Source: Paenibacillus sp. FSL H7-0331 (GTDB lineage: Bacteria; Bacillota; Bacilli; Paenibacillales; NBRC-103111). Taken from it: 64,000 bases of DNA. Positions within the stretch are counted from its first letter, which is position 1; every line of letters starts with the position of its first letter. Position numbers and translations under genes: made by a program. Positions 1 through 64,000 of the stretch are shown piece after piece. The stretch lies in NCBI RefSeq assembly GCF_001956045.1, contig NZ_MRTH01000013.1, forward strand, positions 62,001-126,000. Reading direction: 5' to 3'. Below the pieces are notes generated by a model. The model saw nothing but the letters and a program-made list of their open reading frames with translations, was not told where the DNA came from and did no database searches.

Positions 1-266
1 TTCGTTTGCAGCTGTTTTCTTCCATTGTCCGTTATGCGATAATATTTTCTTTTGCGGCCTTCCTGTTCGCTCCAGTATGATTCGACGATTTTCTCGGCTT
101 CCAAGGCGTGTAAAATGGGATATAGGGTTCCTTCCTTGAAGGTGAAAAGACCGCTGGAACGGCTCTCGATTTCTTTGGTCATTTCATAGCCGTACATTTC
201 CTTGCGCCCAAGAAGGGTCAGGATTAGCATCGCTGTGCTGCCTTTCATTAGCTCTTTGTTAACCAT
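1..266 (-). CDS. PadR family transcriptional regulator, 3' part outside the window
   Basis: The reverse strand reads MVNKELMKGSTAMLILTLLG from an ATG at 266, behind a strong GAGGAGG site. The following residues (KEMYGYEMTKEIE, FKEGTLYPILHALE, GRKRKYYRITDNGRKQL) are the hallmark winged-helix segment of PadR regulators. These are usually about 110 residues or longer; 88 codons are visible before the left edge. PadR proteins repress nearby, often transporter, genes and commonly themselves. The partner gene lies outside the window. The upstream DNA carries two palindromes (335-351 and 357-373) that are operator candidates. The family call is firm; the ligand and targets are unknown. Confidence 0.93.
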   Translation of the reverse strand, partial: MVNKELMKGSTAMLILTLLGRKEMYGYEMTKEIESRSSGLFTFKEGTLYPILHALEAEKIVESYWSEQEGRKRKYYRITDNGRKQLQT

Positions 267-334
267 GGTGCACCTCCTCGTAAATTAAAGTCTTGATAAG
301 CTGCGCTTAGGGTTCAGCAAAGCTTGCTTTATAA

Positions 335-373
335 GCATTGAATACCAATGCATCGAATATCTATGTATAGTAT
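335..373. promoter_or_regulatory. Candidate PadR operator: two palindromes upstream of the left-edge padR
   Basis: GCATTG-AATAC-CAATGC at 335-351 is a perfect inverted repeat with a 5-base centre. ATATCTATGTATAGTAT at 357-373 is an imperfect AT-rich palindrome. Both lie 70-110 bases upstream of the padR start. Autoregulation through AT-rich palindromes is common in PadR proteins; its application here is inference. The rest of 267-580 shows no coding signal on either strand. Confidence 0.4.
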
Positions 374-582
374 AACAGCTGTCTATAAAGCTTTCAAGAG
401 CGTGCTCGGCAGGGCGACAGAGGCACAATCCAGCTATCTAGAAAGTCTTATAAGAAAAGCTTCTGATCGAAGCCTATTCGGTGAAGATACATTCGTGTTA
501 TAAATGTAGCTTTTCTTGCGAGATAAGAATCGTTCAGCTTTGCTGAAAACATATAAATTCTTATCTCTTAAAAAAACAATAG

Positions 583-642
583 TTGACAATGAGAATGAGA
601 ACCATTATCATTTAATTGTAGACAAGATGAGAACCATTATCA
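583..642 (+). promoter_or_regulatory. Promoter with two identical Fur-box-like sites
   Basis: TTGACA (583-588), a 17-base spacer and TATCAT (606-611) form a good sigma-A promoter. The same 15-mer TGAGAACCATTATCA occurs at 596-610, over the spacer and -10, and again at 628-642, 32 bases downstream. It fits the Bacillus Fur 7-1-7 consensus TGATAATNATTATCA at 13 of 15 positions. PerR or Zur sites are AT- or CG-different in the half sites, so Fur is the best guess. The layout predicts iron-repressed transcription of the two small genes that follow. Confidence 0.7.
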
Positions 643-683
643 GCTTTAGCTTAAGATCAATCCCAAAAGGAGGATATTCCCTA

Positions 684-836
684 ATGCTGTTACTGCTGTG
701 TATATTGTTGCCTGTACTGTTTGTAACATTAACGCTGGTTGTATGCTATTGGTGGAGTATGCGGGATTACCATACATATGAGTCATTGGGATTGAAAAGG
801 AAATTCGCGCGGCGAACGACGAATTCACACAAATAA
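684..836 (+). CDS. Small single-pass membrane protein, 50 aa
   Basis: The ATG at 684 sits behind AAAGGAGG at 665-672; an upstream in-frame ATG at 516 would put the Fur-type promoter inside the gene, so I reject it. The product opens with about 23 strongly hydrophobic residues (MLLLLCILLPVLFVTLTLVV), followed by a short tail with several Lys/Arg, consistent with an N-out or signal-anchor membrane peptide. I do not recognise the family. It shares the putative iron-responsive promoter with the DUF2325 gene 29 bases downstream, so the two are likely co-transcribed and may work together in an iron-limited response. That role is inference. Confidence 0.65.
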   Translation: MLLLLCILLPVLFVTLTLVVCYWWSMRDYHTYESLGLKRKFARRTTNSHK

Positions 837-865
837 ACTACAGAATCGTATAGGAGGATAAAGGA

Positions 866-1177
866 ATGCCATCGTTATTGGTTGTAGGTGCGGATCATTT
901 AGGAAATATGCCGGAGCAGCTCGCAAATATCGGTTTTGATGACGTTATGCATTTGTCAGGACGTAAATCTCAATCGGTACGTAAAGGAATACCGGAAAAA
1001 ATAGATGCAGTACTGGTGTTGACTGATTACATTAATCATAATTTAACGAAGGTCATCAAGCAGCAGGCCAAAGACCAGGAATTACCGATTTATTATGCAA
1101 AAAGATCCTGGTGCTCCGTGCAAAAGGCACTTTGTTCCTGCGAGCATGTATGTAAATTCATGGAAAGTCAACAATAG
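866..1177 (+). CDS. DUF2325 domain protein
   Basis: The 103-residue product begins MPSLLVVGADHLGNMPEQLA and fits the DUF2325 family, a compact Rossmann-like fold of about 100 residues with no assigned activity. The C-terminal part is Cys-rich (C at the SWCSVQKALCSCEHVC stretch), which could bind metal or respond to redox. AGGAGG lies at 852-857. It follows the 50-residue membrane protein and ends just before a strong terminator, so the two genes probably form a complete transcription unit under the Fur-like sites. Family membership is fairly secure; function is unknown. Confidence 0.8.
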   Translation: MPSLLVVGADHLGNMPEQLANIGFDDVMHLSGRKSQSVRKGIPEKIDAVLVLTDYINHNLTKVIKQQAKDQELPIYYAKRSWCSVQKALCSCEHVCKFMESQQ

Positions 1178-1200
1178 ATAACGACAAGCAGCATAACGTA

Positions 1201-1230
1201 AAGCCCCGATGCATGAATCGGGGCTTTTTT
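1201..1230 (+). terminator. Rho-independent terminator
   Basis: AAGCCCCGAT-gcatga-ATCGGGGCTT is a perfect 10-bp stem followed by a T run. It closes the Fur-box transcription unit. Confidence 0.93.
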
Positions 1231-1354
1231 GCTATTTTAATAGGGGTTTTGCTATTAATCATCTTTTAATTATGATAATATGTAATTACGTAAATGCGTA
1301 AAATAATGATATTATTTTCTGATTGAGAAATTATAAACTAAAGGAGTGATTGGA

Positions 1355-2077
1355 TTGCAGCAGCATGTAAATGCCAATAAAGAACTGATTGTGAGCACTG
1401 ATGATGTCTTGCATATGCTGGATTCTTTTTTGCGTGAAGCTGCTCCTTGGTGGGATGCATTTTATGCTGATCGCACTAGAGATATCCCGTTTTTTGTGGA
1501 TGCACCGGATGAGAATTTGAGAAGTTATTGTGAAACAGGAATGATCCGTCCTTCCCGCGTTCTGGAGCTTGGATGTGGTCCTGGCAGAAATGCGATCTAT
1601 TTGGCACAACAGGGCTGCCATATGGATGCTGTTGATCTTTCACGTGAGGCCATTGATTGGGCTATAGAGAGAGCTCATGCTGCTGCAGTACATATCAATT
1701 TTCAATGTGCAAACCTTTTTGACGCCAATATCGAACCGCAGCATTATGATTTCATCTATGACTCCGGATGTTTTCATCATATTGCACCGCATCGAAGAAT
1801 GGACTTTGTCGAGCTTATCAGAAATGCACTGAAGACTGGGAGTTACTTTGGATTAACCTGCTTTGCTCATGGTGAAGGGTACGGGGCTGAGATTTCGGAC
1901 TGGGAGGTGTATCGCCAAAAAAGCCTGAAGGGCGGGTTGGCCTACACCGAAAAGAAACTCCGGCAAATATTTGCCGATTTTGAGGTAGTTGAATTTCGCA
2001 GGATGAACAAGATCATGCAGCCAGCGGCATCGTTTGGCGAATCCTTTTTGTGGACGGTGCTATTCAGGCTCAAATAG
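1355..2077 (+). CDS. Class I SAM-dependent methyltransferase
   Basis: The 240-residue product carries the SAM-binding glycine motif RVLELGCGPGRNAIYLAQ near residue 70, followed by an acidic residue at the end of the next strand (MDAVDLS) that would hold the ribose hydroxyls. Motif II-like FDFIYDSG CFHH follows. The start is probably TTG at 1355, eight bases after AAGGAG (1341-1346); a GTG at 1346 overlaps that site and is less likely. It resembles small-molecule methyltransferases of the TehB/UbiE-like group, but the substrate cannot be read from sequence. It is monocistronic, converging on metY. Confidence 0.82.
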   Translation: MQQHVNANKELIVSTDDVLHMLDSFLREAAPWWDAFYADRTRDIPFFVDAPDENLRSYCETGMIRPSRVLELGCGPGRNAIYLAQQGCHMDAVDLSREAIDWAIERAHAAAVHINFQCANLFDANIEPQHYDFIYDSGCFHHIAPHRRMDFVELIRNALKTGSYFGLTCFAHGEGYGAEISDWEVYRQKSLKGGLAYTEKKLRQIFADFEVVEFRRMNKIMQPAASFGESFLWTVLFRLK

Positions 2078-2097
2078 TTTGATAATGCTGCATCACG

Positions 2098-2137
2098 AAA
2101 AAAAAACTGCCAGCGACCCATTTACGGTCAATGACAG
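2098..2137 (-). terminator. Terminator of metY
   Basis: On the minus strand CTGTCATTGACC and GGGTCGCTGGCAG pair with one mismatch and one bulge, around loop GTAAAT. The stem is followed by a run of T residues. It lies 27 bases past the metY stop. Confidence 0.75.
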
Positions 2138-2163
2138 CTTCTTATTTACAAGCTTTTATGAGA

Positions 2164-3504
<1,341 letters not shown>

Positions 3505-3624
3505 CTATTCATTTTCTCATATTTTCCAGCAAAACGAAAGAGGAGGTCCAGATGCAGTAAAGCAATTGAACCTTCGCCGCTAACGGGGCAGTGCACCACC
3601 AAATGATATGACTGTTTACTCAGA

Positions 3625-4257
3625 CTATCGGCCATTACGCATGGTGCGGAAACGGATCCAAGCTTCAATAAAGAGAAGGTTCGGAATCCAGCATAGCCAG
3701 GCTACAACCTGATAAGCTTGAACAAAGCTGCCCTGATAAACGATAAGCAGCACAGGCAGCCAAAGCCTCAGTGTGACGGCTGCGAAAGTAAGCGCGTAGC
3801 TGCGCAGCATCCATGTCTTGTGAGCTTGTGAATTATTGCCCATAATTTTGAAAACGCTGATCCACGTGGCGCCAACCCATGCTATATCCAGCAGCAGGAA
3901 GCCGAGCCCGGAAATCCACCCGCCTGTTGCATAAAGGGACAAATAAAGATTGACGAGCCCGCTGATGGTAACGGACCCCACATAGACGTAGCCAAGCCAT
4001 CGATGGCGACCAAGCCGTTTGGTGCCCCTCGGTTTCAAGTACAGTTGGAACGGACCGATCACCAGTGCCAGTACTGCCGTCGCGATATGTGTATACAGAA
4101 CATAGATCCATGGCTCCAAGTGAAAATTCACGTCTCTCAGCTTGATTGAAATGAGTCCAGCTTTGTGGGGACCGAATACCCCGTATTGAATCACTGCGTA
4201 AGCGCTTATCGCTAATGCTAATACAATTACGAGCGTTCTTATCGTACTCTTACCCAT
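3625..4257 (-). CDS. DUF2306 multi-pass membrane protein
   Basis: A 210-residue protein starting MGKSTIRTLVIVLALAISAY behind GAGGAGG; the longer in-frame start at 4323 has no such site. About six hydrophobic segments are visible, with the conserved features of the DUF2306 family: a histidine in a membrane segment (VLYTHIATAVLALVIGPFQL), HRWLGYVYVGSV, and HKTWMLRSYALTFAAV. Paired histidines in such helices resemble haem-binding membrane proteins, but no activity is established for the family. It follows the GH26-like gene on the same strand, separated by a hairpin. Confidence 0.82.
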   Translation of the reverse strand: MGKSTIRTLVIVLALAISAYAVIQYGVFGPHKAGLISIKLRDVNFHLEPWIYVLYTHIATAVLALVIGPFQLYLKPRGTKRLGRHRWLGYVYVGSVTISGLVNLYLSLYATGGWISGLGFLLLDIAWVGATWISVFKIMGNNSQAHKTWMLRSYALTFAAVTLRLWLPVLLIVYQGSFVQAYQVVAWLCWIPNLLFIEAWIRFRTMRNGR

Positions 4258-4341
4258 CGATATTCCCTCCTCGATATCTTTCCTACTAGGACGTTGGGTT
4301 TGCATCGTACCCTTCAAAACCATTTAAGTTCTTCATAGACA

Positions 4342-4385
4342 AAGCACAGACCAACTTTCCATTAACGGACTGTTGGTCTGTGCTT
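4342..4385 (-). terminator. Hairpin between the GH26-like gene and the DUF2306 gene
   Basis: AAGCACAGACCAAC (4342-4355) is perfectly repeated inverted at 4372-4385, giving a 14-bp stem with a 16-base loop. On the minus strand it is followed by only a partial T run (CTTTGTCT), so termination after the GH26-like gene is likely but may be leaky. Confidence 0.65.
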
Positions 4386-4427
4386 GGCAATGATCGGGTG
4401 TTCGATGCATAGATGGAATGACGGATG

Positions 4428-5999
4428 TCACTTGGGAAGTGTAATCTGCTGCTTGGCGATTTCGTCCATGCCGCGTGTATAGGCTGTGATGGTCAGCGGC
4501 TGCGCAGGGTCAAGCTGATCAAAGTCCAATTCGACCTCCCATGGCACTTCGTGGGAAATACCAAGCTGCTTGACGCCTTGTGAGTAGCCTACGGCAAAGG
4601 GCTGATCGCTATGCGGCATGGACACATAAGTGAACAGCTTATGCTTGCCCTGAACAGGACTTCCAATTATTTGCGAAAGCGGCTTATACACGATATTTTC
4701 CTTGGTTTGAGCCTGATCTTTCACCTGACTCAAATAAAAGTCACTCTGGATTAATCGTTGGTAGAGACGATCAGCAAAGGCGTTTTCCCCAAGATCGTAT
4801 ACGGCTTCCATTTTGCTGCGGACAGCTCGCTCTTTACTGAAGTTAAAGTAGGTGATCGCCTTTACCCGTGGATACAGCCGCGGCAGATACGCGTACAAGT
4901 CACCAAGCTGATCTTCTGCCCAGCGCTCGTAGCTTTCATTCTTGATCAGGTTATAGTGGGATACGCCACTTTCCGAAATCATAATCGGCTTATTCGGGTA
5001 GGCTTCACTGAGAGGACGGAACGATTGCAAAAATCCGCTTTTGTCGTCGCTCGCACTTTGTGGGCCATCAATCGCATAGAGCGAGTAACCAATCCAATCC
5101 ACATAATCATCACCAGGATAATAGGCATCAATGTTATCCATCGGCATAAAGTTGGGCGACCAGACCATGACGACATTCGGTGCTTCTTCCTTCATGATGT
5201 TATGAATAAGCCGGAACTTCTCGATATATTTGGCCGGATCCCCATGCCAAGGTACCCACGCTCCATTCATTTCCGAGGCATAACGCAGAAACACCGGAAT
5301 TCCCGATGCCTTGGCTTCCTTCGCAAACGTACGCACATATTCGTCATCCAGCACATCGTCCAAGCCATAACGCGGCTCCCAACCGATCTGCAGCGAGCCG
5401 CCCATCGCTTTCACATTATCGGCCTGCTGAACAGGGAAATAGGAATTCGTCTGCGTTTGAACCTTGCGCCAACCGACATAGGTTAAATACATCGCATGGG
5501 TCCGTCCGTATACAGGCTCAATCTGCTTCCAGTTGAAAGCGACCCTCTTATCGGCTCCAAGCATGCCAAGATAAACCCCCGTCACCGGTTCGAACTTGGC
5601 ATGCTTGGGATTCGGCGCACCAGGCATGCTTACATAGGCGTCAAGTGTAATTGGACTGTCTGCCGGAATTACAGCGGAAGCAGACTGGATCAGCAGCTTG
5701 TCGGGCTCCTTGTCAGCGTATTGTCGGCTTAACTCTTCCATCGTAGCTGCTTGTGACAGCTCATTGCTACTTCTATAGAAAGCTGCTTTGCGGCTTGTGT
5801 AATCGGAGGCGAGCCGCCATTCCTGTTTTTCCACGGCATTGTCAATTTGCATGCTCCACCAGGCAAGGGTCGGATTCGGTGCCTCAGTCTGAGCGGTCGG
5901 TGTCGTTAACGCGAGGGATGTGCGCTGCCAGCGCTGCTGTCCCCAATACAGTGTGATTCCTACGCAAACACATGCGGCTATCAACACAAATTTTCTCAT
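4428..5999 (-). CDS. GH26-like glycoside hydrolase, membrane-anchored or secreted
   Basis: The N-terminus MRKFVLIAACVCVGITLYWG is a signal peptide or signal anchor. The central domain matches the clan-A hydrolases of GH26 type: FLRYASEMNGAWVPWHG with the acid/base glutamate at about E243, VMVWSPNF, WIGYSLY, and IMISESGVSHY with the nucleophile glutamate at about E343. The family cleaves beta-mannans and related beta-glycans outside the cell. A C-terminal portion of about 120 residues looks like a separate beta-rich module. The start at 5999 (523 aa) follows GGGGGA; an in-frame ATG at 6023 is possible. The substrate is not determined. Confidence 0.78.
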   Translation of the reverse strand: MRKFVLIAACVCVGITLYWGQQRWQRTSLALTTPTAQTEAPNPTLAWWSMQIDNAVEKQEWRLASDYTSRKAAFYRSSNELSQAATMEELSRQYADKEPDKLLIQSASAVIPADSPITLDAYVSMPGAPNPKHAKFEPVTGVYLGMLGADKRVAFNWKQIEPVYGRTHAMYLTYVGWRKVQTQTNSYFPVQQADNVKAMGGSLQIGWEPRYGLDDVLDDEYVRTFAKEAKASGIPVFLRYASEMNGAWVPWHGDPAKYIEKFRLIHNIMKEEAPNVVMVWSPNFMPMDNIDAYYPGDDYVDWIGYSLYAIDGPQSASDDKSGFLQSFRPLSEAYPNKPIMISESGVSHYNLIKNESYERWAEDQLGDLYAYLPRLYPRVKAITYFNFSKERAVRSKMEAVYDLGENAFADRLYQRLIQSDFYLSQVKDQAQTKENIVYKPLSQIIGSPVQGKHKLFTYVSMPHSDQPFAVGYSQGVKQLGISHEVPWEVELDFDQLDPAQPLTITAYTRGMDEIAKQQITLPK

Positions 6000-6141
6000 A
6001 TGCAGCATCCCCCGGCCATTCATTTTCGCTTATCGTGTACGACTCATTATACCTTAAAAAAGTACAGGATGGTTCGTTGATAGCAGCTGAATTTCAGAAC
6101 GTTGTCCATGAAATTGTACAGCGCTTGTGGGACATCAAGCC

Positions 6142-6342
6142 TTACAGCTTCGATTCAAATTTCAGGCAAGGGTGACCGGAGGACCTTTTGACGAGCGTGG
6201 AGGGCATCTCGGATGTCTTGAATCCGAAGGCTCTGCAGCCTTTGGGAAAGGCGGGATCCCACGTTACATAATAATGAACGCATTTGATGCAATTGATGGG
6301 TTTGAGTGAAGTTGATTCCGATATTCTCGTATCTTTTTTCAT
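6142..6342 (-). CDS. Small conserved cysteine-rich protein, 66 aa (often mislabelled uracil-DNA glycosylase)
   Basis: The product has a conserved pattern: CIKCVHYYVTWDPAFPKGC, then RAFGFKTSEMPSTLVKRSSG, then HPC. I recognise this from small Firmicutes and related proteins that databases frequently call uracil-DNA glycosylase, though it lacks every catalytic motif of that family. The four Cys/His-spaced ligands suggest a bound metal or Fe-S cluster. AAAGG lies ten bases before the ATG. It is a stand-alone gene. Reality of the gene is well supported by the motif; function is unknown. Confidence 0.75.
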   Translation of the reverse strand: MKKDTRISESTSLKPINCIKCVHYYVTWDPAFPKGCRAFGFKTSEMPSTLVKRSSGHPCLKFESKL

Positions 6343-6455
6343 TGATGAAATACCTTTCTGTGTAAAAGTAGACTGAACCTGTATCAGTGTGATCTCCGTT
6401 TGTTTTTATTTCCTATCATACGACAAAACCTCCTATTGCAGTGATAACTATTTTT

Positions 6456-6496
6456 AGTTACGATATGTATCATACAATATGATACAAAATGTAACA
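6456..6496 (+). promoter_or_regulatory. Paired 17-bp operator sites A1/A2 upstream of the PilZ-like gene
   Basis: A1 AGTTACGATATGTATCA (6456-6472) and A2 TGATACAAAATGTAACA (6480-6496) are members of the window-wide palindrome with core GATAC-N5-GTATC, centred 24 bases apart. A1 is followed at once by TACAAT (6473-6478), a good -10, which is the same geometry seen at other sites. The matching -35 position (ATTTTT) is poor. Confidence 0.7.
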
Positions 6497-6572
6497 AATT
6501 CATAATCTGTATGTGATGATAATAAAATACATCGTTACTTCCAAAAAAGGTAATGAAAAGGAGCGCAGCAGA

Positions 6573-6992
6573 GTGATTACCAATACGAAATGGGATCCGA
6601 CCCGTCAGCTAATAACACAAGTGGCCTACAAGGGTCTGATGAAGATGGTACAAATTAACGGGCGCTGCATGGATTCCAATTGGGCACATATCACCGTGCG
6701 CTTCATGAATCTGCGCGGGTTGCGGCTGCAAACCTCTCTTCAGCTGCCTTGCAGCTATCATGTGCTGTGGGAATTTCAGATTGGAGAAGAGACTGAGCTA
6801 ACAGTCCAGAGAGGGATCGTCGTGAATCAGAACCAATTGGGGTCGCGAGGAGGCATTGTAGAATATGAATACGAAGTACGTTTTGTCATGAATGAGAGGC
6901 ACCCACTGCTCATGTATAGGAATGAAAGTTATCGGGAGTCGGGTCTCTGTAACCCTCTGGTGGAGGGGATAATGATAGATTTACTAGCGTGA
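6573..6992 (+). CDS. PilZ-like small protein
   Basis: The likely start is GTG at 6573, nine bases after AAAGGAG (6557-6563), giving 139 residues; an upstream ATG at 6513 has no site. The central part (INGRCMDSNWAHITVRFMNLRGLRLQTSLQLP) resembles the beta-barrel of PilZ domains, where a 'D-S-GG-hydrophobic' turn precedes alternating strands. The N-terminal RxxxR-type c-di-GMP motif is not obvious, so binding may be degenerate. It is preceded by two copies of the EPS operator and sits next to the EPS regulator gene, which suggests a role in polysaccharide production. The domain call is tentative. Confidence 0.55.
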   Translation: MITNTKWDPTRQLITQVAYKGLMKMVQINGRCMDSNWAHITVRFMNLRGLRLQTSLQLPCSYHVLWEFQIGEETELTVQRGIVVNQNQLGSRGGIVEYEYEVRFVMNERHPLLMYRNESYRESGLCNPLVEGIMIDLLA

Positions 6993-7148
6993 ATTCATAA
7001 AGCTTTATTAATATTATTCATTTCGACAAAAATAATAGGTATTTTTTTAAAAGCACACCATCAAGTGACACTTTTTTTTGAAAGTATCTATTATAATAAC
7101 AACATTCCTTGCTATATAATTCCTGATATGGAGAGTGGAGATTTAATG

Positions 7149-7340
7149 ATGAGTACTAAAGTTAGCCTTGATATACGACTAGTATTAGCTGAACTTAAGC
7201 TTTCGATGAAGCAGTTCGAGGAAGCCAATGTACTGAAGACTGAACGATGCTCTCTTAAGGAAATGCCCTTCATGGACAGTTTTGAGCTCCTATCGGAATC
7301 ATATGACAGGGAAATGCATGTAGATCGATACAGTCAATAG
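7149..7340 (+). CDS. Small hypothetical protein, 63 aa
   Basis: ATG at 7149 lies eight bases after GGAG (7137-7140); an ATG at 7146 is in frame and also possible. The product (MSTKVSLDIRLVLAELKLSM...) is soluble, alpha-helical in appearance and acidic in its C-terminal half. I recognise no family. It is 156 bases downstream of the PilZ-like gene in the same direction and could be in the same transcript, although a T-rich stretch near 7070 may separate them. Confidence 0.45.
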   Translation: MSTKVSLDIRLVLAELKLSMKQFEEANVLKTERCSLKEMPFMDSFELLSESYDREMHVDRYSQ

Positions 7341-7390
7341 AAAAAATAAAGCCCTTAGGGCAAAAGAGAAAGTCTTGTCGAGCACCCTCA

Positions 7391-7439
7391 GAAAAAACCA
7401 GGCGATCGTTTCCCTGTTAAGAACAGAGAAGCGTTCGCC
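7391..7439 (-). terminator. Terminator of the first XRE regulator
   Basis: GGCGATCGTTTCCCTGTT (7401-7418) pairs with AACAGAGAAGCGTTCGCC (7422-7439) at 16 of 18 positions. On the minus strand the stem is followed by GGTTTTTTC. It also lies between convergent genes. Confidence 0.8.
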
Positions 7440-7505
7440 GCTTCATATTAATGCTTATACACAGACTCTTTTTTTGAAAATTATAGATTACGGTGCTTGT
7501 CTTCG

Positions 7506-7874
7506 TTAAGATGACGAGCGCTGCGCACGAATGAAATGAATGAAACGTGTAGCTTCCTCGGCAGTTAGTTCTCTTCCATCGATAGTTAAGGTGAATTTAT
7601 CGAGAACCGCTTGATCGGATAGCTCCAGCTGGCTTACGAATTCTTGAGCCGTCGTGCTGGGTTCTTGTCCGGGGTCATCGTTGCGTCCCATTAAATAGTC
7701 TATGGACACACTGAAGAAATCAGCAATTTTTTGAATCGTATCATAATCGGGTTCTCTTCGACTATTCTCGTAATGGGATAAAGCGGAGCGGGTAATTCCT
7801 ACTTTATGGGCTAACTCTTCCTGGGTTAAGTGTCTTTCGTCTCGAAGACTGGCGATACGATGTCCATATTTCAT
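7506..7874 (-). CDS. XRE family repressor-like regulator (XRE-1), full length
   Basis: The 122-residue product has an N-terminal Cro/CI helix-turn-helix (residues 1-64: RIASLRDERHLTQEELAHKV, ITRSALSHYENSRREPD) and a C-terminal segment of about 45 residues ending ELTAEEATRFIHFIRAQ, a probable oligomerisation region as in SinR-type repressors. It is divergent from the EPS glycosyltransferase at 8065 and the intergenic DNA holds two copies of the 17-bp palindrome. The residues around the predicted recognition helix are the same as in the second XRE protein at 9309. I infer it represses the EPS promoters and possibly itself; the direct link is not proven. Confidence 0.85.
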   Translation of the reverse strand: MKYGHRIASLRDERHLTQEELAHKVGITRSALSHYENSRREPDYDTIQKIADFFSVSIDYLMGRNDDPGQEPSTTAQEFVSQLELSDQAVLDKFTLTIDGRELTAEEATRFIHFIRAQRSSS

Positions 7875-7975
7875 TTGATGACACTCCTCCTCAAACTCAC
7901 ACCTTTACCAAAGCTGGAAACCCAAATGTGAATGATATCACTAATTGTACTATAAAAGTTGTTTGCGGAAAATGG

Positions 7976-8029
7976 TTGACTTGATACAATATGTATAGTA
8001 CTCTTTACCTAATGATACATATTGTATCT
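7976..8029 (+). promoter_or_regulatory. EPS promoter with operator in its spacer (B1) and second operator (B2)
   Basis: TTGACT (7976-7981), a 17-base spacer and TACTCT (7999-8004) form the promoter of the 8065 gene. The spacer is exactly operator B1, TGATACAATATGTATAG (7982-7998). B2, TGATACATATTGTATCT (8013-8029), is a near-perfect palindrome 31 bases downstream centre to centre; its reverse complement also matches the consensus. A protein on B1 would compete directly with RNA polymerase. The same DNA is the upstream region of the divergent XRE-1 gene. Confidence 0.8.
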
Positions 8030-8064
8030 AAAACTATTTTGTTCATAATGGGGATGTTTTATTC

Positions 8065-9288
8065 ATGATCCGCAAAAAAATTTTGATCGTGGCTCCGTTT
8101 ACTGTATTGCCTGGAGAGAAGGGTTTTAACCGATTTCGCTATATTGCTGAAGAGCTTGCGATGCTTGGCCATGAAGTCGAGCTTGTGACGAGCAATTACT
8201 CTCACGCTGAGAAAAGCTTTCGTCAACCGGACGCAGAGCAATGGTCAGAAGCTGCACTGCCTTACCAGCTCACGCTAATCGAAGAGAGCGGGTACAAGCG
8301 CAACGTCAGTTTCGCGCGTATTCGCAGCCATCGAAGGTTTGAGCGGAATTTGAAGCTGTACCTTGAGCTTAAGGAAAATAAAGTGGATGTGGTGTACGCC
8401 GCTTACCCCTTAATGGGGGCAGCCCAACTGGCAGGTAGCTTTGCTAAACGGTTGGGAGTACCGTTTATACTGGATATTCAGGATATTTGGCCGGAATCGA
8501 TCAATAGTGTATTAAAACTTCCAGACCGGTGGCTAAAACTGCTGCTGGCTCCTATGACTGCTTATGCCAATCAGGTATATAAGCTCGCTGATTATATCGT
8601 CGGTGTATCGGATACTTATGTTGCGCGTGGTAAGGCAGCGAACCGGAAAGCCAAGGCTTACCATTGTTTGTTCATCGGTGCGGATCAAGCCTATTTTGAT
8701 GTATGTGCCAGCAGGAAGGTGGAAGTAAACAAGCCGATGGGAGAGTTTTGGATTACGTACATCGGTACGCTAAGCCATAGCTATGATATTGAAACGGTTA
8801 TTAAGGCCGTTGCGCTGCTGGAGCGAACCGGATATAGGGATATGGTATTCAATATCTTTGGTTCCGGTCCGCACGAATCGAGATACAGAGAGCTGGCAAA
8901 GCAACTGCAAGCGCCAGTGCGCTTCATGGGTCATCAATCCTATGAGGATATGATTCCTTATCTGGTCCGCTCTGATGTTGCGGCCAATGCGATTAGTAGG
9001 GGAGCGCGGGCAAGCGTTACGAATAAGATAGGTGATTTTCTGTTTGCGGGGCTGCCGATGATTAACAGCTGTGAGAACAAGGAAGTAATGAAAATGGTTA
9101 CGGACTGCCATATCGGTTTTAATTACAGACCAGGTGACTATACGGAGTGTGCTCATTACATCGCCCTGTTGTTCCATCAGAAGCAATTTAGCCGTCAGCT
9201 TGGAGTCAATTCAAGGAATCTTGCAGAAAGTAGATTTGACCGACGCAAAACGTATCCTGAACTGTATAAATTAATATTAAACACATAA
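8065..9288 (+). CDS. GT4 family glycosyltransferase
   Basis: A 407-residue GT-B fold enzyme. The N-terminal half contains NRFRYIAEELAMLGHEVELVT, typical of the acceptor-side nucleotide-fold domain, and DIWPESI, common in GT4 enzymes of the WbuB type. The C-terminal half has ITYIGTLSHSYDIETVIKA and FGSGPHESRYRELA, the donor-binding region. It would transfer a sugar from a nucleotide donor to the lipid-linked EPS repeat on the cytoplasmic side. It is the first gene behind the operator-bearing promoter at 7976 and precedes the second XRE gene by 20 bases. Sugar specificity is unknown. Confidence 0.88.
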   Translation: MIRKKILIVAPFTVLPGEKGFNRFRYIAEELAMLGHEVELVTSNYSHAEKSFRQPDAEQWSEAALPYQLTLIEESGYKRNVSFARIRSHRRFERNLKLYLELKENKVDVVYAAYPLMGAAQLAGSFAKRLGVPFILDIQDIWPESINSVLKLPDRWLKLLLAPMTAYANQVYKLADYIVGVSDTYVARGKAANRKAKAYHCLFIGADQAYFDVCASRKVEVNKPMGEFWITYIGTLSHSYDIETVIKAVALLERTGYRDMVFNIFGSGPHESRYRELAKQLQAPVRFMGHQSYEDMIPYLVRSDVAANAISRGARASVTNKIGDFLFAGLPMINSCENKEVMKMVTDCHIGFNYRPGDYTECAHYIALLFHQKQFSRQLGVNSRNLAESRFDRRKTYPELYKLILNT

Positions 9289-9308
9289 GATCAGAGGGGT
9301 CTGGAAGA

Positions 9309-9611
9309 ATGAAATATGGTCAGCGAATATGCTTGCTTCGCGAAGAAAAACAACTGACACAGGGGGAACTGGCAGAACGAATCGGTATATCCCGTGCTGC
9401 ACTATCACATTATGAGAATAATCGCAGAGAGCCGGATTTTGAAACCTTGAAGCATATCGCAGATTTTTTTTATGTGAATGTCGATTATTTATTGGGAGGT
9501 GTGGGACAGATACATAAAGAAGAGGCTGTCCACCAGACTAAGCCTGCAAAGCTGCTGGGCTATCACATTGTTCATTTCAAACATTGGGTATACCCAAATC
9601 GTTTGTTGTAG
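9309..9611 (+). CDS. XRE family regulator (XRE-2), short form
   Basis: The 100-residue protein repeats the helix-turn-helix of the 7506 regulator: 41 of the first 64 residues are identical, including ALSHYEN and RREPD around the recognition helix. After residue 66 the two diverge completely; this copy ends in a basic, aromatic tail (LLGYHIVHFKHWVYPNRLL) and lacks the ELTAEEATRFI segment. Either the tail is a frameshifted remnant or the protein is a naturally shortened partner that could form mixed dimers with XRE-1, like SlrR with SinR. AGAGGGG precedes the ATG. Expected to recognise the same palindrome. Confidence 0.82.
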   Translation: MKYGQRICLLREEKQLTQGELAERIGISRAALSHYENNRREPDFETLKHIADFFYVNVDYLLGGVGQIHKEEAVHQTKPAKLLGYHIVHFKHWVYPNRLL

Positions 9612-9627
9612 ATTGAGCAAGGTGCAT

Positions 9628-9644
9628 GAGTACAATATGTATCA
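9628..9644 (+). promoter_or_regulatory. Operator site C
   Basis: GAGTACAATATGTATCA matches the consensus in the right half and centre, with a degenerate left end. It is followed directly by TAATGA, in the position of a -10. It lies between XRE-2 and the HPr-kinase-like gene, suggesting an internal regulated start. Confidence 0.55.
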
Positions 9645-9681
9645 TAATGAGCAGGCACATTATGATAGAAAGGGCTTCTTT

Positions 9682-10473
9682 ATGCACAGTATCCATTCGA
9701 TTATAGGAGAGCATTCGATCCGGTTTACAACTTGGTCGGAACAGGTAGTCAGTTGGATCACCGGAACCTTCTACATTGTTCAGGATGGTACGGCTGCTGA
9801 AGAAAAAAGCACAGATCTGCTGGTTCATATTGATGAGCAGAGTGGTGCACCATTCGAGAGCTTTGATGTTCGTGTGCTGTCGGATGATAACTATATCTGT
9901 TATAAGCGTTCGGATTATACGGTTCGCGTCAATCGGAGCCACACGAAAGCATCGATTTACGTATACGATGATTTTGCATTAAAGCACGCTTTATTGAATT
10001 TATACAGCTCGTTTGTCATTTACCATGGATGGGGATTGCTTCTCCACGCATCCTGTCTGGAGGAAGGAGACCGGGCCTACGTATTTGCCGGGCAGTCCGG
10101 GGCTGGGAAATCGACGGTGATCAAATTATCCTCACCACGATTGGTGCTTTCCGATGAGGTAGCGATTATCCGGGTGCAAAAGCAGGACATTACCGTGTTT
10201 AATTCTCCATTTCGCAGTGAGATCAAGTCAACGGAAAGAACAAAACAACGTCTGGGGGGGATCTTCATATTAAAGCCGTCACATCAGGTTCAGCGAATCC
10301 CTTTTAGAAAGCCGGACGGGATTTTCCATTTGTTAAATCACTTGTTTTATTGGACTACAGATATAAAGGAATCGAACAAAGTATTGATGATGTGCAAAAT
10401 GCTTGCCGATCGAGTCCCCATTGCCCAGTTGAATTTTCAGGAAAACGATACCTTCTGGGAGTATATTGTATGA
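9682..10473 (+). CDS. HPr-kinase-like P-loop protein
   Basis: The 263-residue product has a Walker A loop GQSGAGKST at residues 137-145, preceded by GLLLHAS with a conserved histidine, and a following LVLSDEVAII segment that fits the HprK-like Walker B. It lacks the separate N-terminal domain and capsule signature of genuine HPr kinase, so it belongs with HprK-related proteins found near PqqD proteins in peptide-modification and polysaccharide clusters. In paeninodin-type lasso peptide loci such a kinase phosphorylates the precursor. The start is ATG at 9682 after GAAAGGG; upstream frame sequence overlaps XRE-2 and the operator. It overlaps the next gene by ATGA. The substrate here is unknown. 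Confidence 0.8.
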   Translation: MHSIHSIIGEHSIRFTTWSEQVVSWITGTFYIVQDGTAAEEKSTDLLVHIDEQSGAPFESFDVRVLSDDNYICYKRSDYTVRVNRSHTKASIYVYDDFALKHALLNLYSSFVIYHGWGLLLHASCLEEGDRAYVFAGQSGAGKSTVIKLSSPRLVLSDEVAIIRVQKQDITVFNSPFRSEIKSTERTKQRLGGIFILKPSHQVQRIPFRKPDGIFHLLNHLFYWTTDIKESNKVLMMCKMLADRVPIAQLNFQENDTFWEYIV

Positions 10474-10736
10474 ACACGCTATATAAACGGAGTTCATTGA
10501 CGCAGGCTGTGGAGTGTGAGGGTGAATGGGTGATTATTCATGTCAGTCACGATACGATTACAAAGCTTAACGATACGGCCGGTTCCTTGTGGGCCATGCT
10601 GAATAAGAGTATGACCGTTAACCAGTTAGTGGCGTTAGCTAGCAGTCACAATATGCCTTTGACGGAGGTAGCTGCTGCAGATATTGAGATGCTGCTGGAG
10701 CAATTGGTCCACATTGGATTAGTCGAGAAATGGTAA
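10470..10736 (+). CDS. PqqD family protein
   Basis: The 88-residue product (IHVSHDTITKLNDTAGSLWAML, then EMLLEQLVHIGLVEKW) fits the PqqD fold, a small winged-helix domain that binds leader peptides in RiPP pathways (RRE). It starts at the ATG that overlaps the stop of the HprK-like gene, so the two are translationally coupled. No precursor peptide, asparagine synthetase, protease or radical SAM enzyme is present nearby, which separates this pair from known lasso or PQQ loci. Similar HprK/PqqD pairs occur in polysaccharide export loci; what the pair does is not established. Confidence 0.82.
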   Translation: MNTLYKRSSLTQAVECEGEWVIIHVSHDTITKLNDTAGSLWAMLNKSMTVNQLVALASSHNMPLTEVAAADIEMLLEQLVHIGLVEKW

Positions 10737-10742
10737 TTTCAT

Positions 10743-10793
10743 TGATACAAAATGTATTGTTTTCTTATGGTGATTATGATACAATATGTATCA
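10743..10793 (+). promoter_or_regulatory. Main EPS operon promoter with operators D1 and D2
   Basis: D1 TGATACAAAATGTATTG (10743-10759) and D2 TGATACAATATGTATCA (10777-10793, a perfect match to the consensus) are 34 bases apart centre to centre. A promoter TTGTTT (10757-10762), 17-base spacer, TACAAT (10780-10785) lies between, with its -35 overlapping the end of D1 and its -10 inside D2. Occupation of either site would block it. It is the only obvious promoter ahead of the 17-gene run. Confidence 0.75.
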
Positions 10794-10824
10794 TAAGAAT
10801 AAACTTTGAGACTGGAGGATGTAT

Positions 10825-11571
10825 ATGGAATTCGATTTGAAGTTCTTATTAAAGATTCTGAAAAAAAAGCTAGGACTCATCCTATTGGTAGTCGTCATTG
10901 CTGGCGGGTTCAGTTTTTATTGGAGCAAGTATCAGATGAAGCCAGTATATGAAGCTTCGACCAAACTGATCGTGAACAAGGCACAGGAAAATGCAGCAAT
11001 GCTCGATTATAATACAGTCAATTTGAATATCAAGCTGATTGATGTGTACAAGGAAATTATTAAATCACCGGCAGTGATGGACATCGTTGCCCGCCAAAAT
11101 TCGACCCTGGGCTACACGTCCGAGCAGCTCATCAAGAAGGTGCAGATCAGCGGAATCCCGCAAACGCCGATCATGGTCATGACATTTGAAGATCAGTCGC
11201 ACGAGAAAGCTGTTACCTTGATCAACTCCATAGCCAATGTTTTCCAAGGTCAGATTCCGTTGATAATGAAGGTGGATAATGTAGTCATTCTGAATGAGGC
11301 TAAATCCACGGATCACCCGGAAGCGATAAGTCCACAGGTATACTTTAATGTAGCGCTGGCTATGACGATAGCGATAATTTTTATGATCAGTATGGTCGTT
11401 CTGCTTGAATATTTGAACGATACTGTTCAATCAGAAGAGGATATCTGGTCGGAATTAGGTATTCCTACATTGACGGCCATCGCCAAGGTCAGAAAAAAAG
11501 ATATCAAAGCAAGCCGTGCCCTATACACCAATACCAAGGTAGGAGGATCCAGCCATGTATCCGTCCTCTAG
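10825..11571 (+). CDS. Chain-length/kinase-modulator protein (Wzz, CapA/YveK type)
   Basis: A 248-residue membrane protein: short cytoplasmic start (MEFDLKFLLKILKKK), first membrane segment about residues 14-32, an extracellular alpha/beta domain, and a second membrane segment about residues 168-190 after the Pro-containing PEAISPQ. This is the Gram-positive Wzz form that recruits and activates a separate tyrosine kinase. ATG at 10825 is seven bases after CTGGAGG; the ATG at 10819 is too close. It overlaps the kinase gene by 17 bases. Together they control EPS chain length and assembly at the membrane. Confidence 0.9.
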   Translation: MEFDLKFLLKILKKKLGLILLVVVIAGGFSFYWSKYQMKPVYEASTKLIVNKAQENAAMLDYNTVNLNIKLIDVYKEIIKSPAVMDIVARQNSTLGYTSEQLIKKVQISGIPQTPIMVMTFEDQSHEKAVTLINSIANVFQGQIPLIMKVDNVVILNEAKSTDHPEAISPQVYFNVALAMTIAIIFMISMVVLLEYLNDTVQSEEDIWSELGIPTLTAIAKVRKKDIKASRALYTNTKVGGSSHVSVL

Positions 11572-12238
11572 ACAATACCCGCTGCTAATTCAATCCCAAT
11601 CCAAATCATCCGTCTCTGAAGCGTTCAAAACGTTGCGTACGAATATCCAATTTTCGGTTAAAGACGTTGAACCCAAGGTCGTACTTGTCACTTCGGCAGA
11701 AAAGGGTGAAGGCAAATCGACCACTACTGCCAATCTGGCAGCCGCGTACGCGCTTGATAACAAGCGGGTGATTATGATCGATGCCGATTTACGCAAACCG
11801 ACCCTGCACCACTTTTTTAGCAAGACGAACCGGGTTGGGCTGTCCAATCTGTTGGTACAGCAATGCAATTTGGAGGAAGCGATTTGGGAAACAGGAATTC
11901 CCGGACTGATGCTAATCGGAGCAGGTACGATTGCTACCCACCCTACGGAAATGCTCGGATCAGACCGGATGAAGGCGCTCATCCATAAGCTGGCACAATC
12001 CTTTGATATCATTTTGATTGATTCACCGCCTGTCATGATGTTCTCCGATGCCCAGATTTTGGCTTCACAATGTGATGGTGTGCTGATGGTCGTTAATTGT
12101 GGAAGGGTAAAGAAGAGGATTGCCAGAAAGGCAAAGGAGCAGCTAGATTTCGTCGGCGCACGGATTTTGGGTGCGATCATGAACAATGTTAAAAAGCATG
12201 ATGAAGACTTTCAATACTATTATGGAGCCAATTCATGA
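11555..12238 (+). CDS. BY-family protein tyrosine kinase (CapB/EpsB type)
   Basis: The 227-residue cytoplasmic ATPase shows Walker A (SAEKGEGKST, residues 47-56), Walker A' (VIMIDADLRKP, about 72-82) and Walker B (IILIDSPP). The C-terminal tail carries FQYYYG, a short cluster of tyrosines that would be autophosphorylated. With the adjacent CapA-like protein it forms the split kinase typical of Firmicutes, and regulates polymerisation and UDP-sugar enzymes. It overlaps both neighbours by a few bases, so is tightly coupled. Confidence 0.92.
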   Translation: MYPSSRQYPLLIQSQSKSSVSEAFKTLRTNIQFSVKDVEPKVVLVTSAEKGEGKSTTTANLAAAYALDNKRVIMIDADLRKPTLHHFFSKTNRVGLSNLLVQQCNLEEAIWETGIPGLMLIGAGTIATHPTEMLGSDRMKALIHKLAQSFDIILIDSPPVMMFSDAQILASQCDGVLMVVNCGRVKKRIARKAKEQLDFVGARILGAIMNNVKKHDEDFQYYYGANS

Positions 12239-14061
12239 GCTACTCAAAGAAATTATCCCTGTTCATTCTGCTTGATTTGATTATTGTATGGTTTAGCATT
12301 TATTCCAGTTACTACTTTCGATTCGATGAAAGCATCCCGAGCTTTTATGTTCATCAATGTGTAACCTTCTGCATCGTTTCGACCGTGGTGTTCACTGCGA
12401 GCATGTTTTATTTCAAGCTGTATAACCGGATCTGGCAGTATGCCAGTGTCGGGGAAATGATCTCTATTGCAAAAGCTGCAGCATGGAGTTGTGTGATTTC
12501 TTATCTTCTCACCTGCTTCCTGACTTATCGGGTTGTGCCGCTTCATGTGTTCCTGCGTACCTTTGAAACGACGCTGCTGCTGCTTGGAGGGCTTCGGTTC
12601 GGATGGCGTATTTATACGGACAGCTACCGTAAGAAAATACCGACTCAGTCCAAGGCGTTAATTATCGGTGCAGGCGGTTGCGGATCTTCGGTGGCCAAGA
12701 GGCTGAAGGCGAATAAGGATTCCAAGGTGTATCCGGTCGCGTTCATAGATGACAACACGCTTAAGCACCGGCAGGAGGTATGCGGACTTCCGGTTCTCGG
12801 CAATCGGGATAGCATTGTAGAGATAGTCGAGAAGCAAGGAATAGATGAGATCATCATCGCGATGCCCTCCGCATCAAAACGCGAAATTAGCAAAATCATT
12901 GAGATTTGCAAAACAACCAGCGCCAGTCTGAAAATTATCCCTCGCATCGACGATCTGCTAACTGGCAAGCTTTCCTATAACGAAATTCGTAATGTGGAGG
13001 TGGAGGATTTATTGGGCCGCGATCCAGTGAATCTGGATCTGGGTGGGATTGCTGGTTATGTGAAAAACAAAACGGTTCTCATCACAGGTGCGGGCGGTTC
13101 CATCGGTTCAGAGTTGTGCAGGCAAATTGCCAGATTCGAGCCGGCCGTACTGCTGCTGCTGGGTCATGGTGAGAACAGTATTTATTCTATTGAAATGGAG
13201 CTTAGCCGTCGGTTTCCGACACTCAGGATGGAAAGTATTATTGCCGATGTACAGGATGAGAACCGGATTGACGAAGTATTTGGGATGTATCGTCCAGAGG
13301 TGGTATTTCACGCCGCAGCCCATAAGCACGTACCTTTAATGGAACGTAACCCTTCGGAGGCTATCAAAAATAATGTGTTCGGAACGAAACATGTGGCGGA
13401 CAGCGCTGACAAGTATGGGACCGAAAGATTCGTTCTTATATCCTCCGATAAAGCTGTCAATCCTACCAGTGTGATGGGGGCCACGAAACGGATTGCCGAG
13501 ATGTACATCCAGAGCCTGAACAACAGCAGCCTGACCAAGTTCGTTGCGGTTCGCTTCGGAAATGTGCTCGGAAGCAGGGGCAGCGTAATTCCTCGCTTCA
13601 AGGAGCAGATAGCGATGGGTGGACCGGTTACGGTTACGGATCCAAAGATGATCCGTTATTTTATGACAATACCGGAAGCTTCCCAGCTCGTTATTCAAGC
13701 AGGGATGTTCGCCGAAGGTGGGGAGATATTCATTCTCGATATGGGCAAACCGGTGAACATTGTCGATCTGGCCAAAGACCTGATCCGGTTGTCCGGGTTC
13801 GAATCCAACGTAGATATCGATATCGTATTTACGGGCATAAGGCCTGGGGAGAAGCTGTATGAGGAGCTGCTGATGGATGAGGAAGGCTTAATAAATACGA
13901 ATCACAAACGGATATTTATTGGCAAGCCGGTCAATTTGAGTCGTGCCTCTCTGGAGCTCGCGATCAAGCAGCTGGAAAAATTAATCAATGAGGATCAAAT
14001 GGTCATTCGGGACAGTCTCAAGCATCTTGTACCTACTTTTAAGAATGAGTATGTGTCATAA
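12235..14061 (+). CDS. Membrane UDP-GlcNAc 4,6-dehydratase-like enzyme (PglF/CapD family)
   Basis: The 608-residue protein has four or so N-terminal membrane segments (residues 8-125), a first Rossmann-like domain with ALIIGAGGCGSS (141-152), and a second NAD(P)-binding SDR domain beginning VLITGAGGSIGSELC (281-295). The active-site region LISSDKAVNPTSVMGATKR (401-419) has the S-D-K and K motifs of the inverting/retaining sugar dehydratases PglF, WbpM and FlaA1. It likely forms a 4-keto-6-deoxy amino-sugar nucleotide for the aminotransferase(s) encoded downstream. It overlaps the kinase gene by ATGA. Confidence 0.9.
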   Translation: MSYSKKLSLFILLDLIIVWFSIYSSYYFRFDESIPSFYVHQCVTFCIVSTVVFTASMFYFKLYNRIWQYASVGEMISIAKAAAWSCVISYLLTCFLTYRVVPLHVFLRTFETTLLLLGGLRFGWRIYTDSYRKKIPTQSKALIIGAGGCGSSVAKRLKANKDSKVYPVAFIDDNTLKHRQEVCGLPVLGNRDSIVEIVEKQGIDEIIIAMPSASKREISKIIEICKTTSASLKIIPRIDDLLTGKLSYNEIRNVEVEDLLGRDPVNLDLGGIAGYVKNKTVLITGAGGSIGSELCRQIARFEPAVLLLLGHGENSIYSIEMELSRRFPTLRMESIIADVQDENRIDEVFGMYRPEVVFHAAAHKHVPLMERNPSEAIKNNVFGTKHVADSADKYGTERFVLISSDKAVNPTSVMGATKRIAEMYIQSLNNSSLTKFVAVRFGNVLGSRGSVIPRFKEQIAMGGPVTVTDPKMIRYFMTIPEASQLVIQAGMFAEGGEIFILDMGKPVNIVDLAKDLIRLSGFESNVDIDIVFTGIRPGEKLYEELLMDEEGLINTNHKRIFIGKPVNLSRASLELAIKQLEKLINEDQMVIRDSLKHLVPTFKNEYVS

Positions 14062-14088
14062 AAATAACCTAAAGGAGCGCAAACAGAC

Positions 14089-15114
14089 ATGATCCATTTT
14101 GCCATAGTAGGCTGCGGTCATATTGCCCAGAAGCATGCGGAATCGATCCAATTCATTCAGGATGCGCATTTACACGCGGTTTGTGATACAAATCGTATCA
14201 CACTTGATGATTTTATTGTAAAGACCGGAGCCATCGGCTACACCGATTATAGTGAAATGCTAGATGATCCGAAGATCAACGTAGTCAATATTTGCACACC
14301 GAGTGGTTTGCATGAAAGATTGGCGGTGCAGGCTGCGAACGCAGGTAAGCACATTATTGTGGAGAAGCCGGTAGCCTTAACGCTTGCGGCTGTGGACCGA
14401 ATTGAGGAAGCATGCCTCAGAAATGGAGTCAAATGCGCTGTTGTACATCCTAACCGGTTTCGCCCTGCTATTGTAGAGTTGAAGAAAATGATCGATCAAG
14501 GTCGGTTTGGAACCATCAGCCATGTCAATGCAACCGTCCGCTGGAATCGGAATCAAGCCTACTATGATCAAGCCGATTGGCGAGGAACGAAGGCTATGGA
14601 CGGCGGCGTACTGATGAATCAAGCCATACATAATCTGGATTTGCTGCTGTGGCTGATGGGTCCAGTCAAACGGGTGCATGCCATAACTTCAACCCGATTA
14701 CGTGCTATTGAAGCAGAGGATGTTGCAGCCGCTATATTGGAATTTGAAAATGGAGCTGTGGGTGTGATCGAAGCGGCATCCACGATCTATCCGAAAAATT
14801 ACGAGGAATCGATCAGTATTTTCGGCGAAACCGGTACCGCTGTGATAGGGGGGCCAACGGCAAGCTGGATAAAGCACTGGGTTTTCGAGCATTCGTTACC
14901 GAGCGAGAACGAGCAGCTGATTCAAATCATTGAAGCGGATCCGTACGGTATTCCTGGCCACCAGCGAATCATCAGGGATATGGTAAGAGCCATCCGTGAT
15001 GATCGAGAACCACTTGTCACCCTGAGAGACGGTCGCAATGCGTTGAAGCTGGTTCTCGATATTTACGCAGCCGCCGAACGCAGTGCATTGGAGCACGAAG
15101 AGGTAAGTCAGTAA
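14089..15114 (+). CDS. Gfo/Idh/MocA oxidoreductase, WbpB-like
   Basis: A 341-residue NAD-dependent sugar oxidoreductase with GCGHIAQKH at the dinucleotide fold, EKPVALT at residues 92-98 and WRGTKAMDGGVLMNQAIHNL, a stretch typical of WbpB/WlbA, which oxidises UDP-GlcNAcA at C3. The neighbours WbpE-like aminotransferase and WbpA-like dehydrogenase support this assignment. Odd feature: codons 32-38 contain a perfect copy of the EPS operator (14184-14200). GGAGCG precedes the ATG. The reaction is well supported by context rather than by the family alone. Confidence 0.85.
   Translation: MIHFAIVGCGHIAQKHAESIQFIQDAHLHAVCDTNRITLDDFIVKTGAIGYTDYSEMLDDPKINVVNICTPSGLHERLAVQAANAGKHIIVEKPVALTLAAVDRIEEACLRNGVKCAVVHPNRFRPAIVELKKMIDQGRFGTISHVNATVRWNRNQAYYDQADWRGTKAMDGGVLMNQAIHNLDLLLWLMGPVKRVHAITSTRLRAIEAEDVAAAILEFENGAVGVIEAASTIYPKNYEESISIFGETGTAVIGGPTASWIKHWVFEHSLPSENEQLIQIIEADPYGIPGHQRIIRDMVRAIRDDREPLVTLRDGRNALKLVLDIYAAAERSALEHEEVSQ
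14184..14200. promoter_or_regulatory. Intragenic copy of the EPS operator (site G)
   Basis: TGATACAAATCGTATCA has perfect TGATAC and GTATCA half sites with five bases between, inside the WbpB-like coding sequence. An exact 12-base match of this arrangement is not expected by chance in 64 kb, but coding constraint could still explain it. It could act as a roadblock or internal operator. Confidence 0.45.
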
Positions 15115-15178
15115 ATAGACAGTAGACAACGAAACAGGTTTACCCAGAATAAACAGCTTTCGAAAATGATATATAGAA

Positions 15179-15221
15179 GTGCGGTAAATATAGAACGGAG
15201 TGGATCCTTTTTTTACCGTAC
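15179..15221 (+). other. Hairpin in the intergenic gap of the EPS operon
   Basis: GTGCGGTAAA pairs with TTTACCGTAC across a 23-base loop (one G-T pair), in the 128-base gap before the aminotransferase gene. No T run follows the stem, so it is more likely a processing or stability element than a terminator. Confidence 0.4.
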
Positions 15222-15242
15222 TTTAATTCCAGGGGAGAGATC

Positions 15243-16403
15243 ATGATGAGCATAACCATGCATCGTTTAAACTATTTTACTAAAAGGGAAGTGCCGCTAC
15301 TGGATACGGTGGCACAGTATAACTACTTGAAGGAAGAGCTTCAAGCCGCAATGAATCAGGTTCTGGAAAGCGGAAGCTACATAATGGGGCCAGCCGTGAA
15401 ACAGTTTGAGGAAGCGGTGGCCAAATATTGCGGCATCAAGCATGCAATCGGGGTAGCCAATGGCACAGACGCTCTGCTGCTGACACTGGATGCGCTGGGG
15501 ATCGGACCTGGAGATGAAGTTATTACATCACCGTTTACTTTTTTTGCGAGTGCGGAGGTGATTTCACAGCTGGGTGCTGTGCCGGTGTTCATCGATATAG
15601 AGGCGGATAGCTACAACATCGATACGACGAAGCTTGAAGCGGCCATTACTCCAAAGACGAAGGCGATTATACCCGTACATATCTTTGGACAGCCGGTTGA
15701 GATGGATGCGGTTATGGAGCTCGCCCATAAATATGGATTGCACGTGATTGAGGATGCGTGCCAGGCGATGGGTTCGGCTTACAAGCATCGACCGGTCGGT
15801 TCCATTGGAACGGCAGGCTGCTTTTCCTTCTTCCCTACCAAAAATCTTGGTGGCTACGGTGATGGGGGCATGGTCATTACCAATGATGACGAGCTGGCTG
15901 CCAAGCTTAGAATTTTGCGTGTACACGGCAGTAATCCCAAATATTACCACTCGATGATCGGCTACAACAGTCGTCTGGATTCCCTGCAGGCTGCCATGCT
16001 GAGGGTAAAGCTGCCGCATCTGGATGACTGGAACCGTAAGCGTAGGCAGAAAGCTCTAGTGTATACGGCCCAGCTGCGGGTTACACCACTGAAGCTGCCA
16101 GTGGAATCCCAGGGGATGTATGTTATCTATCATTTATACATTATTCAAACCCCGCACAGGGATGCACTGTTACGACATTTGGCTGACCATGGCGTGGGTT
16201 CGGGCAGTTATTATCCGGTTCCACTACACCGCCAACAGGTGTATCAGCCCCTGGGCTATGGGCTTGGCAGTTTGCCAGTAGCAGAACAGGCTGCGCTCGG
16301 TACGATGGCTCTGCCGCTCTATCCCGAAATGACCGATGAGGACCAAGCCTATGTGATAGCGGTCGTCCATGACTTTTTTGAAAAAAGGGGTGAGCTTCAA
16401 TGA
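15243..16403 (+). CDS. DegT/DnrJ/EryC1 aminotransferase, WbpE-like
   Basis: A 386-residue PLP-dependent sugar aminotransferase. The lysine that forms the PLP aldimine is K200 in FSFFPTKNLGGYGDGG; GTDALLL and ITSPFTFFASAE are the cofactor and substrate loops. It most resembles the WbpE type, which aminates UDP-3-keto-GlcNAcA using glutamate. Its place between WbpB- and WbpA-like genes supports that. GGGGAG precedes ATG codons at 15243 and 15246; either could start. It overlaps the next gene by ATGA. Confidence 0.88.
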   Translation: MMSITMHRLNYFTKREVPLLDTVAQYNYLKEELQAAMNQVLESGSYIMGPAVKQFEEAVAKYCGIKHAIGVANGTDALLLTLDALGIGPGDEVITSPFTFFASAEVISQLGAVPVFIDIEADSYNIDTTKLEAAITPKTKAIIPVHIFGQPVEMDAVMELAHKYGLHVIEDACQAMGSAYKHRPVGSIGTAGCFSFFPTKNLGGYGDGGMVITNDDELAAKLRILRVHGSNPKYYHSMIGYNSRLDSLQAAMLRVKLPHLDDWNRKRRQKALVYTAQLRVTPLKLPVESQGMYVIYHLYIIQTPHRDALLRHLADHGVGSGSYYPVPLHRQQVYQPLGYGLGSLPVAEQAALGTMALPLYPEMTDEDQAYVIAVVHDFFEKRGELQ

Positions 16404-17764
16404 GTGCAATGACAGCAGCAACTATAACGGGTAAGGAAAGCGCAACCTCTCTGATGGCCGAACAACTGATGGTTAAATTTCATGCCAAACGAGCCGTGAT
16501 TGGTGTCGTCGGGCTTGGTTATGTCGGACTTCCGCTCGCGGTAGAGAAAGCCAAGGCCGGCTTCGAGGTGATCGGCTTTGATGTACAGGAAAGCAAGGTA
16601 GATATGGTCAATGAAGGCATCAATTATATTGGCGATATTGTTGACGAGGATTTGCGCGCGATGGTAGAGGAGGGGCGATTAAAGGCTACCTCCGATTACT
16701 CCTTCATGAGTCATGTCGATGCTGTAGCGATTTGTGTGCCGACACCGCTTGATGTGTATCAGCAGCCGGATACAAGTTATGTCGAGCGTTCGACTATTGA
16801 AATCGGCAAATATCTGCGTCCCGGGATGCTAGTCATTCTGGAGAGCACGACCTACCCGGGAACAACTGAGCAGTTGGTCAAACCTACTCTGGAAAAGGTA
16901 TCCGGACTGCAATGCGGACGTGACTTCTTCCTGGCCTACTCGCCGGAACGCGTCGATCCCGGTAACAAAAGCTACAATACCAAAAATACACCGAAGGTTG
17001 TCGGTGGTGTCACGGATAACTGCACACGGGTCGCATCTACCATGTATCGGGCCGTATTGGACGGAGAGGTGCATGAGGTAAGCAGTCCTGCTGTAGCCGA
17101 GATGGAGAAAATTTTTGAGAATACATTTCGTAATATTAATATTGCGCTGGCCAATGAGATGGCAATTCTGTGCAACCGGATGGGAATTAATGTCTGGGAG
17201 GTGATCGATGCGGCCAAGACCAAGCCTTATGGCTTTATGGCCTTTTATCCGGGCCCAGGGCTGGGTGGGCACTGCATCCCAATCGATCCGTTTTATCTCA
17301 CCTGGAAGGCAAGGGAATACAATTACCATACGCGCCTGATTGAACTTGCCGGTGAGATTAATAACAGCATGCCGGAGTTTGTTGTTGAGCGGATCAGCCA
17401 TATTCTCAATGAAGATAAAAAGTCTTTGAAAGACTCGAAGGTCTTTTTGCTGGGGCTGTCCTATAAAAAAGATATTGACGATTACCGAGAATCCCCTGTG
17501 GTCAAGATCATCGAGGAGCTAGAGAAAAGAGGCGCCAATATCATGTACAGCGATCCTTATATCAGCAGATGCGAGCATCAAGGACGCGTATATAACACTC
17601 TTCCGGTGACAGCAGCGAATTTGAAGAAAGCTGATATTACGGTCATTACGACAGATCATTCCAGCTTCAATTATGATCTGATTCGCAGAAGTGCTCCGGT
17701 GCTGTTTGATACGAGGAACGCAATGAAGGGAAAAGAGGTACTTGGCAAGTACTACCTGCTGTGA
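16400..17764 (+). CDS. UDP-N-acetyl-sugar 6-dehydrogenase (WbpA/WecC type)
   Basis: The 454-residue enzyme has VVGLGYVGLPLAVEK (37-51), the FLAYSPERVDPG loop, and the catalytic cysteine C292 in GPGLGGHCIPIDPFYL. The family oxidises C6 of UDP-GlcNAc or UDP-ManNAc twice, with two NAD, to the uronic acid. With the WbpB- and WbpE-like neighbours, UDP-GlcNAc is the likely substrate, giving UDP-GlcNAcA. The stop codon overlaps the GTG of the flippase gene. Confidence 0.93.
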   Translation: MSAMTAATITGKESATSLMAEQLMVKFHAKRAVIGVVGLGYVGLPLAVEKAKAGFEVIGFDVQESKVDMVNEGINYIGDIVDEDLRAMVEEGRLKATSDYSFMSHVDAVAICVPTPLDVYQQPDTSYVERSTIEIGKYLRPGMLVILESTTYPGTTEQLVKPTLEKVSGLQCGRDFFLAYSPERVDPGNKSYNTKNTPKVVGGVTDNCTRVASTMYRAVLDGEVHEVSSPAVAEMEKIFENTFRNINIALANEMAILCNRMGINVWEVIDAAKTKPYGFMAFYPGPGLGGHCIPIDPFYLTWKAREYNYHTRLIELAGEINNSMPEFVVERISHILNEDKKSLKDSKVFLLGLSYKKDIDDYRESPVVKIIEELEKRGANIMYSDPYISRCEHQGRVYNTLPVTAANLKKADITVITTDHSSFNYDLIRRSAPVLFDTRNAMKGKEVLGKYYLL

Positions 17765-19098
17765 GTATGAGCGAGAACAAGGTGTTTTTCCGTAACAGCC
17801 TGTTGACAGTTGCCAGACAGCTATCCGGAATTGCTATTGGTTTGGGTACGGCTATGGTGACGGCCAGATATTTAGGAACAACCGGCCAGGGTATTTACTC
17901 ACTCGCGATCTTACTGCCTACGATGCTGATGTTGTTTCTGAACCTCGGTATTGAGGTCTCCACTGTGTATTACATTGGCCGCAAGGAAGAGACGCTCGGC
18001 ACGATCTATAAGACTAACGTGATCTCAGCCCTGGTACTAAGTCTGGTTTCTTTTCTGATCGGAACGCTATTGATCGTGTTTGCCTCCGATGCTTTGTTCG
18101 GTTCGGACACACCGCGAGGTATATTGTTTCTTTGCCTATCTATACTTCCGGTATTGTTCCTGAATATATTTTTGCAAAGCATCTATCATGGAAGGCAAGA
18201 TTTCAAACGGCTGACGGGTGTTCTTTTCTTCAGTCAATTGCTGACCCTGTTGTTAATGTGTTTACTGATCGTAGTGTTCCAACTGGGCCTTCTCGGAGCG
18301 CTTATCAGTACCGTCACCGGACATGTAACCACGTTATCTGTTAATTGGTATCTACTCCGAAACAATTATGGGTTGAACTGGAAAAGCAGTCGATTTTCTC
18401 TGGAATATGTCAAAAAAAGCGTATTGTATGGGATTAAAAATCATCTTAGCAATGTCGCAACCTTTTTGAATTATCGTGCCGACTTAATCATGATCGCGCT
18501 ATTTGTTAATTCAGCAGCTGTAGGCATTTATGCGATTTCAGTCAGCGTGGCGGAGCAGCTGTGGTTTTTATCACGAGCGGTGTCGATGGTACTCTTTCCC
18601 AAAATATCGTCCCTTACAAGCGAAGCCGAACGCAATCGTTTGACTTCTGTAGTGGGCCGCAGTGTGTTGGCTCTATCGATTGTTGGCGGTATTTTCTTTT
18701 ACTTCCTGTCGGGCTGGTTTATTACGCTGATGTTTGGAGCGGATTATGCAGTAGGTGCTTTATCGCTGCAATTGCTCCTTCCTGGTATTATTGTCGGCTC
18801 GCTGGAGCGGATTATTGCCAATGATATATCCGGTCGGGGAAAGCCTGGGATTGTGATGTACGTATCTTTCGTCACAGTTTCCTGCAATCTGTTATTGAAT
18901 CTGCTGCTGGTGCCGAGATTTGGCATGATCGGCGCCTCGATCGCGACCTCGACAACCTATACGCTAAGCTCGCTGATATATGTCATTATTTTCAAACGTC
19001 TGACAGGTGTGGCCTACAAGGAATTTATCATTCTCCAGCAGGATGATTTGAAGTTGTTAGCTGGATATTTCAGAAGAAAAGTGAGGGCGGTTGGATGA
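17761..19098 (+). CDS. Oligosaccharide flippase (Wzx type)
   Basis: A 445-residue MATE/MOP-superfamily membrane protein with about 12-14 hydrophobic segments and the N-terminal QLSGIAIGLGTAMVTARYLGTTGQGIYS motif region of polysaccharide flippases. It would move undecaprenyl-diphosphate-linked repeat units across the membrane. Starts GTG at 17761 (ATG at 17767 is in frame) and overlaps the next glycosyltransferase by ATGA. Together with the putative Wzy on the other strand at 38688 it makes this a Wzx/Wzy-type system. Confidence 0.92.
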   Translation: MSMSENKVFFRNSLLTVARQLSGIAIGLGTAMVTARYLGTTGQGIYSLAILLPTMLMLFLNLGIEVSTVYYIGRKEETLGTIYKTNVISALVLSLVSFLIGTLLIVFASDALFGSDTPRGILFLCLSILPVLFLNIFLQSIYHGRQDFKRLTGVLFFSQLLTLLLMCLLIVVFQLGLLGALISTVTGHVTTLSVNWYLLRNNYGLNWKSSRFSLEYVKKSVLYGIKNHLSNVATFLNYRADLIMIALFVNSAAVGIYAISVSVAEQLWFLSRAVSMVLFPKISSLTSEAERNRLTSVVGRSVLALSIVGGIFFYFLSGWFITLMFGADYAVGALSLQLLLPGIIVGSLERIIANDISGRGKPGIVMYVSFVTVSCNLLLNLLLVPRFGMIGASIATSTTYTLSSLIYVIIFKRLTGVAYKEFIILQQDDLKLLAGYFRRKVRAVG

Positions 19099-20300
19099 AA
19101 CGAACAGACCCGCTTCGGGTGCTTTGGCTAACGCCCGCTTACCCAACAGAAGGAGATCCGATAGGGGGGATCTTCCACCAGACCGAAGTGAGGGCGTTAG
19201 AGCGCATGGGTGCAAAGGTCGAGGTAATAGCTCCGGTACCATGGGTACCTCCTATGATGGATACATTTCGTGCCAAGTGGAACCAATACAAGCAAACGCC
19301 GGAACAATATCAGGATGGTGGAGTGACGATTCACCGTCCGCGCTATCTGGCCATACCCCGTGCCAATCATCTGGCTATGCCTGATCATCTGGTCATTCGC
19401 AATAAAATATTACGGATGGGGATAATGAAGCCGGATTTAATTCACGCTCACTTTTCCTTTCCACTCGGCCTTAGCGCGGTTCATTTGAGCCGTCAATGGG
19501 GGGTACCCAGCATACTAACGCTTCATGGTAGTGATGTGAATGTGTACCCTAATATTAACAAAATGACCTTTCGGCGTTTTTGCTCCGCTGTAAGGGGTTC
19601 GACATCCGTGCTGGCGGTCAGCCAAGCTTTGGCTGACCGGACGAAGGTAATAAGTGGAGTGCACCCGATGGTGAAACCGGTGGGCATTAATCTGAAGGCG
19701 TATAGCTCGCTTCCAACCAAACGGGAAGCAAGGCTGCAACTAGGCTTGCCGCAGGATTCATTTCTAGTGCTCTATATCGGCAATTTAATTCCAAGCAAAG
19801 GCATTCACGAGCTGCTTAAAGCACTGAAAGGACTTGTCAATGATGGTGACGACGCGATCATGGGCGTGTTCATAGGTGGAGGATTGCTGCAGGATGAGGT
19901 AAAGGCGGCTCCGCATACGATAGCTGTTGGTGTTCAGCCGAATAACCAGATTCCTTTATATTTGGCAGCGGCCGATCTGTTGGTGCTCCCATCTTACCGC
20001 GAAGGCCTGCCAACCGTGTTAGTTGAAGCAGGAGCTGCAGGAACACCGGTTATCGCAACAAATGTGGGTGGGATACCCGAACTGTTGAACGCTGGCAGGG
20101 GGTTGATGATCAGTGCCAAATCGGTTGGAGAGTTAAAGCAGGCGATTCGGAATGTGAGATTGAAGAAGCATGATGTTGTAGAACAAGCACAGCGCTTGCG
20201 AAAGTACGTATATGAACATTATGATGCGGACTCTAATGCGGCGAGGCTCATACAGCTGTATGAAGGCTTGGTGGCTGATGTTCCGCAAGCGATGGAATAA
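19095..20300 (+). CDS. GT4 family glycosyltransferase
   Basis: A 401-residue GT-B enzyme with GGIFHQTEVRALERMGAKVEV at the N-terminus, SILTLHGSDVNV, LYIGNLIPSKGIHELLKAL, and the donor-binding DLLVLPSYREGLPTVLVEAGA, containing the E-x7-E of retaining GT4 enzymes. It transfers one sugar of the repeat unit in the cytoplasm. Overlaps the flippase gene by ATGA. Sugar specificity cannot be read. Confidence 0.92.
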   Translation: MKRTDPLRVLWLTPAYPTEGDPIGGIFHQTEVRALERMGAKVEVIAPVPWVPPMMDTFRAKWNQYKQTPEQYQDGGVTIHRPRYLAIPRANHLAMPDHLVIRNKILRMGIMKPDLIHAHFSFPLGLSAVHLSRQWGVPSILTLHGSDVNVYPNINKMTFRRFCSAVRGSTSVLAVSQALADRTKVISGVHPMVKPVGINLKAYSSLPTKREARLQLGLPQDSFLVLYIGNLIPSKGIHELLKALKGLVNDGDDAIMGVFIGGGLLQDEVKAAPHTIAVGVQPNNQIPLYLAAADLLVLPSYREGLPTVLVEAGAAGTPVIATNVGGIPELLNAGRGLMISAKSVGELKQAIRNVRLKKHDVVEQAQRLRKYVYEHYDADSNAARLIQLYEGLVADVPQAME

Positions 20301-20346
20301 AGCGCTGCAGCAACCATTAAATACAAAGGTGGATGGTACATAAACT

Positions 20347-21543
20347 ATGAATAATCTAACAAGCACCCAGGGTGCGGCAACCGTCGGTATCCAATTGCGA
20401 ATTCCATATGCCCTGCCATTAATAGATGAGAGAGAGATTCAGGAAGTCATTCATTCCCTTAAATCCAATTGGCTCAGTCGCGGTCCCAAAACCCTTGAAT
20501 TTGAAGAGAGCTTTGCCGCTTCTGTAGGCAGTCCGTTGGCAATTGGTCTGAACTCCTGCACAGCCGGTCTTCATCTGGCACTGCTTGCTTATGGCGTGGG
20601 CCCTGGCGATGAGGTAATTACAACGCCTTATACGTTCGTAGCAACGGTAAATACGATCATTCACTGTGGAGCGACCCCAGTGTTCGTCGATATTGATCCG
20701 GTTACGATGAATCTGAATCCGGATCTGCTCGAACAGGCCGTAACGAGTCGTACCAAGGTTGTGATTCCAGTCCATTTTGCCGGTTTACCTTGTGAGATGG
20801 ACCAGATCCTGCAAATTGCCGAGCGGTACCAATTAAAGATCATAGAAGATGCCGCCCATGCTGTGCATACCAAATATAAGGAACGGATGATCGGGAGCAT
20901 CGGCGACGTGACGTGCTTCAGCTTTTACGCAACCAAAAATCTGACGACTGGGGAAGGCGGCATGGTGACGACCCGTGATGAGGAAATTGCCGATCGGATC
21001 CGAATGCTCAGTTTGCATGGAATGGATAAGAACGCCTGGAATCGCTACACGGAAAAAGGCTCCTGGTATTATGAGGTGCAGCAGCCTGGCTTTAAATACA
21101 ATATGACCGATATACAGGCCGCCCTCGGATTAGTGCAGTTGAGCAAGCTATCTTACATGCAGGATCTGCGCGAGCTGTACGCAGCGATGTATACATCGGC
21201 ATTTAGCTCGAATGAGGCTTTGATCCTTCCGGCAGATTTGCCAGGGCATCGTCATGCCTGGCACTTATATGTGATTCGCCTACAGGAGGATATGCTGAGC
21301 ATTTCACGCAGCGAGATGATCGAGCTGCTGAAGGAGGCTGGTATTGGTACGAGTGTCCATTTTATCCCGGTACCGCAGCACCCTTATTACCGTAGGCTCG
21401 GATTTTCCGTTGACGATTACCCGGAAACCAAGAAGGCCTATGAAGCGGCAATTTCACTTCCACTTTATCCAGGCATGACGATTGAGGAAGTGAATTATGT
21501 CAGCTACCATGTGAACCGTATAGTGGATGCTCACAAAAGGTGA
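20347..21543 (+). CDS. DegT/DnrJ/EryC1 aminotransferase, second copy
   Basis: A 398-residue PLP enzyme with the aldimine lysine K197 in FSFYATKNLTTGEGG, and NSCTAGLHLALLAYGVGPGDEVITTPYTF. The body resembles C4 aminotransferases of the ArnB/PseC group (GMDKNAWNRY, PGFKYNMTDIQAALGL). It may aminate the 4-keto product of the CapD-like enzyme, but a different aminotransferase downstream (25542) fits bacillosamine synthesis better, so its sugar is open. It is followed 28 bases later by a phosphoglycosyl transferase. Confidence 0.88.
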   Translation: MNNLTSTQGAATVGIQLRIPYALPLIDEREIQEVIHSLKSNWLSRGPKTLEFEESFAASVGSPLAIGLNSCTAGLHLALLAYGVGPGDEVITTPYTFVATVNTIIHCGATPVFVDIDPVTMNLNPDLLEQAVTSRTKVVIPVHFAGLPCEMDQILQIAERYQLKIIEDAAHAVHTKYKERMIGSIGDVTCFSFYATKNLTTGEGGMVTTRDEEIADRIRMLSLHGMDKNAWNRYTEKGSWYYEVQQPGFKYNMTDIQAALGLVQLSKLSYMQDLRELYAAMYTSAFSSNEALILPADLPGHRHAWHLYVIRLQEDMLSISRSEMIELLKEAGIGTSVHFIPVPQHPYYRRLGFSVDDYPETKKAYEAAISLPLYPGMTIEEVNYVSYHVNRIVDAHKR

Positions 21544-21571
21544 CAGGTCCTGATGAAAGGAAAGGCGAGTC

Positions 21572-22177
21572 ATGAAGACAACTTATACAATTACAAAGCG
21601 CACATTTGATATCTTGTTCTCCTTGTTCGGACTGCTCCTGCTTTTGCCCGTATTCTTCATCTTAATCAGTTGGATCAAGCTGGATTCCAAGGGTCCGACC
21701 CTGTTCAAGCAGCAGCGCGTTGGTAAAGACCAGAGGCTTTTTACGATTCTCAAATTCCGTACAATGGTTGTGGACGCCGAGCTGATGGGCAAGCAGATTA
21801 CCGTTGGTCAGGACCCGCGGATAACAAGAAGCGGAAGACTGCTGCGCAAGTACAAGCTGGATGAGCTGCCGCAGCTGATTAACGTCTTAATGGGGCATAT
21901 GAGCTTTGTCGGTCCACGGCCCGAGGTTCCGTATTACGTCAACTACTACAGCGAGAAGCAAATGGCGGTGCTTTCCATACGTCCAGGCATTACCGACTGG
22001 GCATCCATCAAATACAGCGATGAAAATTCGCTGTTGAGCTCGGCGGAGCAGCCTGAGAAGCTGTATATCGAGAAAATTATGCCAGATAAGCTGGATATGA
22101 ACCTGCAATATTTGCAAAGTGCCTCTTTGACGAAGGATGTACAGATTATTGTTCGAACGCTGCACAAAATTTTATGA
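21572..22177 (+). CDS. Small monotopic phosphoglycosyl transferase (initiating sugar transferase), copy 1
   Basis: The 201-residue product has one N-terminal hydrophobic helix ([20 protein letters not shown]), then the conserved catalytic region: [36 protein letters not shown] and [10 protein letters not shown]. The D-E pair in LDELPQL is the catalytic dyad of the PglC group. It transfers a sugar phosphate to undecaprenyl phosphate to start the repeat. GGAAAGG precedes the ATG. A second such gene lies at 23007, so the donor sugars are in question. Confidence 0.92.
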
Positions 22178-22196
22178 GACAAGGAGCTGATTTCGT

Positions 22197-22925
22197 GTGT
22201 TCAATGTGAACGAGCAAGCATTTGTCAAGCTGGGCTGCAATGTTCAGATACAGGAAGGTGTTGTCTTTGGTGATAAGGTATCAATCGGGAATAATGTAAT
22301 TATTTATGAAGGCACGATTATTGGAAGCGAAGTTATGATCCAGGATAATGTGGTAATAGGTAAACAGCCATTTAAGGCCAAAAATTCAGTTTTACTGGAT
22401 CGCCCCGAACAAGCGCCTGCTGAAATCGGCAGCGGATGCACCATTGGCACCTCATCGATTATTTATGCAGGAGCCAAGCTCGGTCAGGATGTGTTTGTCG
22501 CTGACTTGGCAACGATTCGTGAACGTGTACTCGTGGGCGATAAAACGATTGTTGGACGGGGCGCGTCCATTGAGAACGACTGTACCGTAGGCAGCAGGTG
22601 CAAGCTTGAAACGAACTGCTACATCACGGCGTATTCGAACCTTGGCAATGATGTATTCGTAGCGCCGGGTGTGATTACAAGCAATGATAATTTTATGGGT
22701 AGGACCCGAGAGCGTTTTTCCAAAATGAAGGGGATTACGATGAAGGATGGTGCCAGAGTTGGGGCCAATGCGACTACGCTTCCAGGTATAACTATTGAAG
22801 CTGACGGCGTGGTAGCAGCCGGAAGTATCGTGACCAAGGATGTGGCAGCTGAGGAGCTTGTACTCGGTGTTCCGGCCAAATATGTACGCAAGGTGCCTAA
22901 AGCGGAACTGCTAAAATATCAGTAA
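22197..22925 (+). CDS. Left-handed beta-helix (hexapeptide) acyltransferase, WbpD-like
   Basis: The 242-residue protein is built of hexapeptide repeats (IGNNVIIYEGTIIGSEVMIQDNVVIG) and ends with a typical LbH cap. It likely N-acetylates an amino-sugar nucleotide with acetyl-CoA. WbpA-, WbpB- and WbpE-like enzymes in the same operon make UDP-GlcNAc3N-acid acetylation (WbpD role) a natural assignment, although PglD-type acetylation of bacillosamine is an alternative. The start is GTG at 22197 after AAGGAG, ten bases upstream. It lies between two phosphoglycosyl transferases. Confidence 0.85.
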   Translation: MFNVNEQAFVKLGCNVQIQEGVVFGDKVSIGNNVIIYEGTIIGSEVMIQDNVVIGKQPFKAKNSVLLDRPEQAPAEIGSGCTIGTSSIIYAGAKLGQDVFVADLATIRERVLVGDKTIVGRGASIENDCTVGSRCKLETNCYITAYSNLGNDVFVAPGVITSNDNFMGRTRERFSKMKGITMKDGARVGANATTLPGITIEADGVVAAGSIVTKDVAAEELVLGVPAKYVRKVPKAELLKYQ

Positions 22926-23006
22926 GCAAGTAAGCACTCGATATAACGGGTTTCTATTTAGTAATGACGTATTCGACCTATTCCGTTATGACATGGAGAG
23001 ATTCTA

Positions 23007-23633
23007 ATGATAAAAAGATGCTTGGACCTTCCGACCGCTCTTGTGCTGACCCTGCTGCTGCTGCCGGTGATGATCGTCACAGCGATAGCTGTCCGATTCA
23101 AGCTGGGTTCGCCAATCCTGTTTAGGCAGCTGCGTCCTGGTAAGGAAATGAAGCCATTTACGCTGCTCAAATTCAGGACGATGACAGATGGGGTCGACCC
23201 AAGTGGCAAGCTGCTCCCTGACGAACAAAGGCTAACTCCCTTTGGTCTTAAGCTGCGCAGGCTCAGTCTGGATGAGCTGCCTCAATTGTTTAATGTGATT
23301 CGTGGCGATATGAGCTTGATTGGACCGAGACCGCTGCTGATCCGTTACCTGCCTTATTTTACGGAGGAAGAGAAGAAACGGTTTTCGATTCGTCCAGGAA
23401 TTACGGGTCTTGCGCAAATTAACGGTCGCAATAACATCGGTTGGGGTGGGAGGTTCGCATTGGATATCAAATATGTAGAAGAGCAGACACTGGTAATGGA
23501 TGCAATAATTGTATGGCAAACGATAGTAAAGGTCATCGGACGCAAGGATGTAGCGGAAGCACCGAGTCTGACCCTGCCGGATTTGGATGACGAACGTAGA
23601 CTATGGGGGCGAAAGGATGCAAGCAAAAGTTAG
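23007..23633 (+). CDS. Small monotopic phosphoglycosyl transferase, copy 2 (PglC/EpsL type)
   Basis: The 208-residue protein begins with a reentrant hydrophobic helix (LPTALVLTLLLLPVMIVTA) and continues FRQLRPGKEMKPFTLLKFRT, LSLDELPQLFNVIRGDMSLI and GPRPLLIRYLPYF. The region GKLLPDEQRLTPFG is typical of the PglC/EpsL branch that uses UDP-di-N-acetylbacillosamine or similar. It overlaps the formyltransferase gene by 17 bases, suggesting that the two products act on the same sugar. Donor not proven. Confidence 0.92.
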   Translation: MIKRCLDLPTALVLTLLLLPVMIVTAIAVRFKLGSPILFRQLRPGKEMKPFTLLKFRTMTDGVDPSGKLLPDEQRLTPFGLKLRRLSLDELPQLFNVIRGDMSLIGPRPLLIRYLPYFTEEEKKRFSIRPGITGLAQINGRNNIGWGGRFALDIKYVEEQTLVMDAIIVWQTIVKVIGRKDVAEAPSLTLPDLDDERRLWGRKDASKS

Positions 23634-24393
23634 ATGGAAGCTGGTGTTATTCGGAAGTATGGGTGTAGCCGTCGATTGCCTGAAATGGCTGCTATCAGAG
23701 GACAAATTCGAGGTCATCGGTGTAGTATGCACACGAAAGCCAAGATCGGCATGGCGTATAGCTGTTGATGATCAGGATATGCAGGAAGCAGCTGTCCGTT
23801 GGGGAGTCCCCTTGCTCACAATGGACGACGTACTTGAATTGGAGGCGGATATAGGTTTAAGCGTGCGTTTTCATGAGATATTGCGGCCCAAGCATCTGAA
23901 GCGGTTTCTGTTGGGTGTTGTTAATTTACATGGAGCACCTCTGCCGGATATGCGTGGGTCGATGTGTGACGCAGCCGCAATTATTGAGGGACGAAGCGAA
24001 TTCGGCACAAGTCTTCATTGGATGGATAAGGGAATTGATACGGGACCGATTCTGGCAGTACGGCGTTTTCCGATTAAAGCTGCTGACACGGTATACGAAT
24101 TGTTTCAGCAAAGTAATCAGCTGGGATTGGAGCTAATCAAAGAAACACTGGTTCATATTTCCATGGGCAAGCTGAGGGGAACCTCTCAGCAGGAATATAT
24201 GAATCAAACAGGTATCCAGGCAGCTACCTATTATGCGGAGCAGGTGCTTACTTATAAGTTGTTATCTGCGAAGCTGTCGTCAGAAGAAGTCAAGAGGCGG
24301 ATACGAGCGTTCCAGTTTCCAGGTCATGTTCCGGCTCGTTTCATGTCAGATCAGGAAACAGCGGCCCTGCATTTCAAGCAAGCAGATAGTTAA
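23617..24393 (+). CDS. Formyltransferase-family enzyme (sugar N-formyltransferase-like)
   Basis: A 258-residue product from the ATG at 23617 (GAAAGG upstream; the longer frame starts inside the previous gene). It has the family active-site elements: N and H in NLHGAPLPDMRGS, and the aspartate in HWMDKGIDTGPIL, matching Asn-His-Asp of methionyl-tRNA formyltransferase and sugar formyltransferases such as WbkC and VioF, which formylate the amino group of UDP/GDP-4-amino sugars with N10-formyl-THF. A second domain is short. Context next to the PglC-like transferase suggests an N-formylated amino sugar in the EPS. Substrate unproven. Confidence 0.8.
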   Translation: MQAKVRWKLVLFGSMGVAVDCLKWLLSEDKFEVIGVVCTRKPRSAWRIAVDDQDMQEAAVRWGVPLLTMDDVLELEADIGLSVRFHEILRPKHLKRFLLGVVNLHGAPLPDMRGSMCDAAAIIEGRSEFGTSLHWMDKGIDTGPILAVRRFPIKAADTVYELFQQSNQLGLELIKETLVHISMGKLRGTSQQEYMNQTGIQAATYYAEQVLTYKLLSAKLSSEEVKRRIRAFQFPGHVPARFMSDQETAALHFKQADS

Positions 24394-24407
24394 TAAGGAG
24401 AGGAATA

Positions 24408-25523
24408 GTGGTAATGAACATTCAGCTGTTAGGCGCCGGGCAGGCGGATCAATGGGATGCTTATCTACGTCAGGTACCGCGCAGCGATATTTACTTTACT
24501 GCCGGATACGCCAGAATTTATGAGGAAAATGGAGATGGAGAAGCACAGCTATTTATTTATGAACGTGATGGACAGTTCGTCTGTTATCCCTATTTGCTGC
24601 GCAATATTAGCGATCTGCCTGTAGTTGCCCGCTTGAAGCTTGGTCATGAGGTGTACGATATTTCTACGCCTTACGGTTATGGAGGACCGTTGACCAATGT
24701 GGTCGAACCTGCGGACAAGGCGGTTATATTTCGCGAGTTTGAAAGTGTGTTCCATGCCTACTGTGAGGAGAAGCACATCATTACGGAATTCGTTCGGTTT
24801 CACCCGATATTGAACAATGCCTTGGATTATGAGGCTGTTGACCCCTGTTTTGTACGTAATACGATTTATATTAACCTGGATCAAAGCGAGGAGGATATGC
24901 AGCGGCAGTATTCCAGAGATAATCGAAATCGGATTCGACGGGCGTTAAAGGAGGGCCTTACCGTTGCTCAGGCCGACACCGGAGATTTGGAACAGCTACT
25001 GGCGCTCTATTACTCTACGATGGATAAGAAGCAGGCCCAGTCCTATTACTATTTCAGTGAACAGTTTTTTGCTAACACGGTACAAATACTAGGAGATCAG
25101 ATAGGGCTCGTGGAGGTCAAATATGGTGACAAGGTCATTGCTTCCGCGATGTTTATGTATAACGGCGAATTTGCGCACTATCATCTGATGGGCTCCGATA
25201 GACAGTATTTGACGGTGGCACCGATTAATTTGCTGATTCATTATGCGGCTACGCAGGCTCGTGAACGTGGGTATCGTTACATGCATCTGGGGGGCGGCTA
25301 TACAGGCAACGATAACTTGTTTCGTTTCAAGCGGAGCTTTAACGAGAAGACGATGGCTAACTTTTATATTGGCAAGCGTATACACTGCGAATCCTTGTAT
25401 CAAGCCATCATAGAACCTATTGCAATCTCAATGGTTGAACAAAATTATTTTCCTTTGTACCGACATCCGGAGCTTCAGGAAGCACCAATATCATCCATAT
25501 TGATTGGGTCCGCTCATTCTTAG
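24408..25523 (+). CDS. FemAB-like / GNAT-fold transferase in the EPS operon
   Basis: The 371-residue protein has two GNAT-like halves as in FemAB/FemX peptidoglycan bridge enzymes (e.g. ISTPYGYGGPLTNV, SRDNRNRIRRALKEGL, HLGGGYTGNDNLFRFKRSFN). FemAB proteins use aminoacyl-tRNA; relatives in EPS operons are annotated as peptidoglycan bridge or acetyltransferase proteins and may add an amino acid or acyl group to a sugar. GTG at 24408 lies seven bases after AAGGAG; ATG at 24414 is in frame. Function beyond the fold is not recognised. Confidence 0.75.
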   Translation: MVMNIQLLGAGQADQWDAYLRQVPRSDIYFTAGYARIYEENGDGEAQLFIYERDGQFVCYPYLLRNISDLPVVARLKLGHEVYDISTPYGYGGPLTNVVEPADKAVIFREFESVFHAYCEEKHIITEFVRFHPILNNALDYEAVDPCFVRNTIYINLDQSEEDMQRQYSRDNRNRIRRALKEGLTVAQADTGDLEQLLALYYSTMDKKQAQSYYYFSEQFFANTVQILGDQIGLVEVKYGDKVIASAMFMYNGEFAHYHLMGSDRQYLTVAPINLLIHYAATQARERGYRYMHLGGGYTGNDNLFRFKRSFNEKTMANFYIGKRIHCESLYQAIIEPIAISMVEQNYFPLYRHPELQEAPISSILIGSAHS

Positions 25524-25541
25524 CAAAGAAAGGTGAAATAA

Positions 25542-26711
25542 ATGAACGATGCACAAAAAATTTATTTATCGCCACCCCACATGGGGGAGCAGGAACAGCT
25601 TCTAGTTATGGATGCCTTTGCATCTAATTGGATTGCTCCAATCGGTCCTCATGTGGATAGCTTTGAAAGAGAGCTGGCCGACTATGTTGGCGCGCGAGGG
25701 GCTGTAGCCTTGTGTTCCGGCACCTCTGCTATCCATCTGGGGCTGCGACTTTTGGAAGTAGGAAAGGGCGATATCGTTTTTTGCTCGAGCTTAACCTTCA
25801 TTGCCAGCGCGAATCCGATTGTGTATCAAGGGGCTGAACCCGTATTTATCGATTCCGAGCCTGATTCATGGAATATGTCCCCAAGCGCACTTCACCAAGC
25901 TTTTATCGATGCAAGCTGCCTGGGTAGGATGCCTAAAGCTGTCATTGTGGTCCACCTATATGGGCAAAATGCCGATATGGATGCCATTAAGCCGATTTGT
26001 GATCACTATGGAGTACCCATTGTGGAAGATGCCGCCGAATCTTTGGGTGCCAGCTACAAAGGTGCCATGAGTGGAACGATTGGGAAGCTTGGGATCTATT
26101 CATTCAGTGGTAATAAAATTATTACAACCTCTAGCGGCGGTATGCTTGTATCGGATGATGAGGTGCTGCTCAAGAAGGCAAGATTTTTGGCCACACAAGC
26201 CAGAGAGCCCGCCCGACACTACCAGCATAATGAGCTCGGCTACAATTACCGGATGAGCAATTTGCTAGCGGCTGTGGGTCGAGGGCAGCTTGGTGTACTG
26301 AATGACCGGATTGAATCTCGTCGTGCGATTTTTGAGAGGTATCGAGAAGGATTAAGCGCATTTCCAGGAGTTTCCTTTATGCCTGAAATGTCATATGGAA
26401 GGTCGAACCGCTGGTTGACGGTGATGCTGTTGGATTCACGATTGACCGAGACGACACCGAACCAGCTTATTGATGCGTTGTCCGAACAAAATATCGAGTC
26501 AAGACCGTTATGGAAGCCTCTGCACCTTCAGCCGTTATATGAGGGGGTACGCTATTACCCGCATAGTCCTGAGGAAAGTGTTTCGGAGCGGTTGTTTCAC
26601 TCAGGTATTTGTCTGCCATCAGGATCAAACTTATCGGTGGAAGACATGAATCGAGTTATCCGTTGTATGAGCGGTTGCATGGAGAAGGAAGTCGTCAAAA
26701 ATTTCCGTTAA
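25542..26711 (+). CDS. PLP-dependent sugar C4 aminotransferase (EpsN/PglE type)
   Basis: The 389-residue enzyme begins KIYLSPPHMGEQEQLLVMDA and contains NWIAPIGPHVDSFE, both diagnostic of the EpsN/PglE group that aminates UDP-2-acetamido-4-keto-sugar to UDP-bacillosamine precursors. The aldimine lysine is K192 in YSFSGNKIITTSSGG. The CapD/PglF-like dehydratase, this enzyme and the PglC-like transferase form a complete bacillosamine-like route; formylation or acetylation would finish it. AAAGG precedes the ATG. Confidence 0.9.
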   Translation: MNDAQKIYLSPPHMGEQEQLLVMDAFASNWIAPIGPHVDSFERELADYVGARGAVALCSGTSAIHLGLRLLEVGKGDIVFCSSLTFIASANPIVYQGAEPVFIDSEPDSWNMSPSALHQAFIDASCLGRMPKAVIVVHLYGQNADMDAIKPICDHYGVPIVEDAAESLGASYKGAMSGTIGKLGIYSFSGNKIITTSSGGMLVSDDEVLLKKARFLATQAREPARHYQHNELGYNYRMSNLLAAVGRGQLGVLNDRIESRRAIFERYREGLSAFPGVSFMPEMSYGRSNRWLTVMLLDSRLTETTPNQLIDALSEQNIESRPLWKPLHLQPLYEGVRYYPHSPEESVSERLFHSGICLPSGSNLSVEDMNRVIRCMSGCMEKEVVKNFR

Positions 26712-26782
26712 AGTATAGCTGACAGTCGACTGCTCAGTACCAAGAAGGTAGCAGGAAGGTGAAGCCAGAGGATGGTTATTTT

Positions 26783-27289
26783 ATGTTACACAATCTGAAC
26801 AATCGAACACATTCCCGTTCCGTGGTGTGGTATTTGCTGCCGCTTCTTCTGTGGATTGTCATTATTATACTGCTGTCCTTTCAGCCCTACTCACAGCAAA
26901 GCGTTCAACCATGGCTGAAATCACATTTCACACCGCAGCAGCTAGCTGATCGGCTCCCTGATGTAACGATTCATTATCTGGGCTCAGAGGTTGCAGCGAA
27001 GAAAAGACCTTATACCTTCGTCGAGTTTTTTGTCAGAAAAGGGGCGCATCTGTTTGTTTACTCTGTGCTGGCTGTTCTTTCCTACCTGTTTGTGACTCCA
27101 TTCTTTCGCCGTGTCGCATGGAAAATGATTGCTGCTTTATTCGCCGTGATGCTGGTTGGCGGGCTGGATGAGTGGAACCAGTCGTTTACAATCGCCAGAA
27201 CCGGAGCTGTGCAGGATATTGGCATCGATTTACTTGGGGCTGGTATGGTCCTGCTGCTTGTTATCCTGTTTGAGAGGAGAAGAAGATGA
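26783..27289 (+). CDS. VanZ-like membrane protein
   Basis: About 168 residues from ATG 26783, which follows an AGAGG; a GTG at 26759 overlaps its own Shine-Dalgarno. Three or four hydrophobic segments, with FVEFFVRKGAHLFVYSVLAVLSYL and GGLDEWNQSF, match the VanZ family (VanZ gives teicoplanin resistance by an unknown mechanism). In EPS operons such genes are frequent passengers. It overlaps the following acyltransferase gene by ATGA. Confidence 0.85.
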   Translation: MLHNLNNRTHSRSVVWYLLPLLLWIVIIILLSFQPYSQQSVQPWLKSHFTPQQLADRLPDVTIHYLGSEVAAKKRPYTFVEFFVRKGAHLFVYSVLAVLSYLFVTPFFRRVAWKMIAALFAVMLVGGLDEWNQSFTIARTGAVQDIGIDLLGAGMVLLLVILFERRRR

Positions 27290-28398
27290 AAACTAAAGTG
27301 ATTGATGAGCTGTTTTTGCTTAGGGCTATCGCCTGTCTTAGTATCGTGCTGCTGCACTCCATCCATCGGATTTATGGTGATGAGACCATGATCATCCGAA
27401 TGATTACGCTTCTGATGACGTTTGGCACGCCGACCTTCGTATTTATTTCCGAATTTATTTTATCCCATTCGTACCCGCATTCCATCCCGCGCCATTTTTG
27501 GGGAAAGCGGATTTCTTACATTTTAGTCCCTTATGTGCTATTTGGTATTTTTTATGCCGGGATGAAGGCGGTTGAGGCCAGTATGACTACGGGTGCGCCG
27601 CTCGTGCAAACCTTTATGGAGCTATCCCTGCTTCATGTACTGATAGGCGACTATCATGGGTATTTTATTCTGATTATTTTTCAATTTTATTTGCTTCATC
27701 GTTGGTTTCAAGTTTACATTCAGCGATATTCAGCAAAGCTTGTGCTGGGTGTTTCTTTAGTCATCAATTTGGCCTACTTGGGCTTTTTTAACTTTACCGA
27801 CCCGATGAATATTCCTTATTCCTCTTATATTTGGAGTAAATTATATTGGGTTCCTTGTCTGGGATGGCTGTTCTACTTTACACTAGCTTATTATTGCGGA
27901 CGTCATTATGAGGTATTCAAGGACCATATTCGCCGCAATGGCCAGTGGATTATGGCTTTTCTGTTGGTGACAGCGGTCATTCCTTTATATTTAATGCAGC
28001 AGGGAATTTTAAAGGATATTTCTTCAAAAAGAGTGGATATGCTTTTTTTTACGGTCGCTATGAGCCTTTTTCTGTTTTATATCGCGATCCGGTTAAAAGA
28101 GGTTCCGCGTTGGATACTGACCATCAGTCGGTATTCGTTCGGGATTTATTTGTTTCATCCGTTGTTTTTGGCCGTCATGGTGCTCATCACGCGTAGAATC
28201 CCACTGTTGAACGAAAATATAATTGGAGTCATTGTTATGCTAGTGGGAAGCACATTGGCTTCGATCGTGACGCTGCATGTTTTAAACAAATGGAGCTGGG
28301 GACCTTATTTTGCTGGGAAGGTGGGAATGGGGAAGCGTGAGCTTGAATCTAAACCAATCCCCACTAAAGAGAGCTCTGCTAAAGAGCTGCCCGTATAA
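27286..28398 (+). CDS. Acyltransferase family 3 membrane protein
   Basis: The 370-residue protein has about ten hydrophobic helices and begins ELFLLRAIACLSIVLLHSIH, with the conserved Arg and His of the acyltransferase-3 family that O-acylates sugars across the membrane (OafA/WecH-like). It would add an acetyl or similar group to the EPS. It is the last gene of the 17-gene run; the next gene, 133 bases later, has its own operator-bearing promoter. Confidence 0.9.
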   Translation: MKTKVIDELFLLRAIACLSIVLLHSIHRIYGDETMIIRMITLLMTFGTPTFVFISEFILSHSYPHSIPRHFWGKRISYILVPYVLFGIFYAGMKAVEASMTTGAPLVQTFMELSLLHVLIGDYHGYFILIIFQFYLLHRWFQVYIQRYSAKLVLGVSLVINLAYLGFFNFTDPMNIPYSSYIWSKLYWVPCLGWLFYFTLAYYCGRHYEVFKDHIRRNGQWIMAFLLVTAVIPLYLMQQGILKDISSKRVDMLFFTVAMSLFLFYIAIRLKEVPRWILTISRYSFGIYLFHPLFLAVMVLITRRIPLLNENIIGVIVMLVGSTLASIVTLHVLNKWSWGPYFAGKVGMGKRELESKPIPTKESSAKELPV

Positions 28399-28453
28399 GA
28401 ATCTTAACCACTTGCGAAACGATATATAAATGTGAATGATTGGAATTTTATAC

Positions 28454-28508
28454 TTGACACGATACGATATGTATCATAAAATTAATGATAAAGATACAAA
28501 TCGTTTCG
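28454..28508 (+). promoter_or_regulatory. Promoter with operator in its spacer (E1) and second operator (E2)
   Basis: TTGACA (28454-28459), 17 bases, TAAAAT (28477-28482) is a near-consensus sigma-A promoter. Its spacer is operator E1, CGATACGATATGTATCA (28460-28476). E2, AGATACAAATCGTTTCG (28492-28508), is a weaker copy 32 bases downstream. It drives the GT2-deacetylase pair. Confidence 0.82.
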
Positions 28509-28531
28509 TGTGAAGGTAGGGGGTCCTTATT

Positions 28532-29581
28532 GTGAAAACGGAAATATCAGATTCGTTGGAAGTGAGCGTTATTATCCCGACGTACAATGAAGAACCGTAT
28601 ATAGCCGGAGTTGTGCAAAGCCTGATTGATCAACAATTTTTCGGACATATCGAAATTATCATCATCGATGGAGACTCCAGCGACCAGACGGTTGCCATCG
28701 TGAACAAGATGCGTGAGCTGCTGCCACTGAACCGCAGCATCGTCATTTTGAGCAACCCGAAGCGGCACATTCCGATATCCCTTAACATGGGGTGCCAGCA
28801 AGCCAAATCGAAACTATTGATCCGTTTGGACGGTCACACGTTTGCCCCTGTCAATTATGTGATGGAAGTGATCAAGATGTTGGGAGCGGATGGATCGAAG
28901 CGAATTATTTGTGGAGGCAGAATACAGATCGAACCGGGTACCCGGGCACTTGCCGCACAAGCCATAACATTGGGAGTCAGTCATCCGGTCGGTATAGGTA
29001 ATGCGATGTACCGGACAATGGATGGCTTCGATGAAAATTGTCTTGAAGTAGATACAGTTCCTTTTGCCAGCTTTAGCAAGCAGCTCTGGATGGAATTGGG
29101 AGGCTTTGATGAATTTCTTTTGTACGACGAAGATTCCGACTTCAATTTCCGGGCCCGTCAGAAAGGCTGCAAAGTCATTCTGAATCCGCGTATTGTATTT
29201 ACCTATTTTTCCAGACCGACGTTCTCTTTGTTAGGGCAGCAATATTATCGTTACGGTTTTTGGGTTTCCAAATTTCTTGTCAAGCATAAGAGACTTCCCA
29301 CAATTAGAAAACTGGCTCCCATTACGTTTCTTGCTGCGCTGCTCGTTTTGGGCTTTATCCATATAGGTTTATGGCAAGTGATGTTGCTGATTTATACAGT
29401 CGTTATTGCCGTTGTTTCGTTTCGTGAAGCAGTTATCAAACGGAAAGATTGGAGGCTCTGGCTACCACTGTTCCTTGTGTTTCCAACCTTGCATTTATCC
29501 TATGGTATTGGCAACCTGATCGGGATTGCTACCAGTATCAGCCTGCCTTTTCAAGGAAAGCCATTCATAAGCTACAAGTAA
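28532..29581 (+). CDS. GT2 family glycosyltransferase (ExoA-like)
   Basis: The 349-residue protein has a GT-A domain: VSVIIPTYNEEPYIAGVVQS, IIIIDGDSSDQTV (nucleotide), and a later DED-containing FLLYDEDSDFNFRARQKG (metal and base). Two hydrophobic segments follow near the C-terminus, so it is membrane-attached. This layout fits ExoA-like beta-glycosyltransferases. GTG start at 28532. It has its own promoter bearing the EPS operator, so it can be expressed apart from the main run. Confidence 0.88.
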   Translation: MKTEISDSLEVSVIIPTYNEEPYIAGVVQSLIDQQFFGHIEIIIIDGDSSDQTVAIVNKMRELLPLNRSIVILSNPKRHIPISLNMGCQQAKSKLLIRLDGHTFAPVNYVMEVIKMLGADGSKRIICGGRIQIEPGTRALAAQAITLGVSHPVGIGNAMYRTMDGFDENCLEVDTVPFASFSKQLWMELGGFDEFLLYDEDSDFNFRARQKGCKVILNPRIVFTYFSRPTFSLLGQQYYRYGFWVSKFLVKHKRLPTIRKLAPITFLAALLVLGFIHIGLWQVMLLIYTVVIAVVSFREAVIKRKDWRLWLPLFLVFPTLHLSYGIGNLIGIATSISLPFQGKPFISYK

Positions 29582-29606
29582 GATGTCTGAATCAAAGGAG
29601 ATCCTT

Positions 29607-30407
29607 ATGATATCACTGATGTATCACGATGTAGTTGCTGTTGGTAAAGAAGATTCAAGCGGTTTTTTGGGTAGAGACGCAGGGGCGTATAAGCTGAACA
29701 AGGAGCACTTCAAGCTTCATCTTCATGAGATAGCTGGGCAGGATAAGGTGAGGGTGTCGACGGTTATTGAGGTACTGGAGAAGCAGGTAGAGACAGGGGG
29801 CCCTGTCATGCTAACCTTTGATGATGGGGGGGTAAGTGCGCATACGATCATTGCGGATTTACTGGAAGCTCAAGGATGGAGGGGGCATTTTTTCATTACA
29901 ACCGGGCAGATTGGCACCGAGGGTTTTCTCTCCAAGGATCAAATTCGTTCGTTGGCAGCAAGAGGCCATATTATCGGAGCTCATTCCTGTACGCATCCAA
30001 CGCGGTTTTCCGAATGCAGCTGGGAGCAGCAGGTACACGAATGGAAGGTCAGCGTGCAAACCTTGTCGGATATACTTGGTAAGAAGGTGACGACGGCGTC
30101 CATCCCAGGAGGCTCTTATTCAGTCAAGCTTGCCAAAGCGGCAGCTCTGGGAGGGGTTCGGTATTTGTTCACATCGGAACCAAAAACTGATATTTCCATG
30201 GTAGACGGATGTTACATACTAGGACGCTACAGCATGAAGAAAGAGACGAAGCCAAAAACCGCTGCTGCGATAGCAGCTGGAGATCTAACACTGAGAATGA
30301 GGCAATCCATCTATTGGAATTTGAAGAAGGTAGTTAAGATTGTAGCCTGGAATGCCTATATGGCAATCAGAAAGAAGAGCTATGAAACCAAGGCGGCGCG
30401 CTTCTAG
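29607..30407 (+). CDS. Polysaccharide deacetylase
   Basis: A 266-residue NodB/CE4-type protein. GGPVMLTFDDGG carries the catalytic Asp-Asp pair, and IIGAHSCTHPTRF the metal-binding histidines (H-x3-H). AAAGGAG precedes ATG 29607; the longer frame start at 29583 lacks a site. No signal peptide is visible, so it may act on cytoplasmic lipid-linked oligosaccharide, or be exported otherwise. It removes N- or O-acetyl groups from the EPS. A terminator follows at 30456. Confidence 0.88.
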   Translation: MISLMYHDVVAVGKEDSSGFLGRDAGAYKLNKEHFKLHLHEIAGQDKVRVSTVIEVLEKQVETGGPVMLTFDDGGVSAHTIIADLLEAQGWRGHFFITTGQIGTEGFLSKDQIRSLAARGHIIGAHSCTHPTRFSECSWEQQVHEWKVSVQTLSDILGKKVTTASIPGGSYSVKLAKAAALGGVRYLFTSEPKTDISMVDGCYILGRYSMKKETKPKTAAAIAAGDLTLRMRQSIYWNLKKVVKIVAWNAYMAIRKKSYETKAARF

Positions 30408-30455
30408 TGGAGTTGATAACTACATGCGCGTCATTTGAAACGAATAGAATAGATT

Positions 30456-30494
30456 AAAAGACAAGATGGCCTAATGCCTTTCTTGTCTTTTTTA
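30456..30494 (+). terminator. Rho-independent terminator after the deacetylase gene
   Basis: AAAAGACAAGA and TCTTGTCTTTT pair with a short loop and are followed by a T run. Confidence 0.88.
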
Positions 30495-30622
30495 GTTACT
30501 CATAATGGCATGTGCATGTATCAAAGCGCAGCTTCTATTCATATAACATTGTATAGAAGGCAAATTCATAGAGTGGATTGCAATTCAGAAATACCAAATC
30601 TAATTTAGGCTGGTGATGACAG

Positions 30623-32467
30623 ATGAGTAACAGCGTAACGATCAATAATATTAAGGACTATGGAGCAGTTGGGAATGGTTCGACTGACGATACAGCAGCT
30701 TTTACCAAAGCTGTGGCTTCGTTACCCAGTGGCGGTATTCTTTATCTACCGATAGGTACCTATTTAGTTACCAATCTAGTACTAGTTAAAAACAACCTTA
30801 CCATACGGGCTGAAAAGGGTGCCAAGATTACGAGTTCCATCGTTCCGTCAGCAAGCGATGTAGCCATTATGAAAATAACGGGCAATAATCTGGTGATCAG
30901 TGATTTGGAGATTGCTTATACAGGGATTGCCACAGCGAAGCTCGGCGGGAAGGCTCGTAACGGACTACAGGTGCATGGCAACAACATCTATATTGAAAAT
31001 GTTGAGGTACACAACACCACATGGGCCGGCATCGCAACAGGCGGTGTAGATACCAGTAATGTCACCATTCTGAACTGCAACTGCCACCACAACGGCATGG
31101 CTGGCATTAGCACGGGTAATACGGCCGATCCCAAGACAAGCGGTTATCCGACGGAGATTAACGTACTTGGCGGGTCGTACAATAGCAATGGGAACCCTTC
31201 CTTCAATACGTTTGATGGATATGGAATGACCCTTGATGTCATAACTGCCAAGGTCATTGGAGTTACAGCCAATTACAACTTTGGGCGTGGGATCGACTCG
31301 CATTATTGCCTAAAGAGTCTGCAGATTTCCAACAATTATTGTGAAGGCAACGGATTGGTCACTGATGGCAGCAAGGATACGATCGGTATTCAGGTGACGC
31401 GCACAGGCAGAAATGTGGTCATCAGCAACAACGTAGTCAAGGATATGAAATATTTGGAGTGCGTGGGTATCCTAGTTGGAGGAGATGCCAGTTATCCGAC
31501 AAATGGCATAGGTAACGTCGTCATTACGGGTAATTCCATCGAGAACATCAAAAACGCTGGTATCTTTGTCAGAGGATATAAAACAGACCGGGTTGTCATT
31601 ACGGATAATATTCTTCGCGATACCCTGGGTCTATTTGTTCAGCCGAATACTCCTGCCGATGCGAATGCACATATTAAAAACCTGTTGATATCCAATAATA
31701 TTAACACCAATACGGGCGGCGATGCTTATTTGCAAATTGGGGGCCAAAAGAATGGAGACTTTATAACAGTCACAGGAAACATAAGTGATTCCCTGAGTCT
31801 AGCTTTCTATACGAAACATAAAGGTTCTTTCCAGATCAAGGATAACAAGCTCTTACAACCTATTACCCTTAATTGTCCGGCAAGTACCGGCAATGTGGAT
31901 GGGAACCTGTTCGAATTACTGAACTATACCGGTTCAACCGGGATGATCCTGAATGAAGATTACTATAAGGGTTCCTTCAGAGGAAACACAATACTGAATT
32001 CGCCCGGCTCGGGAATAGAAATATGCAATGGTACCTATGATGTCGCCAACAACACGATTATCAACCCAAGTCGATCAGGTTCAGGCCGTGGTAACGGTAT
32101 TTTAGTAATTGACGGTACTCCCAAGATAACTAACAATTATATCTCATGTACGGATGGAAAGATGGCAGTCGGTGTCCGTATAGATGTTTACAACAGAGGC
32201 TTGCTCATTAATGGTAATACGATTGAGCATAGCACGGATAATACGTTAGGTTATCGGAATACTGCCGGTAAAATTTATGCGGAGTATCTGGTCGATCCTA
32301 CGATGAAGCAATTCCAAATGGGCTATACCGCAGCGCCTACAGATAAGCTCGGCTGGAAGGTAGGAGACCTGGTTTATCATAAGAGTCCGACCACGAACGT
32401 GGGCTGGATGTGTGTTTCTTCTGCATCGGGTTCAGGGACATGGGCCAATATGACAGGAAAGGCATAA
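30623..32467 (+). CDS. Right-handed beta-helix protein (pectate-lyase superfamily)
   Basis: The 614-residue product opens DYGAVGNGSTDDTAAFTKAV, the pectate-lyase-3/tail-spike signature, followed by many short repeats of the beta-helix type (ISNNVVKDM, VVITGNSIENIKNAG, IEHSTDNTLG). The last 50 residues (LGWKVGDLVYHKSP..GWMCVSSASGSGTW) are a small module found at the ends of phage tail-spike and bacterial polysaccharide-active proteins. There is no obvious signal peptide. It likely binds or cuts the EPS, or is derived from a phage depolymerase. TGGTGATG precedes the ATG. Catalytic residues are not identifiable with certainty. Confidence 0.82.
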   Translation: MSNSVTINNIKDYGAVGNGSTDDTAAFTKAVASLPSGGILYLPIGTYLVTNLVLVKNNLTIRAEKGAKITSSIVPSASDVAIMKITGNNLVISDLEIAYTGIATAKLGGKARNGLQVHGNNIYIENVEVHNTTWAGIATGGVDTSNVTILNCNCHHNGMAGISTGNTADPKTSGYPTEINVLGGSYNSNGNPSFNTFDGYGMTLDVITAKVIGVTANYNFGRGIDSHYCLKSLQISNNYCEGNGLVTDGSKDTIGIQVTRTGRNVVISNNVVKDMKYLECVGILVGGDASYPTNGIGNVVITGNSIENIKNAGIFVRGYKTDRVVITDNILRDTLGLFVQPNTPADANAHIKNLLISNNINTNTGGDAYLQIGGQKNGDFITVTGNISDSLSLAFYTKHKGSFQIKDNKLLQPITLNCPASTGNVDGNLFELLNYTGSTGMILNEDYYKGSFRGNTILNSPGSGIEICNGTYDVANNTIINPSRSGSGRGNGILVIDGTPKITNNYISCTDGKMAVGVRIDVYNRGLLINGNTIEHSTDNTLGYRNTAGKIYAEYLVDPTMKQFQMGYTAAPTDKLGWKVGDLVYHKSPTTNVGWMCVSSASGSGTWANMTGKA

Positions 32468-32486
32468 TAGTAGGAAAAGGTATTAA

Positions 32487-32535
32487 AAAGAACCCTTCAA
32501 CTTCCACTTTTATTGTGGGTTAGAGGGTTCCTTAT
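32487..32535. terminator. Bidirectional terminator
   Basis: GAACCCT and AGGGTTC, with inner CCAC and GTGG, form a hairpin between convergent genes, with A and T runs at its ends suitable for both directions. Confidence 0.7.
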
Positions 32536-32577
32536 TTTGAGTAGAAGATATTTCATCAAAACTTCGACATTTACAGC

Positions 32578-33156
32578 TTAAAAGTGCAGCGTCTTCGTCA
32601 TAAATATCGAACTTTCCTTTTCTACTTCTATTACAAAACCTTTTCGATAATAAAATTGTATGGCTCGGTTATTGGTCTTTTTTACGGATAAACTGTAGGC
32701 GTCAGATTCCAACCCAACTTGCTTTTCAAATTCATTGATAAGTTCTGAGGCAACACCAGTTCCTTTTGCATTTTCGGATACTGATATCGAAAGCAGGCTG
32801 ATTAAATTGGCATCAGTTTCAGAAACCGAGGCAGGGTCTGGTTTGATTAAACGTAGTCTTCTGAATGCTTGCAGATAAATATAGGGTCTGAATATGGTTT
32901 CAATAATATAATGCAGCTTATTGTCGTGGATAAATTTCTCCTTTGACTTATTCAGATTTACATATCGTCCACCCATAACAAAGCCATTGATCACTTCATC
33001 AGATACGCTTACAAGAAATATGCAGGAGTCCAGGTAGCTTTCGTAAAATTTTTGGATCATCTTGACCGAGTACCTTCCCAGAAAGTGATCATTAAATTGC
33101 TGCTTATGAATTCGTGCAATCTCATTCATGTCAGAGTGATTTGCTTGTCTAATCAT
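32578..33156 (-). CDS. GNAT family N-acetyltransferase
   Basis: A 192-residue protein with the acetyl-CoA-binding segment VSENAKGTGVASELINEFEKQ and the beta-4/5 tail KTNNRAIQFYYRKGF, typical of GNATs. It is last in the leftward operon that starts with the putative Wzy and may modify an EPS building block, although a small-molecule substrate is equally possible. GGAGGTGAC precedes the ATG. Lower-GC codon use than the main operon is apparent, which hints at separate origin. Confidence 0.85.
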   Translation of the reverse strand: MIRQANHSDMNEIARIHKQQFNDHFLGRYSVKMIQKFYESYLDSCIFLVSVSDEVINGFVMGGRYVNLNKSKEKFIHDNKLHYIIETIFRPYIYLQAFRRLRLIKPDPASVSETDANLISLLSISVSENAKGTGVASELINEFEKQVGLESDAYSLSVKKTNNRAIQFYYRKGFVIEVEKESSIFMTKTLHF

Positions 33157-33228
33157 ACGAAGTCACCTCCTATTAGTTAGATTGGAATGGATTCTAACGA
33201 TTGCAGCGAAGGATGCTAATATTTGCTC

Positions 33229-34275
33229 TTAACCGGTCTGCTGCTGCTCAGGCTTAAGTTCAAACGGAAGCAACTGCTGCTGCTCTTTACGTACAGGTAA
33301 GAAAAGCGTGTACCATTTCCCCCATACGTCCATGGCGGAGTACCACAGATGATAAAGGTTATGATCCATACGGATCATACTAGCTTTATAGTGAAGGCTG
33401 TTTTCAAGCGGATGTAAAGGTTGGATAAAAGGCACGGCAGTTGTAGACCAATCATCTCCGTTGAGGCTGAACGCGTAATGAAGGCGGGAGTGGACACCGC
33501 CGATTCCCTTACAAGTGGTAAGCAGCATATCCCAGCTGTTGTCCGGATTCAGGGTTACATCGAGATGCCAAGGCCAGACTCCATCGGGTAGCCCTGTCAA
33601 TTGAACATCTTTCGGCTCAGACCAATTCTCCTTGAGCATAGGGTCACCCTTGCAGACTATTTTCTGGATCGATTTAAAATTACCCGCGGTGTAAGTCACG
33701 AAATACATCACAAACTGACTTCCATCATGAAGGACGCAGGCGGAGACCTGGATACTCTTATTGTTGTAAGTAATCTCTACGGGTGGTCCCCAATCGATCC
33801 CATTCAATGAATGCATAATGAACCACCGCTCCTCAAACGGAGTAACGCTCCGAAGATATTCACGATAAATCATATACATCTGTTTATCATGAACGAATAA
33901 ATGAGGGTCGGACAAATAATCCGCCGTTGTACCAGGAGATGGGACTACTGGATTGGAAAGGCCAGTAGGAACCGTCCAATGAATACCATTGTCGGATACA
34001 ACAACTGAAGGATTTTCCAGCTGATCATTGCCGTCGGGATATGGGGTAAATGCCATCCAATAGCGGTGCCCCTCCCAGGCTTGAGGGAAATAAAGCACGC
34101 TTGGATGGACGCATTGTCCGGATTGGTCGTAAGTAGGTACAACGACTGGAATGGGCTGATGAACTCTTCCCTTATAAAGCATATGCTGGTATTTCCAAGA
34201 TACATAATGTCCGAGGCGGACCAGCTTTCTTTTCCACTTTCCAAGCTCTGCTCTTGGATTCATGAAGGGTTTCAT
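33229..34275 (-). CDS. GH43-like beta-propeller protein
   Basis: The 348-residue product repeats the strand pattern of five-bladed propellers: HPSVLYFPQAWEGHRYWMAFT, DPHLFVHDKQMYMIYREYL, NGIDWGPPVEITYNN, WPWHLDVTLNPDNSWDML, HYKASMIRMDHNLYHLWYSA. The D in SDPHLF and the E of a following blade fit GH43-type acid residues. No signal peptide is visible, so it may act on intracellular or lipid-linked glycan, or is exported by another route. In the leftward EPS operon between the heparinase-like and GNAT genes. Confidence 0.68.
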   Translation of the reverse strand: MKPFMNPRAELGKWKRKLVRLGHYVSWKYQHMLYKGRVHQPIPVVVPTYDQSGQCVHPSVLYFPQAWEGHRYWMAFTPYPDGNDQLENPSVVVSDNGIHWTVPTGLSNPVVPSPGTTADYLSDPHLFVHDKQMYMIYREYLRSVTPFEERWFIMHSLNGIDWGPPVEITYNNKSIQVSACVLHDGSQFVMYFVTYTAGNFKSIQKIVCKGDPMLKENWSEPKDVQLTGLPDGVWPWHLDVTLNPDNSWDMLLTTCKGIGGVHSRLHYAFSLNGDDWSTTAVPFIQPLHPLENSLHYKASMIRMDHNLYHLWYSAMDVWGKWYTLFLPVRKEQQQLLPFELKPEQQQTG

Positions 34276-34318
34276 CCTTTCGATTCCGAGTAGGGTATAC
34301 CCCTACTCGGGAGTTCTA

Positions 34319-37300
34319 CTAATATTTGCGCTCAGTGGAGAGTGGAATGGTGAAGGTATCACCATCTGCAACCAGATAATCGTAACCCTTTGAATAGTCG
34401 CGGGGGTCCTTCCAGCCATGAACAATTGGGGTATCGCCCAATTCTATTCTTACTTTTCCATCGGGTAAGTTACTAGATCCTTTGATTTCAAAAACAGTGT
34501 TAGGGCTGTCGACCGCTAGCCCGGCATGATTGATACGAATGGAGCGTCCTGTTAAGGACCCGAACTGCATGTCGCCCAGCTTCTTCAGATCAACCTCCAG
34601 CCAATTGTTATCGGTAAGCCCACCACTCCAATTTGTAACCTTACCTTCAATACTTGGGGCAACTCCACTGATGGCAGGTGCTTCCGGAAGGCCGATGAAG
34701 GATCCTTCCTGTACATAAGCATAAACAGGCACAAGTGCTTTTTCGGAGTAATAGCCAAACGATCCCTGAAATTGTATTCGGTTGTCGACGATATATGATT
34801 TGTTACGATCAAGAGCGCTAATAATGTAGTCTGTACGCCCGCTTTTCAGAGTCACCTTGACAGCTCTTGCTTCCATATTGGGCACAAGGTTTCCCTGATA
34901 AAAAACAGAAGCTTCTTCTATCGACTCTATATACCGTTCCTTGCGGTAAGGTTCAATTACGGACGTGAATGTACTACTCAATTCAGTACCGGAACGGTGG
35001 GCGATCACATATCTCAATGATTCTGGATTGCCCGGCTTGTTTTGAGGAGGCTTGCCGTCGGCTAATGCGATATGATCTAATTTCCCGAGCATTGTCAGCC
35101 GCAAATGAATATCAGCAGGTCCAGGAAGAGCTTTCCACGTATCCGTTAGCTTCCAATCCATACTGGAGATCAGAGATGGATTGTTGGCTATCTTCACGTT
35201 CGTCAAATAATTGAAGCCGCTGGACGATTTAGTCGTATAAGCTTCGTTGGCATATGGGATCTTACTTCCTGCGTAGGTGCCCTCGGGCTGGTTTGTCAAT
35301 TTTAGACCTTGGGTGGTTAGTACTCCATCTCCGGTATGGAAGCTGAAATCATGATTGCTTCCTCCTTGCACGCGAAAGAAGTCGACGGCATAGGAGTTGT
35401 TATCATCTACCCGAATGAGAGACGTGGTTCGCCGATACAGCTCTGTTTGGGAATAGACATGTGGGGCTTCTACATCGATGAGCTGCACTTGCCCTGTATT
35501 ATCAAAATGCAGGGGGTTGCCAGTCCATGATTCAGACTGGATGCTTTTATCGACGGTGACAGTATTGTGACTGATCGTATTACGCTCCCAATACATGGAA
35601 AGCCAATTATTATCTGCATAAGAGACATAACCCAAATCGGGCATTAGATCGAGTCCAAAAGCGTGCATACCCAAATTTAAAGAATCCTTATGGGCATGAG
35701 AAGTTGAATTACGGCCATAATACATCCACAAATCTCGTTGATTATCCGTCTTTTTCATATCCTCTGCTGTCCTGGTTGTACCGTCTCTCAGAATAGCTAA
35801 TCCGTATCCTGATAGGTTCACACTGTTCAGTTGCAAGGTGCCTTGAGTTTTAATAACGTTCTGAATGTTTTTAATAGTTGTATCTGGGTCAAGCATAAAG
35901 ATGTCGTTAATCAAGCCTGTGATCGAATTTTTGTTGGCAAATACAGCTGCTTGGGCGAGTATGGGATCGCCATACACCTCGAAACCTTTAACAAGGGCTT
36001 TTTTATTCAACCAGATTTCCGGTTTTCCTGTAGATCCTGAATCTCCAATGGAAGGAGAGTATTTACCCGAAAGTACAAAGGGAACAAATGCGGAGAACAT
36101 TTTATGAAACTTCACATTTTGGTAAATATCCATTTCCGGATAACGGTCATAGCCATTCAGAATGTCAGCAACTTGTCGGAGATTATCCAGCCAGTAGCTG
36201 TTATACTCTGGACTCGCCTCGTTGCCCAGTCCATCTCTATCCACGTCGTACATCAACACGTAATTGATGTTGCCACCCGTTACTCGAACTCCTTTGCTAT
36301 CCTCCATAAGCCCACCGGTGCGGAAAATAAAATCAATCCATTCCCGAGTCACTGAAGGATCATCGAGTACAACTGCAGCCATCGCCAACGTGCTCTGATG
36401 AAAGCCGACATTACCGTAAATTTGTGCTTTTTTCACGGCAGGATAAATTTGTCTTAGAATTTGATCCTCAATGTGCTTGCGTATACTCCCTGCATTCAGT
36501 GGCTCTTCATCGGGATAATAGATCTTCCTGCGTTCTTCTAAAAATCGGACCCAATCGGAATCATTATCCTGCATGGCGGGGAAGAAGGCATCGTAGCAGC
36601 TAATAATATCGCGCAGTAAAGCAGCCTCCCATACCGAACCAAGGATTTTTCCTTGCCCTGTCAGTCCGTGCGAGTTTCGGAATCCATCGTCCCACTTATA
36701 AGCCGAAACATCCATGGACGGGTATACATCAGCAATACGGTGTAGCAAGATAATTCCGGCACTCGCATATTTGGGGTCGCCTGTATACAAATAGGCATCA
36801 CGTAGGCTGAGTAGAGCTTTGTTAACAAAATCCCTCCAGATCGCCCAGTGGTTATAATAGGCAATGAAGGTGAACTTATTGCCGCTTGCATCAATCCAGC
36901 CTGAGCCGTCATCGACACCCCAGGTTTTCCCTTTATCGGGATACAGCTGATTGACAAGCAGATTCCGATCCGCAAGATTGGAATCAAAAATGCCATTGGC
37001 ATTCAAACCGCTTTTATAATAGGCACCGTAATCATTAGTAGGAAATTTGTATCCGCTCGATGGATCGGTAAGCTTCCATGGCTCCTTACCCACGTTAAAT
37101 TCATACGGGTAGGCACCATATTGATTGAGCTCCTGTCCAGTTATAGGGCTGCCTTCATATTGATTGACCGTGTAACTGCGCGGAATCGTCTGTGGTGTTA
37201 TGGACTCCCAGAGTAAGGATGAGCCACGACGAAGATAACGATCCGCTTCAGCAACGGCATCATTGCGTATCGTTTTGGCCCAATCGTACTTGGCTATATT

Positions 37301-37483
37301 ATTCCTGGCGGCTTGAACTTTCTTCGGAGTGTAATAGGTGCTTCTTGTTTTCACGGGATCTGTGCTCTGGAGTGCACTCGAGGTTGTATCCTCAAAAGGT
37401 ATAAACAGCGCTATAGCCGACACGATAAATGAAAGACCAAACGTCCAAACTATAGATTTTTTCTTAAACCCATTGAATCGCAT
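34319..37483 (-). CDS. Heparinase II/III-like polysaccharide lyase, exported
   Basis: A 1054-residue protein with an N-terminal signal (FKKKSIVWTFGLSFIVSAIALFIP), an alpha-barrel region of roughly 450 residues (NSHGLTGQGKILGSVWEAAL, VGFHQSTLAMAAVVL), and a beta-sandwich half. Around residue 590, STSHAHKDSLNLGMHAFG with PDLGYVSYADNNW and ERNTISHNTVTVD carries the His and Tyr residues characteristic of heparinase II/III (PL12/15/17/21). It is presumably a lyase acting on uronic-acid-containing EPS, matching the GlcNAcA-type sugars predicted for this locus. It follows the GT4 gene in the leftward operon. Confidence 0.85.
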   Translation of the reverse strand: MRFNGFKKKSIVWTFGLSFIVSAIALFIPFEDTTSSALQSTDPVKTRSTYYTPKKVQAARNNIAKYDWAKTIRNDAVAEADRYLRRGSSLLWESITPQTIPRSYTVNQYEGSPITGQELNQYGAYPYEFNVGKEPWKLTDPSSGYKFPTNDYGAYYKSGLNANGIFDSNLADRNLLVNQLYPDKGKTWGVDDGSGWIDASGNKFTFIAYYNHWAIWRDFVNKALLSLRDAYLYTGDPKYASAGIILLHRIADVYPSMDVSAYKWDDGFRNSHGLTGQGKILGSVWEAALLRDIISCYDAFFPAMQDNDSDWVRFLEERRKIYYPDEEPLNAGSIRKHIEDQILRQIYPAVKKAQIYGNVGFHQSTLAMAAVVLDDPSVTREWIDFIFRTGGLMEDSKGVRVTGGNINYVLMYDVDRDGLGNEASPEYNSYWLDNLRQVADILNGYDRYPEMDIYQNVKFHKMFSAFVPFVLSGKYSPSIGDSGSTGKPEIWLNKKALVKGFEVYGDPILAQAAVFANKNSITGLINDIFMLDPDTTIKNIQNVIKTQGTLQLNSVNLSGYGLAILRDGTTRTAEDMKKTDNQRDLWMYYGRNSTSHAHKDSLNLGMHAFGLDLMPDLGYVSYADNNWLSMYWERNTISHNTVTVDKSIQSESWTGNPLHFDNTGQVQLIDVEAPHVYSQTELYRRTTSLIRVDDNNSYAVDFFRVQGGSNHDFSFHTGDGVLTTQGLKLTNQPEGTYAGSKIPYANEAYTTKSSSGFNYLTNVKIANNPSLISSMDWKLTDTWKALPGPADIHLRLTMLGKLDHIALADGKPPQNKPGNPESLRYVIAHRSGTELSSTFTSVIEPYRKERYIESIEEASVFYQGNLVPNMEARAVKVTLKSGRTDYIISALDRNKSYIVDNRIQFQGSFGYYSEKALVPVYAYVQEGSFIGLPEAPAISGVAPSIEGKVTNWSGGLTDNNWLEVDLKKLGDMQFGSLTGRSIRINHAGLAVDSPNTVFEIKGSSNLPDGKVRIELGDTPIVHGWKDPRDYSKGYDYLVADGDTFTIPLSTERKY

Positions 37484-37521
37484 TCTCTCACTCCTCTTAC
37501 TGCTCGTTATCCATGCTTGAA

Positions 37522-38691
37522 TTAACCACTGTCTGCAGTCAACTGTTTACGATTTCTTTTATTTCGATTATCAAATTTCGGTTTCATCAGCTGTTCGTAC
37601 AGCTCATTCAACTTGTGGCCCTCTGGCTCCCAATTATAATGCGTAACAGCGGCCTGACGTCCATTCTCTCCCATCCGCTGCGCTTCCTCCGGATGCTCCA
37701 GCACATATCGTATCGCATTTGCCATCAAATGGGGCTTCATGGGGGGGATACATAGACCGCACTGGTTGCCTTCGATAATTTGTTTCCACAAAGGAAAGTC
37801 GGAGGCAAGCACCGGTATACCTGCGGACATATACTCGAACAGCTTGTTTGGCTGCGACATAATAAAATTGGGCTCCGGATGCAGTACGACTAACCCCAGT
37901 TTACTTTGTGACATGATCTCACGAAATTGCTCTCGGTCGACCCTTCCTCGATAATCGACGAATTTCCAACCACTCAGCTGGCGAACCTGGTCAAGCAGTT
38001 CAGGAGGTGAAAAATTACCGCCAAGGAGTAGGTTAACTGGCATAATCCGATTTAACTGCTCAAGGCATTCGATTGTATCTTTAATGCCTCTGACCTCGGA
38101 GATGCTACCGATATAAGCAATATTATTATGTTCCTTGATCTTGGAGCCCTCGTGACTTATCAGTTCATCCAATAGAGGGAAGTTTTGAATTTCATAAGTA
38201 TGTGGATTGTAGGTCCGAAACCGCTCGGCAATAAAAGGAGTCGCCGGGATGATGGCATCCATACGTTTGGACACAAACCGTTCTATAGCCTCGACACTTA
38301 GAGAAACTGGCTTTTTAAGCCAATCGGGAATCCAACCCTTGGAAAAAATATCTCTCGGAACATCTTCGTGAACGTCATAAATCACTCGTTTTCCAAGTAT
38401 TTTAAGCAGCAGTCCAATAGGCATAAGCTCGGGATCATGATAATGATAAATATCCGCATCCTGTCTCAAACATTCCCGAAACACCCTTATCGTTGTAAAC
38501 AGCATGCGAGTGAGACGTCTTGAAGAACCTTTGCCAACACCGATGACCTGAATGCCATTGATAAGCTCATTTTTATCATGTGCGGCGATCAGTCTGACAT
38601 CGTGACCGTAATTTTGCAGCGTGCTGCACTCTTTAAAGGTTATACGTGTATCATAGACATGGTGGACAGATGTGAAGTGGACAATTTTCAT
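37522..38691 (-). CDS. GT4 family glycosyltransferase
   Basis: The 389-residue enzyme has GHDVRLIAAHDKNEL, ADIYHYHDPELMPIGLLLK, VIYDVHEDVP, IAYIGSISEVRGI and EYMSAGIPVLASDFPLW, the standard GT4 pattern. It overlaps the Wzy-like gene by ATGA on the minus strand, so it is translationally coupled. It adds a sugar of the EPS repeat before polymerisation. Confidence 0.92.
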   Translation of the reverse strand: MKIVHFTSVHHVYDTRITFKECSTLQNYGHDVRLIAAHDKNELINGIQVIGVGKGSSRRLTRMLFTTIRVFRECLRQDADIYHYHDPELMPIGLLLKILGKRVIYDVHEDVPRDIFSKGWIPDWLKKPVSLSVEAIERFVSKRMDAIIPATPFIAERFRTYNPHTYEIQNFPLLDELISHEGSKIKEHNNIAYIGSISEVRGIKDTIECLEQLNRIMPVNLLLGGNFSPPELLDQVRQLSGWKFVDYRGRVDREQFREIMSQSKLGLVVLHPEPNFIMSQPNKLFEYMSAGIPVLASDFPLWKQIIEGNQCGLCIPPMKPHLMANAIRYVLEHPEEAQRMGENGRQAAVTHYNWEPEGHKLNELYEQLMKPKFDNRNKRNRKQLTADSG

Positions 38692-39998
38692 ACTTGAACC
38701 GGCTCCTTTTGTTTAAGTGCACGAGATCGACGAGTGGGAATTTTCAATATGCCAGCTCCAAGAGATAACCCAATGACAAACCAGAAATATTTCATAATCG
38801 TCGTTTCTAGAAAAAACGATTCAACCATATAGGCAATCAGCAAGCCTTTGAGCAGCAGGTTCAAATTGCTTTCGGATGAAGCCCTGAACGTACGCCACAG
38901 GGAGGCTAGCATGAGGGCCAGACCAATAATTCCCGTCTGAATCGCAGCTCCCAAATAAATGTTGTGGGCTCCGTATGGTGGATATTCTTGATACTTGTGA
39001 TAAGTACCTGACCCCGTGCCGATAATCAGATGGTCCGCGAATACGCCAATAGCGTGTTCCCAAATCATCGTTCTGCCGGACCCTCCGCTGTCTACTGCCT
39101 GCTCAGAACGGGCTGTAATAATATGTTCAAGCTCAGGGATGGAAGTAACCCCAAACAACACAATTCCGCTGACCAGAATGACGGCGACTGCCTTTTTCCA
39201 GTTAAAATTAGCGAGCAGCATAAACAGTAGAGCGGCAGCTAATCCCATCCAGGCGCTGCGCGTACCAGAGAGAATGACGGCTGTGATTTGAATCAGGGCA
39301 ATCGGAATTAACCCAACCCTGAGTAAAATTGATTTGCTGTGCAATACACAGTGGATAAGGTACAGCAGGCCGGGAATAATCATGGCGGCAAAATGGGCAA
39401 CGCTTTGTTCCTCGAAGGCGCCGGTACGTGTACCCTCTGTCAGATCAGCGCCTTGCATGAAATTCATGATGCTATATAATGAAGTAATTGTTGTGGCAAT
39501 ACTGTAAAAGGCTAATAGAATGGGGATCCGTTTCGGGTTTTGATGTAGAAGATTGACCATCAACACCAACATAAAGAACAATTGCACATAAGTTGCAACG
39601 CTGAACCATACTGCGGCAAAGAAAGCATCAGGCGTCCAGAGGATGCTGGCTATGTTCCATACCAACCATACCCACCAAACGGCGGGTATGAGATTAAACT
39701 TGATTTGGCGGAAATGGGTAATCAGATATACAGCTGCAAAAAGAAGGCCGAACCCCTTGGTCAGAGTATTAAAAATCCCCCCCACCCTAAGAATATCCTC
39801 GAAAGGAATTGCCACCGAGTAAGCCACAAGAGGAATAAAAGGATATCGAAGAGAGAGGAACAACCCGTAAGTTAATGCTATCGCAATCAATATAATGAGC
39901 AAGGAATCCGTCATAATACCAGCTGCCAGAATCCCAATACAAAGCAACGATAACATCACGTACAGCAGTCCTGTTCGCTGTAATACCAATATTGCCAC
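38688..39998 (-). CDS. O-antigen ligase/polymerase-like membrane protein (putative Wzy)
   Basis: The 436-residue protein has about ten to twelve membrane helices, and the Wzy_C-type segment between helices: GGSGRTMIWEHAIGVFADHL followed by GTGSGTYHKYQEYPPYGAHNIYLG with the conserved R and H. This family polymerises or ligates lipid-linked glycans outside the membrane; as the only candidate in the locus it is the likely EPS polymerase. The start is GTG at 39998, with poor SD; a TTG three codons later is possible. The promoter is the operator-bearing one at 40113-40141. Confidence 0.83.
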   Translation of the reverse strand: MAILVLQRTGLLYVMLSLLCIGILAAGIMTDSLLIILIAIALTYGLFLSLRYPFIPLVAYSVAIPFEDILRVGGIFNTLTKGFGLLFAAVYLITHFRQIKFNLIPAVWWVWLVWNIASILWTPDAFFAAVWFSVATYVQLFFMLVLMVNLLHQNPKRIPILLAFYSIATTITSLYSIMNFMQGADLTEGTRTGAFEEQSVAHFAAMIIPGLLYLIHCVLHSKSILLRVGLIPIALIQITAVILSGTRSAWMGLAAALLFMLLANFNWKKAVAVILVSGIVLFGVTSIPELEHIITARSEQAVDSGGSGRTMIWEHAIGVFADHLIIGTGSGTYHKYQEYPPYGAHNIYLGAAIQTGIIGLALMLASLWRTFRASSESNLNLLLKGLLIAYMVESFFLETTIMKYFWFVIGLSLGAGILKIPTRRSRALKQKEPVQV

Positions 39999-40080
39999 GC
40001 CCTATCATAATTAGTATAAAAGTGGAATTTGCTTAATATCCTACTTAATAAGTATTCAAAAATTTTCATACTCACATCTT

Positions 40081-40141
40081 TGACACGTTTTGTAACAAGT
40101 ATCTATAAATGAATAATACGATACGTTTTGTATCAAGTCAA
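40081..40141 (-). promoter_or_regulatory. Leftward promoter with operator in its spacer (F1) and second operator (F2)
   Basis: Read leftward: TTGACT (40141-40136), the 17-base spacer TGATACAAAACGTATCG (40135-40119), TATTAT (40118-40113). The spacer is again an exact copy of the EPS operator class. F2, TGTTACAAAACGTGTCA on the minus strand (40097-40081), lies 38 bases downstream. This promoter heads the wzy-GT4-lyase-GH43-GNAT operon. Confidence 0.82.
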
Positions 40142-40196
40142 TAGCCAGCTTTTATTTATTTGTTGAAATTCAGCCACTATCCATTAATGATATCAT

Positions 40197-40226
40197 TAGA
40201 CAAAGCTTCCTTACGGGTGATATGAT
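40197..40226 (+). promoter_or_regulatory. Candidate promoter of the cobalamin operon
   Basis: TAGACA (40197-40202), an 18-base spacer and TATGAT (40221-40226) lie about 30 bases upstream of the riboswitch. The -35 is imperfect. Confidence 0.5.
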
Positions 40227-40251
40227 GAAACTAGACAATTGTATACGTGAT

Positions 40252-40442
40252 AGAATAGGTGCGAGTGCTGAGAAATCTCATTCGCTTAAAAGGGAAGCCG
40301 GTTAAAATCCGGCACGGACCCGCCACTGTAGAGAACGCTAATCGAGATTGGCAAATGCCTGAAAGATGGATCCACTGAAGCAGCATTAGTGCTTTGGGAA
40401 GGAATCGGGCACGATGTTCTGAGTCAGGAAACCTGCCTGTTT
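40252..40442 (+). ncRNA. Cobalamin (adenosylcobalamin-type) riboswitch
   Basis: The leader shows the conserved B12-riboswitch elements in order: TAGGTGCGAGTGCTGAG near the start, AAAGGGAAGCCGGTTAAAAT with the paired CCGGC arms, the B12 box GCCACTGT at 40322-40329, and GAGTCAGGAAACCTGCCTG near the end. Cobalamin binding would shut the downstream operon. It sits 180 bases before cbiH60 with terminator and antiterminator sequences in between, so control is by transcription attenuation. Boundaries are approximate. Confidence 0.93.
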
Positions 40443-40476
40443 AAACAACACTGTTAACCTACGTGGATTTAGGCAA

Positions 40477-40586
40477 GTGTTAGAGACTGGCTTACTTACA
40501 GAGGCAGAGGGCAGAGAGCCTGTTGTCGATACCCTGTATGTATGTGATGCAACAGCATTTCTAACACATTGGAAGTGCTTTTTTTG
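40477..40586 (+). terminator. Riboswitch expression platform: antiterminator and terminator
   Basis: Terminator: AGCATTTC (40554-40561) pairs with GAAGTGCT (40572-40579), followed by a T run to 40585. Antiterminator: GTGTTAGA (40477-40484) can pair perfectly with TCTAACAC (40560-40567), which covers the terminator loop and closing pair. The two structures exclude each other; the ligand-bound aptamer is expected to favour the terminator. Confidence 0.75.
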
Positions 40587-40619
40587 TTGTCATTTTATGG
40601 ATGTGGATAGGGAAAGGAT

Positions 40620-42548
40620 GTGCAGCTTGTGGCAGGGAAATTGCTGATTGTCGGTTTTGGACCCGGCAGCTTTGAACATATAACGAAACGGGCTCGTGAA
40701 GCGCTCCAGGAGAGCGATGTAATCATCGGTTACAACACCTACGTAGACTTAATCAGCGGTTTGCTGAGCGATCAGCAAATTGTAAGAACGGGTATGACTG
40801 AGGAAGTGAGCCGTGCTCAAGAGGCGGTGCGGCAGGCGGAAGCAGGGAAAAAGGTTGCGGTCATTTCGAGCGGTGACGCTGGTGTATACGGAATGGCGGG
40901 TCTGGTGTACGAAGTACTGATGGAAAAGGGTTGGCACCCGGAGGGCGGCGTGGAGGTTGAGATTATTCCCGGTATTTCGGCGATTAACTCATCGGCATCA
41001 CTGCTGGGCGCTCCGATTATGCATGATTCCTGCACGATTAGTCTTAGCGACCATTTGACGCCTTGGGAACTGATTGAGCGGCGGGTTGAAGCGGCTGGAC
41101 AGGCGGACTTCGTAATCGCCTTGTACAATCCGCGAAGCGGCAGACGTACTCGGCAAATTGTGGAGACACAGCGGATTCTGCTGAAGTATCGTTCACCGGA
41201 AACACCAGTCGGTATTGTGAAAAGCGCGTATCGGGATCGTCAGCATATCGTACTGACGAATCTGCGGGATATGCTGGATCACGATATTGGCATGTTGACT
41301 ACGGTCATTATCGGCAATTCGTCAACAATGGTCTATGACGGATTGATGATTACGCCTCGTGGCTACCAACGCAAGTACACGCTCGGTGCCGACGTGCAGC
41401 CACTGCGGCCGCATCAGAGGCTGCGGCAGGAAGCAGAGCCTTGGGCGCTGGAGCAGCTGCCAGAGGAAGTAAATGATGAGTACGATGATGAGGAATGGGA
41501 ATCCGAAGAAGAAGGAGACTCCCTGATTGAGGATATAGACGATGAGGAATGGGATGACGATGAGGATGAGCGCATCCCGAACGTTGGGTCGACGTCAGCG
41601 GCAATCCGCCAGCCAGGTACCCTGTTAGCGAGCTCCGCATCGCCAGGCCCGGGAACAACAGGCATACCGAAGCTGACAGGTGTGTCCACTGCTGTTGAGC
41701 CGAGTGCTGTAGCAGTAGCAGAACGCCACGTCAGTGCAGATCCACTGCTGCTGGCCATGGAGGCTCTGCAGCTTGTGGATCGAAGGAATGAAGCGGGAGT
41801 AATCAACACATTGGCGGCTCCATCAGTGGTGACTGCATCAACAGATGAACCAGCACGATCTGCAGCACCTGCTGCGGTCACCGCAGGTTTGTTCAGGCAG
41901 CAGTCGATCTTTGAGCTGGCCGTCAGCCCAGGCGTGGCCAACAAGCAGTTCACCGCGAAGCAGATGCTGACTTTGGCAGCCGTTGTCGGCGACAAGGGAT
42001 CGATGGAATATACACCACATCATCAACTGATCTTGCGTGTGCCTACAGACAATCCGGCAGAGATTACGGATAAGCTTAGGATGGAAGGGTTTTTGCTGGC
42101 TCCGATTGGCGATGTCGCACAGGTAAAGGCTTGCGATTTTTGCAATGGAGAGAAGGGTGAGTCTATTCCTTATGCAGAGGAACTGCAGGCGAAGCTCGGT
42201 GGGCTGGGCGTTCCCAAAGAAATGCGAATCGGCTTCAATGGCTGCGGAATGGCCTGCTATGGTGCGGTCAACGAGGACATCGGCATCGTCTACCGCAGGG
42301 AGAAGTTCGACTTGTTCCTGGGCGGTAAAACCGTAGGTCGTAATGTTCACCCGGCTCAGCCGGTTGCTGAAGGGATCAAGCCGGAGGATTTGGTCTCCAC
42401 GATTGAAAATATTATGCATCGATACGTAACCGAAGGTCACCCGAATGAAAGATTCCATAAGTTTTTTAAAAGAGTCAAGGAGCTTGAAGGCTACCGTCAT
42501 CAAGATTTGCCTGTCTTTACTATAGAAAATGCAATATGCGGAGATTAA
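40620..42548 (+). CDS. cbiH60: CbiH60: cobalt-precorrin-3 C17-methyltransferase fused to a nitrite/sulfite-reductase-like domain
   Basis: Residues 1-255 are a CobJ/CbiH methyltransferase (LLIVGFGPGSFEHI, SSGDAGVYGMAGLV, FVIALYNPRSGRR) that methylates C17 and drives ring contraction. The C-terminal ~200 residues resemble a small nitrite/sulfite reductase half with Cys pairs C505/C508 (ACDFC) and C542/C546 (NGCGMAC), likely ligating a 4Fe-4S cluster. This fusion is the CbiH60 described in Bacillus megaterium. Between them lies an unusual acidic and Ala/Pro-rich linker of about 150 residues. Start is GTG 40620 or GTG 40629; the SD AGGGAAAGG fits the second better. First gene after the riboswitch. 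Confidence 0.92.
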   Translation: MQLVAGKLLIVGFGPGSFEHITKRAREALQESDVIIGYNTYVDLISGLLSDQQIVRTGMTEEVSRAQEAVRQAEAGKKVAVISSGDAGVYGMAGLVYEVLMEKGWHPEGGVEVEIIPGISAINSSASLLGAPIMHDSCTISLSDHLTPWELIERRVEAAGQADFVIALYNPRSGRRTRQIVETQRILLKYRSPETPVGIVKSAYRDRQHIVLTNLRDMLDHDIGMLTTVIIGNSSTMVYDGLMITPRGYQRKYTLGADVQPLRPHQRLRQEAEPWALEQLPEEVNDEYDDEEWESEEEGDSLIEDIDDEEWDDDEDERIPNVGSTSAAIRQPGTLLASSASPGPGTTGIPKLTGVSTAVEPSAVAVAERHVSADPLLLAMEALQLVDRRNEAGVINTLAAPSVVTASTDEPARSAAPAAVTAGLFRQQSIFELAVSPGVANKQFTAKQMLTLAAVVGDKGSMEYTPHHQLILRVPTDNPAEITDKLRMEGFLLAPIGDVAQVKACDFCNGEKGESIPYAEELQAKLGGLGVPKEMRIGFNGCGMACYGAVNEDIGIVYRREKFDLFLGGKTVGRNVHPAQPVAEGIKPEDLVSTIENIMHRYVTEGHPNERFHKFFKRVKELEGYRHQDLPVFTIENAICGD

Positions 42549-42903
42549 GACTAATACGAATAAGATGCTTGTAACGATGTAAAACATCGTAAGGAGAAGC
42601 TATTTCATCCGATTTATTCGTTTTGTTCAGTTGTAACGATGTTTTATTGCATACCCGCTACTCATTGAATGAAAGATGCTGCTGTTATGATGTTTGATAT
42701 CGGTTCAGATGCTTATTTTGAGAGAGATGCTTCTGTAATAAGAAGTTTTGCTAATATCCGCCTTTGTACGATGCTGTTAAGGCATTCAAAAATAGTTTTT
42801 CTAAGTGATATGAAGTTTACGTTTATGAAGTCAGTTTTGATTAGGAAAACATAGTTGAGCTTACGATGCAGTTTTCCTTCGGAAAACTATGAGGAGGTAA
42901 CAC
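42549..42903. other. 355-base non-coding gap between cbiH60 and cbiX with hairpins
   Basis: No ORF with a ribosome site is present. Hairpin 42574-42590 (ACGATGT-AAA-ACATCGT) is followed by AAGGAG, and a second at 42870-42888 (AGTTTTCC-TTC-GGAAAACT) is followed by ATGAGGAGG, the cbiX ribosome site. Between them are degenerate fragments such as GTTGTAACGATGTTTT and GTCAGTTTTGATTAGGAAAAC that look like decayed copies of the same unit. Confidence 0.55.
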
Positions 42904-44001
42904 ATGAACGCTGTATTATTTGTAGGGCATGGTAGTAAAGATGCCGAGGGTAATGAAGAAATCAGACAATTTGTTGGCGCGATTGCGAAGGAGCTTCAAG
43001 GGCCGCTCGTTGAAACGTGCTTTTTGGAGTTCGAGAAGCCGAACATTCGTCAGGGAATTGATCAATGTGTGGCCAAGGGTGCAACGCAGATCGCTGTGGT
43101 GCCCATTACTTTATTTTCTGCAGGACATGCCAAGATTCATATTCCTGCAGCTATCGACGAGGCCAAGCTGCGTCACCCGTCAATTCGTTTCAATTATGGC
43201 AGACCGATAGGTGTCCATGAGCAGGTATTGGACATTCTTACATCACGTCTGGGAGGAGCCGGAATAACGGAAGCTACCTTGCAGGAGCAAGGACAGGAAC
43301 TGGAAGAAACGGCCATATTGGTCGTGGGAAGAGGCAGCAGTGATGCAGACGCTAACAGCGATCTGTTCAAAATATCCCGGTTATTTTGGGAAAAGCTGAA
43401 AGTAAAATGGGTAGAAACAGCGTTCATTGGTGTAACGGCTCCTCTGCTGGAAGAGGGGATGGAGCGATGTTTGAAGCTCGGCGCCCGCAAGGTCATCATA
43501 CTTCCCTACTTTTTATTCACGGGCGTTCTGATCAAACGGATGGAGAGCATGCTGGAAACTTTTGAAGAACGCTACCCCGAGCATCAATTTTCACTGGCTG
43601 ATTACTTTGGATTTCATCCGAAGCTGCGGCAAATTTTGATTGAACGTGCAACGGAAGCTTTGCAGGGCGAAGCCAAAATGAACTGTGATATGTGTCAGTA
43701 CCGGATCGCCGCGATGGAGCATATCGATCACCACCACCACGATCATGACGATCATCATCATGGACACGATCACCACGATCACCACGATCATGACCATGAT
43801 CATCACAATCATGACCACGACCACGATGATCATCATGGGCACGACCATGATCATACTCACGAACATAAACATGCAGATGGGCATGATCACCATGATCACG
43901 ACCACGACCGTGACGATCATCACCACCACGATCATTCGCATGATGAAGAGCATGATCACGATAGACAGCCTGTCAACAACAAGACTGTTGCATCATCCTA
44001 A
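42904..44001 (+). CDS. cbiX: Sirohydrochlorin cobaltochelatase, long His-rich form
   Basis: CbiX inserts Co2+ into sirohydrochlorin, the committed step of the anaerobic (early-cobalt) pathway. The 365-residue protein has two CbiX-like halves (VLFVGHGSKDAEGNEEIRQF with H9; AILVVGRGSSDADANSDL), a CxxC motif (C261, C264) and a C-terminal tail of about 80 residues that is almost entirely His, Asp and a few Gly. This matches the long CbiX of B. megaterium, which has a redox centre and a metal-storing tail. GAGGAGG lies seven bases before the ATG. It precedes the reductase gene by 17 bases. Confidence 0.94.
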   Translation: MNAVLFVGHGSKDAEGNEEIRQFVGAIAKELQGPLVETCFLEFEKPNIRQGIDQCVAKGATQIAVVPITLFSAGHAKIHIPAAIDEAKLRHPSIRFNYGRPIGVHEQVLDILTSRLGGAGITEATLQEQGQELEETAILVVGRGSSDADANSDLFKISRLFWEKLKVKWVETAFIGVTAPLLEEGMERCLKLGARKVIILPYFLFTGVLIKRMESMLETFEERYPEHQFSLADYFGFHPKLRQILIERATEALQGEAKMNCDMCQYRIAAMEHIDHHHHDHDDHHHGHDHHDHHDHDHDHHNHDHDHDDHHGHDHDHTHEHKHADGHDHHDHDHDRDDHHHHDHSHDEEHDHDRQPVNNKTVASS

Positions 44002-44018
44002 TAGAAGGAGGCGTAACG

Positions 44019-44792
44019 ATGATATTAGTTATGGCCGGAACCAGCGACGCAAGGGAACTTGCTGTTTCCATTCAACAGACGGGTTATGACCTGCTTACCA
44101 CTGTTGTAACAGACAGCGCTGCGCAATCGATGGAGAATGCCGGTCTGCCTGTGATGGTAGGTCGGTTAACCGCCGAGCAGTTAGCTGCATTAGTCAAGGA
44201 GCGCGGTATTCGTACGATTGTAGATGCCACGCATCCTTTTGCCGAGGAAGCCTCGAAGAACGCAATCACCGCTGCGCGTGAAGCGGACGTGCCCTATATT
44301 CGCTATGAACGGCATCGGCTTACTTTTGATGGCAATCCGCTCATTACCTATGCTGACGATTACGAGCAGGCAGCCGAGATGGCCGCGGCCAAGCAGGGTG
44401 TCATTATGCTGACAACGGGCAGCAAGACACTGCATATTTTTGCCAAACGATTGTTGAACGAGCCGAACACGACCTTGGTAGCGCGTATGCTTCCCCGTCG
44501 AGATAATATGGAGAAGTGCGAAGAGCTTGGACTGCTGCAAAAGAACATTGTCGCGATGCAAGGCCCTTTTTCCAAAGCTTTAAATACGGCCTTGTATGAG
44601 CATTATAAAGTCACGCTGATGATCACCAAGGAGAGTGGTAAGGTCGGAGCTGTCGATGAGAAGCTGGAATCGGCGCTGGAGCTTGGTATTGAAACGATCA
44701 TGATTGGACGGCCAGAGGTTGAGTATGGGGTACATTTCAGTGATTTTGAAGATGTAATCAAGAAGCTGAACGAACTATTGAAGGGGGAATAA
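44019..44792 (+). CDS. cbiJ: Precorrin-6A / cobalt-precorrin-6A reductase
   Basis: The 257-residue protein begins MILVMAGTSDARELAVSI and has TIVDATHPFAEEASKNA, RYER, and TTGSKTL, standard for CobK/CbiJ. It uses NAD(P)H to reduce the macrocycle at C18-C19. AAGGAGG precedes the ATG. It is followed by cbiC after five bases, in keeping with an operon. Confidence 0.93.
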   Translation: MILVMAGTSDARELAVSIQQTGYDLLTTVVTDSAAQSMENAGLPVMVGRLTAEQLAALVKERGIRTIVDATHPFAEEASKNAITAAREADVPYIRYERHRLTFDGNPLITYADDYEQAAEMAAAKQGVIMLTTGSKTLHIFAKRLLNEPNTTLVARMLPRRDNMEKCEELGLLQKNIVAMQGPFSKALNTALYEHYKVTLMITKESGKVGAVDEKLESALELGIETIMIGRPEVEYGVHFSDFEDVIKKLNELLKGE

Positions 44793-44797
44793 GCAGG

Positions 44798-45448
44798 ATG
44801 GATTTTAAAACGGAGTTTAAACCATTGACGGTACAGCCGCAGGAAATTGAGGAACGCAGTTTTGAAATGATCACGGAGGAACTTGGGGAGCATCCTTTTA
44901 CAGAGGAGCAGTATCCTGTCGTGCAGCGTGTCATTCATGCCTCCGCAGATTTTGAGCTGGGTCGCAGTCTTGTTTTCCATAGAGACGCCATTACAGCGGG
45001 CATTAAGGCTATTCGCGAAGGTAGACCTGTTGTTGCTGATGTACAAATGGTACAGGTTGGCATTAGTAAGCCGAGAATTGCCAAATTTGGCGGTGACGTG
45101 CGTGTGTATATTTCTGATCCTGATGTGATGGAGGAAGCAAAGCGCTTGAATACGACACGCGCGATCATTTCGATCCGAAAGGCAATTCTTGAAGCTGAGG
45201 GCGCCATCTATGCAATTGGTAATGCACCTACGGCACTGCTGGAGCTTATTCGTCTTGTCAAAGAGGGTGCTGCTAAGCCGGGTCTTATCGTAGGTGTTCC
45301 GGTCGGCTTCGTATCGGCTGCGGAATCCAAGGAAGAATTGGCGAAGCTGGATATTCCTTTTATTACGAATATTGGGCGTAAAGGCGGCAGCCCGGTAGCG
45401 GTGGCAACGGTTAATGCGATCTCGCTGATGGCTGAACGGCTGGGCTAG
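44798..45448 (+). CDS. cbiC: Cobalt-precorrin-8 methylmutase
   Basis: The 216-residue protein shows IHASADFELGRSLVFH with the catalytic His (about H47), GRPVVADVQMVQVGISK, and GNAPTALLELIRL. CbiC/CobH moves the C11 methyl to C12, yielding cobyrinate. It overlaps no gene and is followed nine bases later by cbiD. Confidence 0.95.
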   Translation: MDFKTEFKPLTVQPQEIEERSFEMITEELGEHPFTEEQYPVVQRVIHASADFELGRSLVFHRDAITAGIKAIREGRPVVADVQMVQVGISKPRIAKFGGDVRVYISDPDVMEEAKRLNTTRAIISIRKAILEAEGAIYAIGNAPTALLELIRLVKEGAAKPGLIVGVPVGFVSAAESKEELAKLDIPFITNIGRKGGSPVAVATVNAISLMAERLG

Positions 45449-45456
45449 GTCACACT

Positions 45457-46587
45457 ATGGCGATGGACAAGTCCGGGAGCAAGGAAGCACAAGATGCCAA
45501 GCCACTGCGCCATGGTTATACGACGGGCTCTAACGCGGCGGCGGCGACCAAGGCCGCTTTAACGGCGCTAATCACGCAGGACGAGCAGACGGAAGCTACG
45601 ATTCATTTGCCAATCGGTCAAGATGTGACATTCACGATAGTACGCTGCGAATTTACGTTAGAGCGGGCGGAAACCGAGGTGATCAAGGATGGTGGGGATG
45701 ACCCGGATGCGACTCATGGCGCGCGGATTATTGCTGAGGTTACATGGCGGGACGAGAGTGGTATTGAGCTTGATGGCGGTATTGGCGTCGGACGCGTTAC
45801 GAAGCCGGGCTTACCCGTTGAGGTTGGAGAGGCGGCCATCAACCCGGTTCCCCGCAAAATGATTCGTCAGGCAGCAAACGATGTGCTGAAACAGTTTGAG
45901 GTGGACCGCGGAGTACGAGTCGTTATATCAGTCCCGGAAGGCGAGGAAATCGCCAAAAAGACTTTGAACGGCAGGCTTGGCATCCTCGGTGGTATCTCTA
46001 TCCTCGGTACGCGGGGGACGGTGGTACCTTTTTCTACAGCCGCCTATAAAGCAAGTGTGGCTCAGGCTATTCGGGTCGCTGTCAAATGCGGCTGTGAGCA
46101 CATCGTGCTATCCACAGGTGGACGGACGGAGAAGTATGGCATTGATATGTATCCCGAGCTGTCTGAGGAAGCTTTTGTGGAAATGGGTGATTTTGTCGGA
46201 TTTGCCCTACTGCATTGCAAGCGACAAGGCATCAAGCGCGTAACGATGGTTGGAATGATGGGTAAATTTTCCAAAATCGCGCAGGGTGTGATGATGGTGC
46301 ACAGCAAGAGCGCGCCGATAGATTTCGGTTTTCTCGCCAAGGTTGCTCTGGAGGCCGGAGCCACGGAGGAGCAGGCTGAATTGATACGGGGTGCGAACAC
46401 AGCGGCTTTGGTTGGAGATTGGATGCAGGAATGGGGATACCCTGGTTTTTTTGAGCTATTGAGCAGCTATTGCTGTGACATGGGCTTGAAAGAAGTGGGG
46501 GGCGGTATGGAGCTGGATACCGTAATTATTTCGATGAAGGCCGTACTGCTGGGTAGTGCGCGGAGAATAGGTGCGGAGGATAGGTGA
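45457..46587 (+). CDS. cbiD: Cobalt-precorrin-5B C1-methyltransferase
   Basis: The 376-residue protein carries the CbiD signature RHGYTTGSNAAAATKAALTA and VLSTGGRTEKYG. CbiD methylates C1 in the anaerobic route only, so its presence fixes the pathway type. A weak ribosome site is seen (GCTGGGCTAGG). The 559-base gap that follows carries repeat elements and interrupts the otherwise tight operon. Confidence 0.95.
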   Translation: MAMDKSGSKEAQDAKPLRHGYTTGSNAAAATKAALTALITQDEQTEATIHLPIGQDVTFTIVRCEFTLERAETEVIKDGGDDPDATHGARIIAEVTWRDESGIELDGGIGVGRVTKPGLPVEVGEAAINPVPRKMIRQAANDVLKQFEVDRGVRVVISVPEGEEIAKKTLNGRLGILGGISILGTRGTVVPFSTAAYKASVAQAIRVAVKCGCEHIVLSTGGRTEKYGIDMYPELSEEAFVEMGDFVGFALLHCKRQGIKRVTMVGMMGKFSKIAQGVMMVHSKSAPIDFGFLAKVALEAGATEEQAELIRGANTAALVGDWMQEWGYPGFFELLSSYCCDMGLKEVGGGMELDTVIISMKAVLLGSARRIGAEDR

Positions 46588-46620
46588 AAATTGCGCTGCG
46601 CGGGGAACAGGTGAAAAGTT

Positions 46621-46755
46621 CCGCTGCGCGACCGAAGTATTCTTCCGATCACTGTTGTTCCCGAATTTTTGTGATTGTATAAGACATGTAATGGTCAAAA
46701 TTCGGGAACAAAGGTGAACGCTGATGCTTCTCCAGAACACCACGGTCACTCCGCT
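46621..46755 (-). repeat. Intergenic palindromic repeat element, copy 1 (inverted)
   Basis: Read on the minus strand it begins AGCGGAGTG and contains GTTCTGGAGAAGC, the loop region ATGTCTTATACAATCA and ends CGCGCAGCGG, the same anchor points as copy 2. Its stem is TTGTTCCCGAATTTT (46655-46669) with a perfect inverted partner (46697-46711), 15 bp. Confidence 0.8.
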
Positions 46756-46868
46756 CGTTATTCACCGGGCTTTTTTAAAAATAGAAAGAATATGCGTTTT
46801 CCTTAAGATTATGGTTACGTAATGTTTAAAAGACTATGTTAACGACATTAGCGGTCAAAGCGATCTTG

Positions 46869-46885
46869 GCGTTCCTCTGGAACGC
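46869..46885 (+). repeat. Small hairpin of the HP family
   Basis: GCGTTCC-TCT-GGAACGC, perfect 7-bp stem, preceded upstream by GACTATGTTAACGACATTAGCGG and followed by TCTAAAG. Same arm sequence as the hairpin at 47113 with a changed loop. Confidence 0.6.
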
Positions 46886-46906
46886 TCTAAAGTACGATGA
46901 ATGAAT

Positions 46907-47040
46907 AGCGGAGTGGGCGGAATCGTTCTGGAGAAGCGAAGCGCTCGCCTTTGTCTCTGGATTTCTACCGCTCAATGTCTTATACCATCAAGAAATCTGG
47001 AGACAACAGCGATCGGAGGAATGATCCGCACGCGAAGCGG
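46907..47040 (+). repeat. Intergenic palindromic repeat element, copy 2
   Basis: Begins AGCGGAGTG, contains GTTCTGGAGAAGC, loop ATGTCTTATACCATCA, then ACAACAGCGATCGGA and CGCGAAGCGG. The stem TTGTCTCTGGATTTCT (46951-46966) pairs with AGAAATCTGGAGACAA (46991-47006) with two G-T pairs. The stem sequence differs from copy 1, yet both are fully paired. Confidence 0.8.
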
Positions 47041-47070
47041 GACCTACTCATCAGTACTTTAAAGAAGTCA

Positions 47071-47088
47071 GTGTTGCTGAAGCAACGC
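47071..47088 (+). repeat. Small hairpin of the HP family
   Basis: GTGTTGCT-GA-AGCAACGC, with GTTGCT/AGCAAC fully paired and one wobble pair next to the end. It is preceded by AAAGAAGTCA and followed by TTTAAGACTATG, like the neighbouring units. Confidence 0.5.
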
Positions 47089-47112
47089 TTTAAGACTATG
47101 CTTACGAAGTTA

Positions 47113-47138
47113 GCGTTCCATTGGAACGCTTTAAGGAG
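47113..47138 (+). repeat. Small hairpin joined to the cbiET ribosome binding site
   Basis: GCGTTCC-ATT-GGAACGC (47113-47129) is a perfect 7-bp stem, followed by TTTAAGGAG, whose AAGGAG (47133-47138) is eight bases before the ATG at 47147. Flank GACTATGCTTACGAAGTTA recalls the upstream units. Confidence 0.6.
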
Positions 47139-47146
47139 ACTAAACA

Positions 47147-48445
47147 ATGAGCGGACAACAACCGCATGTACAAATAACGAAGCCCAAAGTCATCGGCATT
47201 GGCGATAACGGAAGGGATAGCCTGCTGCCCCTGTATGCAGATTGGATCGACAGCAGTGAGCTGCTGGTCGGCGGTGAGCGTCAGCTGCAATTTTTCCCTG
47301 ATCATCAGGGAGAGCAGTTGATCATTAAAGGTGGTTTGAGCGAGTTGGCGGCCCGTTTAAAGACTGAGTCGGAGCAAGGACGCAGTGTCGTGGTACTGGC
47401 CTCGGGCGATCCGTTTTTTTACGGGATTGGCGGGTATTTGAGCTCCAAGCTGGCGGTTGAGGTGTATCCGAATCTGAGCTCGATCCAGCTTGCTTTTGCA
47501 CGAATGGGGGAGAGCTGGCAGGATGCCGAGGTTGTGAGTGTTCACGGTCGGAGCATAAAGGGCTTAGCTCAACGCATTGATGGCAAGAAAAAGGTAGCGC
47601 TGCTCACGGATGAAACGAACAGCCCGCAGGAGATTGCCCGCTATTTACTCGCTTTCGGTATGACGGAATATCGTGTGTTTGTCGCGGAGAATCTGGACGG
47701 ACCGAGCGAACGTACTGACTGGTATGAGCTGCAGGAATTGGCTGAGCAGGCAACGGAAGCTTTTTCGCCACTCAATGTCGTTATTTTACGTCAAAGGCCA
47801 GGTGTTTCCAGCGCAGATTTGCCTCAGTGGCCGTTTGGTATTGACGATGAGCTGTTTGCTCAGCGCAAGCCGGATAAGGGTCTGATCACCAAGAAGGAAA
47901 TCCGTGTTCTGAGTCTTGCCCAGATGGGACTTCGGTCTGACAGCATTGTCTGGGATATTGGAACGTGTACCGGCTCGGTAGCGATTGAAGCAGCACGCAT
48001 TGCCAGACAAGGTGCGGTGTATGCAATTGAAAAGAATGAAGCGGATCTCGCCAACTGTTTGGAAAATATGACGCGTTTCCGCGCTGATATAACAGTAATT
48101 CAGGGGCGCGCACCACAAGGTTTGGAGACTTTTGCCGATCCTGATGCCGTGTTCATAGGAGGCAGCGGCGGTGAAATGAAAGAGCTGCTGCATGTGTGCT
48201 GCACGCGACTTCGGCCTGGTGGTAGAATCGTTCTTAATGCAGTGACGATTGAAAATTTATATGAGGCTAACCGAACATTTGCCGAGGAAGGTTTTGCTAC
48301 GAATATTACTTTGGCACAAATTTCGCGGAGCAAGCCGATTTTGGATATGACCCGATTTGAGGGACTTAACCCTGTTTATATTATAACCGCCCGGCATCAA
48401 GAGCCGGAGAGTGCAGCAGTAAAGGAGACGAAGGCAGTTGAGTAA
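47147..48445 (+). CDS. cbiET: Precorrin-6Y C5,15-methyltransferase (decarboxylating), CbiE-CbiT fusion
   Basis: The 432-residue protein contains an N-terminal CbiE methyltransferase ([33 protein letters not shown]) and a C-terminal CbiT domain ([22 protein letters not shown]) that methylates C15 and decarboxylates. Equivalent to CobL. It follows the 559-base gap with a hairpin-linked ribosome site and overlaps cbiL by eight bases. Confidence 0.94.
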
Positions 48446-49148
48446 CTTAGGTATTTTGTATGGCTTGGGTGTTGGGCCCGGTGACCCGGAGCTTATTACG
48501 GTAAAGGCTTTCCGGCTTCTGAAGGAATCCCCGGTTATCGCATATCCGCGCAAAAAACGGGGAGCCAAGAGCTACGCCCTAGCGATTACAGAGCTTTATG
48601 TCAACACGGAAGAGAAAATTATGGTTCCGCTGATCTTTCCAATGACGAGAGACCGCGATGCTTTGGAGCTGCAATGGAATAAAACCGTGGATGCGGTATG
48701 GCAGCATTTAGAGCAGGGCAAGGATGTTGCTTTTGTCACTGAGGGCGATCCAATGATTTACAGTACATTTATTCATTTGATGAGGTTAATGGCTGAGCGA
48801 CACCCTGAGGTGAAGATCGTATCCATTCCGGGCATCTCCTCTGTGAATGCATCAGCCTCACGACTGGGGCTGCCGATGGCGGATGGTGATGAGAAAATCG
48901 CGATTGTTCCGGCTACGGATGACTACGATAAAATGCGGTATGCAATCGAATCGCATGATTGTATCGTATTTATCAAGGTGGCCAAGGTGATTGATCTGAT
49001 GCTGCGTGTGCTGGGTGATCTTGGTTTGGTCGATAAGGCATCCGTGCTGACCAAAGTAACCTCCTCCGAAGAAATGATCTGGAGAGATATTCGCGTGCTG
49101 GAAGGCCGTGAGCTGGAATACTTAACATTAATGGTGGTGAGAAAATAA
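48438..49148 (+). CDS. cbiL: Cobalt-factor II / precorrin-2 C20-methyltransferase
   Basis: The 236-residue methyltransferase has [20 protein letters not shown] and [16 protein letters not shown], typical of CobI/CbiL. It adds the C20 methyl. It starts with TTG at 48438, nine bases after AAAGGAG, inside the end of cbiET, and its stop overlaps the next ATG, so translation is coupled. Confidence 0.94.
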
Positions 49149-49930
49149 TGGATAAAATCTATATTATTGGAGCCGGTCCCGGCGATCCGGACTTGATTAC
49201 GGTTAAAGGCTTACGTTTGCTGCAGGAGGCCGATGTTGTTCTTTATACAGATTCATTGGTTAATGAGGACCTGATTGCCAAGGCCAAGCCGGAAGCGGAG
49301 ATTTTGAAAAGCGCGGGTATGGACCTTAAGGAAATGGTCGATATCATGGTGGATCGCGTACGTCAGGGTAAAATGGTTGCCCGTGTACATACTGGTGACC
49401 CGGCCGTGTTTGGTGCGATTATGGAGCAGATTGCTCTGCTCAAAAAGGCAGGAGTCGGGTATGAGGTTATTCCCGGGGTCAGCTCTGTATTTGCCTCAGC
49501 TGCGGCGATTGGTGCCGAGCTGACGATCCCTGAGCTGACGCAGACCCTGATTCTAACCCGTGCTGAAGGCCGGACGCCTGTACCTGAGCTGGAAAAGCTT
49601 AAGGACCTGGCGGCCCATCACTGCACGCTTGCCTTATTCCTTAGTGCCACACTGGTCAAAAAAGTCGTTGGTGATCTGCTGGAAGCAGGCTGGAGCGAGG
49701 ATACGCCGGTTGCTGTTGTGCAGCGTGCCACTTGGCCAGATCAGCTCATCGTGCGTACGACAATCGCCAATCTGGATCAGGACATGCGTGCGAATGGGAT
49801 TCGTTCCCATGCAATGATTTTGGCAGGGTGGGCGCTGGACCCGGATATTCATAGCAATGAAGAGTATCGCTCCAAGCTGTATGACAAGGAATTCACGCAT
49901 CGTTTCCGCAGAGGAGTGAAGCCCTCATGA
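49148..49930 (+). CDS. cbiF: Precorrin-4 / cobalt-precorrin-4 C11-methyltransferase
   Basis: The 260-residue protein ([53 protein letters not shown]) is a typical CobM/CbiF. It methylates C11. It shares one base with the cbiL stop, and its own end overlaps cbiG by four bases. Confidence 0.95.
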
Positions 49931-51177
49931 TCAGCTTAGTCGAGGGTCAATTTCCACAAATTGAGCAAAATGGCGATTACGCGATTGTAGCTATTACGAA
50001 GCACGGTGTCGAGCTTGCCCGCAAGCTGCAGCAATCATTTTCTCATTCAGATTTGTATTATATGTCCAAGTTTGCGCGCGGCGACGAAGCAGAGCTCGGT
50101 ATTCAGCTGTTCGAAGGCAGTGTAAGAATGCTGTTCCCTGCTTTATTTCCAGCCTATAAAGGCATCATCACGATCATTTCCCTGGGTGCTGTGGTTCGAA
50201 TGATAGCCCCCTTGCTGGTTGATAAGAAATCCGATCCCGGCATTGTCGTCATCGATGATAAAGGGGAGCACGTAATCAGCATGCTATCCGGCCATTTGGG
50301 CGGCGCGAATGAGCTAACCCGCGAGGTAGCTGCGGCCATCGGTGCCAGAGCTGTAATTACAACTGCTTCCGATGTGCAAAAAACGATAGCCGTTGACTTG
50401 TTCGGCCGCCGCTTCGGCTGGGTATGGGAATCCGCGACGAAGCTGACTCCGGTCAGCGCCTCAGTCGTTAACGAAGAGCAGGTTGCCGTCGTGCAGGAGT
50501 CCGGTGAGCCGGGCTGGTGGCTGCATGATTCTCCCCTGCCTGCGACCATACGAGAGTATGCGTCTGTCGAGTCTGCACTTGCCGCACAGCCGCAGGCAGC
50601 GCTTGTTGTCACGCACCGTGTACTGTCTGCGACTGAAGAAACGATACTAACCAATGGTGTGTTGTATCGTCCGAAGGTGCTTGCACTTGGCATCGGCTGC
50701 AACCGCGGCACAGCAGCGGAGGAAATTGAGGCGGTGATCACCGAAACCTTGGCTGAATTGCAGTTCTCGATCAAGAGCGTCAAGGCCATCTGCACGATTG
50801 ATCTGAAGAAGGATGAGGAAGGCCTGCTTGCTGTCACTCACAAGTACAGCTGGCCGCTCGTGACCTACACCCCTGAGCAATTAAACGAAGTGCATATCGA
50901 GGCGCCATCCGATACCGTACATCGGTTTACTGGCGCATATGGCGTCAGCGAGCCTGCAGCGAAGCTGTACTCAGGAGCATCCGAGCTTGCTCTGACCAAG
51001 AAGAAGTCCGGCAACGTGACGATTTCCGTCGGTCTCATCGATTTTGAGAAGCTGGCTGAGAAGTCTGCACAGGAGGCTGCTGAGGTTAACGCATCAGATG
51101 CTTCAAAAGAGGCGTCCACAGCAGCATCATCGGCAGTGAACAACAATCAAGCCGAGGTACAAACTGATGGCCGATAG
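49927..51177 (+). CDS. cbiG: Cobalt-precorrin-5A hydrolase
   Basis: The 416-residue protein has the CbiG N-terminal and central parts (KGIITIISLGAVVRMIAPLL, SMLSGHLGGANELTREVAA) and the C-terminal module beginning LALGIGCNRGTAAEEIEAV. CbiG opens the ring-A lactone and releases acetaldehyde, specific to the anaerobic route. The final 45 residues are an Ala/Ser-rich, repetitive extension (SAQEAAEVNASDASKEASTA) that most CbiG lack. It overlaps cbiA by 11 bases. Confidence 0.93.
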   Translation: MISLVEGQFPQIEQNGDYAIVAITKHGVELARKLQQSFSHSDLYYMSKFARGDEAELGIQLFEGSVRMLFPALFPAYKGIITIISLGAVVRMIAPLLVDKKSDPGIVVIDDKGEHVISMLSGHLGGANELTREVAAAIGARAVITTASDVQKTIAVDLFGRRFGWVWESATKLTPVSASVVNEEQVAVVQESGEPGWWLHDSPLPATIREYASVESALAAQPQAALVVTHRVLSATEETILTNGVLYRPKVLALGIGCNRGTAAEEIEAVITETLAELQFSIKSVKAICTIDLKKDEEGLLAVTHKYSWPLVTYTPEQLNEVHIEAPSDTVHRFTGAYGVSEPAAKLYSGASELALTKKKSGNVTISVGLIDFEKLAEKSAQEAAEVNASDASKEASTAASSAVNNNQAEVQTDGR

Positions 51178-52654
51178 AAAAATCGTAATTGCCGGAACCG
51201 GAAGCGGTGTCGGCAAAACTACACTAACCATTGGTTTGATGGCAGCTCTTCGTAATCTCGGTCATCAAGTCCAAGGCTTTAAATGTGGACCTGATTATAT
51301 CGATCCTACGTTTCATACCGCTGTAACCGGACGCAGCTCACGTAATCTCGACAGCTATATGCTGTCTCATGATACTGTTAAGGAAATTTATACAAGAGCC
51401 AGCCATGACGCCGATATTTCGATCATTGAAGGGGTTATGGGGTTCTACGATGGCAAAAACCCGAAAAACAACGTAGGAAGCACCGCCGAAATCAGCATGC
51501 TGCTGGATGCGCCTGTTCTGCTGGTCGTGAATTGCCAGAGCATGGCGCGCAGTGCTGCTGCTATCGTCAAAGGCTTTCAGTGTATGGAGCCGCGGGCACG
51601 AATTGTCGGTGTGATCGCCAACAGAGTAGGCAGCGCCAATCATCACCGGATTGTGAGTGAGGCGATTGAACAGGAATGCGGCATTCCGGTGCTTGGGTAT
51701 TTGCTGCGCGACGATCAACTCTCGATGCCGGAGCGCCATCTGGGTCTCGTTCCTTCTATAGAGAGAGGAGAGCTGCAGCCGTTTTTTGACAGCTTGTCCA
51801 CTTTAATCTCAAGTACCGTCGATGTTCAGCGCATTTGGGAGCTGGCGGAATCTCCGGAAGTTGAGCTCTCAGAGGACAGCCTGCGAATATTTATACCAGC
51901 AGATAGCTTACCGCAGTCGCAGGTTACGATTGCTGTTGCCAAAGATGCGGCCTTTAACTTTTATTATCAGGAAAATATCGAGCTGCTGGAAGCAAATGGA
52001 GCCAAGTGCATCTATTTCTCTCCTCTTGCTGGTGAGCCGCTTCCCGCGGGTGTGCATGGTCTGTATCTTGGAGGCGGTTTTCCAGAGGAGTTTGCCGACA
52101 AGCTGGCCGCGGATGAAGCCGAGCACGTACGTCAGTCGATTCGCGAAGCGATTTCCGGTGGGCTGCCTACGCTGGCAGAATGCGGAGGATTCATGTATTT
52201 GACAGATTCGATAGCGAATACGAATGGTCAAACCTATCCGATGCTGGGACTGATTCCTGGTACCGTCCGCATGCAAAAGAAGCTCGCTGCTCTTGGTTAT
52301 CGGGAAATTACCGGCACTGAAGGCAACTTCCTGCTGGGAGCTGCGGATAAGGCCAAAGGCCATGTGTTTCATTATTCTACGTTTCAACCTGGAGTGGCGG
52401 CAGATAAACAGACTGACGCACAGTCTCATGACAGCCAATCGGGGAGCATAAAGGCGTCAAATCCCCAACCAGAGATGGCGTTGCGTCATGCGTATGTAAC
52501 GAAGGGACTGCGTGGGACCAAGCCGGAAGGCTACCTGAACGAGCAGGGAAATTTGATCGCCGGATATACACACATTCATTTTGCATCGGAGCCAGCTTTA
52601 GCACAGCGGTGGGTAGAACAATGCAAGCAGTATAAGCAACTTAAAGAACATTAA
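51167..52654 (+). CDS. cbiA: Cobyrinate a,c-diamide synthase
   Basis: The 495-residue glutamine amidotransferase has the ATP loop IAGTGSGVGKTTLTIGLM, IEGVMGFYDGKNPKNNVGS, and the class-I glutaminase triad region PTLAECGGFMYLTDS with the nucleophilic Cys; HIHFASEP supplies the C-terminal His. It amidates the a and c side chains, the last step of the pathway encoded here. A low-complexity insertion of about 30 residues (AADKQTDAQSHDSQS) lies in the C-terminal domain. Confidence 0.95.
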   Translation: MADRKIVIAGTGSGVGKTTLTIGLMAALRNLGHQVQGFKCGPDYIDPTFHTAVTGRSSRNLDSYMLSHDTVKEIYTRASHDADISIIEGVMGFYDGKNPKNNVGSTAEISMLLDAPVLLVVNCQSMARSAAAIVKGFQCMEPRARIVGVIANRVGSANHHRIVSEAIEQECGIPVLGYLLRDDQLSMPERHLGLVPSIERGELQPFFDSLSTLISSTVDVQRIWELAESPEVELSEDSLRIFIPADSLPQSQVTIAVAKDAAFNFYYQENIELLEANGAKCIYFSPLAGEPLPAGVHGLYLGGGFPEEFADKLAADEAEHVRQSIREAISGGLPTLAECGGFMYLTDSIANTNGQTYPMLGLIPGTVRMQKKLAALGYREITGTEGNFLLGAADKAKGHVFHYSTFQPGVAADKQTDAQSHDSQSGSIKASNPQPEMALRHAYVTKGLRGTKPEGYLNEQGNLIAGYTHIHFASEPALAQRWVEQCKQYKQLKEH

Positions 52655-52686
52655 AGCACAATCCAACGAGAGGGGAATCATGAATC

Positions 52687-53247
52687 ATGTCTGTTATGGA
52701 ACTGCTGCGCAAGCGGCGTGCAACTCGAAATGTTCAACCCATTGAAGTCGAAGATGAAAAAATCGATGCCCTGCTCGAAGCAGCGGCATTAGCGCCTAAC
52801 GACAGACTGCGCGAGCCTTGGCACTTTTATGTGATCCGCGGTGAAGCCAAACAGCGTTATGAGGCGCTGGCACTTTCCTATTTGGAGGAGCGTTTCCCGA
52901 CCAAACCGAAGCTTGTTGAGGAGTCATTGAAGGTACTTACCGCAACCCCGCTCGTCATTGTAGTTACGTCCGATGTGATCCCGAACGATCCTGCATCGTC
53001 CAAGGATAATGAATATGCCACAGCTTGTGCAATTCATTCCATGTGGCTTGCCGCAGGGGAGCTGGGACTTGGTTTGGTATGGCGGACTCGTGGGATAGGT
53101 CTGGTCCATGACGAACGGATGCATGAGTTTATCGGTTCACCTGAAAATAAAAAGGTTATCGGTACTGTGTTTATTGGATATCCGATTGATGAGCCTGCAG
53201 CAACTGCAAGAACACCTCATCGGGATAAGACGACATTTGTACAATAA
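52687..53247 (+). CDS. cbiY: Nitroreductase-family protein at the end of the cobalamin operon (CbiY-like)
   Basis: The 186-residue product has the FMN nitroreductase pattern: RRATRNVQPIEVEDEKI, ALAPNDRLREPWHFYVI, and GELGLGLVWRTRG. In the B. megaterium cobI operon the equivalent gene is called cbiY; its role is unproven, though BluB, the DMB synthase, is a distant member of the same fold. Assignment as flavoenzyme is good; the substrate is unknown. GAGAGGGGAATC precedes the ATG. A hairpin follows. Confidence 0.8.
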   Translation: MSVMELLRKRRATRNVQPIEVEDEKIDALLEAAALAPNDRLREPWHFYVIRGEAKQRYEALALSYLEERFPTKPKLVEESLKVLTATPLVIVVTSDVIPNDPASSKDNEYATACAIHSMWLAAGELGLGLVWRTRGIGLVHDERMHEFIGSPENKKVIGTVFIGYPIDEPAATARTPHRDKTTFVQ

Positions 53248-53342
53248 GCTTTGTCTAAGTTGGGGCATAACTAAACGTCTGTACGACAAAACGATTCTCA
53301 TGAATATGTATGCTTAAAAGCGGTGATACCAGGCTAGAGGTG

Positions 53343-53364
53343 GCTTACCCTGAATTGGGTAAGC
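53343..53364 (+). terminator. Hairpin after the cobalamin operon
   Basis: GCTTACCC-TGAATT-GGGTAAGC is a perfect 8-bp stem, extendable by AGG/CCT outside. The following T run is short (TAATTT), so it is a possible terminator of weak strength. Confidence 0.55.
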
Positions 53365-53505
53365 TGCCTAATTTCCTGATGTTAGATGGTGGTAACGAGT
53401 CCGTTCCTTCGCTTTCTACCACTCCCTTTCATGGGCACACCACCTCAACGCCTATTTGCTCAGCAACAATTTGACAATGTTTACCCAGAAAGGAAGCGTA
53501 ACGAA

Positions 53506-54087
53506 ATGAAAAAGCAGTGGGTGATATGGGGGAGTATTGGAGGCGTTGCAATCTTATCAGCTGCCTTGATATTATCGAGCGATAAGATCATAAAAGGTGT
53601 AGCTCAGATAAACCAGCTGGTACCTGTAACAGTACCTGTATCTGTACCGGAATCCGCGAAGCCATTGCAAGGAGTGCCGTCCACACCTGCTTCACCTGTT
53701 GCGCCTTCGAAGACGACAACTGCCCCTGGAACCCAAGCCCCAAAGGCATCAACAAGTTCGACTTCAGCACCAAAAGCATCTCCAACTGAAATCGTCCCGA
53801 CACAGACGGAAGTCATGACCACATTACCTTCAGTTGCTCCCAAATCGGTACCCAGTGTGTCCTCCAAGGCCCCAGCAGCGGAATCATCCGCAGCGTCAAA
53901 GCCAGCCCCGTCACCAGTAACAACCAAGGCTCCAGCAGCGGAATCATCATCAGCCTCTAAAGCTTCCCCGACGCCAAACGAAGCTAAGGCTCCTTCCACA
54001 AAAGAAGTCACCTCCACAACAATCACAGCGCCTGTGGCTCCTGTGGCTCCAGTAACGCCAATTGCCCCCATACATGAGCACAAGTAA
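53506..54087 (+). CDS. Pro/Ala/Ser/Thr-rich single-pass membrane protein
   Basis: From ATG 53506 (AAAGGAAG upstream) the 193-residue product has a short charged start, one membrane helix (WVIWGSIGGVAILSAALIL), and an extracellular region of low complexity made of Pro, Ala, Ser, Thr and Val. A unit of about 20 residues (KAPAAESSAASKPAP, KAPAAESSSASKASP) is repeated in tandem. No recognisable domain is present. Probably a wall-spanning stalk or spacer; the function is unknown. The long in-frame start at 53386 is not supported. Confidence 0.7.
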   Translation: MKKQWVIWGSIGGVAILSAALILSSDKIIKGVAQINQLVPVTVPVSVPESAKPLQGVPSTPASPVAPSKTTTAPGTQAPKASTSSTSAPKASPTEIVPTQTEVMTTLPSVAPKSVPSVSSKAPAAESSAASKPAPSPVTTKAPAAESSSASKASPTPNEAKAPSTKEVTSTTITAPVAPVAPVTPIAPIHEHK

Positions 54088-54141
54088 CGGTTGCTAGAAT
54101 CAGTTCCAGATTTAACGACACCACTGTAGGTGTCCAGCAGA

Positions 54142-54323
54142 TCAGGGTTCTGCAATCCGATTAGAGGCTGCATAATGGGGTCCAATAGCTTCGGGAACAT
54201 CGACGAGTTTCTGATGTGCTCCCCAGGTTTCTCCCCATATGCGCATTTGCAGGAGCACGGTTTTGTACGCTCTTCCTTTATCAGTTAATGAGTATTCCAC
54301 GGTTACAGGTACTGTAGGGAATC
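54142..54323 (-). pseudogene. 3' remnant of an HxlR family regulator gene
   Basis: On the minus strand an open stretch encodes PTVPVTVEYSLTDKGRAYKT and then VLLQMRIWGETWG, the C-terminal half of the HxlR winged helix. A TGA lies in frame just before it, and the N-terminal half, with the DNA-recognition helix, is missing because the MFS gene 3' end lies there. It is a decayed relic next to the MFS gene. Confidence 0.75.
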
Positions 54324-54333
54324 TTCAATTATT

Positions 54334-55851
54334 TTAAGCCGCCTCTTTAGCGCCAGCTCGCTGTTTCATTTTATCAAATCTGCCCGGACCGGACAGTATG
54401 CCTGCCAGAACCCCTATTACAGCAAAGATGATAGCAATCATAAATCCGTGATTAATCGCCGTACCGAGCGAGTCACGTAAGAATTCGCGAATTTCCTGAG
54501 GTATGCTAGCGGCGGCACGGACTAACAATTCGGGATTCGCCAGCGTATCGATTTTATCAGCGGGAATGTGGTGAGCCTCTGATCCATCCCGTATCATTTG
54601 TGCTAGCTGATTGTTTACGATAGTGGCAGTCAAGGTCGCTCCGAGTATACCGCCAATATTACGCCAGAAGCCAACAATGGACGAGCTGATACCGATGTAA
54701 CGAGGGTCGACACTGTATGCAACGGCATTTTGCGCTACGCTCATCAAGGGGCCAACGGCACCAAACCCAAGCATAACCATCAAAGAAATCATATAAACAG
54801 TGGAGGCATCATGAGCAACTCTGCTGAGCAGAAAGGTAACAACGATGCCCATCAGCATGGATACGATGATCAACGATCGGAAGGAGAAGCGCGTCTGCAG
54901 GCCACCGAATACAACGGCCCCAACCATCAGCGAGAACATCATCGGTGTCAGCAAGCCATTGGAGTTCGTGTTGCCAAGTACTGCAACAGAGAACATAGGC
55001 AAATAAGTAATGGCTGAGAACATGATGGCGCCTTGGCATAAGCAGGCAATACTGGTACCGACAATCATGCGGTTGCGAAATAATTGCAGCGGCAGTATCG
55101 GTTCTTCGGCTTTGAGCTCGGTTAGGACGAACAGGATCGTTCCGATCACAGCTGTCGCGAATAAACCGATAATTTGCCACGATGCCCAAGGGTAGCTCTT
55201 GCCGCCCCATTCCAAAGCCAACATCAACGAAATCGTGGAAACGATCAAAAGGAAGGTACCCAGATAATCAATTTTGGGCTTGCGGTCTGAACGTGATTCC
55301 TTCAAAGCGATCAGCAGTACGAGAAAGGACAAAGCACCGAGCGGCACATTGACGTAAAAGCACCAACGCCATCCCCAGTAATCCGACAACAGCGTGCCAA
55401 TCTGTGGACCCGCAACAGAGGAGATGCCAAAGATGCCAGCAAATACCCCGGAAAGCTTGGCAGCCTGCTTCGGATCAGCGAACATCGTGTAGATGATCGT
55501 AAAGCTGATGGGGAAGAGAGCCCCTGAACCGATTCCCTGCAGCGCGCGAAACCAGATTAACTGATCGATATTTTGCGCGAGCCCGCATAGTGCGGAACCG
55601 AGAAGAAAAATGGCAATACCAATTAAATAAAATCGTTTTCGGCCGAATAAATCGGACATCTTCCCAAATACGAGCATCGTACTGGTAGCTGCCAGCATGT
55701 AGGCCGTGAAAACCCAGCTCATTTTATCAAATCCACCGATGTCCTTAATGATGTGGCTGACGGCAGCTGAGGTGATCGTATTATCAAGCGACGCCATCAA
55801 CAACCCAAGTGCCATAGCCAGCAAAATAAATCCGTTCGTCCGCTTACTCAT
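54334..55851 (-). CDS. MFS exporter, DHA2 (EmrB/QacA) type
   Basis: The 505-residue product from ATG 55851 (GGAGG upstream) shows the 14-helix DHA2 pattern and the motif A-like segment FGKMSDLFGRKRFYL, plus motif C-type GIGSGALFPISF/GPQIGTLLSDYWGWRWCFY. It should export drugs or other amphiphiles with proton motive force. Its start overlaps the stop of the upstream PadR gene by eight bases, so the two are co-transcribed and translationally coupled. Substrate unknown. Confidence 0.93.
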   Translation of the reverse strand: MSKRTNGFILLAMALGLLMASLDNTITSAAVSHIIKDIGGFDKMSWVFTAYMLAATSTMLVFGKMSDLFGRKRFYLIGIAIFLLGSALCGLAQNIDQLIWFRALQGIGSGALFPISFTIIYTMFADPKQAAKLSGVFAGIFGISSVAGPQIGTLLSDYWGWRWCFYVNVPLGALSFLVLLIALKESRSDRKPKIDYLGTFLLIVSTISLMLALEWGGKSYPWASWQIIGLFATAVIGTILFVLTELKAEEPILPLQLFRNRMIVGTSIACLCQGAIMFSAITYLPMFSVAVLGNTNSNGLLTPMMFSLMVGAVVFGGLQTRFSFRSLIIVSMLMGIVVTFLLSRVAHDASTVYMISLMVMLGFGAVGPLMSVAQNAVAYSVDPRYIGISSSIVGFWRNIGGILGATLTATIVNNQLAQMIRDGSEAHHIPADKIDTLANPELLVRAAASIPQEIREFLRDSLGTAINHGFMIAIIFAVIGVLAGILSGPGRFDKMKQRAGAKEAA

Positions 55852-56392
55852 GTGATGGCGCCTCCATATTGTTGTTAATTGTACGGAGTCGTGCAATACC
55901 ATCCTGCAGCACCTGGACCTGGCTCCGTATATTGCCGATACCAATCTGAATACATAACTCCTGAGTGGGACTCATTTGGGGGCCCATACGTTCATAATCA
56001 TTTTCCAAACTGAGCAGCTCCGCCTGTGACCGCTGTAAAGCATTGTTTATCCAACCAGCGACCATTTGTGGATCAGCTAATTCTCCAAAAATAAGACGAA
56101 CCATGAAATCAGAACGAAGCACATTTTCCTGAATGTCGCTTTCTAAATAGCTCTGGAATTTCATTCTGCCTTGTTCGGTAATCGAATATACATGCTTGTT
56201 GGGCTTCCCTTGCTGGACAACGCTCTCCTTCGTAATTAATCCTTCCTTTTCCAGCTTGCCAAGCGTGGGGTAAATTGTGCCGTAGCTCGCATCAAAAAAG
56301 TAGGAAAATAAATCCTCGAACTTTTTTTTGATATCGTAGCCGGATTTCGGTTCAACTGCCAAAATTCCAAGTATTACATCTTGACCTGTCAT
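55844..56392 (-). CDS. PadR family regulator of the MFS exporter
   Basis: The 182-residue protein (ATG 56392, GGGAGG upstream) is a full-length PadR: SGYDIKKKFEDLFSYFFDAS, YGTIYPTLGKLEKEGLITKE, QGKPNKHVYSITEQGRMKFQ, then a C-terminal helical dimerisation domain. The longer frame start at 56533 lies upstream of the operator repeats. It overlaps the exporter gene and likely represses the pair until a ligand binds. Confidence 0.92.
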   Translation of the reverse strand: MTGQDVILGILAVEPKSGYDIKKKFEDLFSYFFDASYGTIYPTLGKLEKEGLITKESVVQQGKPNKHVYSITEQGRMKFQSYLESDIQENVLRSDFMVRLIFGELADPQMVAGWINNALQRSQAELLSLENDYERMGPQMSPTQELCIQIGIGNIRSQVQVLQDGIARLRTINNNMEAPSHE

Positions 56393-56427
56393 TAATGATA
56401 TGCCTCCCTGATAGCTAATAAATGTAT

Positions 56428-56472
56428 TATAAACGCATGATATATATCGAGTCAATATATAAACGCATGATA
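56428..56472 (-). promoter_or_regulatory. Direct repeat upstream of padR-MFS
   Basis: TATAAACGCATGATA occurs at 56428-56442 and again at 56458-56472, 30 bases apart (near three helical turns), each in a TATA-rich context 36-80 bases upstream of the padR start. This fits an autoregulatory PadR operator, which is inference. Confidence 0.65.
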
Positions 56473-56598
56473 CACGTATATTTTTTTGTAAAATAAATAT
56501 GAATTGTCCCTGCTGTTCTTTGCGCTGCAGCACATTTTGATAGATAATAGGAAGGGGAATTTTATAACGACAACAGCAAAATTGAGAGGATGATAGGC

Positions 56599-57606
56599 AT
56601 GAGTCAAGCTTCAGTTCAAAATGTACAATTTTACGATGAGCCAGCCATTCAATTAAATGCCGGAGGTTATCAGGCAGTTATCGTTCCGGGTCTGGGTGCT
56701 AATATGGTTGAACTGAGCCGTCCTGAGGAAGGCTTGAGCTTTTTACGCACTCCTGGCACAATCGAACAGCTTCGCCAATCAGGTCAAAGATACGGGATAC
56801 CGCCTTTGTTCCCACCTAATCGAATAGAAGGGGGAATTTTCTCCACACCGCACCGTGACTACACATTTCCGCTTAATAGTTCGGATGGCAAGGTGTTTAT
56901 GCATGGGATTCTCCATAAAAGACCGTGGCAGATCCAATCTTCCGGTGTTCGCGAGGACGGGTCAGTCGAGGTTAGCCTATTGATGAATATGAATCGCGAT
57001 GGTGATATGTTTGCCTATTATCCACATGAATTTACATATGTATTAACTTACTTCTTATCGGAGCAGGGTCTTGAACAGCAAATTCGGATTACAAATTTGA
57101 GCGATGAACCGATGCCATTGGGTGTAGGCTTTCATACTGCACTTAAAGTCCCCTTCCATCAGGAGGGTCAGGAGCAGGATTACTCGCTGCGGGTATCCGT
57201 CGATAAGCAATGGGAGCTGACTTCGGAGTTTTTGCCTACAGGAGTATTATTACCACTGGACGAAATGGACCGGGAACTGCGTCAAGACGGTATTCGACCT
57301 ACAGGTGAAGCTTATGCGAGGCATTTGACCGGGGGAGCTATCCAGCATAATGGATCTGACTTCTATGGAGCGATTCTCACGGATCAGCAGCGCCAGATCA
57401 GTTTGGTTTATGAGGTGGACCCAGCCTTTGGGCATTGGACGATATGGAATGATGATGGCGTGAGCGGATTTATTTGTCCCGAGCCTCAAACCTGGGCTAT
57501 CAACGCGCCTAATATATCATTACCGGATGCAGTTACGGGATTCCAGCTGCTGGCACCTGGTGCCGAATGGACCGCTTCAAGCCGGCTATACGTTGAACAC
57601 CAATAA
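56599..57606 (+). CDS. Aldose 1-epimerase family protein
   Basis: A 335-residue mutarotase-fold protein (ATG 56599 after GAGAGG; ATG 56590 too close). GIPPLFPPNRIEGGIF, FMHGILHKRPWQI, LGVGFHTALKVPF and the acidic residue region DPAFGHWTIWND fit the galactose mutarotase superfamily, with His residues for base/acid. It would interconvert alpha and beta anomers of a hexose. It lies alone, followed by a hairpin-bearing gap and an oxidoreductase gene, suggesting a sugar use role. Confidence 0.85.
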   Translation: MSQASVQNVQFYDEPAIQLNAGGYQAVIVPGLGANMVELSRPEEGLSFLRTPGTIEQLRQSGQRYGIPPLFPPNRIEGGIFSTPHRDYTFPLNSSDGKVFMHGILHKRPWQIQSSGVREDGSVEVSLLMNMNRDGDMFAYYPHEFTYVLTYFLSEQGLEQQIRITNLSDEPMPLGVGFHTALKVPFHQEGQEQDYSLRVSVDKQWELTSEFLPTGVLLPLDEMDRELRQDGIRPTGEAYARHLTGGAIQHNGSDFYGAILTDQQRQISLVYEVDPAFGHWTIWNDDGVSGFICPEPQTWAINAPNISLPDAVTGFQLLAPGAEWTASSRLYVEHQ

Positions 57607-57627
57607 ACTCGGTATAATCTTATGAAG

Positions 57628-57659
57628 CCCGCTGCCGTTGTTGTATAGCCGCGCAGCGG
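57628..57659 (+). repeat. Hairpin with partial resemblance to the repeat element end
   Basis: CCCGCTGC and GCAGCGGG pair across a short loop. The downstream CGCGCAGCGGGACTTACTC resembles CGCGAAGCGGGACCTACTC at 47031-47049, so it may be a fragment of the same repeat family. No T run follows. Confidence 0.45.
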
Positions 57660-57696
57660 GACTTACTCATCGGATATACAAAGGAGGGGAACACTG

Positions 57697-58680
57697 ATGA
57701 CCTTGCAAATCGGATTCGTTGGAACCGGTGGCTTTACGCGTTTTCATTGCAATCTGTTAAGCAAAATGGAAGGTGTGCAGGTTCGCGCCTTTTGTGCAAC
57801 CCGTTTGGAGAAGGCAGAGCAGGCTGCGGCTGATTGGAACAGTGCTGTCGGTTATGACTCACTGACCCATATGCTGGATCAACAGAAGCTGGATGCCGTA
57901 TTCGTATGCATCCCCCCCATGGCGCACGGAGAGATTGAATATGCGCTGATTGAACGAGGGATCCCCTTTTTGCTTGAAAAGCCGCTCGGTTTGGACCTCT
58001 TGCAGCCTGCGGACATAGCCAGTCGTATCCAAGCCAAGCCGCTTATTACCTCAATCGGTTATCATTTCCGTTATATGGATTCCACACAAAGGGCGCTTGA
58101 GCTTTTAAAGAGTCGTACTGTAGGGATGGCTCTCGGGTATTGGATGGGAAGTATGCCGAAGGTTCCGTGGTGGCGCAGACAGGACGGATCAGGCGGGCAA
58201 TTTATCGAGCAAACCTCGCATATGGTGGATTTGCTGCGTTATACGATGGGTGAGGTCGAGGAAGTATATGCAGCTTACGCCAACCGTGTGATGCATGAGA
58301 AGGAAGATGGAGTTACGACACCCGATGTCGGTACTGTAACGATCAAGCTGGTCAGCGGAGCGGTAGCGACAATTTCGAACACCTGCATACTGCCGGGCTC
58401 AGGTCCCATTGGGCTGCATGTGTATACGGATCAAGGTGTGCTGGAGCTGTCCGACAAAAGCTTAAAGGATATCGGTCGAGCATCTGTGTGCGAGTACGCG
58501 AATCAGAACAATCCTTATGTTCGTGAGCATGAAGCTTTTTTTCATGCGGTCAGAACGGGAGACACCTCACGTATTTTATCAACCTATGCGGATTCCCTGC
58601 GGACGCAGGCTGTAACAACAGCCGCCTTGCATTCGGCCGCATCCGGCTTACCGGTGCGCCTTGATGAATTTAGCGGATAA
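57697..58680 (+). CDS. Gfo/Idh/MocA family oxidoreductase
   Basis: The 327-residue protein has the N-terminal NAD(P)-binding GFVGTGGFTRFHCNLL, EKPLGLD with the conserved lysine, and the C-terminal substrate domain (GGQFIEQTSHMVDLLRYTMG with the catalytic His). It oxidises or reduces a sugar or cyclitol. The AAAGGAGGGG at 57680 is a strong site. It is not part of the EPS locus and the substrate is unknown. Confidence 0.9.
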   Translation: MTLQIGFVGTGGFTRFHCNLLSKMEGVQVRAFCATRLEKAEQAAADWNSAVGYDSLTHMLDQQKLDAVFVCIPPMAHGEIEYALIERGIPFLLEKPLGLDLLQPADIASRIQAKPLITSIGYHFRYMDSTQRALELLKSRTVGMALGYWMGSMPKVPWWRRQDGSGGQFIEQTSHMVDLLRYTMGEVEEVYAAYANRVMHEKEDGVTTPDVGTVTIKLVSGAVATISNTCILPGSGPIGLHVYTDQGVLELSDKSLKDIGRASVCEYANQNNPYVREHEAFFHAVRTGDTSRILSTYADSLRTQAVTTAALHSAASGLPVRLDEFSG

Positions 58681-58743
58681 CTCAACAGAACTTCGGACTC
58701 GGGCTAGCCTGGCATGGGAAACGAGAGGAGTATGCTCTTAAGC

Positions 58744-59610
58744 ATGGACACCATTACACATACATTATTCGGACTCACTTTATATGCAGCAGTGAACAAG
58801 GCAGGCTACAGCCGCAATGAAAAGAGAGCACTGTTCGTAACGGCAGTGGGTGGCTCGCAAATCCCGGATATCGATGTGATCTCGGCCTGGTGGGATACGA
58901 CTGGACGCTACCAAATGTGGCATCGCGGCTTGACACATTCCATCTTTCTGGTGCCAGTATGGGCAGCACTGCTGGCGCTGCTGAATAAGCTATTTTTTAA
59001 AACCGGCAGCTGGCGATTGTTCGGACTCGGACTGCTGGCGGTCTGGATTCATGACACAAGCGATCTGTTCAATGCATGGGGCACAGGGTACTTGGAGCCA
59101 TTTTCTTCTAAGAGAATCACATTTGGCACCGTGCCGATCGTCGATGTGACACTATGGGTCATCATGCTGGGCGGTCTGCTGTTCGTGAAGCTTCGCAAGC
59201 CAGTGAAATCTTATCGGGTATATCGGATTGTCGGCCTGCTGCTGGCCTGCCATTTTATCATTCAATCTGTGCAAGGCTATGTCTTATACCAGCAGCATGC
59301 TAGTCGCTATGATCAGTTTGCACTCTCCGCCGGATTTGTACCCGGACAATTCCAAATCATTGGCAAAAAGGGTGACAAGGTTGAAATCAGCGAGGCTACC
59401 GTATTTACCGAGCCCAGGCTGCAGGTTGCCTTGCAATCCAGCGACAGTGCCAATCTTGATCGCTTATTCGCTGACAATTCCAAAGCCAGAACCTTGTATG
59501 AATGGTCACCATTCGTTGTGGTCGTGGATGATGGACAGCGGCTTGGCATTTATGATCCGCGTTTTTACCGTAATGGGCAATCCTTCCTATTCGAATTTAT
59601 TCATAAATAA
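58744..59610 (+). CDS. YdjM/YbcI family membrane-bound metal-dependent hydrolase-like protein
   Basis: The family usually begins MDT-x-TH, which favours ATG 58744 (288 aa) over upstream ATGs at 58714 and 58732. MDTITHTLFGLTLY, SQIPDIDVISAWW, HRGLTHSIFLVP and HDTSDLFNAWGT carry the His and Asp residues conserved in DUF457/YdjM proteins, thought to be metal-dependent membrane hydrolases. Four to five hydrophobic segments are present. Substrate unknown. A strong terminator follows. Confidence 0.87.
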   Translation: MDTITHTLFGLTLYAAVNKAGYSRNEKRALFVTAVGGSQIPDIDVISAWWDTTGRYQMWHRGLTHSIFLVPVWAALLALLNKLFFKTGSWRLFGLGLLAVWIHDTSDLFNAWGTGYLEPFSSKRITFGTVPIVDVTLWVIMLGGLLFVKLRKPVKSYRVYRIVGLLLACHFIIQSVQGYVLYQQHASRYDQFALSAGFVPGQFQIIGKKGDKVEISEATVFTEPRLQVALQSSDSANLDRLFADNSKARTLYEWSPFVVVVDDGQRLGIYDPRFYRNGQSFLFEFIHK

Positions 59611-59614
59611 ATGC

Positions 59615-59653
59615 AAAACCGACCACCTCCGAAAATGCGGAGCGGTCGGTTTT
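59615..59653. terminator. Bidirectional terminator
   Basis: AAAACCGACCACCTCCG pairs with CGGAGCGGTCGGTTTT with one mismatch around loop AAAATG, and has A and T tracts at both ends, between convergent genes. Confidence 0.9.
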
Positions 59654-59682
59654 GTTCATTTATCCGTAAACAGCGTGTATGC

Positions 59683-60774
59683 TTATGTATACTGATTGTG
59701 ATTGACTTTATTTTTTGCCAGCTTCAAGTATCCGTTAACGTTCAGCAGCTCACTTTCATCTACGAAGCGCAATTTAATCGGGCCGGCGGCTTCAATAATA
59801 TAGGAACGAAGTGCTGCCGCTCCTCCCCCGATTACATAAAAGCATTGAATATCAGGATGTTTTTTCCAGCGCTTTTTGATCAGGTCCACGATTTTGTTGG
59901 CAGCTCGGCTGAAGTACAGATCGACCACCTGCTTCATGCTGGATTGCCCTTCACCGATGCGCCGAATCGTAAAATCATTTTTTTTGATCCGTTGGACCAG
60001 CTTGGCGCGGCTTGGAAACCGATATCCGTATTGATCCTCTACATCGCGAATAATGCTATCCAAATAGGTAGCCATCCCAATCTGCTCTCCTGTGCTGAAC
60101 TGATTGTCGATGCTCATTTTATTAATGACAGGAAAATCAGTAGTCAAGGCGCCGATCTCGCAAATGCCGATGCACCCCTGATGCAGCTCCTCATCCCGAA
60201 CCTGCAGGTTATCATGTGTGGCCATGTGAAATAACGCCGCTGCACCTTCAATAGAAATGACCGCGCGGCGGATCGATACTTTAACTTTTCGATTTCGCAG
60301 GGTAGGTGTGGTCAGGAAGGTGACTTCATGTTCGCCAACAAGCCTATCCTCGAACATTTTATTGTAATAGGAATAGCTGCGTACAGGAAGGCCGGTTCCC
60401 AGCGTGTATTCGACTTCCTCAATGTTGCCGTAGCCGCTGTTGGTAACGGATTGACTGACAATACCAGCATACGCGAGAGCGGTTAAGGCTACGATCAGAG
60501 ACTGATCAGAAACTGCTTTATTGTCGGTCTCCTCAAGCTCCATGCTGTCCTCGTTCTCCATAGCAAGTAAGCCAACAAAATAACGCTGGCTGTTCTTGGA
60601 CAGCCGAGGACTGTGAACCACGACATCAAGCGCTTTTAACGGTGAATCCTCTTCTTGTAAAATGTGTCGTTCATAACCTGGAGCAACAATATTTTGAATT
60701 ACTAGTGGCTCGCGTACTCCGTCTAATACTACCTTGATACTGTCATTGCCGATATCTATACCAGCCAACTTCAT
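59683..60774 (-). CDS. Chromosomal ParM/StbA-like actin-like protein
   Basis: The 363-residue product has actin-family ATP-binding motifs: phosphate-1 GIDIGNDSIKVVL, phosphate-2 GICEIGALTTDFPVI, and adenosine motif FYVIGGGAAALRSY. It resembles the ParM/StbA and Alp proteins that segregate plasmids, but no DNA-binding partner (ParR) or centromere repeats are visible, so it may have a cell-structure role. AGTCAGATC precedes the ATG weakly (GGAGGAGTCAGATCA on the minus strand). It is divergent from an M23 peptidase-bactofilin pair, another cell-shape set. Confidence 0.85.
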   Translation of the reverse strand: MKLAGIDIGNDSIKVVLDGVREPLVIQNIVAPGYERHILQEEDSPLKALDVVVHSPRLSKNSQRYFVGLLAMENEDSMELEETDNKAVSDQSLIVALTALAYAGIVSQSVTNSGYGNIEEVEYTLGTGLPVRSYSYYNKMFEDRLVGEHEVTFLTTPTLRNRKVKVSIRRAVISIEGAAALFHMATHDNLQVRDEELHQGCIGICEIGALTTDFPVINKMSIDNQFSTGEQIGMATYLDSIIRDVEDQYGYRFPSRAKLVQRIKKNDFTIRRIGEGQSSMKQVVDLYFSRAANKIVDLIKKRWKKHPDIQCFYVIGGGAAALRSYIIEAAGPIKLRFVDESELLNVNGYLKLAKNKVNHNQYT

Positions 60775-60989
60775 TGATCTGACTCCTCCAATCGTTTCCC
60801 AACGAATTACTTTAGTACTAGAATTCGATTTGTTTCCACAAAATCCCTTCGTACTTTAGAACCATTTTCCAGGGAAGGCTGCAAGCATGCAGGGTTATGA
60901 AGCGGATTTGACGAATAAGAACGTAGATTTAATCGAAATTTGTTGGTGAATATTACTTGATGAGCGTGAATCTTGCAAAAGGAGCCAAT

Positions 60990-61952
60990 ATGAAACTGGG
61001 ATGGGGAAGTAAAAAGTTTACATTAGTCATAATTCCGGATGCGAACCGTTCCGTTCGCCAGTTTGAGATGCTGAATTCGATACCTTACATTGCTGCGACC
61101 GCTGTCTTTGTCCTGATTCTCGTTACTTTAGTACTATTTTTCTTTCAGGGACGAACAGCCGTTATCGCAGACCAATTGAAGGTTAAGATCGATAGTCAGG
61201 AGCTGGTGTATACCCATACGGTGGAGGATAAGAATGAAACGATTGAGCAGCTTCAGAATGAAGTGATCAAGCTATCCCAGCAAACCTCGGAAATGAAAGC
61301 CAGAATCGATGATATTCGCAAAATGGAGGACGAGGTACGTTCGATTACGGGTTCCACCAAAATAGTAGCAGCGGCTGAAGGCACAAACACCCTTGATAGT
61401 GCAATGGGGGGAATCAGTCATCCCGCTACGAATAACGATGTGAACGAGCTGCTCAGTCAAACCAAAACACAATTAAGCGATATGGATCTTGAACTGGCAG
61501 CCCTACAGCAAAGTATTACCGATACGAAGCATAAAGCATTGGCTATTAAGGAGCAGCTTCGCGTGACGCCTAACATATGGCCTGTAGACAGCCATCGAAT
61601 CACGTCAAGCTTTGGTTTGCGGCAGGACCCCTTTACACGTCGTCCGAGCTTTCACAGCGGCTACGATATTAGCGCACCTGCTAATTCAGAGGTTTCAGTT
61701 ACAGCAGATGGTATCGTACGTATCACTGGCAGTGATTCAGAGAGAGGCAATCATATTGTGGTTGACCATTCGAATGGCTTGCAAACCATGTACATGCATC
61801 TTAATAAAATCCTCGTGCAAAAAAATGATTCGGTTCAAAAAGGACAGCTGATTGGACTTGTCGGATCAACAGGCAGAAGCACAGGCTACCATTTGCATTA
61901 TGAGGTTTTACAGAATGGTGTCAGTGTCGATCCACTGCCTTATCTCAAATAA
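60990..61952 (+). CDS. M23 family (LytM) peptidoglycan endopeptidase, membrane-anchored
   Basis: From ATG 60990 (AAAAGGAG upstream) the 320-residue protein has a short cytoplasmic start, one membrane helix (IPYIAATAVFVLILVTLVLFFF), a coiled coil of about 60 residues (VEDKNETIEQLQNEVIKLSQ), and a C-terminal LytM domain with RPSFHSGYDIS (H-x3-D) and HLHYEV (H-x-H) zinc ligands. It cleaves peptide cross-links of the wall. It is followed 20 bases later by a bactofilin, a pair also known in shape-control loci such as Helicobacter csd1-ccmA. Confidence 0.92.
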   Translation: MKLGWGSKKFTLVIIPDANRSVRQFEMLNSIPYIAATAVFVLILVTLVLFFFQGRTAVIADQLKVKIDSQELVYTHTVEDKNETIEQLQNEVIKLSQQTSEMKARIDDIRKMEDEVRSITGSTKIVAAAEGTNTLDSAMGGISHPATNNDVNELLSQTKTQLSDMDLELAALQQSITDTKHKALAIKEQLRVTPNIWPVDSHRITSSFGLRQDPFTRRPSFHSGYDISAPANSEVSVTADGIVRITGSDSERGNHIVVDHSNGLQTMYMHLNKILVQKNDSVQKGQLIGLVGSTGRSTGYHLHYEVLQNGVSVDPLPYLK

Positions 61953-61972
61953 TCCAGCCTGAAAGGGGAACG

Positions 61973-62410
61973 ATGATGTTTAAAGGTAAGAAGCACGCGC
62001 ACGGTATACATGCGACGGATACATTAATCGGTGAGGGAACCTTGTTTGAAGGCAGGATCAAGTCAGAGGCAAGCATCCGCATTGAAGGACAGGTAACCGG
62101 CGATGTGGATTGCGCAGGCGATGTGACCATTGGCGAGAAGGGCATCGTGAAGTCCAACGTGATTGCACGCAACGTCATACTGGCTGGCACCGTCAATGGA
62201 AACGTCCTATGCAAAGGCAAGCTGACAATCCACGCCACCGGCAAGTTGTATGGGAACACGACAGCCCAATCACTCGTTATAGCGGAAGGCGGTTTGTTCC
62301 AGGGAATGAGCAAAATGGATAGTACCGAATCGAACTCTATAGAGATGTCTGCTCCTTCTAAACAGACGGAATCGGTCACAGCAGCACCTACCGTTATCAC
62401 ATGGCAATAG
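61973..62410 (+). CDS. Bactofilin
   Basis: The 145-residue protein shows the bactofilin beta-helix core (LIGEGTLFEGRIKSEASIRI, EGQVTGDVDCAGDVTIGEKG, VNGNVLCKGKLTIHATGKLY) with hydrophobic residues spaced regularly along the solenoid, and short flexible ends. It polymerises without nucleotide and scaffolds wall enzymes; here the partner is the M23 peptidase upstream. ATG 61973 or 61976 follow AAAGGGGA. Confidence 0.93.
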   Translation: MMFKGKKHAHGIHATDTLIGEGTLFEGRIKSEASIRIEGQVTGDVDCAGDVTIGEKGIVKSNVIARNVILAGTVNGNVLCKGKLTIHATGKLYGNTTAQSLVIAEGGLFQGMSKMDSTESNSIEMSAPSKQTESVTAAPTVITWQ

Positions 62411-62430
62411 CTGATACAACAAAAGGATAA

Positions 62431-62468
62431 GCATACAGGGACAATCCTGAATGCCTGTCTTTTTTTTT
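62431..62468 (+). terminator. Terminator of the M23-bactofilin operon
   Basis: GCATACAGG and CCTGAATGC pair with one mismatch around GACAAT, and CTGTC plus a run of T residues follows. Confidence 0.7.
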
Positions 62469-62577
62469 GTTAAAAGTCGCGTGATGATTGAGTTTGAAGT
62501 ATAATGTAGGCTAATGGTGAAATCGGATAGAGGCATGCACAAGAGGTATGTTTCAATTGACTACAAGGAGAGATTCG

Positions 62578-64000
62578 ATGCTGGGTAAGTTTCAAATCAA
62601 TAGGCGCAGTGTGCTCCTAACTTGGCTCCTATCTTATTTGGCAGTTTTATTGCTGCCTGTCTTGATGAGTGTAATCGTATACACGCAGTCAAGTAAGACA
62701 CTGGAGAATGAAATCAACCAGGCGAATCAATCGCTGCTCAAGCAGGTTCGCGAGGTCATGGATAATCAATTCGAATCGATGGAGCGGTTGAACTTTGAAT
62801 TAACCTGGAACGTCAGACTTCAACAATTCCTGTTTTCGGGTAAATATCAAATCTACCCCAATGAATTACTGTACGACCTGCATCAAATCACACAGGATTT
62901 GTTATTGTACAGAACGTCCTACTCGCTTATCGATCTGTTTTATATTTATATAGCCAATAGCAATCAGGTTCTCATGCCTGATGTTTACAGAGATGCTCCC
63001 TTTGCTTACAATTTGATCCATAAAAATGGCGTTTATAACTATGAGCAGTGGTTACAAATTGTTAATCAAAAAGAGTTTAAAGGCTTTATACCGATGTCCC
63101 GCATTGATGAGAGCGGCAACCTCCGTAATACAGTTGCCTATATCAGCACATATCGCAAGGAATCGGACAAGCCTGGAGCTACTAATGTAATCATGGTTGA
63201 CCAGTCGCGTATTCTGCGTGCTATTGAAAACATAGAGCTATTTAACAAGGGACATGTGTTAATCCTCAATGAAGCCAACCAGGTATTGGTAACCAGCTCG
63301 AAGGAAAGCGTGAATTTGCTCAAGGATTTTCCTTTTGATAAGGAAATGCCTGAATCGAATATGTTTTTATGGAATAAGGATGGCCTTAATTACGAGGTCA
63401 CTTATATCAAATCAGATCGTTCCAAGCTCAAATACTTATCGATTATCCCGAGCCAATTGTTTTGGGAAAAAGCCGAGCGGGTTCGGAATCTGACCTACAT
63501 GAGTATTTTTATTAGTTTGCTTGGAGGAATTTCGTTAACATACGTGTTTTTACGCAAAAATTATAATCCGGTACGGCGTCTTGTAACCGCTCTTTCCGGC
63601 AAAACCGAGCTGACTGGCGGTCAAGGTTATAATGAGTTTCGATTTATCGAGCAGGCCGTTGACCATACGTTGGTAGAAATGGCCAAAATTATGTCTGAAC
63701 GTAAAAAACAATACCATATATTACGGTCCAATTTCGTTGGGCGGATGTTAAAAGGAAAGCTTAATGAACAAATCCCTGTTGATGAATCGTTGGCCACCTT
63801 TAATATGCAGTTTGCTACGGACGATTTTGCCGTTATTGTGCTTTATGTACAGGAAAGCGGGACTTTCCATGAGCGTATTCAGGAAATAGGCTCGACCGAC
63901 CCGCAGCAGCTGATGCAATTTATTATTACCAATGTGATGGAGGAGCTGGCAGCCCAAAACCATCAAGGCTATGTAACCGAAATGGAAGATTCGCTCGTCT
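62578..64000 (+). CDS. Cache-containing membrane sensory regulator, C-terminus outside the window (likely AraC type)
   Basis: The reading frame from ATG 62578 (AAGGAG upstream) stays open for 474 codons to the window edge. It starts with a membrane helix (LLTWLLSYLAVLLLPVLMSV), then an extracellular region of about 250 residues of the Cache type, a second membrane helix (YMSIFISLLGGISLTYVFL), and a cytoplasmic part. Paenibacillus has many such proteins of about 750 residues ending in an AraC-type DNA-binding domain; that end is not visible here, so the class is inferred from architecture. No terminator or stop is present. Confidence 0.75.
   Translation, partial: MLGKFQINRRSVLLTWLLSYLAVLLLPVLMSVIVYTQSSKTLENEINQANQSLLKQVREVMDNQFESMERLNFELTWNVRLQQFLFSGKYQIYPNELLYDLHQITQDLLLYRTSYSLIDLFYIYIANSNQVLMPDVYRDAPFAYNLIHKNGVYNYEQWLQIVNQKEFKGFIPMSRIDESGNLRNTVAYISTYRKESDKPGATNVIMVDQSRILRAIENIELFNKGHVLILNEANQVLVTSSKESVNLLKDFPFDKEMPESNMFLWNKDGLNYEVTYIKSDRSKLKYLSIIPSQLFWEKAERVRNLTYMSIFISLLGGISLTYVFLRKNYNPVRRLVTALSGKTELTGGQGYNEFRFIEQAVDHTLVEMAKIMSERKKQYHILRSNFVGRMLKGKLNEQIPVDESLATFNMQFATDDFAVIVLYVQESGTFHERIQEIGSTDPQQLMQFIITNVMEELAAQNHQGYVTEMEDSLV

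Follow-up and report, generated by a model that had tools for sequence, protein, structure and literature searches.

A palindromic operator class at EPS promoters of Paenibacillaceae and its probable repressor, the phage-type protein XRE-1

A 17-bp palindrome, refined here to T-GATAC-RWWWY-GTATC-A, marks the promoters of an EPS locus in Paenibacillus sp. FSL H7-0331 and those of related loci, and we consider it quite probable that proteins of the XRE-1 family, phage-type (PBSX Xre/arbitrium/ImmR-like) repressors serving as chromosomal regulators in Paenibacillaceae, use it as their operator. XRE-1 dimers would bind TGATAC-RWWWY-GTATCA, with one operator usually inside the −35/−10 spacer and a second about three helical turns off, often over the expected transcription start, an arrangement in which binding might be cooperative; on its operator XRE-1 would block RNA polymerase, so that EPS and matrix genes would be off. 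The paralogue XRE-2, whose recognition region is almost the same, may compete for these sites, and the small protein whose gene lies tail-to-tail with that of XRE-1 would be the best candidate for relief of repression. Features of the window, by which we mean the whole 64,000-nucleotide stretch analysed, are given in Table 1.

Table 1. Operators, promoters and genes of the window referred to in the text
Feature	Position	Strand	Evidence or remark
Small Cys-containing ORF, divergent from 6456/6480 pair	6142..6342	-	relative with nearby sites in L001
Operator AGTTACGATATGTATCA, paired with 6480	6456..6472	+	21.6 bits; identical 17-mer in P. agricola; TACAAT follows
Operator TGATACAAAATGTAACA	6480..6496	+	24.5 bits
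PilZ-like family gene	6513..6992	+	family in 36/77 loci, sites in front
Small protein, 64 aa, tail-to-tail with XRE-1	7146..7340	+	HMM family; no operator ahead of window copy
XRE-1, 122 aa, proposed repressor	7506..7874	-	HTH_3 2.9e-19; co-occurrence with sites; fold
Promoter-like TTGACT-[17-bp operator 7982]-TACTCT for 8065 gene, weak second box	7976..8004	+	near-identical block in P. agricola
Operator TGATACAATATGTATAG	7982..7998	+	21.4 bits
Operator TGATACATATTGTATCT, exact core	8013..8029	+	26.1 bits
Glycosyltransferase, first gene behind 7982/8013 pair	8065..9288	+	Pfam
XRE-2, 100 aa, paralogue of XRE-1	9309..9611	+	HTH_3 1e-15; C-terminus differs
Single operator GAGTACAATATGTATCA ahead of HprK-related gene	9628..9644	+	12.2 bits; 25-bp identical block in P. 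agricola
HprK-related protein	9682..10473	+	30.4 bits, far below family cut-off 200
PqqD-like protein, after HprK-related gene	10470-10736		domain match
Operator TGATACAAAATGTATTG	10743..10759	+	20.4 bits
Operator TGATACAATATGTATCA, best match	10777..10793	+	27.1 bits; identical in P. agricola
Wzz-type chain-length gene, head of EPS operon	10819..11571	+	Pfam Wzz 3.5e-13
Intragenic operator copy	14184..14200	+	25.7 bits; inside GFO/IDH/MocA-type gene 14089-15114
Promoter TTGACA-[operator 28460-28476]-TAAAAT, 17-bp spacer = operator	28454..28482	+	promoter-geometry scan
Second operator of 28460/28492 pair	28492..28508	+	16.2 bits, matrix scan
Family 2 glycosyltransferase behind 28460/28492 pair	28532..29581	+	domain match
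Wzy-type polymerase/ligase, first gene of left-going unit	38688..39998	-	Pfam Wzy_C 1.6e-22
Second operator of left-going promoter	40081..40097	-	13.8 bits
Promoter TTGACT-[operator 40119-40135]-TATTAT, spacer filled	40113..40141	-	promoter-geometry scan

The palindrome in the window and in related genomes

A sequence-only reading of this DNA had listed eleven copies of the palindrome at the starts of EPS-locus transcription units and a twelfth inside a gene at 14184. All 12 were found again by pattern search (coordinates refer to the first letter of each 17-mer, one base ahead of its GATAC core), with exact GATAC-N5-GTATC cores at 8014, 10778, 14185, 28461 and 40120, one mismatch at 6457, 6481, 7983, 10744 and 28493, and two at 9629 and 40082; the extra one-mismatch matches in the window are 54581 and 31376, the latter inside an EPS-locus gene and scoring less than 8 bits in the matrix below. 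The excess of the loose pattern (up to two mismatches) over chance is only modest, with 37 matches in the window against 22.8 by chance (sd 4.7), a number reached in none of 100 shuffles. A position matrix built from 76 relatives with the window left out is the sharper test: by it the 12 copies score 12.2 to 27.1 bits and no other window position reaches 12 bits, while in 20 first-order Markov sequences such matches averaged 0.45 per sequence (maximum 2). The 12-copy set is real. The copy at 10777 has the top score, as had been proposed, and the claim that the cobalamin and right-hand genes carry no copy holds because the matrix finds no site of 12 bits or more beyond the 12, weak matches at 46813 (8.3 bits) and 54580 (11.0) excepted; the remaining positions at 8 bits or above are 24091 (11.7) and 17119 (9.4), and sites below the stated bit thresholds are excluded from the counts. 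Eleven copies stand ahead of genes, as five pairs (24, 31, 34, 32 and 38 bp start to start) and the single copy at 9628; that at 14184 is intragenic, yet 16 of its 17 bases are kept in P. agricola, where the surrounding 300-bp stretch is 79% identical.

The relatives are 76 Paenibacillaceae loci fetched via XRE-1, out of 292 confirmed XRE relatives. In these loci the exact palindrome occurs 231 times, compared with 13 for the best of 59 permuted palindromes, and the sites persist between species whose DNA is about 75% identical. Of the 76 XRE genes, 59 have a site in the 320 bp upstream and 17 have none there; for ORFs of at least 100 aa in the same loci the figure is 266 of 1317. Each ORF was taken to begin at its first start codon, which makes some site-to-gene distances too short. 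The sequence-only reading had also proposed a matrix scan of related genomes, and the refined palindrome proved rare genome-wide, at 2 to 17 per genome in eight relatives (all genome-wide statements here are about relatives) with none for the reversed control in all eight; the loose palindrome is less clean there, for example 12 versus 10 for the control in one genome (G004).

XRE-1 as the probable binding protein

Among 198 sampled genomes of the order, at least two refined sites are present in 133 of the 142 with an XRE-1 orthologue (fewer than two in the other nine) versus 4 of the 56 without (odds ratio 192). In one apparent exception with 13 sites (G198) the XRE-1 gene is broken across two reading frames, and this genome was for this reason scored XRE-positive in the tree test. 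That test used a single-gene RecA tree of 100 of the 198 genomes, chosen by hand, and gave 10 maximal XRE-less clades, contrasts with r=0.54 (p=6e-9) and agreement in six of seven sister comparisons; the association of sites and XRE-1 survives tree correction in these 100 genomes, although the match is imperfect, as the tree shows 14 changes of motif presence against nine of XRE. The 76-locus and 198-genome tests are not fully independent since the 76 loci supplied the refined word and some of their species are probably among the 198 genomes. From this co-occurrence XRE-1 is probably the protein that binds the palindrome.

XRE-1 and XRE-2 both carry an HTH_3 domain, and their HTH recognition regions are near-identical while their C-termini differ. 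This common recognition region would also allow XRE-2 or another HTH-only paralogue to be the main binder with XRE-1 merely linked, and short HTH-only XRE paralogues at four loci (L011, L041, L042 and L070) likewise have sites in front; but the number of sites follows XRE-1 orthologues across the 198 genomes and HTH-only forms were found in 4 of 76 relatives' loci, counted solely among those where several XRE-type targets occur. We think such a paralogue an unlikely main binder.

The characterised proteins closest to XRE-1 are phage-type repressors. Its profile matches an arbitrium-phage repressor (PDB 9sf2) over residues 2–120 (E 3.3e-16), its top foldseek matches are the arbitrium/ImmR repressor group (full-length TM about 0.5, rmsd about 10), and it scores 77.1 bits against the NCBIfam phage RstR repressor family, just below the cut-off of 80. 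Its phage relatives are distant, with matches in 751 of 50,697 phage records, every one below 60% identity. The origin of the regulator would run from phage to host.

Promoter geometry

The 17-bp operator exactly occupies a 17-bp −35/−10 spacer in 74 cases, where the average offset has 1.5 and the next best 15, and the −35 boxes of these promoters are often perfect TTGACA. Since the operator fills the −35/−10 gap, this geometry points to repression. Of the ten window copies scoring at least 16 bits, those at 28460 and 40119 alone fill the spacer cleanly and 7982 does so partly; a simple promoter scan of 6200–11000 gave 14 matches against 11.0 expected (sd 3.4), which is no excess, and its output did not contain the 7982 promoter. 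At the best-matching copy, TACAAT within the operator is a plausible −10 with TTGTTT at 10757–10762 (judged by eye), and the operator at 28492 would roughly cover the predicted start of transcription. XRE-1's own promoter has a conserved TACAAT box with the sites upstream of it (by eye), so this promoter may escape repression or be activated.

An operator between −35 and −10, and sites upstream at XRE-1's own promoter, would also suit a protein acting mainly as an activator that, like MerR, helps to align weak promoters. However, the spacers are of the normal 17 bp, so that no realignment is needed, the −35 is often perfect, and the closest characterised relatives of XRE-1 are repressors; we regard a mainly activating role as improbable.

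Regulon, known systems and the small protein

The sequence-only reading proposed a dedicated regulon covering the EPS locus on either strand, together with a PilZ-like gene. A dedicated regulon is supported, but not one for EPS only. The predicted regulon is wider and takes in PilZ-like, LCP, metallophosphatase, recombinase and secreted-protein genes and the small-protein family; sites precede the cluster of the Wzz-type gene in 20 of 77 loci. The window's PilZ-like gene probably starts at GTG 6573, behind AAAAGGAG (judged by eye). Eight of the 33 family members scanned (of 36) match Pfam PilZ at E up to 1 (best 2.6e-8), but the window's protein has no such match at this threshold, so its label is taken from relatives only. 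The divergent ORF at 6142..6342 is a possible second target of the 6456/6480 pair. Phase variation by a 171-aa recombinase was considered and rejected: inverted repeats are present in the four loci searched (in one of them the five longest of six pairs were covered), with no invertible promoter common to them; the longest pair at L022 is two operator-bearing promoters face to face.

In some species sinI and sinR, too, have a site in front and are candidate targets (L155 and L157 were left out of the site-to-sin-gene distance measurements), and SinI identity is indicated by PF08671 scores of 39.2, 34.6 and 37.5 bits at L030, L033 and L139 (cut-off 31.4). SinR of Bacillus subtilis is likewise an XRE-family regulator of EPS genes, with a small partner protein of the kind plausible here, and SinI/SinR genes occur in related genomes, so the word might be a site for SinR or another known biofilm regulator. 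The SinR box is, however, probably unlike the palindrome, the recognition helix of XRE-1 (SALSHYENSRREPD) differs from the AKSYLSSIER of SinR-like proteins (compared by eye), which act there as targets downstream of the word, and XRE-1 has no SinI/SinR-type C-terminal domain (PF08671; Pfam, E up to 10); on both protein features SinR was rejected as the binder, and we give this reading very little weight.

The site class had been described as unlike SinR, CcpA or Fur boxes, but it has a precedent in outgroup Bacilli, where copies lie beside PBSX-Xre-like genes: the palindrome adjoins an XRE gene with a HYE..R.EPD region in five of six loci opened. One of these Xre-like proteins (L183; named by eye), with a HYENGRSEPD region and three palindromes ahead, resembles PBSX Xre of B. 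subtilis, and the outgroup copies are presumably of the PBSX Xre operator class. XRE-1 differs from PBSX Xre in its C-terminal domain, in its place among EPS genes and in having sites at many scattered chromosomal promoters. In sequence profile and fold it is like the arbitrium-phage repressors bound by AimX (PDB 9iaq, 9sf2) and ICEBs1 ImmR (7t8i), but those control lysis-lysogeny genes and XRE-1 would control a host EPS locus. That the repeats are non-regulatory, for example remnants of phage operators or structural elements, is suggested by the identical word adjoining prophage-type repressors in outgroups, but is barely credible given their promoter position, spacer-filling geometry and between-species conservation.

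The small protein is a candidate antirepressor of XRE-1 from its gene position. An HMM profile, trained on its own matches, gives 75 members, which are present at 65 of 77 loci and convergent with XRE at 40 of the 77; the family is under purifying selection, and its genes elsewhere can stand behind an operator. No known family could be assigned: in 34 of the 75 members Pfam gave weak matches only (best E 0.03) and NCBIfam two weak ones (best Xis_Gifsy_1 at 0.0026, in one member), a PDB profile search gave at best an unrelated entry (6dxn, E 0.01) and a single-sequence search none, so that Pfam, NCBIfam and PDB show no homology to known antirepressors. A protein-database search, its sensitivity limited to shared words, returned the window's own copy alone, and the predicted fold is of low confidence (pLDDT 71, pTM 0.35). 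More tentatively, a captured phage lysogeny module might serve as an order-wide matrix switch. XRE-1 would then be the master repressor of EPS and in some species, standing above SinI/SinR, also that of the biofilm programme, and the small protein would be its antirepressor.

In Paenibacillus polymyxa EPS is controlled by DegU/DegS and Spo0A (PMC9195935), a parallel in EPS regulation within the same genus; a word search of the main text of that paper finds neither SinR, SinI nor XRE. A full-text literature search with the exact strings of six common operator copies matched one of 5.39 million papers, PMC4243335, the main text of a 2025 survey of XRE palindromes contains no GATAC or GTATC (PMC12565409; its motif table is in the supplement), and the parts consulted of PMC8457756, PMC5730154 and PMC7911366 hold nothing on this operator. 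Among the papers listed on XRE/SinR control of EPS in Paenibacillus, subscription journals being outside the scope, none deals with the regulon described here.

The effects of EPS clusters on biofilm in Paenibacillus are called 'little known' (PMC7911366), and control of EPS and biofilm is poorly described in a genus that counts for biocontrol, nitrogen fixation and industrial polysaccharides. For an order-wide regulon there are now a candidate regulator, an operator with next to no background, a promoter geometry and a list of targets, together with a new small-protein family as a candidate switch component. The sites ahead of sinI and sinR suggest that in some species these genes lie below another repressor, and an XRE-1-type repressor may switch biofilm-matrix genes off across the order.

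The palindromic word in the window and in relatives

When the core GATAC-N5-GTATC was sought with up to two mismatches, which is a loose test, the window gave 37 matches against an expectation of 22.8 (sd 4.7; 100 shuffles). A matrix trained on 76 relatives' loci, with the window left out, was a sharper test: at 12 bits or more it found 12 places, where 20 first-order Markov sequences averaged 0.45, and recovered exactly the twelve copies listed by the sequence-only reading, which are thus real. As that reading had it, 11 copies stand in front of genes and the copy at 14184 lies inside a coding sequence; ten of the 11 form five pairs and the other stands alone. Site blocks are preserved between the window and the relative P. 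agricola at all four promoters compared, the single copy at 9628 included. For the preserved intragenic copy either coding constraint or an internal roadblock may be responsible.

The 76 loci (mostly Paenibacillus, plus Cohnella, Gorillibacterium and MAGs) are the best of 292 relatives confirmed in a reference-genome scan that used an alignment of relatives of XRE-1, the proposed repressor, and were selected by protein, not by motif. In their 1.48 Mb the exact palindrome occurs 231 times and the other 59 GATAC-permuted palindromes at most 13 times each; the consensus is T-GATAC-[A/G][A/T][A/T][A/T][T/C]-GTATC-A. In eight whole genomes the loose palindrome exceeds its reversed control only partly (27/9, 12/6, 19/2, 12/10, 27/5, 25/1, 14/2 and 7/2). 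The refined word is cleaner, with 9, 6, 5, 17, 15, 3, 2 and 7 copies in eight genomes and no control match in any of these, and it was present in all 13 genomes examined of the window's genus (two control matches in total).

Features in the window and in loci of other genomes (L, locus; G198 C129, contig C129 of sampled genome G198)
Feature	Location	Observation
Intragenic operator	14184-14200	Strong copy inside gene; preserved in P. agricola
Inverted repeat	9638-9668	TATCATAATG...CATTATGATA, overlapping operator, beside copy 9628 (by eye)
Small protein	7146-7340 (+)	Window member of the family
HprK-related and PqqD-like proteins	9682-10736	Below NCBIfam cut-offs
Glycosidase-like protein	4428-6023 (-)	Pfam GH26, E 2.2e-11; left of EPS locus
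Cobalamin riboswitch	40240-40454	RF00174, 96.7 bits; ahead of cobalamin genes, just right of last operator pair
Split XRE-1 orthologue	G198 C129:58969-59327	13 operators still present
171-aa single-domain tyrosine recombinase (PF00589)	L022 10750-11286; L121 4074-4598	Operators in front, inside matrix loci; weakly resembles tyrosine-type DNA invertases (NCBIfam)
Lasso-cyclase-like gene	L020 7152-9140	Operators in front; below NCBIfam cut-off

Co-occurrence with XRE-1

The refined word was counted, and XRE-1 searched for at E up to 1e-25, in an order sample of 198 genomes, some of which may be from species already represented in the 76 loci that yielded the word. The 142 XRE-1-positive genomes have a median of 6 sites (at least two in 133, none in 5) and the 56 negative genomes a median of 0 (at least two in 4, none in 38). 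In one of these four, G198, which has 13 sites, the XRE-1 gene is split between two reading frames, either by sequencing error or by recent loss; the other three (G054, G055 and G095, with 2, 2 and 3 sites) have more distant XRE proteins only. Shared ancestry was allowed for with a RecA tree of 100 of the 198 genomes, on which XRE presence takes 9 parsimony changes, where shuffles average 32.7; motif presence takes 14, and the 10 maximal XRE-less clades carry 0-3 sites per genome. Independent contrasts on this tree gave r = 0.54 (p = 6e-9), and in seven sister comparisons there were more sites on the XRE side in six and the opposite in one.

A class-wide sample of 151 genomes had any copy in 43 and at least four in 9, 8 of which are also in the order sample. 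Six outgroup loci were opened, three of them picked for clustered copies, and in five a site has, no more than about 400 bp away, an XRE protein that carries an HYE..R.EPD region; in the sixth the copy is inside a large gene resembling DNA ligase. Naming by eye gave a PBSX-Xre-like protein with three word copies at L183 and, at L184, a repressor that precedes an ImmA-like peptidase. A nearly identical recognition region is common to XRE-1 and its paralogue XRE-2. From this region, the outgroup genes and the co-occurrence we infer a recognition class of which the word is part; its likely chromosomal user here is XRE-1. The phage collection yielded no close XRE-1 relative (751 of 50,697 records match, all below 60% identity). 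The predicted XRE-1 model (pLDDT 88, pTM 0.59) has arbitrium-phage repressors as its top PDB matches, followed by DdrO, RghR, P22 c2, SinR and ImmR; with a full-length TM of about 0.5, close superposition is limited to the HTH part.

Promoter geometry and the small protein

Sites of at least 16 bits in the 77 loci (the 76 and the window) were taken in both orientations, giving 870 distinct contexts. Of the 536 contexts that have a downstream gene, 74 show a TTGACA-like box, the 17-bp operator and a TATAAT-like box abutting exactly (each combination of offset and spacer averages 1.5, and the runner-up reaches 15); of the 334 without one, 16 do (mean 0.55). With at least 4/6 matches per box the operator fills the spacer in 92 contexts from 63 of the 77 loci. 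Among window copies of at least 16 bits this is so at 28460 (TTGACA / TAAAAT) and, on the minus strand, at 40119 (TTGACT / TATTAT), nearly so at 7982, and not at the remainder; at 10777 a plausible -10 (TACAAT) was seen by eye within the operator. The usual distance from one site to the next is 28-41 bp, and distances of 70-72 bp form a second peak. The geometry is consistent with steric repression, in which an operator between -35 and -10 would block RNA polymerase, with cooperative binding between sites a possibility. At XRE genes the site is most often 100-120 bp before the start codon, and in the closest relatives sites lie upstream of a conserved box, from where they might activate XRE-1 itself or leave it unrepressed.

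Short ORFs were searched with an iterated profile (E under 0.01), which placed the window's small protein in a family of 75 members from 65 of the 77 loci, with the core LDI..IL.QL.I...K. Forty members are tail-to-tail with XRE. In 41 of the 75 a site lies upstream of the core at a distance of no more than 330 bp; these are 15 of the 40 convergent members and 26 of the 35 others, and the window copy has none in front. Fourteen chosen pairs gave a pooled pN of 0.19 and pS of 0.44 (Ka/Ks 0.08 to 0.89 in 13, undefined in one), and on these sequence comparisons the family is under purifying selection, as expected of a translated gene. Pfam, NCBIfam and PDB searches returned no convincing known family. 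Phage repressors have small antirepressors, according to a review (PMC11323111), and by likeness to these (see also PDB titles 9iaq and 9sf2) the small protein may relieve XRE-1.

Target genes

The relatives' loci hold 440 sites of at least 16 bits: 372 are no more than 400 bp from the start of an ORF, and 33 are inside ORFs only. Target clusters, counted over the 77 loci and named from Pfam on at least one member or by eye, comprise XRE-type proteins (61; for the most part relatives of XRE-1, but also a few paralogues and SinR-like proteins), PilZ-like (36), metallophosphatase (25), the 171-aa tyrosine recombinase (22), Wzz (20), a small secreted protein (18), a small CxxC protein (16) and LCP (13). 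Large secreted proteins also lie near operators at L114 and L131, and resemble the window's glycosidase-like protein by eye only. A pattern search detected SinI-like ORFs in 15 of the 76 relatives' loci (three examples above the Pfam SinI cut-off) and none in the window; of 30 loci retrieved with the SinI family as query, 11 have sites, every one beside a SinI-type ORF (distance unmeasurable in two). SinR-like genes lie behind sites at L048, L068 and L074, and farther from the site at L132 (335 bp) and at L167 and L168 (about 230 bp). Other sites in eight genomes front, by eye, Wzz, CpsB-type phosphatase, LCP and secreted-protein genes; the intragenic ones (L093, L096, L100, L102, L138 and one in L133) may be background.

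The sequence-only reading had proposed a dedicated regulon of the EPS locus plus a PilZ-like gene. A regulon is borne out and this limit to it is not, since the targets include metallophosphatase, recombinase and SinI-like genes. Given this spread, the regulon is a matrix regulon that reaches beyond EPS, and to judge from gene resemblance it may touch lasso-peptide-type genes.
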